Assembly (NCBI GenBank): GCA_017506865.1
Contig: JAFCMP010000068.1
Location: forward strand, 744,001 to 808,000
Origin: Tribonema minus
Lineage: Eukaryota; Sar; Xanthophyceae; Tribonematales; Tribonemataceae
Direction: 5' to 3'
Length of the DNA: 64,000 bases
How positions within the stretch are numbered: the first letter of the stretch is position 1; each line of letters starts with the position of its first letter. Below the pieces are notes generated by a model. It did no database searches, was not told where the DNA came from, and worked only from the letters and a program-made list of their open reading frames with translations. Below, piece by piece: positions 1-64,000 of the stretch. Position numbers and translations under genes: made by a program.

Positions 1-2521
1 ATGTGGCTGCAAACGCTGGTGGCGCCGTTCACGCGGCGCGACGAGAACCGCCTCGCGGAGTGCGCGTACTGGGCGACCATTCTCACACTCATCGCAGCGC
101 TGCTCATCTCGGCGTCGGTGAGTTTGGGACGCAACCATCGATCTTCTATGTATGGAAATGAATATATCTTCTATGTATGGAAATGAAGCAGAAGATCGTA
201 GAGCTCTACTTAGGTGACAAGGGATGGGTAGCCGCAGGTGCCTTCCACCAATAACCGTGGTCGCCGCTGCTGCAGCGACTGGCCACGAGTCAAACAGTGC
301 CATCATATCCACAGTAGTCAAAAGCCTTCTGTGTGCAAGCTTTTTAGCGTTCGAGGCATGTATACTGCCATCGTTGTACTACCATCTGCCGCTGCCTGCA
401 GCTTCCCTACCCATCTAGTTCTCCAACTATCAACTGCTGCAACACTCTTCCCCGTGCACGCCTGAACCTAGGGGTGGCAGGTTAGGGCTACCGCTGAGCG
501 CTGCAACCGCGTCAAGTGAGGCATGTGCACGTGTAAGAAGGGGGGTGCGCAGTCTCGGTCGCTGAGTGCATTTCGCGCGTCTTGAAGCTCGAACACAGAA
601 GGCAGAGCCGCTGCATGTGTGCATTGCGTTCCCCTGCGCGCACATGCCGCGCGCGACTGCATCTGGCGCCGCTTTGGAGGCACCTCTGTCGAGCGCTGCC
701 TCGAGCGCACGCCTGCTGCCCCTATCATCAATGGTACCCCAATGTATCACTGTTAAACAGCACGTGCAGAACTGACACTCGCCCCCTCTCTGCGCTGACA
801 GGACACCGGCTCGGACGGCGTCAACATGGCGCTGCTTGGCGCAATCTTGTCGATCATCAACCTGCTGGTAATAGGTAAGTGCAGATATGTACCTCCGTGC
901 CTACAACGGTTGTGATCCGGCTCATCATCAATGATTCGGTGTACCTAGCAGTACTCTGAAACATGGTTTTCTGAGTCTAGAGATTTGTCTTTCACCCAGG
1001 CGCCTTTCATTCCTGCTGTCATATCTCAAGTCTGCTGGCGTGGTCTTTAGCCCAACCGTTCCGCTTCTCACAGCAGCAGGCCTGTGCTGAGTGTACCGCA
1101 CATTGCTGCTGACAGTTCCCGCGCGTGACATCAACGCTCAGCCGTTTCCTCACCGCAGTCGCCCGCCCCACCACACCTCTCTCTCTCGCGCGTGCGCACA
1201 GTGCTGGCGGTCGTCCAGCTCTTCTGGAGCGCGAGCGCGTGGCTCTACGACCTCATTGGCCGCGACGACGCCGACGAAAAACCCAATTCCAACATAAACG
1301 CCGCCGACCACGCCAAGCCTGCCGACGCAGCCACCAAGCAACAGCGCCCCGCCGCCAGCGGCAGCGGCAGCAGCAGCACCGACGCCCAGGACTGCCTTGA
1401 ACAAGCCATGCCGGCGGCAGACTCGGCGCCAATGTCGACGTCGCCGCGGCGGCGCGCGCGCCCACCAGCGCGACGCGAGTGCCGCCGCCGCCGCCGCTGC
1501 CGTCGCCGGCGCGCAGGTGCACCCCGCACGGCAGCAGCAGCAGCAGCAGCCGCCAGCAGCAGCGACGGCGGCGCAGCGCGTGACGCCATCCGCTGCAGCA
1601 CCTGCGCCGGCGGGCGTGAGTGCGGGCCGTCTGGACGCAGCTGCGTCAGCAGCGGCATCAGCTGCAGCGGCATCTTCAGGGGCAGTGGTGGCCCAGCACG
1701 CAGCGCCGGAAGCTGTGGCGGTGGCCCCTGCGGTTGCCGCCGCAGCTTCGGCAGCACCGCCCGCAAGGCCAACGCCCACCGCCGCAGCAGCTACGTCAGC
1801 GGCACCCCGCGCAGCAGAGGTGCCGCCTGCGGCTGTGACACAGGCAACTTCAGCGGCGGGCCAGCGCGCCGCTGCGGCAGCGACCAGCGCAGCTGCAGCG
1901 GCAGCTGGCACACCTGCTGCAGCATCAGCAGCAGTGCCGGGGGCGGGGCCAGCAGTCGCAGCGCCAGCGGCTATGGCGACTGCGGCCACGCTCTGGATGG
2001 CCGCCCGGGCGGCGGCGCCGGAGCTGCAGCTTCAAGCGCGCGCCGCCGCCGCGCCGCCCGACGCTGCGTCCGCAGCGGCAGTGGCTGCGGCGGCGGCGCC
2101 CGCGCGCGCGCCGACGGTCACGCGCGGCACGATGACGCAGGGCGCGCTCGTGCCGGTGATCATGCCCGCCGCGGCGCAGGTGCGCGGCGCGCACACGCGC
2201 CTGCTGGAGCGCTACGCGCCGTTCGTCGGCGTCGCGTACGCGCTGCCGCAGAGCGCTGCGGACCGGCTGCTGGCGTCCGCCGCGATAACGCCCACGCACG
2301 CGGCGGCGGCGGCGGCGGCAGCAGCGGCGGCGGCGCGTCAGCCGCCAGCACCGTCTTCCGTTGAGGTTGATGCAGCCGCGCAGCAGCAGCAGCAGCAGCC
2401 CGCGCGGCTGGCGGAAGCGCAGGCGGCGCGGTCGGCGAGGGGCGTGAGGGACGCGCTGCGCACGGCGGTGGCCGCGGCGTCGGCGGTGCGCGCGTTGGAG
2501 GCGCCGCAGCGCCGCCGGTAG
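1..2521 (+). CDS. 3' part of a membrane-protein gene (C-terminal transmembrane module plus Ala/Gln-rich tail)
   Basis: Readable exons are 1-117, 802-874 and one starting at 1202; the first two junctions keep frame (phase 0, then phase 1). Together they encode PFTRRDENRLAE followed by a hydrophobic helix (CAYWATILTLIAALLISAS), a second helix (MALLGAILSIINLLVI) and a third short one (VLAVVQLFW), then a charged stretch and a very long Ala/Gln/Pro-rich region. The pattern PF..xxNRLE plus paired helices is typical, from general knowledge, of the C-terminal membrane module of large algal/protist surface proteins with beta-helix or Pmp repeats. The gene therefore probably starts upstream; whether position 1 is a true start cannot be seen. 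The tail is problematic: the frame entering at 1202 is coherent to about 1430, but the coherent 3' part (ending RLLERYAPFVGVAYALPQ.. and a TAG at 2519-2521) lies in another frame. An unseen intron or an indel must separate them. Confidence 0.5.
193..223. repeat. Dispersed short repeat, copy 1 (partner at 60658-60688)
   Basis: A 31-bp stretch containing TAGAGCTCTA followed by AGGTGACAAGG recurs almost unchanged 60 kb away at 60658-60688. It lies in the first intron of the partial gene. It could be the end of a small dispersed element. Confidence 0.5.
241..357 (+). repeat. Dispersed ~115-bp repeat, copy 1 (partner at 16521-16632)
   Basis: The segment from CCTTCCACC through GTTCGAGG is matched by 16521-16632 with only scattered substitutions and one small indel. 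Both copies lie in introns of different genes in the same orientation. Shared landmarks are TGGTCGCCGCTGCTGC, GGCCACGAGTCAAAC and CATATCCAC. No coding capacity is evident. Confidence 0.7.
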
Positions 2522-2932
2522 CGGTCCTCTGACTTGTGTGCGCACGTGACTGCTACTGAAAGGTGTTGTGGGGCGGCGTCTGTTGCCGAGGACGGACTTG
2601 ATGCACTAGCTGATTCTGTGCAGAGGGGATGAAGATTCGCTGATAGGGATTGTGTGCCCTGGCACTGGCTGCTGCTCGCGGCATTGGAACGCGGAGGCGT
2701 TTGGCTGGTGGCCCACTCTTGTTTCCGCGGCGCAGATGAAGTGGTGGCATTTGGCCATCACATGACAGCATGGCTATGCAGCGTGGGCACCTTGAGTGCC
2801 AGTGACCACGGTCTGCTGCAAGCACAGTTACTTACATACCGAGATGTTCCAGACAAGGGGCGGGCCTTGGTACCGTCGCAGTGCATCAGATTCATGCGTG
2901 ACAATCGTTCACATAGTGTCCTGGGTACCTAC

Positions 2933-3038
2933 CACCTTGGTGGTCCGAGTGTCGAGGTGTTGATACTGAAGTTGTTAAACGGTATCACCTTGGTGGTCCG
3001 AGTGTCGAGGTGTTGATACTGAAGTTGTGAAACGGTAT
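2933..3038. repeat. Tandem direct repeat, 2 x 53 bp
   Basis: Two adjacent copies starting CACCTTGGTGGTCCGAG and ending AAACGGTAT, at 2933-2985 and 2986-3038, nearly identical except near the end of the unit. Confidence 0.85.
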
Positions 3039-3503
3039 CGGTGACACAGTTTTGGGTGGGATGCTGATCCGGGTGGGATGCTGTCATAAGGAAAGCAGCG
3101 ATTGCTGTTGCTTTCTGAAGTAAATAATAAAGAACCAATCCACCAACTGCCATGTGTACCCCCCCTCTCCTCTGCTGTGCTTGCAAACTTGGGATGAGAT
3201 GCGATGTGCTTTGAAGTCAGTGAATCTCTCTGCTCACATCGTGCACTACTTCAACACCATTAGCTCAAATCAAGATACAACATGTGGTGGATCTTGATGC
3301 TGCACTAGCATACTAGAACTTGCAGTTGAACTTGGTACGACCTGTTGAAGTGTAGTGCGATTGGCACGTTTAGCCTCCAGTTTGCGATGAAGCACAGATG
3401 ATCAGGTGTTGGCGCTTGCGTACGCAAAGGAAAGCCGGAGCCTGGTGCTGACCTGGCCACCGGGCACGCCTCTGGCGCACAGCGTGTCCGTTGTCGCCTG
3501 GAG

Positions 3504-3770
3504 ATGATCGCTGATTCACCTGCGACAGAGCCGACAGATGACGGCGTGGAGGCGAGACCGCCATCGCCAGCGTTGGTGGCGACAGCTGCCAACGCAAGAG
3601 CCTTTCCTCGGCCACAGCTGGTCGACAGAGAAAGCGGCATTTCCATCGCAGATACGGTCCATGCCGGAGCACCGTCTAACCGAGCAAGCAGGGAGCACAG
3701 TGGGGTGAGTATGGGGGGACCCACGCCGACACGGAGGCGGTCTCAGCAGGCGCTGCTACCACAGGGGCCT
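3504..3770 (+). other. Weak candidate upstream exon (possible N-terminal exon of the Slo channel)
   Basis: An open stretch beginning with ATG at 3504 encodes an acidic, Pro/Ser/Thr-rich, disordered-looking peptide (start MIADSPATEPTDDGVEARPP). It reaches possible donors at 3705 (GTGAGT) and 3771 (GTGCGT), both in phase 0. The first recognised channel exon would need a different phase at each visible acceptor, so direct splicing is not supported. A comparable open stretch exists on the opposite strand. No homology is recognised. Confidence 0.2.
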
Positions 3771-4920
3771 GTGCGTATGACTGCATCAGCGCTTCCTGCC
3801 ACTTGGTCACATCCCAAGTCACCGCCTCGAGGTGTGAGCAGCCTTGATATGGAAGCGGGGGACCCCGGGTGGCGGGAGACGAGAGGAACCAGCAAAGCAA
3901 AGCTGACCAGGCAAGGGTGTCATGATGGCCACTGGTGTGGTAATGCACTTGCATGCAGAATATTCAAGCACTTGCTAATGCTGTTCTTTGTGGCTTCACC
4001 TGCGGCCTTCGCGTCCGCGAAACTCGGAAGAGATTTCCGTATGTCGTAGAATGGAATGTGCCACCCATGGAGGCTGTGAATCATCGTCAATGATTGGAAG
4101 CAGTCTTTTTCTATCGCGGTCTGCAGTACTACCAGTGCTACCTGAGATGCCTAGCTAGACTGCCGTAGCTTTACATTCCCCGCCACCTTACATAGCTCTG
4201 CACCGAGTGGTGGGCCTTCCCTTGCCATCTCCCAATGTGACGCTAGGGAAAGCAAGCTTTGTTGTGACCCTATATTATCCAAAGTCGCTTGCGTATGCGG
4301 CAGGCACACCAAATGCGCCTAGTGTGGTCGCAGAACCCATACCACATGTCCAAAACTTGGACAACCCTTCGCCTCTCTGAACATCTGTTGTACGCATCGG
4401 TGAGCAAACAGCAGTCAGAATGGTGCACAGTGAGGATGTACGAGGGGTTAGGGAAGGAGGTGCAGTGATGCCTGCAAGGCAGCCTTGTGGATCAGCCGCT
4501 ACACACCGCACGGCTGCTGAAGTCACAAAGTGATTGTTGCGTTAGCAGTGACTGGGTCTGCTGCTGGCTGCCGAGCATGATGCACCTTGGCAGAGGTGAA
4601 CACGTACGTCAAGCGGCGTTGTACGCCAGAGTTGTCATGGCGATAGCAAGGTCCATCACGGCCAATGATGGCTTCTGCTTCAGTGTCCACACAGGCATGC
4701 TGCGCTCCGGGGCCCTCCAGCAAGTAAGTACAAGGCACAGGCATGGCTTCCTCTGATGATTCTCCGTCACACCTCCAGATATGACCATTTCTTGCACCAC
4801 CTCAACTTCATTCCCAAACTGCGCATCCCAGCCCCGACCACCGTCACAGGCCCTGCCCGCACTTCAAATCTGACGCGCACTTCAAGTCGATGCATCTCCG
4901 GCCCCTGGGCACGCCCCGTC

Positions 4921-5740
4921 GAACAGGCGGCGGCGCAGCAGCTCGCGACGGGCGATGCCGCTGACGGGCGCGCTGACGGATGAGCGCGAGGCGCACGCGC
5001 ACAACTTCATTCCCTAACTTCACATCCCAGCCTCGGCCATCACATGCCCCCACTTCAACTCTGCACCGCACTTCAAGTTGACGCACCTCGTCCCCTCGTC
5101 GAACAGGCGGCGGCGCAGCAGCTCGCGACGCGCAATGCCGCTGGCGGGCGCGCTGACGGACGAGCTCGCGGCGCACGCGCACAACGTCATTCCCTAACTT
5201 CAAATCTCATGCGCACTACAAGTTGACGCATCTCCGGCCCCTGGCCCCATCGAACAGGCGGCGGCGCAGCAGCTCGCGACGCGCAATGCCACTGGCGGGC
5301 GCGCTGACGGATAAGCGCGCGGCGCACGCGCACAACTTCATTCCCTAACTTCACATCTCAGCCCCGGCCACCACGCACACCCTCACTTCAACTCTGACAT
5401 AAACTTCAAGTTGACGCACCTCGGCCTGTGCACGCCCCATCAAACAGGCGGCGGCGCAGCAGCTCACGACGCGCAATGCCGCTGGCGGGCGCGCTGACGG
5501 ATGAGCGCGCGCCGCACGCGCACAACTTCATTCCCTACATTCGCATCCCAGCCTCAGCCATCACAGGCCTGCCCCCACTCCAACTTTGATGCAAACTTCA
5601 ATTTGACGCATTCCGGCCCCTGTGCACGCCCCGTTGAACAGGCGGCGGCGCACCAGCTCGCGACGAGCGATGCCGCTGGCGGGCGCGCTGACGGACGAGC
5701 GCGCGGTGCACGCGCACAACGTGGGCCTGCTCGTCAAGCG
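4921..5740 (+). repeat. Five serial copies of the head of the first recognised Slo exon
   Basis: The landmark GAACAGGCGGCGGCGCA occurs at 4921, 5101, 5252, 5441 (as AAACAGG) and 5636, spacings about 180, 151, 189 and 195 bp. Each copy carries an AG acceptor-like site, a Gln/Ala-type stretch, an ATGCC (GTGCC-like variants in some copies) and GGGCGCGCTGACGGA. Only the last copy runs on into the transmembrane-coding exon. Between copies lies a conserved TTCATTCCCTAACTTC-type spacer. Confidence 0.85.
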
Positions 5741-8700
5741 CGCGTGGCGGCGCGGGTGGCGCGCCGTGGAGCGTTTCGCGGAGTGGTACTTCCAGACGCG
5801 ATGGGTGCAGCTTACGTCGCTGGTGCTCACGGGTGAGACCTTCACCAACCCTCATTTGGGTTGATACCATCCCTAACCCTACCCCTCCCCCCTCCCCTTT
5901 GTGCTTACAGAACTTGTTTTTGTGGTTAAAACAAGATCCGTCATTGTCATGTGGTATGATTGGGGTTGGTGGTGGCTGCAGGACTGCTGTCGCTTGTGGA
6001 CACGGCAGTGCCTGTTGTCGTGACATCAGCGCCCTTGGACGACTCTGGCACTGCATGACACTGACCCGCGGTGGACAGCATCTTGAAGGATTGTCGCATT
6101 GCGAGTTCAAGAGCGAGAACACGGCGCAAACGGTGCGGCCAACACAGCCAGTGCTCACAGAGTTCACCTTTGTGATTAGTGTGGATCCATCGTTTATAGC
6201 TCCCAAGACTGCTGTCGCAGTGGCTGCCAGCAGAATCTCAGGCTGTGCAGCAGCAGCAAGGCTGCAGCAGCAGCAGCAGCAGCAGCATCGGCAGCAGCGG
6301 CTGCAGCAGCACCAGGTGTGCTTGACTTCTTAATGCCGCTCTCAGCGCCCCGAGTGCACTGTTACTACGCACCGCCAATGCATCATGCCCCCTGCACGCA
6401 CAGGTGCATGCCAAGTGTGTACCGCACTGCACCTTGCCGACGGCGCAGCACCGCTCTCTGCACGCATAGTGTTTCGGCAGTACGGACGCCTGCTGCCGCC
6501 CTTAGGGTCAGGGATAGAGCTGCTTCGATTGAGGAGTAGGGTGACGGTTAGGGTCAGGGTAAGGCTGCTACGTCAGAAGTACTCGTGAACTCAGAGTGTG
6601 CCTTTGCACCCCTTGACCGAGTTGTTCCACACCTGCGCTGCTTACGTGTCATGCGGCGGCAACGGCTGCCCCCCTTGCCCCCCCCCCCCACCACCACCAG
6701 CACAAAGACTGCCCCCTCCTCCCCTCCCCCTTACACGCCACCTCCGTCCCCCCCCCCCCCCCTGACACAGTGCTCAGCTGCATCCTGTACGTCATCTTCA
6801 CGTACTTCCGCACGTCGACGAGCACCGAGTACTCGGACGTCAACGGCAACCCCTTGCCCGGCCACGTGGACGACCCCTACCACATGGACAACATCGCGAC
6901 GTGGATCCAGGAGTCCATCACCATCACGTTCGTGGTGGACTTTGCGCTGTCGCTCGTCATCGCGCCGAGCGCGCTGCGCTACGTCTTCAGCTGGCCGGGC
7001 CTCGTGGACATCCTGTCCATCATACCGATCCTGGAGCCCCTCAAGCAGGGCATCTACGTGCTCAGCTTCACGCGCTTCCTGCGCCTGACCAAGGCCTTCA
7101 CCATCCTGCGGCAGCACAGGTGAGTACGATCCCCCCGCCCCCCCCCCCCACCCCCCCCGGCCCCTTGCGTTGCTGCAGTCGCTGGCCTGTAGCACACTGC
7201 GACCCCTGAGCACCGTTAATGCACGCCTCCCGCGCCACCATCATCGCTGACTGCTCGCACTGCGCAATCGTCTCTGTACTGCTGACACCCCCACCCCCCC
7301 CCACCCTCCACCCCCCCACACACACCCCACTCGCCCACACTTTGCCCCCCCCCCACACACGCACCCTCGCCCCCCAATGTGCAGGCTGCGCAAGGGCGTC
7401 CTCGCCGGCGAGGCGGCGGACCTCTCGTTCAACGTCTTCTTACTGGGCGTGAAGCTGGCGGGCCTCATCTTCATTGCGACGTCCATCGTGTACGCGCTTG
7501 CTGAGGCACCCAACATCAAGGGCTTCTCGTACATGGTCGACGACACCGTCGTGCACCAGATCGTGGAGTGGCACGACGCGTTCTACTTCACCATCGTCAC
7601 GCTGTCCACCGTGGTGCGTACTTGAGGTTCAAGGTGGTCCATCGCTGTGCGACAGTGGCGAAGTCGTGGCTTTGTGCGGGTGGTCTGTTACCTAAAGTCG
7701 CTGTGTCTGTTGTTGTAGCCACCTGTAAGGCCCATTTGCTTCTTCATCATCGTCACACTGTCCACCGTGGTGCGTAGTTGAAGTGCGCGCATGCTTGGAA
7801 GTGCGACAAACTGACAAATGTTGTTTAAAAGTGATTGTTGGCGCGCATTAGGGCACTTCTATGTGATCACAGGATAGGTGTAGATTTCTGGCAGCAAGCT
7901 TGACATCAACCATATGATTTTGAACTAAAACATCCAAAAATTTACAGACTTTTTTGTTGGCTTTTACACTAATTTTTGGTTTGGGTTCAAGGCGCCCCAA
8001 TCCAGATGCAACACACAGCGGCGAGGTTGTGGCCTTGTGCGAGCTTTGTTGTCTGAGGCCGCGGCGTCTGTTTCTGTCGCCGGCAATCCTGTAAGGATGT
8101 CTCTGTTCTGCGATGCCCTCTCATTGACGCGTTGCACCGCCGCTGCGACGCCGTTTCCGCCGCAGTGCGATGCGAAGGTGGTGTTGGATGCATCTAAGGT
8201 TTGGGGCCTTTTGCATTGTCTACCAACTTCATTCATGTGCCGTGGGCACTGCACGCGCCGCATACAAGCGCATAGCCCCCCCCGCCCCCCACCCCCCCCT
8301 TCTTCCAGGCAAGGCTGCGGTCGACATCACACCTAAAACACTAAAACCCCTAGATCCCGGTCACAAAATGGCTTCTCTCACCGTGACGTCGCCACACCAG
8401 GAATCCTATGCCACAGAGTGCAGCGAGCCCCCCCTCAAGTACCCCTCCCCCCCCCGTCCCCCCCTTAACTCCCCCCCCTCCCCCCCCCGCCCCCCAGGGC
8501 TACGGCGACATCACGCCCAAGACGTGGCTGGCGCGCATGGTCATGGTCTTCATCATCATGGCGAGCTTCATCATCATACCGCTGGAGGTGGCGCGCCTCG
8601 CGGACGCGTACTCCAGCGTGCCGCGCTTCCGCGTCGCGTACAAGATGGCGGGCAAGGCGCTGCACGTCATCATCGCGACATCGTCGGGAGGTGGGTACGG

Positions 8701-11700
8701 CGGTGCCGCCGCTGGTAGTGTGGTTGCGATGAAAGCGTAATCTGTGCAAGGGGGTGACACGGACGCTACCGTGCTACCGACTTAAAAACTTCAAGATGGC
8801 GGGCAAGGCGCTGCACGTCATCATCGCGACGTCGTCGGGAGGTGCGTGAAAGTTACTGTTTTTATACGGACGCGGCGGCGATGCGTGTGTGGCCTGTCGC
8901 GGGGGATTATACGGACGCAACCTTTTGGTCGTGCACTTCAAAAGGGGCGGTGCTGCGAAGTCAAACTTTAAGATGGCTGGCAAGGCGCTGCACGTCATCG
9001 TCGCGACGTCGTTCGGAGGTGGGTACGGCGCCGTCGCCGCTGATAGTGTGGTTGCGATGCGCGTGTAGCCGGTTGGGGAGGATGATACAGGCGCGCAATT
9101 CAAGAGGTTCGTTCCAAGAAGGGGCAGTGCTAAAGACTCTCAAACTTCATGATGGCGGGCAATGCACTGCACGTCATCATGGCAACATCCTCGGGAGGTG
9201 CGAGACGATCGCTGCGGAGGTTGCCGCTGATAAGGACGTGGCTGCGATGCATGTGTAGCCCGTGGAGGGGGTGGGGGTATGAGCGCAACCTTCTCATCGC
9301 GTGTTGTCGAAAGGGGAAGTGCTGCAGACTCAAACTTCAAGATGGCCGGCTAGGCGCTGCATGTCATCATCGACCGCTGCATGTACCTTTTCAGCTACTC
9401 TGGCAACTGATGGTGGCCCGAAACCTGCGCGCAGACAACGGCACGTGCGCGGGCTTCGAGGCGGAGGCGCTGCGCCGCATGCTGGAGGACATGCGCCACG
9501 AAGACCACGGCCCCAAGGGCAGGAACGTCTGGGTGGTGGTGAGTGCCTGCCTCTGCCCCTAGCCTTCTTCGTTACTCTCCTCACATTGCGCTTTATCTTC
9601 GATCTGTGACTCTCCTCACATGGCACCAAGGACCACGGTTCCGAGGGCAGGAATGTCTGGGTGGTGGTGAGTGCCTTACTCGAGCGCGCAAACAGCGCCT
9701 GTCATCGGTGACTCTCCTTAGTTGACTAGGTGGATTGCATGGCAGGCTTCAGACAAATGTGAATTGCATGGCAGGCTTCAGACAAATGTCGATGCAGCCA
9801 TCGGCGCAGCAACGCCTGAGTTGCGGTGAGTGACTACCCTGAGCCCAACCCCGAGTAATGCACCACTGCAATCGGCGACTCTCCTCACGTGGCGCTCTAA
9901 CGCCGCTCATCGGCGGCGTTAGAGCCCACGGTCCCGCACGCGCCTCCTCGCTGCGTCGCCATGCCCCCCTAGCGACGAGTGCTGTTGCCAACGCGCGTAA
10001 TCCTCAACGTCTCCCATGACGTCAACCCAAGCCCTATCCCTGCAGTCATCTCAGGCCGCACGGCCGCGTCCATGTTGACCGTTGTTGCGACTTGTCCTCA
10101 GTAATCTTGATCTTGCGACACGTCCTACCGTTGTTGCTTCAGCGATGCTGAGCTGCCGCGTGCTGCGCTGCGGGTGTTGTCGCCAGCGGGGGTTTCCTGG
10201 CCTAGCAGCTCGACGATGACCGTGAATTGGCAGCTCAGTCATCAGCTGACATACTCTCAACTGCTAGCAGCAGCTGCAGCATGTGTGCAAAACTGGTGGG
10301 CTGATGCCGCCTCTGCTCTCTCACGCTGCTTCCGCCGCTGCCGCCGCCGCCGCCTCTCTGCGCAGGTGATGTCGCCGGCGGCGCCGAGCGCTGCCGTGAA
10401 GAACCTGCTGGCGTCGCCGCAGTTCAAGCGCCACACGCTGTACTATCGCGGCAGCGTGCAGAACCCGCTCGACCTCGCCGCCGTGCGCGCCGAGTTTGCC
10501 GACTGCGTCATGCTCATGCTCGACAAGTGAGTAACTCAGGGACTCTGATACTTGACTCAAGTACTCGCCGCTGTGCGCAGAGGCCGCAGAGTTTGCCGAC
10601 TGCGTCATGCTCGACAAGTGAGTGCGGGGTCGTGCCGCGTTGCTCAGGGACTCTAACTCTCGACTCAAGTACTCGCCGCTGTGTGCAGAGTCGCGCAGAG
10701 TTTGCTGACTGCGTCATGCTCATGCTCGACAAGTGAGTGCTGCGTTGCCCCGCATTCATCGCTCAGGGACTCTAACACAGTGGGCGTCGCCACATTGCTC
10801 AGAGACGTTGATTTTAACTCGTGTACTCCCCGGCGCGCCCGCCGCGTTTTCAGGCGTCGTCACGTTGGTAAAAGACTCTGGTGCTCGCTCAGGTCAACGC
10901 TGACTCTCATGTCCGTACTCTGCAGCTTGGGCTGGCAGAATGCGCAGTGTGTCAGCAGCAGCAGCAGCCGGAAATAGCGCTCGCTGTGTGCTGTTCTCGT
11001 CACCGTGCTTCTCTCAAACTTTGAAGTAACATACAACTTGTAGATAGGGGGATGACGCGTCTCACAGCCACTTGCCTCCCGCGCCGCCTGCCCCTCAGGG
11101 AGGGGGGCCGCACAGGCGCGGCGGCGCAGGCGCAGGCGGAGCAGGTGATGCTCAGCACAATGGCGCTGAAGCGCTACCTCGAGAGGGCGCCGCTTGAGCC
11201 TGAGTCAGTGCTCGACAAGGTGCGCGGCATGCAGCGCCGCACGGGGCGGCCCGAGGGCACGCGCATCATCGTCGTGGCGCACGGCACGCGCGACCGCGCC
11301 GGTGAGCACTGCTGCTCATGTGCTGCAATGCTTCCGACTGACTGAACGGTGGTGCTGCACCTTCCCTGCTGCTCTGCCATGCAGCGTGCGTTTACCTATC
11401 GCACATTCAGATAATCGTCGTGGCGCACGGCACGCGCGACCGCGCCGGTGAGCACTGGTGATGATGAAGAGTTTTGCAGGCGGTAGCGTACGATGAACGC
11501 AGAGGCTGGCCTGTACGCGTCGCTGCAGACGCCGGCTGCGGGCAGCCTGGAGGCCAAGGCTGTTGCATGGTCAGACGTTCGCGTGAGTGCTCTTGCAAGA
11601 CCTGACGTGCGACCGCGCCGGTGAGCGCTGCTGCTGATCTGCTGCAATGCCCCCAGCCGCCTGAGTAGTGGTGCCGCAGCTTCCCCCCTCCTTTGCTGTG

Positions 11701-14456
11701 CAGCGGTGTGTACTCGCCACTAACTCAGATGTGAGTACCCTTGTCTGCGGCAACATCGTTGGTGCCACTCATGCGTCTCTGCAGGCCTACACCGTGCTTC
11801 AGCTGCTGTGCACGGCCGCGTTACCTGCTGCTTCACCGGCTCCTTGACACACCTGACGCCCCCTCCCTCACACACCACCACCACCCACCCACCCCCCACC
11901 TCTCCCCCATTTCGCCAACCGCGAGGCGCAGCGCTGCCCCACACCTGACACCCCCCCCCCCCTTCCCCCCCCCGCGCCGCCCCCCCCCCCCCCGCGCAGT
12001 CCTCCAGGCGTGCGACGTGCACGAGGTCCTCTGCCGCGAGGAGCTCAAGCTCGCCATGCTCGCGCTCGCGACGCTGTGCCCCGCGTTCCTGTGCTTCGCC
12101 ATCAACTGCCTGCGCGCGAGCTCGCACCGCGGCGACGTCGCCTCGTCGCAGCGCGCGCGCCACCAGTTCCTCACCACGGGCCATGTAGACTTCACGCGCA
12201 GCCTCGGCGCCGGCGCCGGCGCCGGCGCTGGCGCCGGCGCGAGCGTGCGCATCAGCGACGCCGGCAGCGTGCGCGAGGACCGCTTCGGCAGCGGCGGCGG
12301 CGGCGGCGCGCCACACTGCGCGCCGGGCTGGCTGGCCAGCTACCTGGAGGGCGCGTCGCACGAGGTGAGTGGGGGGCTCCGCGGTGGAGGTCAGCGCTCA
12401 GCAATTGACAGCAATTGATCTCAGCGCTCAGCAGTAGATGCACAATGCTCAGCAAGGCGTCCGCGCTCGGCAGTGGACGTCAGCGCCCAGCAGCAGAGTC
12501 AGCGCTCAACAGCAGTAGCAATAATGTCAGCGCGTGGCGCTGAGCAAGCGAGGGCAGCGCTCAGCACTTGAGGTCAGCGCTCAGCAGTGGAGGTCAGCGC
12601 TCAGCAAAAGGAGGCAGCGCTCAGCAAAAGGAGGCAGCGCTCAGCAGTAGATGTCAGCACTCAGCAAGGGGTCAGCGCTCAGCAGAAGCGAACAGCGCTT
12701 GGCCTTGGAGATCAGGGGATGGGCGGGCAGGGGGGGGGGGGGAGGGAGGGGGGGGGTAGCCCTATTGGCCGCCGATGCGCCTCCGCTTACCAGCTGCAAG
12801 GATATCATAGCATTGGCGTGTCATGCGCGGCGTTTGTCTCTTTCCAAGAGTGCATGCGTACCTGCCCCGATGAGCCTGCCTGTCGTGCCGTGCGCGCATG
12901 CAGCCGGTCAAAATCGCCCCTCTTGTCATCGGCACGTTATGCCTCCTAGATTGTGCTGCCGAAACCTACCCTCTTTCACGCCACCGGGGGTCAAACCTTG
13001 GTAGGTGCTCCCCTTGAATGAGGCCTAGTTCAATTCTTGCCGTTTCACTGAGTGTTGAAGTAGGTGCCCCCCATTGAATGAGGTCTAGTTCAAGTTTTGC
13101 CGTGTCACATGTTGAAGTTTTACAATGGCGTCATGCATGCCCTCTGCGCACGCAGGTCTACACCATGTGGCTGCCGCTGGACAGCAAGGGTTAAATTAGG
13201 CTAGTTCAAATCCTACCGTGTCGCTGACTGTTGAAGTTCTACCTCGGCGTCATACATGCCCTCTGTGCGCGCAGGTGTACACCATGCGGCTGCCGCTGGA
13301 CAGCAAGGGCGTCGTGCACGGCCTCACGTTCGCGGAGGTCACGCAGCTCCTCTACGCGCAGAGCAGGGGCGGGGTGAGTCATCGAGTTGCTGAGTCATTG
13401 AGTCATGGCCCCACTAGGCATTGCAATTGTTCCCGGCCTCACGTTCGCGGAGGTCACGCAGCTCCTCTACGCGCAGAGCAGGGGCGGGGTGAGTCATCGA
13501 GTTGCTGAGTCATTCAGTCATGGCCCACAAGTTACGCAGCTGCTCTACGCATAGAGAAGGGGCGGGGTGAGTCATCAAGTCACTGAGTCATTGAGTCGTG
13601 GCCGACCAGGCATTGTAATGCTGCAGCACCGCTCATGCTTTGGTGTGCCGGTGGATTGGTGTCCGCATGGCTTGGCGGCACTTGCAAGTGGAGTGCCTGC
13701 ATATGGAGATTGTGTTGTTGAAGTTGAGTGGCCATTCAAACACGAAGTGGGGGCGTTGTGAGCTGGCTCAAATGGAGGAGAGGCATTTGCTTTAATTCGA
13801 GAACGCCCTGTACAATTGCCTAGCGGCGTACACAACGCAGCAGCATCATTGTCACATCGCAGGGTTTGTGCCTCTTTGTCAAGTGTATTCATCATGCCAG
13901 CACCACACGGCACGTGTCAACTCGTGGGCATGCAACGGCTGTACCTGCCATCATGCTCCAACACTCTCACAATACTTGTGTCTGCATACAACAGTCGGAT
14001 TGGCTACCATGCCGGCCTGTAAATAAATTGCTGCGCTTACAGCACTCTCAGTACTGCAATGCCACACGCCGAGGAAGGCCACGTGTTTCTCTACACACTC
14101 ATGCCTGTGAGAGCACACATGTGTACATTTTTTTGTGCTGAGCACTGTTTCCGCCACCGCCGCGCAGGTGCTGCTGCTGGCGGCAGTCGTAGGCACCATG
14201 GACTGCGGCCTGACGATGCCCGAAACCATGTTCTTTGGCAGCGCGCGCCAGGTATGTATGTATACGTACACTCGCCAGGTCCATAGGCATGCATGATCCA
14301 CTTGCACTGGCGTCGCCGATCTAGCAGGGCCGTGTTGCGTGCTCTTGTTACAAGCCTGTCTGCTGGCGGCGTGCACGGCGTCCCGGGCGCTTGCGACCGG
14401 TGCGGGCTCTGAGTGTTGCCGCACGCGCGAGAGCTGCTGCGTGCATGCGTGCGAGC

Positions 14457-14490
<34 letters not shown>

Positions 14491-17421
14491 CTGCTGCTGC
14501 CGTGTACGCTATAGCTGCTGCTGCACGCTTTCGAGCGCTGCTGCTGCTGCTGCTGCTGCTGCTGCGCGTGCATGAACGCCAGCGCGCCTCGTGCTCGGCT
14601 CGTTCCTGAGCACTGCTGCAAGCGCGCGAGCGCCGCTGCTGCGCACGCGCGAGTGCCGCTGCCGCGCGCACGTACCGCTATTCCTAGATCATCCTCCTAG
14701 GCCTTCGGTGCGTGCCCGAGACACCCGACAGTCACCGTGAAACAGTTGGCAGTTATGACAAGCGTCCGGCGCTGAGCGCTGCTCCGTGCTTGCGTGACGC
14801 GTGCAGAGGGTGGCGGGGGACCGTCACAAGCAGAACTTCGAGCTGGGGCGGCGCGTGGAGATACTGCCCATGGAGATGGTGTTTCGCGCGCCGAACGCGG
14901 CCATCGAGGCGGACGACGTCGCGTACGCCACCATATTTGTGCTCGCGCAGTCGTACGGCCAGGCCGAGGTGAGCGCTGCCACTGTACTTCAAGTACTTGA
15001 AGTACACAACTAGCGTGTATTTCTGCATGCACAATGTATGTAGCTCAAAGTCAGGGCTACTATGTGTACGTCCAAGCTGCACGTAACATACTCAATTGTG
15101 ATGACGCGTACGCGCCACCATCTTTGTGCTCGCGCAGTCGTACGGCCAGGCCGAGGTGAGTGCCGTAAACGCACACAACAAGAGTATATATATGTGTACC
15201 ATGTACCTCGAAGTATATACTTCGAATTTAATTCTCGCTCAGGGCACGAAAATGCCCAGATGATAGATACGATGCTTGTATCATGTATTGCGAGGTATTT
15301 TGAAGTTAACACTACATTGTGTACATTCGAGCTGCGCATATCCTCAACTGCGACAATGGGTACGCCACCATCTTCGTGCGCGCGCAGTCATACGGCCAGG
15401 CCGAGGTGAGTACTGCCAATGTACTTCAAGTACTTGAAGTACGCAACTAGAGTGTGTTTCTGACAGTAAAATTGTACCTCGAAGTGAAGGATACGTCATT
15501 TGTGCTCGCGCAGTCGTACGGGCAGGCCGAGGTGAGGGCTGTGATTGTACACAACTAGAGCGTGTAAGTGTAAAGCGTGTGTACTTTGAAGTACATTGAA
15601 GTCAACGCTGCGTTGTGTACGTTCAAGCTGCAGAAGTAGCAGTGCTCAACTGCGACGGACACAGTACGGAATCTTTGTGCTTGCGCAGTCGTACGGCCAG
15701 GCCGAATTGAGCGCTGCAAACGTACACAACCGGATATGATTCATGCAGGTGAAATGTACTTCGCAGTATGCACCTCAAAGCCAAGGCTACATTGTGTATA
15801 TTCAAGCTGCAAATATATCCAACAGCAGCGTATGCACACCATTGCATTCACACGCTTTGCAGTATTACGTACTTGAGTTACCTCGTAGTGTGTTGGGGTT
15901 CTCGCGCTCATATGAGTGCGCGACACCGCGCTTGAGCGTGCAGCACGTAGCGAGCTGTGCGGCACGCCAACAACAACTGCCGCGCTTGTGACACCGCAAC
16001 GGAACTCGCGCCAATTAATGAGGGAACCATGTCTTGAGAGGCTGCAGCGCCCGTCACACCGCACCGAAATTCGTGCGCCGCCGCCGCGCCGCACTTCCCT
16101 CGCGCAACTGCAGCGCGAGCGCTTCAACTTTGCCGACGCGACCCCCCTCCCCCCCCTGCTGAGAACCTGAGAATTCGCCGATAACCTGCTGAAAGCTAAC
16201 CAACGAGAAACCGCTGCGCCCGTCCACCACAGCGCAACTCACGCGCCGCAACAAAACTCGCTCCCGCGCGTCCGCAGCGCGAGCTCTTCAACTTTGCGGA
16301 CATGACGCACGACGCCCTCGACGCGCTCATGAGCGTCGCGTTTGGCGACGACGCGGACGAGGGCGTGCACCCCGAGGCGCACCTCGACGCCGACGCCATT
16401 GCGCAGCAGCAGCGGCAGCAGCAGCGGCAGCAGGAGCAGCAGACGCGGCAGGCGGGGACGCTCGTGCCCGCGGCGGCGGCGCCGGGCGCCGGCGGCGCGC
16501 GCTTCTTTCAGGTACAGACCCCTTCCACCGTGGTCGCCGCTGCTGCGGCAGTTTGGCCACGAGTCAAACGGTGCCACCATATCCACGGTAGTCGAAAGAC
16601 TTCTGTCTGCAAGCTCTTGAGTGTTCGAGGCGTCAATTTCATTGAGCGCTGCAAACGGGGGTGAATTGAGGTGTCGCAGCGGCTGGCAGCGGCGGCGACG
16701 ATGAGAGACGTCAGGGGTAGGGATAGGGCTGCAGGCAACCGCGGCAGCAGCAGCCGCGGCAGCCGCGGCAGCGGCGTCCACACGTGGCACGCTCTGACGT
16801 AGCAAGAGGCTTATCCATTGTTTGCATCAAGTTTCCATCGTCGTCACGGCTCGTGGATACCTGATGTTTCTCGGCACGCTGGGTCCCCAGTGACTTGACT
16901 GTCACGGCCACGACTCTGGCTGCTCTGTGTGGCGCCGGCGCCGCGGCCGGCGCAGGCGCTGAGCACTGCGGACCGCACTGCTCTGCGCGAATCGCCCTGT
17001 GGGCAGGCGGCGCCGTGCTCCACGCTCTCACGTTGCGCCATGCTGCCGCACTACTTCTTTGCTTGTTATCCTGTCCCCCCCCCCCCCGCCCCCCCCCCCT
17101 CTCCCCCTTTGATCGCCTGCATGGCATTAATCTGCTTCCCCCCTCCTTCCTCCCCCGGCGCCGCTGCGTGCGCGCAGCAGACGCTCTCTAGGATCGACTC
17201 CGCGGCGACGGGCCACAGCAGCAACGCCGCGCCTGCCGCACCTGCCGCCGCCGCCGCCGTCGTCGCGGACGCCGGCGCCCCCACCAACCTGCTGGCGTGG
17301 GCCGCCGCCGATGCGCACGTGCGCCACGCAGCGTCCACACTCGCGCAGATGAAGGCCATCAGCGGCGCGACGGCGGCGGCGCGCAGCGCGGCGGCGACGG
17401 CAGCGGCGGCGGCGGGCAGCG

Positions 17422-17469
<48 letters not shown>

Positions 17470-20400
17470 ACGCCGGCGGCGCGCGCAGCGTGGACCCCGC
17501 GCAGTACTTTGATTTGCTGCGCGACGCGCACACGGCGCTCAACCAGGCCGTCAAGGTGAGTCGGGGTCCGAGTCGTTGATGTTGGGGGAGTCACCGCTGG
17601 GCAATTGCGGCGGTGGCGGCGCTGATGCGTGTGAGCGGCAGACACACTTTTAATTGAGGCACGGTGCTGGTAGCTGCTGCGCAGTGCTCAGCCAGGCTGC
17701 CGAGGATAGAGCCTGCGCACGGTGCGCGCTACGATGCGAGGCTGGACCCTGCAGGGGATAGAGGGTGCTGCTTCAAATCACCACGTGTGTGCGTGGGCGG
17801 CATGGCGCTCCTTCACGTCCCGCAGCGACACATAGACTTTGAGAGCAACATCATGGGTGCGACGCGCTTTCACGCTGCGCAAGGCGGCACGAGATCTTCT
17901 CCGCAGCATGTGCATCCATGCGCGTGCCGCGATTTGCGTCCTGCGAGTCACTTGCGAGTCATTCCCTCAAGTAGCACCCAGCATGCACGTTGGCATTGCA
18001 GCTGAAGCGCTTCTGCACGGACTTGGCCATGATTCGAGTTCGCTCCTCGGGGCGCCTGCGCGCTGGGTTGGCAACCCTAACTCCAAACCCAAGACCATCT
18101 CCCACCTTCTCTGTCATGTTAGCACTCACTGATGATTTCATGCTACCTTGAAATAAGTAATCCGATCTCCACGGCTACCCCCCACTCGGTACACGACTTC
18201 AACAAGCCAACGCGACTCCTCTTCACACGGCATTCATTCATCCGCAAGCCCTCTGGCGGCCGCAGACGCACTGAGCCCCCCCCCCCCCCGCCCCCTCCCC
18301 CCCTCCCCCTGCGCAGGCGCACGCCCCCGAGCTTCCCACGCTCCTCTCCCACCACGTCGTGGTCATGGTCGACCACCACGACCAGCTGGATCGCTACATC
18401 GTGCCGCTGCGCCGCCTGCGCCCCGGCTCCGCGGTCGTCATCCTCACCGCCGACAGCCACATGTACTTTGAGCTGCTGCAGCGGCTCGACGCGCGCCGCG
18501 AGGAGGACGGCGGCGCGCTGGACGTCTCGGGCGTGTACCTCGCGCACGGCAGCGGCAAGGACTGGCATGCGCTGCGGCGCGCCAACGTGCACCGGTGAGT
18601 GGGGGCAGGGGGGGGGGGGGGGGGTTGAAAGTTGAAGTTCAGATGCCGAATTTCTGGTGCGGTTGAAGTTCAATTTTCAGCGAGGAGGACGGCGGCGCGC
18701 TCGACGTCTCGGGCGTGTACCTCGCGCGCGGCAGCGGCAAGGACTGGCACGCGCTGCGGCGCGCCAACGTGCATCAGTGAGTCCACACGTGTGCGTATAT
18801 GTCACAGTATTTGTGTGTGAAAGTTGAGGGAGTGCGGACGCAAAATTTGAAGTTCAGGCACATTTTTTCGCTGAACTTGAAGCAAAGAGCACCAACAAAG
18901 ATCTTGCAAGCAGCGGCAAGGACTGGCATGTGCTGCGGCGCGCGAATGGTGCACCGGCGAGTGGGACGACGGCGAACCTGCGCTATGTGATGTTCAAGTT
19001 CGTGGCAGCAAGAGCGTTCGTGCAAGGGGCGCTGGTACTGCCATTGCAGCACGACTTGCTGCTGCCAGTGACGCCAGGATCAGTTCTCATCCAACCCTCA
19101 CCCCAGTACAAAGCAGAATCTAGCTGTAGCGTCATCCATGCAAGAATTCTGCTTGTGGACTGACCACACTCGTTTGGTCACGTGAGCCACTGATGTTCCG
19201 CGCCGCCACGCCTGCGAGCAGTGGCGAACGCGCTGACTTACTGCTGTGCGCGCGTGTCGCCGCTGCGCGCTGCAGGGCGGAGGCGGTCGTGCTGCTCTCG
19301 TCGCCCGACGCGGAGGACGACGCCACCACGCTGCTCGCGTCGTTCGCGCTGGAGCAGGTGAGGTACTCGTGAGTGAGTCATGAGTCACTCATGAGTGGAC
19401 GTAGGCGCTCGTGCGATTCGCGATGCATGCACACTGCATGCTGCTCGCGTCGTCTGCGCTGGAGCAGGTGAGTCACTGATGAGTCATTCGTGAGTGATTC
19501 ATGAGTCACTCGCAGGCGCCCGTGCGAGCCGCGATACATGCACTGCAGACAACTACTGCGTTGATTGCCAGACAACTGGCCGCTGTCGGCAGGTGGGCCC
19601 AATGCTGACTGCGAATTTTCGTGGCGTGCGCAGTGTGATGTGCAGTCAATTCTAGGCCGCTGCGCTGCCGGCAAACGTCAAGCCGGAGTTGGCAAGTCGC
19701 CCGCGCTGCAGCCGCGTCTGCCGCAAGCTACTGCTCCGCACATGCTGTCTCCGCTGTGGCTGCGAGTGTACTGGTGACATGGTGGTCAGCTTGGTGGCAT
19801 TGCGCGTATTGCAGCGGCATGTGGCAGCGCAGATGTCAGAGCATAATCCTAGTGTTTGAGTTATAATTCTAGTGTTTGAGTTATGTGAGGCAACCACGCG
19901 CTTGCTTGAGCAATGCAATCAACGGCTCCATACGCAGATTGCGCTACCATCACCATACCATTCGCCTGGTCACGACATTGATGATCTCAAGATCTGAAGC
20001 ACTCAGCCCTCCCAGCCATCCCCAGCTTGGTCAAACGCAACGCAAAATGGGCCTGCCCAACATGAAAGAACCGATCAATCATGGTTGATCTCATTGCTGA
20101 TGATGCTCTGCATGCGCACTGTACATGCATACGCTACAATCAAAGTTTACCCCCCCACACCACTACCCCCCCCCCACACACACACCCCGCCCCCCCCCGT
20201 CGCGCCGTCGCAGTACCTTCAAAAAGTCAACGTGGACACGCAGATCCTGGTGGACCTCCAGCTGGAGCGCAACATCTACTTCCTCATGCAGAAGTCGCAG
20301 CCCGCCTCGATACCTACCTACGGCGGCTCCGTGTCGCTGTACGGTAGGAACAGCTTCCAGGGAGGGTCCCTCAACATGTCCAAGGGGCCCCTGGGCAGCA

Positions 20401-22751
20401 GGACGCCGTTCAACCAGTCCAAGGTGAGCCTTGCTGGTGATTTCAATGTCGGTAATGCTGTACAGGAATGCCACATCGCTCTTGTGGATGGTGCGTTTCG
20501 GGACATTGTAAGGAGAATGAGACGCAATTCGAGGCGATGCGGAGCTTGCAGTTCGGCGCCATAATGTGTGGGCTTTGAGCGGTTGTACATATCGGTCCAC
20601 TGCAGAAGCGTTGTGCACCCCTGCGTGAAATGTTGAAGAGCCCTGTGATCAGCCAGTGGCCGTGCGAGCAGTCAAGGGTCACCAGAGCGCCAAGTCGAAG
20701 TCCACATGCAGCGCTTTGGCGCTTGCAGAACCATTCCAAATGCTGCATGTATGACTGCGGAAAGAGGTTTATGCCACATGGCGACACTGTTTGGCAGGAA
20801 TATGTCACCACTGTGTGCCAGAAATAAGCCCCCTTCCTGCCTTGTTCGTACGGATGTATAGTGGTCATGGTCAATCTTTCAGGGGGAGCCCTGCCTGCGT
20901 CGCACATATTCGCCATCAGAATGTCAGCATGACAGTGGGTGTTGCATGGTGGACTCACTTACTGGCTTTCGCAGGCACACATGAGCTGCCTTTGCGGTCC
21001 AGGGCTTATAACCAGGGACATTACTGATGTGCTGCTGGTTCTCAACACACCACGGAACCGCAACCTGTGCATACCTAGTGTCGGCACCAGCAGTCCATAG
21101 ACATGTGAACCGGCCGCATGCACCTGCAGCAGACAGCAACGGCAAACTCTGACAGCCGGCAATCCTGTTGCTCCGCATTCACTACGCCAAATACCGGCAT
21201 ACTGCCACCACTATCGCGTGTTAACAACGCAGTGGTGTCCTCAATGCTGCCCCATTCCAACACCCGCAACTGCCCCCCCCGCACCCCCCCTCGCAGGGCC
21301 CCTTCGACCCCCCCTCGGACATGTTCAGGTACTACAAGAGGGGGTCCGGTGCCACGCCCGCCAAGCAGGCGGCGCCGCGCGACATGGTGCCCAGCGGCGA
21401 GAAGGTCTATACGTGGCCGCTGTTCGCCGCGGGGGGCGTGTGGACGGAGAGCGTCATGGACTCGCTGTGCATACAGGTAATGCGCGTCCGAGTCTGAGTA
21501 CGAGTCATAGTGCGAGTTTGGGTCTGACGGGCACCCGCCAGCGGCGCGCTTGTCCGCTTGGCTGAGCCGCTGTTCGCGCATGATGGTGCACTACACTTGC
21601 TGACGTTGAGGGCGGCACAGCTCGCCGAGCGCTGTTGCGCCGGCGCGGCGACAGACGCAGATCTGGCGTACAAGCACGGGCTAAGGGGCGCAGGGCGACT
21701 GCTGCATTTTGTTTCTTCCAGGTATTGCGCGTTTATTGACACACAATAGATGCATCAGATTTGGCTGGTCGATGATTTTTGTCGTGCAGCAGCGCTTACC
21801 AGCTGGCTGCTAGTCTTGTAGGTTGTTTCAAACGCTGCATTCCATTGCCACTTGCGTGACGGTTTTGCTTAGAGCAGGCCCTTACGGGATGTTTTCAAGT
21901 GAAGCCCAACGCCTGTGTATCACGTGTTCTGAAGCACATCGACCTTGAGCCATCCCATTCCAGTTCTGAAGCACATTGACTGTGTGCCATCCCACTTCCA
22001 GCTGCAAGCTCATGAATATTTCTCACCTGCAACATTTGAATCCTCAGTCACTCACACGCACGCTCACTTCCTGGCCGCTGCTCTGCGCACGCAGCTGTAC
22101 TTCAACGAAGACGTGCTGGCCTTCTGGGAGGGCCTCTGCGCCGTCGGCGCCGGCGCCTCCAGCAACTCCTCCGTCGCCCTGCCGCACATCGCCGCCGACG
22201 CCGCCTCCGCCGCCACCGCCGCCGCCACCGGCGACTCCGGCGCCACCGCCGCCGCCGCCGCCAACGCCGCCGCCGTCACCCCCGTCCGCGCGGGCATGCG
22301 CGCGCCCCCGCCCGACAGCCCGCAGACCCCTGACACGCCCGCGCACGCTCGCGGCAGCGCTGCGCCGGGTGGCGGCGGCGGCGGCGCGCCGTTCGGCGGC
22401 GCCGCCGGCGGCCAGTTCCACCAGATGCGCCTCACGGGCAAGCAATTTGACGGCGAGACGTACGGCGACCTCGTGCGCTTCCTGCTGCCGCGCGGCTGCA
22501 TGCCGCTGGGGCTGTACCGGCCCGCAGGCCACGAGGACGCGCCGCTGCACTGGACGCTCATCAACCCGCAGCCGTCGGAGCCGCTCGTGACGGGGCGCAG
22601 CAGCGCCGGCGGCGGCGGCGGCGGGTTCGGCGAGTCGTTCCTCAGCGCGCCGCGCTCCGCGCGCCGCACGAGCATCTCGACGGCGCGCCACGACTACGAC
22701 ACGGTGTTTGGCCTGCGCGCGCGCTCATGCCAGCTCGGCAACACCATCTGA
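5670..22751 (+). CDS. SLO: Slo-family voltage/ligand-gated K+ channel (Slo2/KCNT-like), 18 exons
   Basis: Exons: 5670(or 5642)-5832, 6771-7119, 7385-7613, 8498-8690, 9435-9538, 10366-10526, 11099-11301, 12000-12364, 13275-13373, 14168-14251, 14807-14968, 16278-16511, 17178-17555, 18317-18594, 19276-19357, 20214-20423, 21297-21476, 22095-22751. All phases agree, giving about 1376 residues. S1 lies near residues 44-67, S2-S3 near 100-142, S4 near 150-168 (FTRFLRLTKAFTILRQHR), S5 near 183-203. The K+ filter is TLSTVGYGDITPK (about 244-256), then S6. RCK1 follows (KALHVII; FKRHTLYYRGS; NPLDLAAVRAEFADCVMLML; REELKLAMLALATLCP), then RCK2 from about residue 916 (HHVVVMVDHH; LRRANVHRAEAVVLLSS), ending in YGDLVRFLLPRGCMPLGLYR. 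An S0 helix and an acidic calcium bowl are not visible, which favours Slo2 over Slo1. It should sit in a membrane as a tetramer. The N-terminus is uncertain because the exon head with its ATG is repeated upstream. Introns are packed with copies of exon edges. Confidence 0.88.
6247..6313. repeat. CAG-rich microsatellite in channel intron 1
   Basis: Imperfect CAG trinucleotide run between the first two channel exons. Confidence 0.8.
7581..7785 (+). repeat. Copy of the 3' end of the pore exon, with donor
   Basis: The exon end TTCTACTTCACCATCGTC..ACCGTG with donor GTGCGT (7581-7619) recurs at about 7739-7778 with a few substitutions and a GTGCGT donor, about 158 bp downstream. The more distal intron segment 7655-7730 also recurs at about 8021-8097. 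Confidence 0.75.
8642..9375 (+). repeat. Four decaying downstream copies of the S6/RCK1 exon end
   Basis: The true exon end (AAGATGGCGGGCAAGGCGC.., 8642-8690, donor GTGGGT) is repeated at 8793, 8970, 9149 and 9339; spacings about 151, 177, 179 and 190 bp. The nearest copy is nearly perfect with donor GTGCGT. Later copies accumulate changes, and the last has an in-frame TAG and loses the donor. Confidence 0.9.
9514..9671 (+). repeat. Copy of the channel exon 5 end, with donor
   Basis: The end of exon 9435-9538 (GACCACGGCCCCAAGGGCAG.., donor GTGAGT) is repeated at about 9630-9671 as GACCACGGTTCCGAGGGCAG.. with the same TGGGTGGTGGTGAGTGCC ending. Confidence 0.85.
9734..9791. repeat. Tandem direct repeat, 2 x 29 bp
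   Basis: Two adjacent copies of TTGCATGGCAGGCTTCAGAC plus AAATGT and three further bases. Confidence 0.85.
9894..9925. repeat. Perfect 13-bp hairpin with 6-base loop
   Basis: GCTCTAACGCCGC (9894-9906) and its exact reverse complement (9913-9925) flank a TCATCG loop, inside the intron between channel exons 5 and 6. It could be an RNA structure or a short mobile-element end. Confidence 0.7.
10485..10738 (+). repeat. Two downstream copies of the channel exon 6 end
   Basis: GCCGAGTTTGCCGACTGCG..GACAAGTGAGT at the exon end recurs with GACTGCGTC at 10598 and 10707 (spacing about 97 and 109 bp). Both copies keep the GTGAGT donor and are preceded by CTCGCCGCTGTG.GCAG, so each copy also carries an acceptor-like site. 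Confidence 0.85.
11255..11640 (+). repeat. Two downstream copies of the channel exon 7 end
   Basis: ATCGTCGTGGCGCACGGCAC.. with donor GTGAGC at 11302 recurs at about 11411-11457 nearly unchanged. A shorter copy (GACCGCGCCGGTGAGC) lies at about 11609. Confidence 0.85.
12380..12715. repeat. Minisatellite of AGCGCTCAGCA-type units
   Basis: About 15 irregular units of roughly 18-25 bp built round GTCAGCGCTCAGCA fill the start of the intron after channel exon 8. The core AGCGCT is palindromic and is the same word that is scattered through the other introns as GAGCGCTG. Confidence 0.85.
13016..13570 (+). repeat. Copies of both edges of channel exon 9
   Basis: Upstream: a copy of the acceptor and exon head (GCAGGTCTACACCATG..GACAGCAAGGG) lies at about 13153-13192 before the true head at 13275. 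It is accompanied by three copies of a CTAGTTCAA..TGTTGAAG intron segment. Downstream: the exon end CTCACGTTCGCGGAGGTC..GTGAGTCATCGAGTTG is repeated at 13439 almost perfectly, and again, degraded, near 13529-13580. Confidence 0.85.
14457..14565. repeat. CTG microsatellites (two tracts) in a channel intron
   Basis: CTG runs at about 14457-14500 and 14537-14565, each preceded by GCGAGCGCTG or TCGAGCGCTG. Confidence 0.85.
14915..15715 (+). repeat. Four downstream copies of the channel exon 11 end
   Basis: The true end (TTTGTGCTCGCGCAGTCG.., donor GTGAGC at 14969) is followed by copies whose TCGTACGG landmark lies at 15138, 15388 (TCATACGG), 15513 and 15689; spacings about 187, 250, 125 and 176 bp. 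The first three copies keep a GTGAG donor; the last has TTGAGC. Confidence 0.9.
16030..16300 (+). repeat. Upstream copy of the head of channel exon 12
   Basis: GCAGCGCGAGCGCTTCAACTT at about 16110 duplicates the acceptor and head of the true exon (CAGCGCGAGCTCTTCAACTT at 16275), about 164 bp upstream. Intron sequence such as CGCCCGTC.CACC.CACCGC is duplicated with it. Confidence 0.8.
16521..16632 (+). repeat. Dispersed ~115-bp repeat, copy 2
   Basis: Partner of 241-357, located just inside the intron following channel exon 12. Confidence 0.7.
18500..18960 (+). repeat. Two downstream copies of the RCK2 exon end
   Basis: GAGGAGGACGGCGGCGCGCT.. near the exon end (18500-18594) is repeated at 18682-18780 almost unchanged with a donor-like TGAGTCC. 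A shorter copy (AGCGGCAAGGACTGGCATG) lies at 18912. Spacing of the AGCGGCAAGG landmark is 182 and 179 bp. Confidence 0.9.
19325..19475 (+). repeat. Downstream copy of channel exon 15 end
   Basis: CTGCTCGCGTCGTTCGCGCT..GAGCAGGTGAG is repeated about 110 bp downstream at 19440, keeping the GTGAGT donor. A microsatellite-like run of (GAGTCA)-type words surrounds both. Confidence 0.85.
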
Positions 22752-22765
22752 GCGGCAGTGTTTAC

Positions 22766-22923
22766 GCAGCCGAATAACGGCCGCTGCGGTGGTGCCACGC
22801 AGCACGAGCAGCGTCCGTCGCTTTTGCCCTCTTTGCGAGCGCAGCAGTCGAATGATGGCCACTGCAGCGTCGCCGCGGAGCACGAGCGGCATTCGTCGCT
22901 TTTGCGCTTTTTGCGAGCGCGGC
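22766..22923. repeat. Tandem duplication, 2 x ~79 bp, in the channel 3' flank
   Basis: GCAG.CGAATAACGGCC..CTCTTTGCGAGCGC is followed immediately by a diverged copy ending CTTTTTGCGAGCGC. Confidence 0.75.
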
Positions 22924-23737
22924 CCGAGGGGTCAGCGGGTGGGCTTCAACTGCTACGCACCACTTTCTGTGCCTGCCAAATGGGGTCGGCAGCAGCGCTG
23001 TCTGGCGGCAGCGGCGGCACCGGCAGTGCCGCCTACCGCAGCGCAACTGAGGCATCAGCTGGTGACAGATGTCCCTGCAACTGCCTGGCGACAGATGGCG
23101 CTGTGACTGCTGCTGAGCGCGTCTGTATGACACGTCACCGCCTCCGTCAGATATTGCTGTCACCCCTGCCACAGAGGGGCGCGAGGTTTCACAGCCGTGC
23201 TGCAGCGCAGGTGCCAGCGCGGTGCCATTGCCCTAGATGCGACGACAGCCAGGGCAGCAGCAGCAGCGTCTGCGAGCCACGCACATTTTACTCGCGCTCA
23301 GGGCAGGCGCAAGACTGCGTCAGGTCTGCCGCCGCAAGCACAATGGCGCCACCTGTCATTCGTTGCTGCGCTCGGAGTCGAGTGCTGTACAGCTATGTAG
23401 TAACGACCAGCGGCGCAGACAGCACTGACCCCTTGATTGCCCCCATGGCACCCCCCTCCCCCTCCTTCCCTTCCCACACCGGCGCTGCGAGAGGAGATTA
23501 CGGCGCTTGCAGCACCACTATGGGGCCGTGTAGCGACCAGGAAATCCACCCGCGTCCCCTGCAAGGGGGAACTGTAAATGTGGCAGCACAGAGGCTGGTT
23601 GGCCCACAGGGCGACAGAGAACAGCAGTTCAGGGCGTATTCCCGTCCATCCATTTCACACCGCTCGTTTCGGCCTGCAGCGCTGTCTCAGCCCGTCCCGT
23701 CGTAGAAGTAGGCTGCGCGCAGGGCAGTTTCAGTTGC

Positions 23738-23785
23738 AGCGGCGGCAGCGGCGGCAGCGGCGGCAGCGGCGGCAGCAGCGGTAGC
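23738..23785. repeat. GGCAGC hexanucleotide microsatellite
   Basis: About seven GGCAGC(GGC) units. Confidence 0.85.
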
Positions 23786-24161
23786 GCATCGCAACGCAAC
23801 GCAACTGCGGCAGTGCACTGCACACGCGGCAGTATTCGGATTGTATTGTGCAGTTTGTCACCCCTTGCCCCTGACATAGTTCGGCGGCGCGTGGCTAGAA
23901 CATATTTTTTAATGGCAATTGCTAATGCTGTACATGCTCACAATGCTTAATGCGATGTGCTGTTCTGCGCTCATGTTCGTGATTGCGCAGTGCATCAGTA
24001 CTTGGGTGACAGAGGACATGTCGCGTCGCTGCCATCAAGCAGGATATTGCAATGTAGCTCACCTGTTGTCATGCCCGCAGTGACATGTGCAGCGCAGACT
24101 AGGCTGCTGCGTTGACGCAAGCTTTTCGATTGCATAGGCAACCCGGCCTCCCTTGGGCCTT

Positions 24162-24169
24162 TATAAATA
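24162..24169 (+). promoter_or_regulatory. TATA-like box upstream of the DUF1336 gene
   Basis: TATAAATA in a CCTTTATAAATACAAG context, about 200 bp before the chosen ATG at 24371. Position and orientation fit a core promoter; this is inference from the motif only. Confidence 0.4.
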
Positions 24170-24370
24170 CAAGTCCATACGTGCATATATGGCGAAGCCT
24201 TTTTTTGACAATTCACCAAGGTACAAACGCGGTTCACACTCGCGGCTTTCTCGCGTGTACAGTGCCCCGCTGGACGGGGGTAGCGTCCTTCCATTAGAAA
24301 CAGCAAAATTGATTGCAGGCACCACCAAGGGCCTGGACGGCCCTCGGAGCAGCGGGAGCTTGCCTACATT

Positions 24371-27300
24371 ATGCCTGCGCAGTCCGAAGAGCAGTTGCAG
24401 CGCGCGGCGGAGCTGACCGCCTCTCGGCTGGAGCAAAACGCCAGCAGCGGCACCCCTACTACCTCAGGCAGACGCAGCTTCAGGTACAGACTGAGCCGGA
24501 CGGAGCGGCATAGCCACACGACGGAGGTGAGGCTTGCTCTCGTTCTCCTTGTCTCCAGCACCGAATGGAGGGCCGCAATGCATGTTCGCGCGAGCAGCTC
24601 AAGGTTCGATGTGCTGTCGTCTGAGGGACATACCCACAGTCGACACGTCTGCTGATGCACAGCAGTGCTGGCGTGGTGCAGGTTATCGCTTTCGCTTCCG
24701 GAAGCCTTAACTACGGCGGCACCATCAGCACCCATTTGTTGCTATTTGGCTGTGTAAATGGAACTGCTGACGCCGGAGGTGTCGTGAAGGGCACACGCGA
24801 ATCTGCTTGTGCCAGCTGCATGACATGGTCATTCCTCAGCATCTCCCTACTATACCGCCAGCGTCCCGCTATGGTACATGCATGCACTCGACCTGCATGC
24901 GCACCACTCTTCGGCGCCATCGTCAATTCAACAGTCTGCTGCTGCTGCTGCTGCCACGTGACGTAACCCCTCAGCCTGCCGCTGAGCCCAGATCGGACGC
25001 GGAGAGCCACTCTCCAGTGGCACGGCAAAGCAGGCGATCACAGATTAGCGGGCTGTTTCGGAAGCGCCACAGAAGAGGGGGGGATGGCGAGGGGGTGGAG
25101 AACACCCCCGGGTCCTCCCCCCCGGGCTCCCCCGCCCCTGGCTCCCCGCTATGCGGATGCAGCGGAACAGTGTCGCCGTATGACCAGCTGTCGCCGACAT
25201 CTATGGACCACACGTGCTCAATGGCGAGGGTGTCCGCGGCGCTGTCGCAGATACCTCCAAGGTCAGCCTTTGCCTGTGACTTGAAGTTGCAGTAATCGGA
25301 GAGCGGGGGTCTCCAGTTGTGTCGTGCGCACATGTTTGCACATCTGCTGTTTCAAAAGTGTACACTGCTGTGGGAGTGGCCTTACGCGCTGCAGAGGCGG
25401 AGTGACAGCGCCTTCGCACGCAACTGTTTTGCAGCAGTCGCTGCAGTACCCACCGATCCAATCCTGATGCCTTGATCATTTGCTCGGAAGCAGTCGTCAA
25501 CGTCCAAGCAGGCGGCAGCGCTAAGGGGCTCTATGCAAGCGTACACAAAAAAACGTATTTGTTGCGGACCGTGTCTGCAGGACCACCTGCGCGTACGCAC
25601 TTCAACAGCACAACGCTGAGCACTGCTTTGAGCACCACTACGTGCATCCGCCGCACAGCTGCACAGCCGTCCGGACCCCCTTCATCGCGATGCGCGACTA
25701 TGCTGAAGCCGTGATGAGACCCACAGCGGTGTGGCGCGCGCAACGCCGATGCGCCGCGCGCTTCAACAGCACGTTCACGCATGCTACATACACAGCACAC
25801 TCATTCGCTGCGCTGCGCGCACATCGGCCAGTATTGATGTAGCGCATCTACATATACACAGCTTAAAAGCCATGCCGCGCGCTCTCGTCATGTACAATCA
25901 CATGTGCCCACACGCCTGAACCCCCCCCGCCCCCCTCCCGCAGCCCCATAGGATCCCCCCGCTCGCGGCGCACCAGCGGACTGAGGTCGGACCTGGACTG
26001 CAGCAGCAGCGACGCGGCGGCAGCGGCGCTGGCGATGGCGAGCCCGGAGGCGGCGCCGCCGGTGGCGGGCTCCGCCGTGAAGATGAGCCGACGGCGCAGG
26101 CTCAAGAACTTTCTGCTGCTGCGGGGGCGCAGGGGGTCGGGGCGGCGGTCGCGCAGGAAGAAGAAGGAGAAGAAGGTGGGGGTCGAGGGTTAGGATTAGG
26201 GTTGGGGTTGGCAGAATGGCGGGACGCGAAGGCGCTTGCTGAGCGCTGCTGTGTGTTTTATAGTTGTGTGTTGCGTTGGTCGGAGCGCCGACGCGCACGT
26301 GCGCTTGCTGCAATGGCTGCCTTGGTTGGCGCAGCCTGGTGCGGCGTTCTTGCTGCAGCACGACCAAACGATGACATTGTCTTATGTGGCGCTTCGCTTG
26401 GGGTTAGGGTTGGGGTTAGGTCAGGTCATAGGTTAGGGTTAGGGTTGGGGTTAGGTCAGGTCATAGGTTAGGCAGTCGCGGTGCCGTGCTGGCGAAGGTA
26501 AAGAGCGCGCTCACCAGCGTTTGACAATTCTTGCTGCAGCACGACCAAACGATGACATATATGTGGCGATGCGCTTAGGGTTAGGGTTGGGTTATTATTA
26601 GGGTTAGGTTATTGGTTAGGCAGTTGCGGTGCGTGCTGGCAAGGGCAGAAGTGGGGAGCGCGCTGTACGGCCTGCGTGACAAGCCGACAGGCTGCCGGTG
26701 GCGGGGTTGGACGTTTGACGCGGTGGTGATGTTTGAGCGATCATTTTGGCGGAATCGTTGTACGCGAAGCACCTGCACAGCGAGAGTGTGAACGAGTTTC
26801 ATGTTCATTCAGACAAGAGGATTAGGGCTGTGGTTAGTTAGATTGGCAGGCACGCAGGCAGGGAACTTGCTGACAAGCTGTTGGTCTCTCTCTGTGCGAC
26901 ATCAAAGATGGTGAGTGAGGAGCGTCTGATCCAGACAGCGACGCCGTTGCAGCTTCAGCCGCTGAAAGTGCTCAATCTACAATTCAATCAATCATTCCAG
27001 GTTGCAATGAAACCTGACTGAATGTGCAAGTGTGAAAATGTCATCAGCGCTTTTCATCTGAGACGAAAGAATTGGACCAGCACACAGGCAACTTCAACAG
27101 TGTGGCGCCATGAGCAACGGGCACAAGCAGGCGTTATCATTGCATTTGGCAGCAGCCACAACGCTTTTGAGCGTTGTCAAGAGGGGCGAGAACTGCTGAT
27201 ACCTTTGCTGCTGATTTCAATGCGGGATGCCTTCAGTGCCTGCCGTCAGCCAGGATGAGGCACAGGCACAAGGCAGACTTCAAGTGTGACATGCCAAAGT

Positions 27301-30300
27301 TCAAGTATCAGCTGGTGATGAGCAGTCCAACAGTCTCTGATCAGTGACTTTGGTAGTTTGAGACGAATGTAGTGCATCTTTGTAGCAGGGCACATATCAG
27401 AACCGTCGGCCAAGCCACGCTGTGGTTTCTCGCCCTAATATTGAAATTGAAGTACACTGACATGGAAGGTGACTTAGTTGAGTACTGAAAGCAACGGATC
27501 CTCGACTGCGAAGCGGCTCCAGACAGTAAGTTGGTGACCTACTTAAACTGTGAGGCACCAATATTCATTTGTTTTGTTGTTTGGCGACAAACTTCAAGAT
27601 CGCATCTAATTGAACCATGATCTGACTGCAGTGTCCCCTCTGCTGCCTTGTGCCTGTAGGATGAGGACAACAGAGGGCCAAACAGCTCGGAGGATGAATT
27701 GGGCACTGGAGACGAGCAGGACAATGCGGTGAGCGCTTCCGCGAAGCACTGGGCATAGGAGTGGCAGAACAAAATTGCGTGTGGTCGGGTTTGGTGCCGT
27801 GTGGTCTTTCTGGAGTATCAGTTGAGGTTGGACTCGACACTGGCTCTGCACATCTTTAGGTGTCCGCTCGCGCCTTGTCAGCATCACAGAATCTCCACGG
27901 GGGCAGATGCTCACAATAGTATCACAACAATACAGATGTACACTTGTACAGGTCCATGTTGGCACTGTACTTCAGAGGGTACCATCAGCTCAGAGATCAG
28001 AGCGCCACGACCTTTTTTTGTCTTCACTGTTGCCACATCAAGCGACGATTTGATTTGCCGCAGTCGCGATCAGCGAGACAGATCAGTTGTGGATGATCCT
28101 ACCAGAGCTGTTTCTCGGTGGGTGTATGTGGTCAGGCTTGCATCAACACACGCGCGGCTTGGAGCAGTAAAAGAATTCCGCGCCTCGCACTACGAGCAGT
28201 GCGCGGCCCTGCAACATACCATATTACCCCTATGCTCCAGTACCCGCCCAGCGCCTCTCACCACGCATCCATACATACATGCGCCTCCTCAATCTCAACA
28301 GGCGCGCGTCGTAGCAAGCGACATCATAGCCCTATGCTCCAGTACCCCCTACTGGTTCTCTCACCGTGCATACATACATACATACGCCTCCTCACCATCA
28401 ACAGGTAGAGGAGTATATTGGTCTGCCGCCGCGGGTCGGCGCGAGCTACGCGCGCAACGACGCTCCCGAGCAGGCGCCCTGCAACAGGTGGTCGCCCGGC
28501 GACGCAACGGGCTTCTGTGTGCGGACAAAAGGTGGGTCATGCGCACGGGGGGGGGGGGGGGGGGAGGGAGAGGAGGGAGGGGGGTGAGGAGGGGGGGGGG
28601 GGGGGCAGGGCGGCAGCGCTCAGCTAAGAATTTGCCATGACGCAATGGGGCGCCGGGAGGGCGCTCTGGCCTCTGGCGCAGAGAAAGGGCAATGAGGGGC
28701 GCATGCGGGGTGCATGCTAGCGCTGACGCCTTTGGCTCCTGATGAGGGTGAGGCGATGACGCCCCACTACCCGTCGCAGCGTAGACGTGCCATGCCAGGC
28801 CCACTTTGGCTCTGGACGCTGCCCCTGACGTCACTTGGCCTTGACTCAAATTACTTCCGCAAGCCAACTTGAGAGATTCTTCAGGTCGCTGACATGTCCT
28901 CCTGTTCCCGCGCTGAGCGCCTGTCAGGCTACTGCAAGTCGCGGGAAAAAGGCCCGTCGCTCGCGGCGCTGTACGACCTCAAGGCCATGGACTGCTACCA
29001 CAGCCCGTACCGCATCAACGACATCAAGGTGCGTGCTCGGTGCTAGTAGTACTGACTATACGTTTCGTGGTCGTTACGTGCGTTGTAACTGCCATCGCAG
29101 CGCGTAGCTTACTGCCGCAATGGCATCGACGTGCGTGTTCATCGCCCAGGCCACATGTGGCATTGTTCAAGTATTGGTGTTCGTGAGTGTGTCCCATGTG
29201 TAGCGCGATTTTTGACGTCCGTGCTTGCTGAGAGTTGACACGCGCGACTTTTACATCCTTTGCAATCCCTGCACTACCATCTCACCGCAACTACTGGAGT
29301 CTGCACTTTCAAACGCAGTCGCCAGAACCTCCACCCTCAACGCACGCTGGCGTCCGTTTTGCTGCCGTTGAGCGCTGCTGCAGTCGCACGTGCGCGGGCT
29401 CGACGCGCTGCTCGCGGGGGTTCCCCCCACCGGCCACCCCGACATCCCCTCGCTCTTCATCATCAACGTGCAGCTGCCAAACGTGGCGCCACCGCTGTCG
29501 TCGCAGGTGCGTTGTCTTGCAAGTAATATTTATAATAGTAATTGGCTGATTGCTGAGCGCTGTTGAAGGCACAGTGGTGGTGCCAGGAAGCAGGCATGCC
29601 AGACTGACTGCGTTCACGCGACGTGTCACGCCTGTCGGTTTTCTGTCACGAGTCTGCATGCTGTAGGCACAGCGTGCGTACGCCTAACCCTGACAAGAAC
29701 CAGAACTTTAATCTCGCTTTTCATGACAGCCGCAGCAGCAGCTCCGCAAGGCGTGCTGGCAGGTCCAGTTGGACTGGGGCTCATACTTGAAGTTCAATGA
29801 GTGTTCCTTTGAGTCGAAGTAGTGAATGCGTTGCGTGCTGTGGAGCGTTTGAGTACTTGCAGCGGCTGGAGGTGGTACGCTAGCCTGCGGCGCAGTGGCG
29901 TGCGCGTGGCAGTTACACCTTTGTAGGTGTTGCACGTGCACCTGGTGCAGCACACGATGCGGTCGTTGACCCCCCTCTTTTGTCGCTCCACCCACACTAG
30001 CGTTGGCTGGCACACCAATATCGGCGCGGGATGGTCTGCCAGCTTCGGCTACCACAACAGCCTGTGAAGATGCATGGGTTATGCTGGCATTCATGTGCAG
30101 GCATTGGTATTTGCACACTTCCCGAAGCAAGAACGTGTTTACTGTAATGTTTGCCAACTACGTAGTTGGTCGCAAGCACAGTGGCGTGTTCGCCTTGGCA
30201 AAAAGGAGCGGCGCATGACCATCCCACATCTGATTCTTCTACGAGCTTCTCATACCGAAACAGATGCGTCTTTCCCTGCTTGTAACGCTTGCCCTACCCC

Positions 30301-33300
30301 TAACCCTAACCCTTGTGCTCTGCAGGGCGACGGCCCCACGATACACGTCACCATGTTCATGGTCGCGTCGGAGGCGCTGCGGCAGTGGTCACGAGTGCTG
30401 GCGGCGGAGCAGGGTTTGCAAGGCGGCAGCACCAGCGCTCCGCCCTCGCCCGTGAGTCTTGCCTGTAGAGCGTCACTCTTGCGCGAGCTTGCCACGCGCG
30501 TCTTTGCTTCACTCATGCGGGCGCCCCTGGGGTCCACACGGTACTCCTAAACCCTGTAGCGAGATTGTGGGCTAGATGAGAAAACTACAGAGGCGATGTG
30601 GCCAAGGAAGCATCTTCATGGAGGTTCACGCTTGAGTGCTGCTGCCACCACGCAGAACCATTTGGAGCACTGTGCTGGCTCCGCTGTCATGGTCGTTGCC
30701 GTATCTTGAAGCGAACCCGGACCTGCATTGTTGGACATGTGCTAAGTAAGGTGCTGATCACTGCTGCTGCCCACTGCTCACCCAGTCTAGCCGACGCAAC
30801 ACCAGTTGTGAAGTGTCTGCCGGCGCCATGGCTGCCGCCGCGCGCTGAATGAAGCAGTGCCTGGCGCAGCTCGTCGCGCTGCACATCCCCTCCTCGTACC
30901 TCGCTGAGCAGCGTCTCCCCCTCCGCCGCTGATCGCTGCCACCCTCCGTCGCTGCTGCCGCCGCAGTCAAGCCGCGGCGCAGTGGTAGCGATACCCGACG
31001 CCGTACGGCTGCTGGCGGCGTGGTGCGCGCAGAGCGAGGCGGACGCCGACATGCGCGGCCGCTTCAAGCTCATCGGCGACGTGCGCAACATGGACACGGT
31101 GAGGCTGCTGCAAATTTGAATCTGGTATACGTGCAGCGCAAGTATGGGACACGTGCGGCGCATGTGGTCTTTTTTCGGGGATTGTGCCCTTTTGAAGTTT
31201 TTGTTGAAGTTGACACATGATATGCACACATTGTCGGCCGCATCAAGCTCATCGGCGACGCGCGCAACATGGACACAGTGAGCAGATTCATGTCGCTGCG
31301 AGCGCTGCCGCCAACTTGCACCTTGTGAAGTTGAAGTTGGGACATGGCGCCGCACAAATGTCGGCGGGGGTGCCTCTGTGTGCGCTGCTCGATGCCCGGC
31401 CCTAAATGCAATCATTGGCGACGTGAGCAACTGGACACGGTGAGCCGACGCATGCCACTCTGAGCGCTGCTGTGAATTGCTTGTAGTTGAAGCTGGGACA
31501 CGTGCAGCGCAAGTTGGGACACGTGCAGCGCATGTGTTGTTGGGGCGCTGCACCTTTTGAAGTTGACAGTGAGACATATTTCTGCGCACATGTCGATGGG
31601 GGCGCCTCTGCGTGTGCTGCTCAACAATCAACGCCCAGCCCTCACTTCATCTCTCGCTCGCTGCGCGCCGCCTGCCAGGTCGGCCTGCCGTCGTTCTGCC
31701 GCAAGTTCAACGCACGGCCGATCCTCATCCACGGCAGAGAGTCGAGCTTCACGCGCGACGTCGCCAAGGGGCGCGCGGAGCTCGACGTCAACGCGCACAA
31801 CTTCTCGTACATTGGCCGCAAGGTGCGCGCGGCCCACGGCCTTGTGTCGGCTTTGCACGCTCATATGATTCGTCTCAGTTTGTACGTTGCCATTATGTAC
31901 GTGGCCAAGGGGCGCGCTGAGCTCGACGTCAACGCGCACGACTTCTTGTACATTGGCCGCAAGGTGCACAGTCTGAGCAGTAAAATTAGCAAAGTGCACA
32001 GTTTTAGCAGTAAATTTATCAGCAGCATTTACAGGATGCGCTCGTCAAGGTGCTTGATCAAACGTGTCACAACACGAGCTGACTACAGCCAGGCAACACC
32101 TGTACAGAAGCAGCGGCCTGCGGCTCAGTGTCGATTTCGCACGCTAGTATGATTCATCTCATTATGTATATGTTTGAATTCGGTGCGGAGAAGTGTACAA
32201 GACACGTAAGCAAGTGCGCACGGCATCAGGTTTGCATGCGAATATACTTCGTCTCATTGTCATGTTTGCATTCGGTGCTGAGAAGAATACGAGACAAGCG
32301 TGCAAAGTTGGCAGTGGTGTTTTGTGCTGACTGCCAGTGCAGCTTCGTTCTGACCACTTTGGTTGCATCACGTGTTGTCGAAATTGTCGTTTGCGATGCG
32401 ACATTTGGGAGGCATGCTGAGCATTCGCGCAGCGGTTGCTCTCGCATGCGAAAGTGCTGACATGCATTGCATAACGTGGCAACGCATGCTCGATGATGAC
32501 GGCAAGCTCGCAGCGCACACGCGGTGGGATGCTCAAGTCACCAATCGCTGTACAGTGGACCTCGTCTTATGGCTAGGATAAGGGTTAGGGTCCAATTCAA
32601 ACCCTACCCTAATCCTCAGTTGCGCCCAATGCTTGTGCTTCACGGGCGGAAAGAGGTGACATTGGCGGCTTGAGGTGGGGGACCACGCGCGTGAGCTCAT
32701 AACTTCAGTTCTGCATGCATGTCGATGCTCAACTGGTTGCTCAACTGGTCATGCTGCAGGGCTTGTACGGCACGCTGTCCAAGTGGCGAGAAGCCCTGCT
32801 GCACGTCAGCGTCCTCATAGAAGGCCGCAACGACGACGAGCTGCCCGAGCAGGTGAGCACCGAAGTGTGCCATTTATTCTTTGGGGGAGGGGGGGGGCTC
32901 AGTACATGCTGGGCAACAACGTCTCCGCTGCCAGCAAATACCATGCAAGGCTTTCAAGCTGCCTATGTAGTTTGGCGTCGAGGCAAGTGAGCTGCCATGT
33001 TTTCTGCGGTGCCCAAAGTGTCCAATCTTGTACGACGTTGCAGCAAGTGAGCTTGCACCTTTTCTGCGCTGCCCCGGATGTCCGATCTTTTGGTGAGACC
33101 GGAGAGAGTGGCAGCTTGTGGCGCGCATGTTGCTCATACCACCTCACATGAAGCGTTGATGGTGGCGGACGGCGGTCAATGTCGGTCGTACAAGATGAAT
33201 GTGGCACTTGGCAAGCTGCATGGGCGTTGAGAGGCGATTGGGGATGCAGTAAACGGCTGTAGGCATGTGTGTGTGTGCGCATCTTGCTTGCGATTACCGT

Positions 33301-33967
33301 CGTGCTGTTTGCTGCTCATCACCTATGCAGACTTACCCAATTTCTTTTCAGATCTTCCGTGACTAAAGCAATTGTCAGACTCAACGCCGGCTGCACCCAG
33401 CAGCTGCGCCATGACGCAGATGGGCACGCTTCAAGCAGTGAGTCAAGACCTACACGCACTTGTTGAACAATAATTCACGACCTACAGACACTTGTCGAGC
33501 GCCAGGGCCAAATCACTTTGGAAATCACCCCCCCTTCACCCCTCTCCCCCCCCCCCCGGGGCCGCCTGTTCCAGGTCCTGGGAACGGCGCTGTTCCAGGG
33601 CCTCGACATCAGCCGCGCCGAGCAGCTGTCCTTCGGCGCGGACGGCGCGACGCTGGCGGTAGGCGACGAGGAGGACATCCTCTTTGCACGCGCACGCGCC
33701 ATGGCCAAGCGCGGCGAGGACTCGGCCGCGACCGAGGCGGCGGCGGCGGCGCTCGCGCTGCGGCGCGCCAACGCGTCGTCCGCCGCCGGCAGCAAGTCGC
33801 CGCGGCGCAGCGGCAACGCCGGCGGGCCGCAGCTTGTGCGCCGATGGCCGCTGTGGCAGAGGCTGCTCGCGGCGGCGGCAGCGCTCGCGCTGCTGGCGGC
33901 ACTGTGGGTGTACAGGGGCGCGCTGCTGGGCGGCGGTGCTGCTGCCGCGGCCGCTGCGCGGAGCTGA
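24371..33967 (+). CDS. EDR2-like protein: DUF1336 (EDR2_C) domain with C-terminal membrane anchor, 12 exons
   Basis: Exons: 24371-24526, 24975-25261, 25944-26175, 27660-27728, 28405-28531, 28928-29028, 29384-29506, 30326-30451, 30967-31098, 31679-31822, 32760-32852, 33575-33967; all phases agree, about 660 residues. The start is the first ATG after an in-frame TAG near 24281. Residues 1-250 are Ser/Arg/Lys-rich and disordered, with a basic RRKKKEKK stretch and then an acidic one. The DUF1336 core runs from about 276 (NRWSPGDATGFCVRTKGY) through LAALYDLKAMDCY, PSLFIINVQLPN, RGRFKLIGDVRNMD, AELDVNAHNFSYIGRK to VSVLIEGRNDDELPEQVLG (about 533). In plants this domain forms the C-terminal part of EDR2, a lipid-binding negative regulator of defence; PH and START domains are not seen here. 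A hydrophobic helix near residues 626-645 (LLAAAAALALLAALWVY) makes a tail anchor likely. Substrate unknown. Introns carry interstitial telomere-like repeats and exon-edge copies. Confidence 0.82.
26165..26700. repeat. Interstitial telomere-like repeats within a ~180-bp tandem duplication
   Basis: GGGTTAGGGTTGGGGTTAGG-type arrays occur near 26185-26210, 26397-26470 and 26578-26620. The flanking unit (TTCTTGCTGCAGCACGACCA.. and GTTAGGCAGT.GCGGTGC) occurs at about 26347 and 26526, and at about 26467 and 26617, so a block with its telomere-like tract has been duplicated. All lies in the third intron of the DUF1336 gene. Confidence 0.8.
28231..28410 (+). repeat. Copy of the intron end and acceptor before DUF1336 exon 5
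   Basis: CTATGCTCCAGTACCC..CATACATA..GCGCCTCCTCA..TCAACAGG occurs at about 28231-28303 and again at 28342-28406, where it provides the true acceptor. Confidence 0.8.
30290..30313. repeat. Short interstitial telomere-like tract beside an acceptor
   Basis: CCTACCCCTAACCCTAACCC lies about 12 bases before the CAG acceptor of the exon at 30326, serving as the pyrimidine tract. Confidence 0.75.
31050..31445 (+). repeat. Two downstream copies of DUF1336 exon 9 end
   Basis: CTTCAAGCTCATCGGCGACG..ACACGGTGAGG at the exon end recurs at about 31241-31283 (ACACAGTGAGC) and, shortened, at about 31408-31446 (ACACGGTGAGC). Spacing about 179 and 163 bp. Confidence 0.9.
31760..31970 (+). repeat. Downstream copy of DUF1336 exon 10 end
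   Basis: GCCAAGGGGCGCGCGGAGCT..GGCCGCAAGGTGCGC (31763-31828) is repeated at 31904-31969 with a few changes and a GTGCAC donor, about 140 bp downstream. Confidence 0.9.
32576..32614. repeat. Telomere-like inverted pair
   Basis: TAAGGGTTAGGGT is followed within about 12 bases by ACCCTACCCTAATCC, i.e. the two strands of a telomere-like repeat face each other, in the intron before DUF1336 exon 11. Confidence 0.65.
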
Positions 33968-35076
33968 CCTGCGCTGCCTGCTGTTCAGCGCGCATTCTCC
34001 GAGCGAAGTAGTGGCAGCAGCGGTACGGTACGGTACGGTAGTAGCGCGGCGTGTGTGTGATCGGTCGCGACTCGTGGCGGCGGATGCGGCGCGCGTGTAA
34101 AAAGGCAGAGACGGGCGGGCGCGCACGGCATTTGACCCGGCGGCGCCCGTGCACGTGCGGCAGTGATGATGTCTGGTTTTTGTTTTTAGCGGCACGGCCT
34201 TCCACCCCCCAGTCAGTGCGCACCTGCTCGACCCCCCATCCGTTGATATAAAAGCGCTTGTTGTGTGGGCACCGGATTCGTCAAATAAGGTGCAGAACTC
34301 AAAAAAATACGGAGAGTATTGAGCACGTTTCGCGAATCACCATCTCTTGTCTGCTCATTGCTGTTTACACAGGTTTTATTTGAAACCCCGCTAGGCCCTC
34401 CCCACGTGCTGCCACAAACCTGTGTGATGCTATTGCAGGAAGGTGAAGGTACCAGCCAGCATGCATGGCGGCTGGAGAGAGATAAACATCTCGATGTTGC
34501 TGATGCGGTTGGGCTGATGTTTGTTGACGTTTACGTTTTTTGTGGTGACTTGCCTACTTCAAAGTGGTGTGGTGGTTCATCTCTCTCTCATGAGGATGTG
34601 TGTGGGTCTGCTGGCCCCAGCGGTGGCGAGTAGGCCTGCATGCGCCTTGCTGCTGAGGATGGGGAGCGCGAGGACCATCAGTACCAGTAAAGCAACGCCA
34701 ACTTCGGGATCTTACCCAGGTACATGAGTTGAATTCAACCTGTCGTTCGTGAGCTGACGGCAGGGACGGTGCATGAAGTGGTGCACGAGCACAAACCACA
34801 CGGTAACTTTACTATGGTTTGATCAGACGTCTGAAGCCGAGTCAGATCCCCACCACGAACCACAAGAAGGTGAAGTAAAAAGCTGATCTACGACAGAGCT
34901 TCCACGTGCAGCACTTCGCACGCATTGACGCTGCAGAAGCGACCTGTTGCTCTGGGAACAGTAAGAGCATCTACTTAGAAGGTGAATTGCATCCCGCTGG
35001 TGTAGACGCACGATGCCTTCCAGCTCAGCGTGCCTGTTGCGCGCATTCGTCTGCATCAACTCTTGCTTTGTGCGAC
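33968..35076. other. Spacer between the DUF1336 gene and the Nudix gene
   Basis: Holds a GTACG pentanucleotide run (about 34023-34042) and a TATA-like box (34245). No convincing coding exon, although the frame of the first Nudix exon stays open back to an ATG at 34906. Confidence 0.5.
34245..34254 (+). promoter_or_regulatory. TATA-like box upstream of the Nudix gene
   Basis: GATATAAAAG about 0.8 kb before the likely start codon. It is a good match to a TATA box; use of an upstream non-coding exon would be needed to explain the distance. Confidence 0.4.
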
Positions 35077-37864
35077 ATGTGGCTTGAGCTAGCTGGTGCA
35101 TCCGTGCTGACGACCTTACCGCGCATTAGTGTTGCTGTGGTGTGCACAGCATATCCGCGTGGCGCCGTGAGCGTCTGCATCGCCCGTCCTTCGGACAGCG
35201 GCGATGTCGAGTACCTATTGGTCCAGAGGGGGAAGGAGCCTGGCAAGGGGAAGTGGAGCTTATGCGGTGGCAGCATCTCATTGGGAGAGACGACAGTTGC
35301 TGTGAGTGCCAGTACTACAAAGTAAGGCTGCTGTTCATCAGTCAGCTATGTCTGTGTCAGTTGGTTACAAAGGGCAGAGCGCGGCCTATATCCTGAAGTC
35401 TGCGTCAATGGAGTGCAAAGGGCACAACATGACCTGTATCGTCAATGAAGCAGCATGGGATCATCAACTGTCCCAATCAAGTGCATTCAAAGGTCTTGTG
35501 AGCGGCGAAAATCCTTACACTCCCTAGCCTCTAATGCAAGACCCTGACAGCAGCGTAGCTCATCTGCAGCGGTGATTGACAGAGCTGATGTTGGCAGAGT
35601 TGATGTACCACGCAATCCGTTGCCATTCTTTAGAGATAGTGTATTGCTTAAGTAATACCTCTCCAGCTGTTGTGTGCATGTGAGTGTGCGAGGTTCGCGT
35701 CCGGCCTGCACCAACCGCAAGCAACATTGTCTGTGCATGTGTTACTCGGGTCCGTGGCCTTCATTCACGTTACGTACGCATTTGTGAGTGCGCATGTGTT
35801 ATGTGTGAATTCATGGCAGGCGGGGTTACGGGAGCTGCAGGAGGAGGCATCGCTCAGCGCGGACGACGTGCGTGTCTGCCCAAAAACATTTGGCGCATCT
35901 GACGCCATCTACCGCGACGAGAGCGGCGCCGTCGCCTTTCACTACGTGATTCAGGTGTGTGGCAGCGACTCAGCAGCGAGTGGTTCACTGTGTTAGCTTG
36001 ATTGTTATGATTTAGTCGATTCGCGCTGATTTTCTTGTTCTTAAGTATCAAAAGCTGAAGTGCATTCATGAAGCTCAACTTCTGCGCGCCGGATACCTGA
36101 GGCGTGATATAGGTAAGGGGGGCCAGCGGCTTAGCAGCAACGCTCAGCAGCAAGTGGTTTGCGCTTTTGTAGTAATGACAAGTGGTCGATTCAGGCTGAC
36201 TGTCTTGAAGTTGAAGTTCTTACACTTAAAGTTATCAACTTCTCTGCGGTGGCGATACCTGAGGTGCGGAGCAGTGCCTAGCGGCGAGTCAGCAGCTGGC
36301 ATGTATGAGCGCAATCAGTTGAGCTCAACCCCCTAACAAGGTCACAGACGCAGTTAAGCTTTGTCATCACGGCTCAGCTGGCAGGGACCACACGGAACTG
36401 ACGCTGCCTATGGTGTGCGATGATGACGCATTTCTTCATGCTGGAAGTGCTGAAATCAGATTGTCTTGGTAACGCAGCATAGGCATAGCACCAGTATGTT
36501 AGTGCCTTGTTTGTAGTGTGCATGCGACGATGTGCGAGCGGCCTGTTTACTTCGAAGTATGATGCATGTATGCATGTTTATGGTGGTCACTGGATCTACA
36601 TTGTGCAGTTGTGGCAGTGGTCAGGAGCCAATGCGCTGAGTTGGCTAGCCATGTTGTTCAACTCGTACTGGCAGCGGTCAATGAAGAGATCACATGATGT
36701 ACATCTACGCGCCAATCATGTCGCGCGCTGAATTTGACGGCGAGATGCCATCTATTGCTGGTGCTTAAATATGTAGTTGTGACACACTTTAGCAAGTGGC
36801 TTGCTGTGCTGTGTCCTTTTGTTGTGGTCAGAAGTGAGTCCTGTGTACACTTCAAGTATACACATTAACGAAATGCAGTCCTCCACGTTTGGCTGGTGCA
36901 TGGCGCCGGTGCAATTCAGTAAAACAAACTGCTGGTTCAGCTTGATCCTGTGTTCTTGACATACATCTCTTATGGTGGTCACTAAACAGCCCTGGAAAGC
37001 TCACTCCTGACCTCAAACTCCCCCCCTCCCTTGCCTGTCTGCAGCACGTCTATGGCATTGCGAGGCGCGATGCTGCGCCCGTGGCTTGCGACGACGCAGC
37101 CGACGTGGGATGGTTCTCACTGCCACAGGTGCGCCACCCCAACTGGCATCGCAGTCGTTCTGTATTTCGTGTACAAGTCACGTTCAAGAGCTTGATAATG
37201 CTACAGGGATATACATGCTCTGACTTGCGTCATGAAGGAGTCACACGTGAGTTGCCAATATGTGACGGAGCCTGTTCACCATGTTGGTGGACTGAGCATA
37301 GGTCATTGTGGAGGTGTGTGCGGACTGCAACGTCTTGCCGCCTAATGGAGCCTCTATTCGATTGAGAGCCTGTTGTTGTCCTGGCGTCATGTCGGAGCAC
37401 TGATGTGGTAAACGCAACCGCCCCAGGCACTGCTGGCACATGCATTTCACAGCCTGTCCCGCAAGCGACCATTCATGCCTCTTGCCTGCAAATCTTATGC
37501 ATGACTTGTGCTGGTGCGTGCAATGCTTGACAGACGAGGCCACGCAAGCAATGCATGCTCCCAGAGCACCGCTGCTGCACATCACAGCCTTCCCTGCTCA
37601 GTGCACTCATGCCTCTTGCCTGCAAAATCCAATGGTCATGCCGGTATGCCTGGCTCATACATTAGTTCAAACATGTGCTCAAGCAAGTGGCCTCACTGCT
37701 GCTGCACTCGCCACGCTGCTGCCGTGCAGATTCACAGCATGAGCTCGATGATAGCTGGCAGAGTAGCGGACGTCATCAGCGATGCTCAACAATTGCGAGC
37801 AGCAGGGTGCTTGCCGGTCGAAGGGGAGGAAGGCGACAGGCCGACTGAACGGGGCAGCCATTGA
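35077..37864 (+). CDS. Nudix hydrolase, 4 exons
   Basis: Exons 35077-35301, 35820-35954, 37045-37128 and 37730-37864, all in phase 0, about 192 residues; an ATG at 34906 in the same frame would add 57. The Nudix box GX5EX7REX2EE is complete: G65..E71, then R79-E80 and E83-E84 (GSISLGE .. RELQEEASL). It is built across the first intron. A leading YLLVQRGKEPGKGKWSLCGG strand and the later FHYVIQHVYG and DDAADVGWFSL elements match the ADP-ribose/oxidised-nucleotide pyrophosphatase type. The last exon (GRVADVISDAQQL) provides the usual C-terminal helix. It should hydrolyse a nucleoside diphosphate linked to another moiety, with Mg2+; substrate cannot be told. No signal peptide is obvious from the 35077 start. 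Introns of the gene show no clear exon-edge copies, unlike the neighbours. Confidence 0.85.
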
Positions 37865-39757
37865 GAGTTTACTCTTTGCCTGCAGCTGCAAGGTGTTTCT
37901 GTGAATATAGTCAATGTGTATTGATGACAATTTTTGAATGAAGAAGGTTGGTGGGCCTGCGCGCTGCACTTTGGTAAACCACACAACACAGATGGAACAC
38001 GCGCACAATCCCCTGTGCTTTTTTAAGTAGTGCAAATGGTTCGGGGGCCTCATTGCAGACTGCGCTGAGCATTGCCACAAGCAGCTCTAGGTCTGAACCG
38101 ACTATGAGTAATCTGAACTGTTGACATGCCATGTGCAGCTTTCCCCAGTCGTCGCTCACTCTGTTCTTTGTTGTCGTTCTTGTTGTTGAACGTCTTTGTC
38201 GTTCACTTGCTACAGTCACATTTGCTTTTTTACAATGAGTGATTCAGTCTTGTGCAGGTGCGCTGTTGAAAAAGGAAGCAAGTTTAGTACTTGCGTTGAC
38301 CAGACTTTGATGGCAGCCCATAGGCGCCAGAGAGCGGGAGAGGAAGTCTAGACTCACTTGCTGGTCGCAACCTGTCTCAAAGCATCCGCATCTGGAATCC
38401 GTCAAATGAAATAACCTGTTCATTATGCGTGCTGCACTTGCAGCAGCACCGCTGATGCTTTGCGCATTTCATTACTGCCATGCTCTGCATATGCTCTTGC
38501 TCGACTTGCATGCATCTGCGGGAACATCGGGAAAACTAGTCCTGCGCTGTTCTTCGTCATCCGTGTCTGTCTGATAACATGTCTTGAAGGTGCATGTTAC
38601 GCGAGATGGCTCATGGTCCTCAGCCACACTGATCCTGTGTGGGGGTGTGTCATTTCTGTTGTGTAAATTGATAGAGATACGAGTTGTGGCTGGCAGTGGT
38701 CTCAGGACTTGTCGCATTCGCTCCAAGCAAGAGTCTACTGTGCCTTCACGCATGTCAAGCACTGTGCGCTGTGTTGATCCAGTGCTGACTCGCTTCAATG
38801 TAATAGCCATCATCAGCCCCATCACAGGTGCTCATGGCTGATGCTGATGTCAAAGGAGTGCTTAGACCATTCAAGTTGTTCGCATGGTCTGTCGCCATGT
38901 TAGCAATGTGCTTCAGCGCAGTTTGTGCCGTTTGTACTAGCATCAGCTCAATTCAACATTGAGGGCTGCATTTCAGTCCAAAGTGCGCAAATGTTGCCCC
39001 GCTTTATCCCACGTGGGCATTGATAGATGAGTACGCCATACTAGCAGGCAAGCAGAATGTGGAGGCAATCTCTTCGCCATGATACACGCAAATGAAATGC
39101 AGGCAACCATAGGCAAAGCACAGGCACCGTGCAAGTTGCAGCTCATGACAAGCACGGGTGACAAGTGAAATACAGCGCGCTGATGAAGCATGCTGCAGAC
39201 ATATTCTGCAGCTTGTAACATTGCCACAGCGCTATACGCCAATGACTGAACGCCTGACCTGCATCTTGCACACAAATGAAAGCAAGATCGGACGCGCCGA
39301 TGCATGAAATACCGCCCCTAGACCAGCCGCCCAATATGATGGCGAAGACTGTCCGAGTGCCTCAGTGACCGATGACACCCTAAAACTTGCCGCTGAGTGG
39401 CGGCAGCGCTTGCGAGCAATAGTGATCGGTCTGCGTACGAGCGAACACGTGTGCCCGCTGCGATGAGAAAAGAGAGCGAGTACGCGCCGGCAGCACCAGA
39501 ACCGCTGTCCGTTGTGATCGCCGAATAAACCACACGCTGCATGCGGCGTGGCGCAGCGCCCCGCCGCTGCGCGATTGCGCATGCTAGCGCACGAGAGTGC
39601 TGCGCGCGGTTTACTGTACACAAGGCTTGTACACCTAAATCGCAATGGATCGGACTGAGACGGGCTGTCGGGCCCCCGATGCGCCTGACAGTCCATTCAC
39701 CAGCTACAACAGTTGCTCGGAAGCAGGTGACTTGTTGACGGTTCCATGACGGGGAGC
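37865..39757. other. Convergent spacer between the Nudix gene and the exchanger gene
   Basis: Both flanking genes end here (tail to tail). Open frames on the minus strand near 38472-38825 and 39232-39696 have no recognisable motifs. The two 3' UTRs are expected here. Confidence 0.5.
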
Positions 39758-42700
39758 TCAAGCGGTTCCGGGCGCTCGCTTCTCCGGCAACACGAAGGCC
39801 TTCGCCTGCGGCGCCAGCAGCAGCTGCGACGCGAGAGCAGACGTGAGCCCAGATACGTGTCAGCACATGCCCAGCGCAGCCTGTTGCCGTATTGCTTCCA
39901 CTGTTGTTGGCAACGGACAGACGCTGGAGGGCAGCATGGCATCAACGCCTCAACAGATCAAGCGCCACTCCAATTCATGTGCACAGTCATAAAGTGTCAC
40001 TGTGGCCCAGTACAGGAGTTGTATGAAGCATGTCAGTGCGCCAGTGGCCGAAGTTCAACATAGCCTCCGTATGTGAACTTTCAGGTACATGCACGTCCTT
40101 TGACCCGCACATCAGCAACAGCGCAAAGCAGCCACAGAGGTTGCATCTCATCACAGTGCAACAACAAACTTCTTCAACATGTAGACTTCATGCCGCAACA
40201 CACTTCTTCATACATTGTGTACACCTACCTCAATCGGGTGGATGTTCCAGTTGCTGATGAGCGACGGCGCGAACCACCGCGGCTGCGCGTCCCTGCCGCC
40301 GCTGCCGCCGCCGCCGCCGCCGCCGCCGCCGCTGCTGACCGTCGCGTCGCTCGCAAAGCTGCGACCCAGCGCGGACGGCGACGACGGCGCAAAGGCGGCG
40401 GCGTGCGAGCGCGGCGACAGGACTCGCTGGCGCGCTAGCGGCACGCACTGCAGCTTGGCGGCGGCCTTGTCCGTGTCGCTGGCAGCAGCGGCGACGGCGC
40501 CGGGCTCTGCCGCCGGCGGCGCGGGCTCGTGCGCGGGGATGAAGGACGCGCTGCCCTGCAGCAGAATGACCTGCGCAAAGAGGGCAGAGGCAGCGTTGAA
40601 AGATGGGTTTACGGTGCCAGTCGTTGCGATCCTGGGCAGTACGCCTGGTGATGATCAGTGTCGGGGAACGCGCCCAGGCGGAGGCAGCGATGAAAAACTA
40701 TGTAGATGGGAAGGTCACTGTTCATTGTCAGGGGAAACACATGCGCGTACGACAACTCTCAGCGCTATTTTCTTGCGCAGCCTGAGCTCTGCTTGCAGTG
40801 GCCATGATGAGGAGCAGCATGCTTGAGAGCTGGTGAAGTTCGCTTCAAGTGCGCTTCAGCTGGGTCTCTGTTGCAGGCGTCCGAAATGGCGCGCTGCAAC
40901 ACATCGAGCAGAAACGAAGCCTCCCATCCGCTCACCTGCGCCCCAGCAGGCACCGTAATCGCCAGCGTCTGCCACCGCCGCGCCGGCGGCGCGTCGCGCG
41001 CCGCCGCCTCCCGCGCCGCCCCGCGCACCAACGCTATCGGCGAGTGGTGCACTGCGGGCCGCGGCGCCTCCGCCCCCTCCCCCCGTTCCTCGTAACCGGG
41101 GGGGGGCAGGGGAGCGTCGCAGGCGTCGTGAAAGCGCGCCGTCGCCAGGAGGTGGTGGATGTGGCGCAGCGAGAGCGCAGAGTACGGGTGCGCGGGGGTG
41201 CCCGGGGTGGAGGCGCGGGTGCAGCGCGCCAGCAGGTGCGCCGCGAGCGTGCTCCAGAGGCCCAGCTTGAGGCTCGGCATCGTCTCGCTGACCTGCATGG
41301 TGGAGGGCGGGGGGCGGGGTAGGTATTGGTGACGGGGGGGGGGGGGGGGTATGGGTATGCGGACGCGATCAGGTGCGCTGCGAGCGTGCTCCAGAGGTCC
41401 AGCTTGAGGCTCGGCATCGCCTCGCTGACCTGCGTGCGCGCATGCATCGATTTGGGGGGGGGGGGGGGGGGGGGTATCGGCGATGGGCTTCGCTGACCTG
41501 CTCGCGCGCGCATTGATGAGGGTGGGTAAGCAAGCACCGATGATGGGTAGGTGTGGGTGTCAGGGGCACATGGGCAGGTAGGCATTGGTGATTGGCAGGT
41601 ATAGATGGGTGTTCACAGGGGCACATGTGATGTGATGAGCCGCCGGTCAAAGGCTATGTAGGTATGAAAATGACGACATCATCATCACGCTTGCTTACCA
41701 ATCATGTGCAGCTGTAGTGCTGCTGCAGCACTATATACGCGGTTTGCTTTTCAATGAAAATACATCATGGGATATTGATCATGGGGGCTTTTCGCGCGCA
41801 GCGAAAGGCACAAACTTTTGCGCCCCAAGCGAAAAGCGAAAAGCAGTCTACTACAATGGGGCAACGCGACCTGACGGAGCGGCTCACCACTAGCAGCCCG
41901 GGTATGTCAAAGAAGAGTACGCTAGAGTACGCGCCGCTGACAAAGGTGGCCGCGTTGGGCGCGTCAAGCAGAACATCCGTGACGCCGAAGAGGGTGCCCA
42001 TGGGCTTGAGCTCTCCCTCCTCCGCGTTGCCGCTGCTGAACTTCCTGTGCGCCTCAGCGGCAGAGAGAGGACAACACCGGTGACTCTCAACTCATCTCAC
42101 TGAACACCGGTGACTCTCCTTTCATCTTATTGAAGGGTACACAAGGCGACCCCCTGCACACGTGTGCAGAGGACGCTATGGGTTTTGGGGGGTTCTGCTC
42201 AGAGAGGACAACACCGGTGACTCTCGACTCATCTCACTGAAGGGGAAACGTGCGACCCCCTGAGGACGCTAAGGGGTTTTGGGGTGTTCTGCTGGCCTCC
42301 TTGCATGGGTGCGCGGACGAGATGACAACGGCGGTGACTTTCCACACTTTCTCTGAAGGATGCACATGGCAACGCCCCCTGCAATAGTATGTGTGGGGGC
42401 GCTGTGTGGGTTTTGCTGGGGTCCCCTTGACGACAGCACACACATAACAGCTCAAGCTTTGAAATGCACACATCATTCTCAGGGTGGAGTGAGGGTGATT
42501 GCAAGAGGAACTTGGGACTTAAGGCGCTGCGTAACACCGCCTGTTTGGGGCACAGCCTAGAAGCAATGCCAGACCTAATGATGTGCGCACACAGACAGCG
42601 TAGGGCGTTACAGCAACCTTTACAATGATAACCGGTGACAGCAGAAGATACCTGAGAGCAATTGTAGACGCCGTCCATAAAGAGCAGTAGCACACATGAT

Positions 42701-45700
42701 ACTCACGATGCGACGCCGCCGCGGTGGCGACTTTAACTCACAGTGCAACGCTTGCCCCCCTCAATAGGTTGGCTGAGCTGCCGGCTTTGCCCACGTTCCG
42801 GGTGCTGCCGGGGGTCACGGGGTCCGCCATGTTACGTCCGCGCAGCAGCGAGTTCCTCTTGAAGCTGGGCCGGCGCTGCTCAGCAGCGGGGGGGGGGGGA
42901 GGGGCACTGCGTTAGCAATGGTGACGCTGCTGCTGCTGCTGTTGCTGCTGCAAGGCGCACCTGCAGAGCCATGAGCACACCACGCGTCTGGAGACAACAG
43001 TGCACGTGTGTTTGAGACACTGCGGGTGTCGCGTGCTGCATGCAGCTGCAACCTACAGCAGTACCTAGGGGCGTCGGCTCCGCTGCTGGCGCTGCTTTGC
43101 ACAAGGAAGGAGCCAGATGCACATTCTGCGGCGCGTTGGCGCCGCTGCTGGCACAATCACGGCGCCTCGGCAGCAGCGCACCACCGCAACGCCGACGCAG
43201 CACAACGCTCAGCACCAGCAGTAGCAGCAGCAGCGCTCACCTGCGCGCGCAGCGTCGAGTGCACCGACGACACGCTCGCGTTGAGCGAGCCGCCGGCACC
43301 CATGCTCATCTGCACGGAGCCCCTGCGCAGCAGCCGTGCGGGAGCGCGCGCGGCGCCGCCGCCGCCAGTGGCGGCAGCGGCGGCGCCATCGGTGCTGCCG
43401 GCCTGCCGCACCTGCGTGCCGGCCACCGGCGCCGTTGACAGGTCTACGGGGGCCGTGGCATCGGGAGGCGCGCATTCATCGATGTCGTCGTCTTTGATGA
43501 GCACCTGCGAACATGACAGTGTGTTTGGAGGTGAATTAACGGGGGGGTGGTCCAGGGGCATTGCATCCCAAGCAGAGGTATGTATGTGCTGGCTACGGGG
43601 GTCATGGCGTCGGGCGGCGCGCGCGCATTCGTCGATGTCGTCGTCCTTGATGAGCACCTGTCACCGCAATAGATAGCGAACGTGAAGATGATGGGGGGCA
43701 GGGGTTGGGGAGCGGGGGGTTGGGGGGCGAGCAGAGTATGAGCAGAGGCGTAATACGGTAGACTTGTGGTATCAGCAGCGGCAGTGCTCAGATGTCGTCG
43801 TCCTTGATGAGCACCTGCGACAATGACGGTGTGTTTGAAGGTGGGTTAACGAATGGGGGGGAGGGGTGTCGAGGGGCATTGCATCCCAAGCAGAGGAATG
43901 TATGTGCTGGCTAAAGGGGTCATGGCGTCGGGCAGCGCGCGCGCATTCGTCGACATTGTCGTCCTTGATGGGCACCTGTCATCGCAACAGGTAGCAAATG
44001 TGAAGATGGTGGTGGTGGGGGGGTGGGGATCGCGCAGAGCTGCAAAAGCGTTCACACCCGGGGCGCAGTTATGTATATTCTGCAAGGAAGCAGTGTCACG
44101 GACTAACGAAGATGCTGTGCAATGCTAGCCGATGATAAGGGACGTCGGAACATGACAGCCGCTGGTAAACACACATATTGTGCCGCAGGATGCCGATAAG
44201 GCAGGTGTGCCATTCGCGTGCTGGCGGTGTGCAATGCAGACTGCGGCACCTCCTTGCGCAATGAAAAAGTGTGGAGTGCAAGAGCGCGGAGCGCGGAACT
44301 GTTATCATTGTGCAGGTTGTTCAAGGCAAGTGTCAGACACCGTGCAGCAGTGTTCACAGTGGTGCCAGGGCGTCTTGAGATGCGTGATCAGCCTTGCAAG
44401 GTACCGTGCATGGATCAGAAGTCGCCATGCAAATTGCGCTGGTGGCACCACTGCCCATCCCCGGTGCGGGGTATGCACTGAGTCTACCTCGAAGTACTAC
44501 AATAGGTGTAGCTCGGCACGCACCACGCTGCCCCTGACAATGTAGTAGCAGCCCAGTCCAGCGCGGGCGCCCTTGTCGCCCTTGCGCATGAGCTCCACCC
44601 GCCCAACGTACTCCTGCAATCAGACAGGACATGGTGACAGCAGCTGAAGCTGAGCGCTGCTGCTGCATTTGAGTGCGTTTGAGAGGGGTAACTTTGCCAC
44701 GAAAACTTGCCCGAGTACAGAACTGATGCCAAGCATGCATGGCAAGAGCACGACGCGCAGCTGGCGGTTGCGGGTGTCATAGAACGAGCCGCTTTCACAG
44801 GTGGCATCCGATGCAGCAAGGCTACCCTGTAAGGTGCACATACATGAGTGTTTCGAAGGGCTTCTTTGCGTGTGCATCCGCCATGTGCACACTCAGAAGC
44901 GTTGAAGCTGCTCTATGGCTGCGTTGGTTCGACTGTTGGCGTGGCAGCGCTCAACTCACACTGATGCTCAGGACAGGCTGGTGAGTCTGCAATCATGTGT
45001 AATTACACTATTCAAGTGATGTTTGTTTCTCAGGTCAATGCTGGCGCAAAGATCCTCAACGGACAACACATAGCACGACCTCGATCACATTTGTCACGGC
45101 CTTGGTGTTGCAACTTCAGGAATCACATGCCAGCTCACACAGGTGCAGGAACTCAGCACAAGCATGCCACAGGTGCTGCAAACACGTTCGTAAGCAAGAG
45201 GCCATCACTGTGGGGGCGTTTTCGTCAGCGGCACTGGCACCCACCTTGGGCTTGACGAGACCCAGACTCACGACTTGCTCCAGCTCGGATGAGTTCAGGA
45301 GGTGGAGGAACTCTACACGCGCTAGCGTCTGCAGCAGCGGCGCCTTCCTCTCAATGGTGGGGTGGAAAGGCACCGCTTGCAGGCCAGCCGTGATGCCCTG
45401 TCGAGTTGCGCATGGATGAAAAGAGCAAGGCACCAACAGGGAATACAGTCAGAGTTTGCCAGTCTGTGAAGTGAACAGGCCTGGATCGGCTGCAGTCAGT
45501 GACCGCCTGTTGTGAAGTCGACATGACATGACACACAGGCCGCCAACATGGCGCACAGCTGTCCCGGTGGTCTGGTACGGACATGGTGTACTTGCCACTG
45601 GTAGGAGGCTGCTTACGCAAATGTTGCGGATATATAAAGGGAGGCCACAAACGGCGGTGGCGGCGAGGGGGGGGGGGGGGGGGGGGGGGGGATCGGCAGA

Positions 45701-48700
45701 GTGTCAAACTGCTACACAATGCTCGAGGGCAAAGGGAGCAAAGCGATGGCAGCTGTTATAGCAAGCCGCCACATCAACGATGAGCTTCAACAGCCGTGGC
45801 CACATGAAGGTGCGCACCGAGGTTTCACGTTGGTGCCAGCCCTTCAGAGCGCTGTCACAGCCATCACCCACAACCGGCGCGCTGCGCTTGCACCTTCAGA
45901 GCGCCTCTCTCGCTTCCTGGCTTATGGAGCACTAATGATTGCACGATTCTGACTTGTTGAGCGCTGAGTGCAGTCATCAGTGCTCAGGGCTGAGCGCAGT
46001 GCGCGCACCTTCTCCATGAACTCCGCCTCCTTGGTGTTGATGCGCCCCTCCTTCTGGAGCTTCTTGATGTGGAAGTGCGCGGTGAAGAGCATGGTGCGCG
46101 CGGCCATCTGCGTCTTGATAGAGCGCGCCTGCAGCGCAATGGGATGGGGAACAGGGGGTCGCTCTGGTGAGTGGACTTGGATTCACATGAGACTCAGATG
46201 TGCATACTGGTGAGTAGACTCGGACTCGCGACTCAGACAAGCGTACAGAGCCACGACCTCACGACCATCTGGAACGTACATGAACCATAGCGCAATACTG
46301 CTTGCGGCACACAGCGACGTAGCGCAATGCATGCCTCAGTGCTATGCTGCTCAGGGACTCATGAAGCCCTAGAGACGCGCCGCGAGCTGCCAATCTGCAT
46401 GCTGTGCAACCACCGCATGTGTAGTACAGTCACATGGCGTCTACTGATTATAATTGTGTGACAATCCTCTTCAATTGATTTGTATAGTAATAAGCATCAC
46501 TGTGTACTGCACGCGGCGCTGAGCGCTGTGCTGATGACCGCGATGCGAACGTCACTGCAACACTGCAATATTGCACCATATTTTCATACATTTGCACCTA
46601 CACCTGAGCATCATACCTACACCTGATCATTGCTCCGGCGCAACATTGTGCAATGCGCAGGCCGCGCGACTAGAGCTGCACTTACGCCAACGGACCGAGA
46701 AAAGCAGGATGCGCACACTTTACCAAATTGTCGCACTGACAATGTTGCAATGATGACGATAGGCCAGGCACACATGCAGCCCCCTCCGCGCATGCTGCAT
46801 GAGGACTTGCAAACAGCACTCAATGTGCGTATACCTATTGTATAGAAGTATCAGCCAGGTCCGTACATACCTGTGCAGGGTTGTCAGCTAGAAGCTGCAG
46901 CAGCTCGCCCTCTGCCAGCTCCACCTGCGCCAACAAACAGCGGCACGAGGCGCGCACGCAAACGTTGAGCACTGCAGCGTTTGACATGCAGCCAAGCGAG
47001 CACATCGCACTTCCAGCCATTGCTGCCGCTGATGTGGGAACGCGCACATGCCATGGCCCATTTGGCAACAAAGGTGTCGTGCGTACAGGCTCGCACCACC
47101 CAACGTGTCGTCTGGTGCAAAGCGCTACTGTACCAACGGCCAAAGCCCGCGTTCCATGCCTCGCAAGAGAGACAGCGACGCCGCGCTGACAATGCTCTGC
47201 TTGCTGCAGGAAACGGTGGCACAGAAGGCGCGTGGACAGGGCCTTGAGCGTTGTCACGAAAGCCCAAGATGCTGAGCGTCATCGCAATCATAGACCTGCT
47301 AATCGTGATCGTCGCGGATCATCCTGGCCTGGTGGTGCGCGTCGCGCGCACTGACACGCACACTGAGCATCACCACACCCACGCACCTGCTGGTCGTGCT
47401 CATCGCGGATCATCTCGGCCTGGTGCGGGTCGCGCGAGAGCAGCTGGCGCGTCTGCAGCGCGGCGCGGTGCGCGCTGACAAAGTTCCACACGATCTGCAT
47501 GACAAAGGTGAGCTTGCGGTGGAAGAAGTGCGCGTCCCACTTCTTAAGGGGGCCGCGCAGCAGGCGGCGCCACCCCGCGCCGTTGCCCCACACCAGCTGC
47601 ACGGGGTATGGGGGGGGGGGGGGGGCATCACGACATGTGAGCGTTTAGTGAGGAGTGCGCTGGCTCCGTGTCGTGCACATCTTTACTGATTGCTCATGAT
47701 CATCGTTCGCCGTCTGTGGAGACAACGGCTGTATCCCTTGTGAACACACGTCCGCTGCATCCCCTGCAGTGCAAAGTTATGACTGAGCCACGCGCTGGGG
47801 CATGTATATTGCGCCAATGTGCTGACCAGGCGTCACAGGCACGTGCTGACTGCACAGCTTTGCGGAGATGAAGCATCATCAATGAATGGTGATAATCTGC
47901 GCTGGCTCAGCTGCGCATGCGCTCGTAAGTGCGCAGCGCTCAGCATTGTGCACCCGACAGGCGGTTGCCGTGACGGAATGCGCCTGCTGCGCACTTTTGC
48001 CTTGCACCAGCTGCTCGAGGCCAAGAGCGCAGAAAACTTGCAAGCTGAGCAGAGATTTCGTGCTGCAACGATGCTCAGCATATGGCGCAAAGAGGTTCTT
48101 AGCTGGGGTGCGCTACCCCCGCCATTGCGCCACAACAACTGCAGCAGGGAGGTGGCTCGCCGCATGTGTCATTGTTGTGCAGCACTTGCGCCTATCCTCA
48201 AAGGAAGCGCCTAAGCAGTTGACGTCGGCCCCCGCCGGGGCCTATCAGCAACTCCCCCCCAGAGGTGGAATGCATGACAACATAATTACTGGTTGTGCGT
48301 AACTAAGTCGACAGGCATCTGTGGTAAACACAGCTCTGGACTGTGCAAACACTGGATAACACAGCGCTGTACTGTACAAACACTCGACCGGACATGGCAC
48401 GCAGCGCTTCGACAACTCACCGAGAGACGCGTAAACCACGACGACCGGTTGTACTTGTCGGCGATGTACGCCCAGCTGTCTAGCGCAGCGCCCTTCTCTA
48501 CGCGGTCCTCTGCGCTGTCGACGCTCTCCATGAGCACCTTGATGCCGCTGCAGGGCGACACGAAAATGGCACCGCCGATAGGTATACGAGTAGGTCAGTT
48601 CGACGATATAGAAGTAGCATGCAAGTGCATGGAGAGATATGCCTTCAATTATTCACTGGACGGTTGGATGCAGCAAGAAGAGGTGGCAGGGCATGATACA

Positions 48701-51700
48701 GAGGCGCTATTTGTGCTCAGACTCTCTCTCCATCAGCGCACAGATGCCGCTGCAGCAGACGCGCTTGAAGTTGTTGCTTCATTATCGCGACGGATTGTGA
48801 CGACGAGTGCGTAGCATGAAGCACGGCGCGCGGCCAATCTTCAGCGCAGGCGCACTCTGTGCGCAAGAAGACGCTGCTGCACCACTTCCAGTGCGAAAGC
48901 GGCGCGTCGTCGTGCGCGCCGCCATCACAGCGCGCCGGCCTTGCGTTTACTGGGCCTCTCTACGCACTCACACCAGCTCACTCAGGAGCAGCATTAGCTT
49001 ACACTGTACGAGAGGGCGTGCCAGCACTCGCCGCGCATGAGCATAAACCTCAACACCAATGAACGCGCAGATGACGCACCTGCCGGTGAGCCGCCCAAGC
49101 GCGAAGACTTCAACAATACGCATAAATTCAACACCAACACACGCACGCGCAAGCGCAGACGACGCAACTGCCGGTGCGTGCACGAAGACTTCAACAATAC
49201 GCATAAACTTCAACACCAACACACACGCGCGCAAGCGCACACGACGCACCTGCCGGTGAGCCGCCCGTGCGCGAAGAGCTGCTTGTACTGCGCGCGCAGC
49301 GCGTCGAGGTAGCGCATGCGCCACTGCATGAGGCGCTCCGACTCAAACACGTCGCACGACGCGGCGCCGCTGCCCGCGCCGCCCGCCTCCGCCCAGTGCG
49401 GCGCGGACGACGTGCTGGATATCTCCGTGTCGGTCACGCCGCTTTCCTTGAAGGCCTTGGGCACGCCGTTGCTGCTCGCAACAAAGGGCGCAAATGTGGA
49501 AGGCAAAAAGAGTGAGCTAACCGACGCCCATCGAGCGACCAGAGCGCCAGTCGAGCGGCCAGAGCTCAGGATGAAGCAAAGCAGCGAACCTACGTGACCA
49601 CCAGCATGTGCACTGTTACGGACGATCATTAGCAAGAACCACCCAGCGCAACATCCAACAAGTACCAGCCACACGGCAGTTGCGCACACCAATCATCCGA
49701 CACCGCCAAACACCCTGAACACCCCCATCCGCATCAACTCACAGTCCGTTGGCCGGCAGCAGCGAGCGCTTCCGTCCCTTGCGCGGCGCGTTGCTCAGCA
49801 TGGCGAGAGGGGTCACATCGTCGATCCCCCCCTGACCCCCCCCATTGCCCCCCCCCCCCTCCTCCGATGACTCGTCCGTGGGGTCGTCCGTGCTGGCGCC
49901 GCCGCCGCTGCTGCCGCCGTTGCCGCTGCCGCGCCAGCCCTGCGAGCGCGAGTCGCACATGCGGCTCTCCAAGTAGGCGCGCAGGCTGAGGCCCTCCAGC
50001 TCCTGCGACATGTAGCAGCGTGGACGCAGCGGCTCAGATTACAGGTCACAGGAGCACCAGGAGTCCAGCACAGGCTGAGGCTCCCCTGAGGCACATGCTG
50101 TGGACACAGTGGCTCAGATGACAGTTGCACATGCGGCTCTCCAGGTAGGCACGCAGGCTGAGGCCCTCCAGCTCCTGCGACGCGCGGCGCGGAAACACCG
50201 GCTCAGATGACAGTTACAGGTTTCAGGGAGCACCACACACACACAACAGGGGAGCTTCAAGAGTTGAAGTGCACCAACACGAGCGCACTGTGGAAAGCGC
50301 ATGAGCGCTGTTGCAATGTGCTGTTGACAGCGAGTCCCAGTGCGGCTCTCCAAGCAGTCACAGGGGCTAAGGCCTGAGCCGTCCCTCCGACTCTCAAGAG
50401 TTGCGCCGTGTGGAGGACGTGGTTCATAATTGATTTGTGACAGAGTCTGTTTGCCTTTGGAAGTGTGAGAGGGAAAGCACGGGTCAACATGTGACCCTAG
50501 ACACATGAGCCGAGGTCTGCAGCTCGTGCGCGTTCACAGCATCGCTTTGTTCAAACAATAACGAAGCATAGCAATCAAATCATTCACATGGAGCGGAGGC
50601 ATTGACAGCATATCAGGCACGTACGTTGCCATCTATACTCAAGTAAATGTATGCAATGCGATCATGTTTGTTGTTGTAACAACTTATCAGCATGTTCAAT
50701 CATGTGCAGCTGTCATGTCAGCTTTGTGACCATCAACCAAGGTGTGGTGCAAGCGCTCGCCGCAAAGTCCACTGAAAGCACCAGCCAACTCTCTGAGCCA
50801 CTGCTGCAACCAGCAGCAGTCATGGCAAGTACAGCATACAAACGCCGACATGCTTCAACCCACTACTTCAACAACACACTTCAAGTGCGCATCACAGCCA
50901 CATTGCGCATCACTGACCAGATCCGGAATGGACTCGGCGCGCGGCCCAAATGCGCGGGCGTGCGCACGCCACACGGCGCGCAGCCGCTGTGGCAGGTGCG
51001 GATACTTGGCGTCCGCCTGTCTGGAGCGCAGCTGCATCCAGCTGAGCACTGCCCTCCAAAAGCCCGCCGCCTTGTGCAGGTCGTCGCGCTCCTCCAGCCG
51101 CTTGTCTGCTGCTAGCTGCGCGTGGGAGGGGGCAAGGACGTGGTGCTTTGATAAATTGAGTGCACCCCCCTGCAAAGCGTCAGTAAGAATGCAGCTCAAA
51201 CAAGTTAGTTCGCAGGTGATTGTAGCTATCCAGCTGAGCACTGCCCTCCAGGACCCCGCCGCCTTGTGCAAGTCGTCCCGCTCTTCCAGCTGCTTGTCCG
51301 CCACTAGCTGCACGCGTGAGGGGGCGGGTATGTGGTGGTTGCACCCCCCTTCAAAGTGTCAGTGGGCCTGCAGCTCAAACATGATAGTACAGGTGTTTTA
51401 CCGCCGCACACCGCTTGTAGCACCAAACTTGTGTACGTCGTCGCGCTCCTCCAATTGCTTGTCCGCCGCAGCTGCGCACGCGAGCCAGCATGTGTTTCGA
51501 CACTGATGCACAAGAACCAGGTGCAGCCGAGCACAAGCTTCACAGAAAGGGCGCCCGAAAACTTCATGCCACGGTCGAAAGCCTTGCGGGCACAGTGAAC
51601 TCCACAGCTGCAGCCAGCTGCGCACTGCACTTCAGCTGCGCAACACCCTACTGCACGCCACTGCCTACCTTGCGCACCACGCTTATGCACGCCACAGCAT

Positions 51701-54700
51701 ACATACTCACCTCTTCCGCGACGCTCGTGACCCCCGTGTCCGCGCCGTCCCCCTCCTTGTGCGTCCCCCGCACCTTCTCCGCGCGGTGCGCCGCGGCCAC
51801 CACATCGTCCACCTCCCCCTCCGCCAGCTGCACGTGCCCCGCCATGATGCGCATCCAGTACGTCTCCGCGGTGAACACGGGCAGGTAGCGCCACACCGCC
51901 GTCCAGTCGGCCTCTGCGAGGAAGTTGTCGCCCTGCGCGCGGGAGCGTCGCCGTTGCATACAAGTTCAAGTTCAGGTCCACATGCAACACATGATGCGCA
52001 TCCAGTACGTCTCCGCGGTGAACACGGGCAGGTAGCGCCACACCGCCGTCCAGTCGGCCTCTGCGAGGAAGTTGTCGCCCTGCGCGCAGGAGCGTCGCCG
52101 TTGCATACAAGTTCAAGTTCAGGTCCACATGCAGCACATGATGCGCATCCAGTACGTCTCCGCGGTTGAACACACGCAGGTATGTAGCACCACACCGCGG
52201 TCCAGTCAGCCTCCGCCAGGAAGTTGTCGCCCTGCGCACGGGAGCGTCGCCAACACATGCAACTTGAATCTCAGGTTTGAAATCGTTTCTTTCTATCAAC
52301 TTCAACTTTAACTTCAAGATTGATTCTCTTGTGTCGTGCAATGGAGCCGCATCAGCCGTGCAGTTTACCACGAGCGTAAATCGCATTGCTGTGCCAAATG
52401 CTGGCGGGCACTGCTGCGGCGCCATCAAAAATTTGCCGCCTGCGTCAGTGAGCAGCAGACATCCCAAAGACATAAGGTGGACAACGTGCCACACCTAGCC
52501 TCAAGCAGCACACTTCCAAATCAGAAACTTGGCTGCATCGGGCCAGTGCGACACCGTCTATGTGTTTTGACCCCAACCCTGCCAGATGCCGCCCAGGAAC
52601 CGCTGGACATTGTGCGGACGCCTGGTGGGATTGCAGCAGACACGTGCACGCATGACAACACTGGACGCTGACTGACCTTTAAACGCTCCACGTCGCCTTA
52701 ACCCTAACCCTCACCAGAACCGAACCCTACATAAGCTGAGCACTGCACTCACCTTGAAGCGCTCCACATCAGCCTGCAGCGAGCGCTCCAGCGACAGGCA
52801 CCCGCGCCCAAACTGCTCCGTCTCCGCCTCCGAGACGCGGTCCAGGCGCAGCCCCTGCACCAGCATCTTGGTGGTGCTGCCCTGAAGCACCAGGGTCATG
52901 ACCGCGATGCCGCTCACCAGGAACACGATCTTGTCCCTGATGGACCGGTCGATCTGTGGAAAGAGCGGGGTGAAGTGAAGGGTTAGTCACAGGTAGCCGT
53001 ATGAAGAGTAGGTGGATGCCATGAGATGCAGCCAAAGCCGCCACTGGCGTGCGCGTTGGACGGTGCGAGCGTCGCATCTGCTCCATATTCAGGACGCGTT
53101 TCATGCAAGTCAGAAACTGGTCACTTCAACTTCAACTAGCAAAGTTCCTCAAGAGGAATGTGCGCGCCGTGGAGGCTTGTACATAGCTTTGCGCCCCTTG
53201 GCATTAAGTTCATGCAGGTTATGAAGGGTAGGTGTGTAGAGTGAGCATAGCACGGCTCAGCATAACAGCCTCACCTCATCCACATCATCCACAATGAGCG
53301 CTAGCACCAGTGCAACGGAGCCCCGCAGCCCGCTGTGAACGAGCAGCGCGCCCTGGCGCCAATTCAACCTGATGAGGCAACATGTGTAAAATTGGAAGTT
53401 ATAGTTGTGATGCTGGGGTCATGTTTTGTCATCGCTGCCAGTGAGCAGCAGTGGTGGCCGACCACCAAATTGTAATGCACAAGTCATGAATGTCATTGCT
53501 GTCGGTTGTCATTGCTACTGGCGAGCGGTGGTGGCGGTCGATGACAAAGTCACAGGGTTAGAGTAACCTAACCCCAACCTGGATTGACAGCACATGACTC
53601 CATGTGCGTACAGCAGCGTGCGCACTGTGGCAGGTATGCCAGTGCCAACAGTGTTGATACACCAGTTTGGAACACCTGACCATCATGTTACCAACCCAAA
53701 AATCAATTGCAGTGGCCACAGAAGCAGCCCCAGCGAGACCCTGATCATTGCCTACTGAGCAATGTCGCAGCAGCTGGAGTATGCTAGTTCACTTGCAGCG
53801 CTCATTGCTGAGCAAAGCCTATGACAACCAAACCAAACCAGGCTTCAAAATGCAAGGGGAGCAACAGCATCATGTGACATAGTGAGCCTTCCCAACCTCA
53901 AGTCAGTGACGCTGCACGTTCTGAGGCTCTCACTTGTAGCCCGTCTTGCTGAGCAGCGGCCAGGAAAGCAGCACCACAATCAGCCTCACAGCGTACAGTG
54001 CCAGAAACAGCAGCAGCAGCGAGCCCCAGTCGCTTCCGGTGATCCTCCTGTGCTCCGCCACCGTCTGGCCTCTGCAGAGTGCGAGCAGAGCAGCAGTAGA
54101 AGCAGTGGTGATGCTCAGGTGGGGGGTGGCCACCAGTGACACGAACAACACAGATGTGATGGTGATGAGCAGCTGACCATTTGCAAGCTGTGCACATGAG
54201 CTCAGCGTTGCAGACGTTTGGATGCCATGTACTTACATGCCTGCAGGAGAGATCAGACGTGGACATGGCAAGCACACCAACACCAAACGCTGGACACAAG
54301 CGTTTGCTGCAAGAGTTGCGGCAGCCTCTGAGGTAAGATCAAAAGCTGCAGCACTGACAGTGGCAACGGCGTACATGCTTCAGTGCTCTACACAGCTCAT
54401 GTATTGATGTTAATAACCATCAACCGTGCGGGTTGCGTTCATGGGCCTGACCATCAGCGGCAAAAGTCCACCTACTGCTACATCATTAAGCCATGACTTC
54501 AATAACATGGTGTTGACAGCTCACATCAAGATAATGCCAGCAACGAAAAACACCACCGTGTTGGCCAAGAAGTCCAGCAGTATCCAGAAGTCTGTCATAA
54601 ACGCCTGCACGCTGGGCGACACGAATGGTCTGCCCTGCTTGCGCAGCGTCAGCCCCATTAGGACCACTGCCATGACACCTGACACCTGCAGGTGCAATGA

Positions 54701-57093
54701 GAGGTACGAGCAGAAAGGATGTCATGCATTTGCAGGCATGGCAGCCACGATGCCAGCAGGGTAGGGAGAGCAATCCCACTTGCGGCTTGAGTTTCACCTG
54801 TTTGTGCTGTCCCAGATGAGGCATGATACATGTAGCGCTTTTCAAATGATATCGTTGATGAAAACCCAGGGACAAGAATGGTACAGGCAGCAGGTGGAGA
54901 ATGTCGCCTCATCACATACCGTTCAGGTATCGGCGGAATGACTATCAGTCCCCAGTGCATAGGAGGCAACTATCCAGTGCAGGCGCCCCTCAACTGCACG
55001 AGATTGCTTTCTGCATATATGCAGTGGCACATGATCAGCGCTGGCACCACCTTCATGTGGACAATCTCTGATATGCCCCAGCTTCAACTTCAAGTACACA
55101 AGTACAACAGCACATTTGAAGTAGGCTTCTGGACGCAATCGCGATGCTGAGCGCCCACAAACTCACCCCTATTGGCGTGCCCTGAGCCAGCAGCCACGTG
55201 GAGTGGCACATGACCAGCGTCAGGGTGACCTCCGCGACAGCGTCGTTGACGATGAGCCGCAATACCTGTGCTGCCGCATACCCCAGCACAAATCCCAGAG
55301 CAGCTCCGCCAAGGGATGACCTGCAGCAGCAGAAATGCAAGCAACATGCAAACATCGTTGTGACACGGTCTGCGCATTCCTGTGTAGTGACACAGGAAAA
55401 CAAAGTGAATGTAGGGTGGGTGCAGTGGTCGCAGGGCTTGCGCGACTTGCAATTGATGCAGTGACATAAATGTACCCATTGTCGGTGCATGGGTCGATAC
55501 ACCTACCAATTGGCACAGGCAGGACCACCAATGGTGTTGAAATTATATGATGTTCTCCATGCCAGTGCACCCGCTTGACAGCCCGCCCTACCCTATCACA
55601 TTGCCCTGATAGATGCCGCAAGCCAAGTGTGAATCCAGTGTCAGTGCTCACATGCCACGTCTCACCTGACGAATGTGATGGGGACCCCCCCAGGCGTCAG
55701 CTCGTGCCCCTCTATCGCACCCAGGAACAGCTCAAACAGGACGAGCGCGGAGCCGTCATTGAAGAGTGACTCTCCCTCAATGAGCGTGCTCAACTTGTCG
55801 CTTACGCCCTGCTCCTTGAGCAGTGCCACGGTGGCAACGGGATCCGTGGATGATACGATGGTCCCTAGCAGCAGGCACGGGAGCCAGTCCCAGTCGTACA
55901 GGACGTACTTGAGGAACGTCGCTGTGAGCGCCGTGCCCACCACCACTGCCGGAAATGCCAGCCACAGTATCTGCCAGATCTGCCGCTGCAGCATGTGTAC
56001 TGCACGCGAGTTTCGACGTTGAAGTGGAGAGTGGCGAAGCGCGTTAGCATGCAGGAAAATGGGTGCAACCAGCATTGCACATGCACGCAGTTGGAGCTTA
56101 CACTTGTGGCTGTGGCAGCCGTGACTGCAAGGTACGGCAGGGCATGCTCATACAGTCCATGCTTAACAAATGCATTGTTCCATATGCAATGCTTGAGACA
56201 CGCGTGATTTCATACTCTGAAGTATTAAAACGGGCGTCAGTGGGCAGGCAGATGGCATATGTACCCTAGACAACAATCAGGCAACCAAAGTGCCACTGCT
56301 ATCGAAATAGTAGAAGAATCAGGCTCATGTCACAATGCAGTGTGCAACATCACAACTCAGGCTAGACCAGTCTGCACGCTTTTGCGGCACAAGATTGCTG
56401 TGAGCAGTTATTATACACTAGCTGCAACATTACGAAACATAGTCATTGGTCCAAATGACAGAATGATGATAGTGGTCATTTTGGTGTCACATGACGATGC
56501 AGCAGCTCAGGGTATGAACGTGCATTGCACAAATTACTCCAGATGCAGAAGGAAGACTCACTGTGCATGCTCCACGCACTGACGAAAATCAGCACTGGCA
56601 GGAACACCGTGAAGAGAGCCTGCAGACACAACAAAGCAATGAATGAGACAGTGCATAAGCAAGCGGGTGCCATAGATGCATCATCAACAATGTGGTACAC
56701 CATGAGAGAACATGGAGCTCCAGAGGAGAGTCAACATGCGATGTGCAATGTCAAGGGCAAAGTGCCAGCAGCATGGTCCCTCACCGTGGGGTCCAGATTG
56801 ATCCAGTCTCCAACACTCCGCTCCAAGCCCTGATTCAGCAGCTCCGGCTGGCTGGTGTAAGCCACTCCAATGGCCATCCCCCCCAACAGCAACCATACCG
56901 TGTAGGGCAAAAATTTGACCAGATGGCTTCGGGCAAGAAGACCCAACGCTAACGCTAAAAGTATTGGGCCAATACTGTAATCGTAATACGACTTGTCATC
57001 TGTCAAAAGCTCCCTCAGCGCGTTGTCCATGGTGGGAACTTGAGTTGCTGGTTCACGTTGTCCAAATGCAGATGACGCACCCCTCAAAATCAT
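39758..57093 (-). CDS. SOS1: SOS1-like plasma-membrane Na+/H+ exchanger (CPA1) with cNMP-binding-like domain, 24 exons
   Basis: Exons in transcript order: 57093-56785, 56619-56562, 55999-55666, 55320-55167, 54685-54525, 54071-53934, 53368-53275, 52953-52753, 51932-51711, 51115-50918, 50002-49743, 49471-49250, 48547-48421, 47596-47387, 46924-46871, 46128-46009, 45397-45272, 44613-44524, 43504-43241, 42875-42742, 42044-41888, 41292-40936, 40570-40229, 39823-39758. All phases agree, giving about 1465 residues. The transport domain fills residues 40-480: FLPVLIFVSAW, the exchanger core SSTDPVATVALLKEQG (D175) and EGESLFNDGSALVLFE (N203-D204), and HSGLRGSVALVLALIVDD. The long cytosolic part includes YKQLFAHGRLT..LMESVDSAEDRV and KKLQKEGRINTKEAEFM. 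A split cNMP-binding fold follows (GLGCYYIVRGSV; GTLFGVTDVLLDAPNAATFV), then Ser-rich motifs such as RRPSFKRNS. In plants SOS1 exports Na+ and is phosphorylated at its C-terminus. If the donor in exon 23 is not used, a TGA at 40208 ends the protein. An alternative start is Met at 57030. Confidence 0.88.
41230..41500 (-). repeat. Upstream copies of the exchanger exon 22 head
   Basis: On the plus strand, GCTCCAGAGGCCCAGCTTGA..GCTGACCTGC (true exon head and acceptor, near 41250-41296) is repeated at about 41390-41433, with a truncated third piece near 41489. Spacing about 139 bp. Poly-G runs on this strand (41336-41349, 41455-41474) are the C-only pyrimidine tracts of the intron. Confidence 0.85.
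42050..42300. repeat. Tandem intron repeats before exchanger exon 21
   Basis: AACACCGGTGACTCTC..CATCT.A.TGAA units occur at about 42072, 42104 and 42210. A larger unit (CGACCCCCTG..GGACGCTA..GGGTTTTGGGG.GTTCTGCT) occurs twice. Confidence 0.8.
43475..43985 (-). repeat. Three upstream copies of the exchanger exon 19 head
   Basis: On the plus strand GATGTCGTCGTC.TTGATGAGCACCTG at 43481 (true exon head and acceptor) recurs at 43634, 43791 and, as GACATTGTCGTCCTTGATGG, at 43951; spacings 153, 157 and 160 bp. Adjacent GCGTCGGGC.GCGCGCGCATTC is shared by two copies. Confidence 0.9.
49067..49262 (-). repeat. Downstream copies of the exchanger exon 12 end
   Basis: On the plus strand GACGCACCTGCCGGTGAGCC at about 49243 (exon end and GTGCGT donor of the minus gene) recurs at about 49160 (degraded) and 49073, with ACTTCAACAATACGCATAAA between copies. 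Spacing about 83-87 bp. Here the donor side of a minus-strand exon is copied. Confidence 0.85.
49960..50365 (-). repeat. Two upstream copies of the exchanger exon 11 head
   Basis: GCGGCTCTCCAAGTAGGCGC..CTCCAGCTCCTGCGAC at 49962-50008 recurs at about 50133-50180 (near perfect, with intact acceptor) and as a degraded piece at about 50342. Spacing about 171 and 209 bp. Confidence 0.9.
51060..51480 (-). repeat. Two upstream copies of the exchanger exon 10 head
   Basis: GTCGTCGCGCTCCTCCAGCC..CTAGCTGCGCG (about 51079-51121) recurs near 51271-51315 and 51437-51483. CTTGTC landmarks lie at 51101, 51293 and 51458 (spacing 192 and 165 bp). The preceding GCCCTCCA..GCCTTGTGCA is shared by the first two. 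Confidence 0.9.
51843..52258 (-). repeat. Two near-identical upstream copies of the exchanger exon 9 head
   Basis: About 95 bp (CATGATGCGCATCCAGTACG.. to GAAGTTGTCGCCCTGCGCG) occur three times. The GAAGTTGTCGCC landmark is at 51921 (true exon), 52068 and 52220; spacing 147 and 152 bp. Each copy keeps a CAG acceptor; only the first continues into the full exon. Confidence 0.92.
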
Positions 57094-57330
57094 TTGCTAG
57101 GCGCGAGCATCGTCCCTGCGCAGTGCGATCAGCGGAAGCCTCAGAAAGGCCAGGCGCTGGTGGGGCAGTAGGTGCAAACGCGTGTTGTCGGAGTGTGCGT
57201 CGCGGTCAGAGTGGAGATCGAGGAAGTTCAAAACTTCAACAGGTTGAAATTCGCGCGACAAAAAAAGCTGTGTCTAGTTCATGACAGCGGCAGGAAGAGG
57301 GAGCGGTGGCTGCGTGGTGGACCCCGAGGC
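57094..57330. promoter_or_regulatory. Divergent promoter gap between the exchanger and the Pmp-repeat gene
   Basis: The start codons of the two genes face away from each other across 237 bp. The gap contains GAAGTTCAAAACTTC (an inverted repeat of AACTTC with 3-base loop, about 57226-57240) and an A-run, but no clear TATA box. Shared control is an inference from geometry alone. Confidence 0.4.
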
Positions 57331-59746
57331 ATGCAGCAGTGCGCACGGCTGGTTGCGGGACTGGTATTGGTGGTCCTTGCACGCCTTGCCGGCGTAGGTG
57401 CTGCGCCTGTTGCTGCTGCGTGCAAGGCAGCGCCAGCTGTTGTTCATGATAAAACCTCTGCAGCTCAACTCACTGCTGCATTGAAGTGCGTCGAGAATCG
57501 AGACATTACGGTTCAGTGGAGAGGACGCGTAGCGGTCGATGCGCCAATAGTGGTGGAATCCCACACTATCCTTCGGATACTCGGGCAGCAACTTGGCACA
57601 GATCCCGCGACAATCTATGGAAGCAATGAGACGCGTTTGCTGACAGTGAAGCCGGGCGCGCAAGTATGGTTGCGAGGCCTGACGCTGACGCACGGTCGTG
57701 CTCGGGACGGGCATGGCGGAGCGGTCAACGTTGATGGCGGATTGCTGTCAGTGGATATGTGCCGTTTTCTGCACAATGGAGGTGGTGAGCAATCGAAAGA
57801 GCACGCACATTCCCGCAAATGCCAGCACTGGCATCCACGCATCACATATCTAGATGCATCCAAGCGCATCAACATGTTCATCGTGTCTGTGCGGCCTTCA
57901 TAGAATTGCACATGCCTTGATGACACTGTGTCGCAGCCACCAGCACCAACTCGAGGTTTTCCAGCACCGACTCGAGTGCTCCTGTCGTGCATGGTGGAGC
58001 CATTTACAACAAAGGCACAGTTGCCTGTCGTTCTTCTGCCTTCGTGGACAATACCGGTGGTGAGCGAGAGCAGATTCGCATATCATCGAATCATGCCCGA
58101 TTCCTTAAGGGTTTGCAACTCCGTATCTGCTGGAAGCCTTGTTTCTTTGATGGTGCTCTAGGATGATACATAGCAGATTGAGCATTGAGAAAGAGCCCGT
58201 GTATAGGTCCAATCTTTATACAGCGGCTGTCTAGCTCTAAATTGGGCGTAGATTGCATCACAGGTCTCTGTTTTCAGGTGAAAAAGCCGGCGCCATCTGC
58301 AATGATGGCTGCGGCATGCCCATGCTTCATGTCAGTCTTATTCATGTGTCTGATTCATGTGATGACACCGCAATGAGCTTCACACACCAACTTGTGCGGC
58401 AACGCCACTTTGAGTCAACTTTTACCATGTGGTGATACCGCATATTGTGCCCAACAGTTTGTCGTGAGGGAACGCCGCTCGACGACAGAAGTGATGTCCA
58501 TCAGAGGGTTTGCGCATAGTGATCAGGTGTTGTCTCACTTTGCAAAGTTTGATGAAACTTTCCCTGTGCGTTACAGTTGGAGGGGCCATCTTCAATCTTG
58601 GAAAATTCACGTGCTTGGGGTCAAATCTCACCAGCAACTCTTTCGACGGTACGTGGCATTTCTACATTGCGATGAAATGCTACATGACATTGTTTGGCAT
58701 TTACCCGTTTCCGGCTGGTGCCGACTTGTTGATTAAGGTTACTGGACTGCACATTCTTTGTTCATGCAAAGGCAAATGTATATATTTGAGTAAAGTTACT
58801 TTTCTTGAGCCACACAAAAGTACGTTCACCGTCTCCATATTGCACGCTACTGTCGTTACGCCGCACACTTGCAGCGTAAGCGGGATGCTTCCTGCTGCTG
58901 CTAGCGGCTACATTGAAGTCCTAGGAATGCTGATTGTCAGCAGCACTAGACTTTGCAGCCTTCGCTGCTTGGCATCCAGCCGTCTTGGCTCGCTCAGTCC
59001 CTGAGGGCCGCTTAAGCATAATTATGGGGCCAGCTCCTGCTGCCAAGAGCGTGGCCACTTCATGTGTGCCACGTTGACCCTGGGGAAGTTGGTCATGGTA
59101 GTACATCCTTTCCGTGTGAGCCAGCCAGCAGTCACAACAAGAGCGAAGGGCAAACAGGGCCCAATCTTTGTGCCCAACTTCAAATGCGCCCACCTCATTT
59201 ACTCGCGCCACAAATTTTCATGTGCGCTCCCCCTTTCTGAGCTAGGTGCAAATATATGTCCAGTGACCTCAACATGTGGACAAGACAGTGGTATTTCGTC
59301 GAAACCTGTTGCGCATATGTCCAATATCTCAGTATAGCAGCTGGACAGTAGGATGTCTGACCTTGCGCATCTTTAACGAAATGTGCTCTGTGCATCACAG
59401 GCATTGGAGGCGGAGGCGCCATCTACAATGGCGTGACTGGCATTTTCTCTTGCTCCAGGTCAACTTTCACGTCCAACAGAGTTGATTATGGTACGTGACA
59501 TCATAAACTGCCAGTCAACAATGTGATGTTTGGCAACGCGAGTTTGTGGTGCGGTGGTCGCTCAAAGCATATGCTATGATATCATGCACATCTGTCGTTT
59601 TTTAGTGCAACTCTCGCCTCTGACGTTGCGCGCATGTCTGACAATGTTTGTGCTATGTGCCGCAGGTGACTATGGTGGCGGCGCCATCTACAATGCTGGC
59701 AACCTCACGTGCTCCTCTTCAAAGTTCGTCTCGAACGTCGCCAGTG
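57331..59746 (+). CDS. Secreted Pmp-repeat (beta-helix) surface protein, 5' part, at least 6 exons
   Basis: Exons 57331-57784, 57937-58059, 58278-58358 (end inferred), 58577-58648, 59401-59490, 59666-59746. The ATG starts a signal peptide (MQQCARLVAGLVLVVLARL..GVGAA). An N-terminal domain without recognised family follows, then repeats of the chlamydial polymorphic-membrane-protein type. Examples are GHGGAVNVDGG..CRFLHNGG, GGAIYNKGTVACRSSAFVDN, GGAIFNLGKFTC..SNLTSN, GGGAIYNGVTG..STFTSN and GGGAIYNAGNLTC..SKFVSN. Such GGA(I/V)xN..FxxN repeats form right-handed beta-helices; known eukaryotic examples are mostly uncharacterised secreted or membrane proteins. From exon 2 on, each exon holds about one repeat, is a multiple of three long and has phase 1 at both ends. 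The gene must continue beyond 59746 (last donor GTACGT), but no further exon can be recognised in the window. Confidence 0.75.
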
Positions 59747-59837
59747 GTACGTGGCGTATATGTTGCGTCCAAACCTATGATGGTCGGCAATGCCGGTTGC
59801 CAGAGCCATCACAGACGTATCGCGTACTTCAGAAGTT

Positions 59838-59858
59838 CCTAGGCTCAAAAAGCCTAGG
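59838..59858. repeat. Short perfect hairpin
   Basis: CCTAGGCT and AGCCTAGG separated by CAAAA. Confidence 0.7.
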
Positions 59859-60419
59859 TCTTAGCCGCTGGGACGTAATTACGAGAATGTATGACTTTCG
59901 GGTCTACCCCTGATGTGACGAACCCGGCGGCGATAGCAGGCGCGCTCCTAGGTATAGGCCTGTATGTTGACGAAACTAAGATACGCGACTGGTGAGTTGG
60001 CGCCATCGCCTGTGACCAGACCGACACTAGGGACTATCGGCCTCTTATCGGTTGGAAGGTGGGGAAGGCCATTAATGACCAGATACCCGACGCTCTGCCG
60101 CTCGTCGCACAGCCAGACTGAGTGCTGGCTGGGCTCTGCAAGCAGTGCTGGCTGGTTTCGTCCAGGCCCGACGATCAGCCAGTCACACTTTCAGATTGCT
60201 GAACCTATCTGAAACCTTACCCCTCCCTCATTTGCGCATTATTGGCCGACCGTCGCCTTGCAGTACACCACCACACATTGCTGCATTTGGCACCTCAAGA
60301 GTCAGTCTATCACCGCGCGCCTCACAGCCGATAAGGCTTCGTTGTTCACAGCGCATGGCAGGTAATGTAAAGCTAGATTGACTTGCAGATCAGGCTTGAA
60401 GTTCGTCACTAAGCGCAAG

Positions 60420-60575
60420 GCAAAAAAAAGGCTTCGTCAGGTTACATTTTGTTGCAGAAGGCTCAACAGCGCATGGCAAACAAGACTCCGTCGGATAAAA
60501 CAGCATGGCAGAATAAGGTTTCGTTCGGCTTCGTCAGGATAACAGCACAGAATAAGGCTTCGTCCAGCTAACGAC
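60420..60575. repeat. Irregular repeats built on GGCTTCGTC / AGCGCATGGCA
   Basis: AAGGCTTCGTCAGGTTA, CTCCGTCGGATAA, GGCTTCGTCAGGATAA and AAGGCTTCGTCCAGCTAA occur in series, with CAGC(GC)ATGGCA.A.AA between them. A related AAGGCTTCGTTG and GCGCATGGCAGG lie just upstream near 60335. Confidence 0.65.
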
Positions 60576-60657
60576 CCTGCAGCGGCGCACATGAACCAGT
60601 GTGATCGCAGCTGCCATTCACGTACATACTTCTATAAATCAATTTTTTCGAATCAAG

Positions 60658-60688
60658 AGATCATAGAGCTCTAGACTAGGTGACAAGG
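60658..60688. repeat. Dispersed short repeat, copy 2 (partner at 193-223)
   Basis: AGATCATAGAGCTCTAGACT followed by AGGTGACAAGG, one 2-base insertion and one substitution relative to copy 1. Confidence 0.5.
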
Positions 60689-62025
60689 TATGGTCATATA
60701 TTACTAGGGAATGAGCTTCGACGGCGGGCGTCACACGCAACTGAAACCCTAATCTAAGCAGGGCAAGCTGGGGTGAATGCTGCAAGGTGTAGACGGCAGT
60801 GGTGTTGGGTGTGGAGGGCACCAGGTCATAACCTACGGTTAATCAGGCAGAATTTGATGGCAAGTCATGCACCACTACTGGCAGTGCCAACACCAGCAGC
60901 CATGTACCTACTATTAGTAACAGCCATGACATTGCAGTCAAGCACACGTGCAGGTAGTGCAACATTGTGTTTTGATTTAGAGGATATGAGGCCTGGGGCA
61001 AGGTGAGAGCGTATGGCACAGCAGTGAACATGCCACGACTGCACAATGCAAAGCATCACGAGTCACACATTCATGTATGCAAAATGGTGGGGCAGATATT
61101 GAGCCATCTGTTGCACTGTATTGGTATTGTCCTGCGTTGTCACATGCTCCGCAAAACCTACTTGTCCACCAGGAAGGCGATCAACTCTTTTGATCGGCAA
61201 ATATAAGCATGTGTATAGCCGCGTCATATTTGTGAGCTCGGTCGGTCCAGGGAGACATGTTTCAAGGATCATATGATTTTCCACCTGAAGACCGGTGGCG
61301 CACAGCACTCAACATGCACGGTCGGTAGGCGTTGTAAGGACCTGTGCATTTGCTACAGATGATATCTGTATGATGGACAAAAGGAGCATTCAAGTTGTTT
61401 TGACTCAGAAGCATATGATAGCTTGCTAGCTTGCTGGCGCTCGCCATAGGTCTCCTGCGACAACTTGAAGCTTCATGACACACGTACGTGGCAAGGATTG
61501 ACTTCATAAGGAATACAAGCGGTCATAGAACTCCCTTGCCAACTCTAAAACATGACGACTCTCGAGCAAATCTGCATGTGGTGGCAGCCCATCCGGTGAT
61601 CCTCCTGTAGCTGGTTGCCATGTGGCAACTGCACATGTGCGATTCGAGGCAGAATTTCTTGTTGGGCAATTCGGATTTTGGGAGGGCAACCCGGCATTAT
61701 GCCCCTGTCGTGCACGAGGCCCGTACTCCCTAGGGGGCAGTTCGGCGGTCACCCAATTGCCAAGTTTACTTCAACTTTTTAAATGAAACTTCTCCACAAC
61801 AATTAGTTATTTATAAATAAATAACACGATTCTGGGAAGTTGGCGACTTGAACTTCAAGTTTTTGTTGAACTTGAATTTGGAGAGGAAGTACACATAACA
61901 AATGCTGACACAATAATTGAAGTTTCATCACGCACATGATCTTCTATTTGTACAAGGCCATTGAGACACGTTCGGACCGTCACACGACATGTAGATTCCG
62001 TACTCTGTCAGCAAGCTTCAAGTTA

Positions 62026-62122
62026 GATGCCATTCATCTGGGCTTTTTCGCGCGTTCAGCGAGAATTAATTAGAACTACTTACAACTAGATGCCAACATC
62101 TGGGCTTTTTCGCGCCCTGAGC
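62026..62122. repeat. Imperfect direct repeat, period about 65 bp
   Basis: TAGATGCCATTCATCTGGGC..TTTTTCGCGC..CAGCGAG is followed by TAGATGCCAACATCTGGGC..TTTTTCGCGC..GAGCGAG. Each unit also contains a small inverted pair (GATG..CATC). Confidence 0.75.
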
Positions 62123-62615
62123 GAGGGTTAATAAACAGCACAAAGGCCTTGGCTTTTGCATGGCAATAGCAAGGGGCACTGTAAACTTTTTGCCCTGCCA
62201 CAGGTCTCGTTAGCGAGAGCACTCTGTTGAGAGAGCTTGCTCATGAGGGGGTCTGCCCACCAAGCAGCAGCAAAGAAATAAGCTGTGCTCATCTTACGCG
62301 CCACCTTGTGAAACGCGACCGAATGTGTCAGTACGCTTAACAAGCACTCTCCAACATCTGTTGGTGTTGTGTCGGCAATGTTGGTGTACCAACCACACGC
62401 ACATGCTAGAAGTGATGTGTAGGCAAGGGACCCTCCCGGGCACAATCCTTTGTAGGTCTATCAATGCACCTGGGCGTGCTGATTGGGTATGCGTATGTGC
62501 ATACTACTGCAGCCGTTCACCAATCAGCGAGCTGGGGCCGAGTTGGTGGTTTCGCAGGTGTTGCTGCTGGTCGCACAAGAACCTGCGACCTTTTTCTGCC
62601 AGTGGTGTGCGCCCA

Positions 62616-62716
62616 GGTGTTGTCGATACAACGCATCTCGGTACCTTTACGAAATTCAATCCAATTCAATTCCATTTTGTACAGTTACCAAGATGCGTTG
62701 TACGACACAGTGTCAC
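62616..62716. repeat. Long imperfect inverted repeat (hairpin)
   Basis: GTGTTGTCGATACAACGCAT plus CTCGGTACC (from about 62617) pairs with GTTACCAAGATGCGTTGTAC plus GACACAG (62684-62710), leaving a loop of about 40 bases. Roughly 24 of 28 positions pair. Confidence 0.7.
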
Positions 62717-64000
62717 CACGCACAGTGGGGCTGGCTCTCCAGCGCAAGTGGTGTTGCTGCACAGTCTGCGCTGCAGCATGATTGATCTCTTCAGTGTAAA
62801 AGAGGCTGACATGCATTGCGCTGCACCCTGCGGCGATCGTAATTATGCCTGTGTGTGTTTTCTTTTAGGCCTGGTGGCACATTTCCGTGTTGACCTTATT
62901 GTTGCCTGGCCGGATTGTGGGCTCGCCCGGTCAGGTAAATGAGCCGACACGCCATGGCAGGCAAGCAGTGAGTGCCATGCTCACGAGGGTCCTGATACTG
63001 ATGCACAGACTCTTTTCAGCCACACGATACGGCTTTCCTCCCATTAACAACAGTTTTTCTCGGTTCTCAACCAACTTCGCTTTAAAAAAGTTTCATTTTG
63101 TGCCGAAACGTAACAGTGAAGATACATTGCGCTCTCAGGATGATAATTGTTTTCTCATTTGGGGTGTACCTGATACTCTGTCCTAATAACATGCCTCAGG
63201 GGCTGGTGCTTTTTGCGTGTGATTCTAAAGCAGTGTCTGAGTGCTTTAGTTGACGATGCTGAATGTTGGTCCGGATAGGCACATGACGGTATGGACGCTT
63301 GGCACGTATGATAATTGTACTGCTGTCTCGAGCCTGCGACCAGGCTTCGCGCGGCCTGCAGGCGCTCATTCCCAATTGCAATCTGCCGCCTCAGAAGTGA
63401 GGTTGTGTGTAACGTTATTGAAGTTGCTGCAAATCAATTTGCATGCGATCGTGGTGCTGTTGGATGTGTTTGACACGGATAATAGAACCATGTAGCGGCA
63501 AAAAAGCTTTGTGCCTGCAGCATGTACGTAGTACTCTCATGAGCACAGGTTCAACGCAGGAAAGCATTCAGCTGAAAGAGGAGACGCTCGTGTGCAAGCA
63601 AATGACATTTGCTGATCTGATGGCAACCCGCTTTGAGCGCACCTTGCCCCGCCAATGCCCTTGCCCCCTACCTCCGGAGGTATATGGGAGGGCCTTTCTT
63701 CTATCACCCACTACTATTTGTGTACCCCTTGATTATTTTCTTGTTTTCTGCAGGAAGCATACGCATCGTTGCTGCATGGGTAGGATAACATTTCTTTGGG
63801 GAAAGCTGGCACTCTGCCAGTCACTCCGGCCTTGCTGAGTAGATTTTTGTACTTTTATTAATTTCGCTTCGCAAGGGGCGCGAACTTGTACCTCTATGCA
63901 TCACAGCGGCTGTGGAAGCAGTGTCTGCAGAACAGATTCAAATGTTGCGGAACTGATGTGTGCAGCATTTCATACTGTTAGTAACGGCGGCAGTGAGTCA

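What the first reader, a model, noticed from the sequence alone, without database searches (positions are those of the whole stretch)
4921..52258. Serial copies of exon edges with their splice sites fill the introns, spaced like nucleosomes
In the channel, DUF1336 and exchanger genes, on both strands, at least sixteen exon edges are followed (donor side) or preceded (acceptor side) in the adjacent intron by one to four decaying copies of the same edge plus its splice site and some flanking intron. Hand-measured spacings cluster at about 140-195 bp: 180/151/189/195, 151/177/179/190, 182/179, 179/163, 153/157/160, 147/152, 192/165, 171/209, 164, 140. A few are shorter (83-116) or odd (250/125). 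This is not ordinary tandem slippage at one site: it recurs at unrelated exons, always anchored at an exon-intron boundary. Inference: a process, perhaps repair or replication templated over one nucleosome length, repeatedly duplicates exon-intron boundaries and may lengthen introns or seed new ones. I know of no described system exactly like this; introner elements are transposon-like and share sequence between genes, whereas here each family is private to its exon.
Basis: partly seen in the sequence, partly recalled or inferred. Interest (0 to 1): 0.92.

Follow-up and report, generated by a model that had tools for sequence, protein, structure and literature searches.

The report
Decaying exon-edge duplications inside algal introns
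Introns in this algal gene cluster carry old partial copies of the neighbouring exon ends, most simply explained as short local DNA duplications that splicing ignores and mutation erodes, so they show how introns grow rather than a newly discovered copying machine.

Summary
The repeats are real. In the window, 20 of 150 modelled exon edges have one to four degraded same-strand copies in the adjacent intron (37 copies), plus two edges read by eye. Near repeats are almost all direct: 115 direct, 3 inverted in 264 kb. In 314 kb of this photosynthetic, 158 Mb genome plus one fetched paralogue I kept 58 edges with 90 copies. Copies evolve as non-coding DNA: they differ from the exon at 9.6%, 9.5% and 16.5% of codon positions 1, 2 and 3. 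A paralogous exchanger gene shares no array at 10 compared edges, so arrays arise repeatedly.

The special interpretation is weaker. Of 115 pairs, 61 are at edges, 28 intron-internal, 21 intergenic, 5 exon-internal. Spacing fits flat 60-200 bp event sizes weighted by the chance of hitting an edge (KS p=0.33). The 200 bp ceiling matches patch-repair tandem duplications in rice (PMC7971508). What remains is an excess of edge-spanning events (39 observed, 26.0 expected) and clustering on this contig. Best reading: repeated short repair-type tandem duplications across junctions, tolerated because the outer splice site still works. New variant of a known kind.

The parts
4803..5720 (+). Acceptor-side array: four upstream copies of the intron end plus first exon bases of the exon ending at 5832; start-to-start spacing 180, 151, 190, 194. 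The acceptor itself is read by eye, the gene model starts at the ATG at 5670
   Evidence: gene model mis-read this array as minus-strand exons
7583..7784 (+). Donor edge of the channel pore exon (7385-7613) and one copy at +156
   Evidence: joined pore exons score Ion_trans_2
8641..9372 (+). Donor edge 8690 with four copies at +151, +328, +507, +697
   Evidence: genome search returns only itself
9503..9676 (+). Donor edge 9538 and one copy at +128
10474..10776 (+). Donor edge 10526 with two copies (+97, +206)
11265..11705 (+). Donor edge 11301 with two copies (+146, +319)
13074..13609 (+). Exon 13275-13373 with copies on both sides: acceptor copy (119 upstream) and donor copies (+115, +193)
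14920..15811 (+). Donor edge 14968 with four copies (+187, +437, +563, +738)
16036..16301 (+). Acceptor edge 16277 with one copy (164 upstream)
18498..18965 (+). Donor edge 18594 with two copies (+182 at 95% over 103 bp, +361); the first copy is preceded by an AG and modelled as a 96 bp exon
19327..19543 (+). Donor edge 19357 with one copy (+110)
22766..22923 (+). Acceptor edge 22844 with one copy (78 upstream)
31056..31622 (+). EDR2_C gene: donor edge 31098 with two copies (+179, +342); the intron part is repeated too
   Evidence: domain integrity
31758..32168 (+). EDR2_C gene: donor edge near 31823 (read by eye; the model runs on to 31963) and copy at +141; the copy is followed by a stretch at 31999-32113 that matches other contigs, and the intron part resumes at 32113
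   Evidence: exon end 31823 used
41227..41436 (-). Exchanger gene: acceptor edge 41287 and copy 137 upstream
43444..44032 (-). Exchanger gene: acceptor edge 43504 with three copies (153, 310, 471)
47272..47436 (-). Exchanger gene: donor edge 47386 and one copy (91)
49041..49277 (-). Exchanger gene: donor edge 49249 with two copies (82, 170)
49951..50220 (-). Exchanger gene: acceptor edge 49985 with copies at 172 and, weaker and outside this stretch, 381
   Evidence: absent at the homologous paralogue edge
51036..51484 (-). Exchanger gene: acceptor edge 51115 with two copies (192, 357)
   Evidence: absent in paralogue
51843..52276 (-). Exchanger gene: acceptor edge 51932 with two tandem copies (147 nearly intact, 299 more diverged)
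   Evidence: absent in paralogue L035

Best explanation
These are recurrent short (about 60-200 bp) local tandem duplications that happened to span an exon-intron junction. Shown: direct orientation, local clustering, neutral decay of the copy, exon-constrained original, independent origin in paralogues, nearest copy on average more similar, size ceiling near 200 bp. Weakly indicated: little microhomology at young junctions (4 interpretable of 11 examined, one of them at an exon edge). Inferred: the molecular route, most likely two nicks on opposite strands within about 200 bp (for example excision-repair patches), fill-in of the overhangs, and end joining, as described for rice and mammalian cells. 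A duplication across a donor leaves the first donor, and one across an acceptor leaves the last acceptor, attached to the full exon. The mRNA is therefore unchanged if splicing keeps using the outer site (inferred). The half-exon left in the intron then drifts. Repetition at the same edge builds arrays and lengthens the intron. Secondary insertions, and possibly conversion from the exon, may explain copies whose intron part no longer aligns.
For: Near repeats are direct and local: 66 near and 2 far in the window; 115 direct against 3 inverted near pairs in 264 kb. Codon-position differences 132/1380, 131/1376, 226/1373: positions 1 and 2 equal, position 3 raised, as expected if the copy is free and the exon constrained. 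The aligned intron part diverges more than exon positions 1+2 (231/1658=0.139 against about 0.095); this is less than the twofold expected, and the alignments lose the most diverged intron. Splice dinucleotides are not specially kept: GT 45 of 52, AG 30 of 32. 0 of 10 compared edges shared with the paralogue; 3 arrays window-only, 5 paralogue-only, 2 edges with neither. Spacing fits flat 60-200 bp sizes times edge-hit probability (KS p=0.33, n=79). Rice tandem duplications are enriched at 50-200 bp, fall to 5% of events by 200 bp and are attributed to adjacent-nick repair (PMC7971508, passages and section 7). Rice insertions also include non-tandem copies from within 200 bp and ectopic copies (review PMC7407515, passages), like the non-contiguous copies here and the one on C507. 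Fill-in plus NHEJ makes small tandem duplications in mouse and human cells (PMC8355091, passages).
Against: Edge-spanning events exceed random neutral placement. With duplicated material removed from introns: 39 of 64 against 26.0 expected, P=0.0002, and at age <=0.05, 9 of 12 against 4.0. With present-day introns the expectations fall to 18.2 and 3.1. Against simple random placement (edge share 0.354), age-matched counts are 11 of 14 (p=0.0012) at age <=0.05 and 26 of 36 (p=8e-6) at age <=0.1. Of 34 gapped edge pairs only 9 have a clearly homologous gap segment (z>3; 1 of 34 in each control), and several with 90-97% exon identity have none, which simple duplication plus decay does not predict. 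Spacings show a mild hump (binned chi-square p=0.049), and the sizes of non-edge pairs, reweighted, are somewhat shorter than edge spacings (p=0.07). Density is uneven: 52 of 240 edges on the C68 block against 12 of 267 on the other blocks (before removing copy-exons), unexplained by a uniform mutation process. Junction evidence is thin. No reads, RNA or related strain were available.
Confidence: 0.7

Rival explanations
1. A boundary-targeted duplication process: nicks, pauses or R-loops at exon-intron junctions (transcription, splicing or nucleosome edges) make junctions true hot spots, so copies are generated there preferentially.
For: Excess of edge-spanning events of 1.5-2.3-fold with collapsed introns and more with present-day introns; 11 of 14 youngest events at edges against a random share of 0.354; nearest copy more similar; mild hump of spacings at 120-180.
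Against: 28 intron-internal and 21 intergenic pairs. Donor and acceptor edges are both hit (33 and 25). Spacing needs no nucleosome term. Intron copies may be under-counted by low-complexity filters and indels (not measured).
Confidence: 0.18
2. Preferential preservation: gene conversion from the constrained exon repeatedly refreshes the exon part of old copies, making edge copies look young and abundant.
For: Several copies with 90-97% exon identity have no alignable intron part.
Against: Where both parts align, intron divergence is only about 1.5 times that of exon positions 1+2, not the more than twofold that refreshing the exon part would give, though diverged intron is lost from the alignments. 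For the 31758 family the displaced intron part is explained by a stretch that matches other contigs.
Confidence: 0.25
3. Functional cassette or alternative exons: copies are kept as usable exons.
For: The copy at 18681-18776 has an AG, a GT and a length of 96 bp, modelled as an exon; several other copies were also modelled as exons.
Against: Pooled copies show no coding constraint: positions 1 and 2 change equally; the farthest copy in the 8690 array carries an in-frame stop (sequence). I did not count how many copies have both splice sites.
Confidence: 0.04
4. Introner-like mobile introns or transposons whose target duplications are the exon edges.
For: Some introns do contain short dispersed repeats.
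Against: The four-copy array at 8600-9400 matches nothing else in the genome search; only 2 far repeats in the window (not examined).
Confidence: 0.02
5. Assembly artefact.
For: No reads available to check.
Against: Most copies carry private substitutions (near pairs 66-100% identity), and they recur on both strands, several contigs and a paralogue.
Confidence: 0.01

Closest known systems
Patch-repair (adjacent-nick, fill-in plus end-joining) tandem duplications, described in rice
   Same: Direct local duplications, mostly under 200 bp with a sharp decline there, occasional non-tandem local and ectopic copies; I saw passages and section 7 of PMC7971508, passages of PMC7407515 and of PMC8355091
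   Different: In what I saw they are described as genome-wide insertions between varieties, not as serial arrays across exon-intron junctions; the enzymes were not tested here
Intron gain by tandem duplication across an intron-exon boundary (potato RdRp gene)
   Same: The duplicated segment crosses an intron-exon boundary (PMC4974935, passages)
   Different: There a new intron formed in a single gene; here the original edges still fit the protein and the copies sit in introns at many edges
Rogers-type AGGT exon duplication and internal gene duplication
   Same: Tandem duplication involving splice signals (as described in PMC4974935 passages)
   Different: Needs a duplicated exonic AGGT creating an intron; here a pre-existing junction is copied into an existing intron
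Introners
   Same: Sequence repeated in introns
   Different: Introners are groups of similar introns across genes (PMC9860276, passages); here each family stays at its own exon, with one ectopic copy found

Membership tests
Short repair-type tandem duplications | Direct orientation, adjacent or local | tested here: met
   66 near and 2 far direct pairs in the window; 115 direct and 3 inverted near pairs in 264 kb
Short repair-type tandem duplications | Length mostly below about 200 bp | tested here: met
   81 of 90 spacings <=210
Short repair-type tandem duplications | Copy contiguous with the original | tested here: inconclusive
   Several arrays are head-to-tail tandems, but among 34 gapped pairs only 9 gaps align at z>3
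Short repair-type tandem duplications | Little or no microhomology at the junction | tested here: inconclusive
   Overlap of 1, -2, 2 and 1 bp in the 4 junctions I could interpret of 11 examined; one of the four is an exon-edge pair, on contig C40 with a 375 bp unit; the others gave -22, -4, -32, +30, -79, -72 and one failed anchor
Short repair-type tandem duplications | Dependence on nicking, fill-in and end-joining enzymes | not testable with these tools
   needs mutants
Intron gain by boundary-crossing tandem duplication | Duplicated segment includes an intron-exon boundary | tested here: met
   58 edges, 90 copies; GT scorable in 52 and AG in 32
Intron gain by boundary-crossing tandem duplication | A new spliced intron results | not testable with these tools
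   no RNA data; domains join correctly at original edges
Introners | Similar intron sequence shared by unrelated genes up to both splice sites | tested here: not met
   8600-9400 unique in the genome search; only 2 far repeats in the window; other introns hold short dispersed repeats not tested up to their splice sites
   40 of 79 in 140-195 against expected share 0.48, p=0.65; mild hump in bins, p=0.049

The most novel reading that the evidence does not exclude
Exon-intron junctions in this alga are genuine hot spots for 60-200 bp duplications, perhaps because transcription, splicing or chromatin edges place nicks there, making junction duplication a main engine of intron growth and a running supply of decoy splice sites that the cell must ignore.
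Probability: 0.2. Interest if true: 0.8.

Novelty: new variant of a known kind. Interest (0 to 1): 0.52.

Why it matters
The arrays are a fossil record of intron growth: many datable, independent events caught at single exons, with the constrained exon as an internal reference. They turn 'how do introns lengthen, and how does splicing tolerate decoy half-exons?' into a testable question in one genome. If the residual edge excess is real, it would point to a link between transcription or splicing and DNA duplication.

Tried and rejected
Nucleosome spacing: rejected as unnecessary. 'Always at boundaries': rejected. Functional exons: rejected in bulk by codon positions. Introners: rejected for the tested array. 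Tandem duplication with simple decay as the whole story: kept, but 25 of 34 gapped pairs do not show a clearly homologous gap. Organism: not named; 92 LHC-family matches show a photosynthetic alga; the 18S search did not complete; one literature search did not identify it. Prior reports: searches did not list a paper that I recognised, from titles and abstract starts, as describing serial exon-edge copies in introns; only open-licence PMC text was searched, so absence in print is not shown. Papers not held: PMC4020087, PMC2791625, 10.1073/pnas.1603823113; what I say of Vaughn and Bennetzen comes from citing papers.

Caveats on counts: gene models are from my own Viterbi-trained model (the earlier run crashed), with no RNA support. 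The 150 window edges include model exons that are themselves copies, and some were not scored because of the entropy and length filters. The 314 kb sample was chosen near contigs named by the channel search, plus C40, and is not random; 124 kb of it is the C68 block around the window. Hits with low 3-mer entropy were dropped. In one search, 14 of 72 edges were removed: 5 from a spurious minus-strand model over the 4.9-5.5 kb array and 9 from model exons that are themselves copies. One search contains a few self-overlapping alignments (8641, 4803, -23788), so I use for rates. One search uses only events with spacing <=230 inside modelled introns (64 events). The paralogue table uses five exon pairs; a sixth pair (window 53286-53371, L035 4590-4675) was left out because its exon was not modelled in L035, which has a repeat there (4614-4783/4783-4969). 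In one search only 40 of 106 candidates were scored. The junction set was picked by me.
Full report
What is there. The window is G000:C68:744001-808000 in a 158.18 Mb, 554-contig genome with 92 LHC-family matches, so a photosynthetic alga. My gene model, trained on 314 kb, gives 338 exons and 326 introns with mostly GTGAG-type donors and GCAG acceptors. Joined exons from the original edges recover domains: EDR2_C over its full 213 positions (104.5 bits), Na/H exchanger (121.2 bits) and Ion_trans_2 (56.4 bits). The EDR2_C and channel joins cross introns that hold copies, for example 7613/8498 and 31098/31679, so the edges I call original there are the ones the protein needs. A NUDIX match in exons at 35-37 kb is below its cut-off (16.7 against 21.1 bits).

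The repeats. Self-comparison of the window gives 66 near direct pairs and 2 far ones. Over 264 kb there are 115 near direct and 3 near inverted pairs; in the window the one near inverted pair is a 23 bp palindrome match. In the 314 kb, 33 of 221 tested donors and 23 of 200 tested acceptors have a copy on the intron side at score >=22, against 1 and 0 on the opposite strand. After removing 14 doubtful edges of 72, 58 edges with 90 copies remain, including 7 edges from the paralogue L035; 20 edges and 37 copies are in the window.

What the copies are. Comparing each original with its copies by codon position gives 132/1380, 131/1376 and 226/1373 differences. Equal change at positions 1 and 2 with extra change at position 3 is the pattern of a free, non-coding copy compared with a constrained exon. 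The aligned intron part differs at 231/1658, more than exon positions 1 and 2, in the direction expected when both sides drift, though less than twofold. GT is intact in 45 of 52 and AG in 30 of 32 copies where it can be scored. The nearest copy is more similar than the farthest (0.902 against 0.866, 20 families, p=0.012), so new copies tend to arise next to the exon.

A natural experiment. A paralogous exchanger gene lies on the same contig (L035). At 10 homologous edges of five exons, three have arrays only in the window gene, five only in the paralogue, none in both and two in neither. The detectable arrays therefore arose after the gene duplication, separately.

Is it tied to boundaries? 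Of 115 non-redundant pairs, 61 are at edges, 28 intron-internal, 21 intergenic and 5 exon-internal. Random duplications that leave the mRNA intact must lie in introns or span one edge. Simple random placement gives an edge share of 0.354 among these, against 11 of 14 events at age <=0.05 and 26 of 36 at age <=0.1. A stricter null, using each intron with its duplicated material removed, expects 26.0 of 64 events at an edge and 39 are seen (P=0.0002); for age <=0.05, 9 of 12 against 4.0. With present-day introns the expectations are 18.2 and 3.1. So the excess is about 1.5-2.3-fold under the stricter null, not absolute. Possible causes are a real bias, refreshing of exon parts by conversion, or under-detection of repeats in low-complexity introns.

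Is the spacing nucleosomal? 81 of 90 spacings are <=210 bp, mean 142, SD 34. A flat size distribution from 60 to 200 bp weighted by the chance of hitting an edge fits (KS p=0.33), and the 140-195 class is not over-filled (40 of 79, expected share 0.48, p=0.65). A mild hump remains (binned p=0.049). The same weighting predicts that non-edge repeats are shorter, which they are (mean 120 against 145), although the reweighted match is imperfect (p=0.07).

Contiguity. Several arrays are true head-to-tail tandems. Among 34 gapped edge pairs, the gap aligns to its expected partner at z>3 in 9, against 1 in each of two controls. In the 31758 family the missing intron part reappears at 32113, beyond a stretch (31999-32113) that matches other contigs. 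The rest are unexplained and could be conversion, deletion, secondary insertion, or non-tandem templated copies such as those reported for rice within 200 bp of a break (PMC7407515, passages). One edge also has a copy on contig C507 with no other channel exon found by tblastx in the 6 kb fetched.

Where. On the C68 block 52 of 240 modelled edges have copies; on the eight other blocks 12 of 267 do (Fisher p=5e-9). The paralogue L035 has 8 of 16. Two more C68 pieces gave one pair (L036) and none (L037, no genes modelled). This heterogeneity is strong in my sample, which is not random, and unexplained.

Mechanism. Of 11 junctions examined, the four I could interpret show overlaps of 1, -2, 2 and 1 bp; only one is at an exon edge. 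Rice tandem duplications fall from 70% of events to 5% by 200 bp and are attributed to repair of adjacent nicks (PMC7971508, section 7). Fill-in by Pol alpha-primase and end joining makes small tandem duplications in mouse and human cells (PMC8355091, passages). I take this as the most likely route; it is inference here. A boundary-crossing tandem duplication in potato is published and made a new intron (PMC4974935, passages).

Verdict. Real, neutral, recurrent, and partly enriched at exon edges; best read as known short duplications seen in an unusually rich series. New variant of a known kind.

Noticed in passing
window 15218-15264 and 62034-62131: Short repeat present in opposite orientation at two window sites and matched on 22 other contigs at 80-97% identity (40 of 106 candidates scored), inside an intron of the channel gene; looks like a small dispersed element.
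   Followed up: partly
window 7915-7982: 68 bp in an intron identical to a place on contig C129, with partial matches on C12 and C24: a dispersed repeat.
   Followed up: no
window 31999-32113: Intron stretch with 84% match on contig C223 and shorter matches on C547, C509 and C512; it lies between an exon-edge copy and its displaced intron part.
   Followed up: partly
window 12421-12685: Minisatellite of about 20 bp units in an intron; parts of it match several other contigs.
   Followed up: no
window 18550-18643; L034 2937-3046: One exon edge with its donor and poly-G intron start also occurs on contig C507, with no other channel exon found in the 6 kb fetched.
   Followed up: partly
window 18681-18776: First copy of edge 18594 has an upstream AG and is 96 bp between AG and GT, a possible in-frame exon in the making.
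   Followed up: no
C68 block against other blocks: Edges with copies are about five times as frequent on the C68 block (52 of 240) as on the eight other sampled blocks (12 of 267); cause unknown.
   Followed up: partly
introns, for example window 31180-31220, 18625-18680, 51960-51990: Motifs like TTGAAGTT or AACTTCAA recur in introns near copies; seen by eye, not counted against chance.
   Followed up: no
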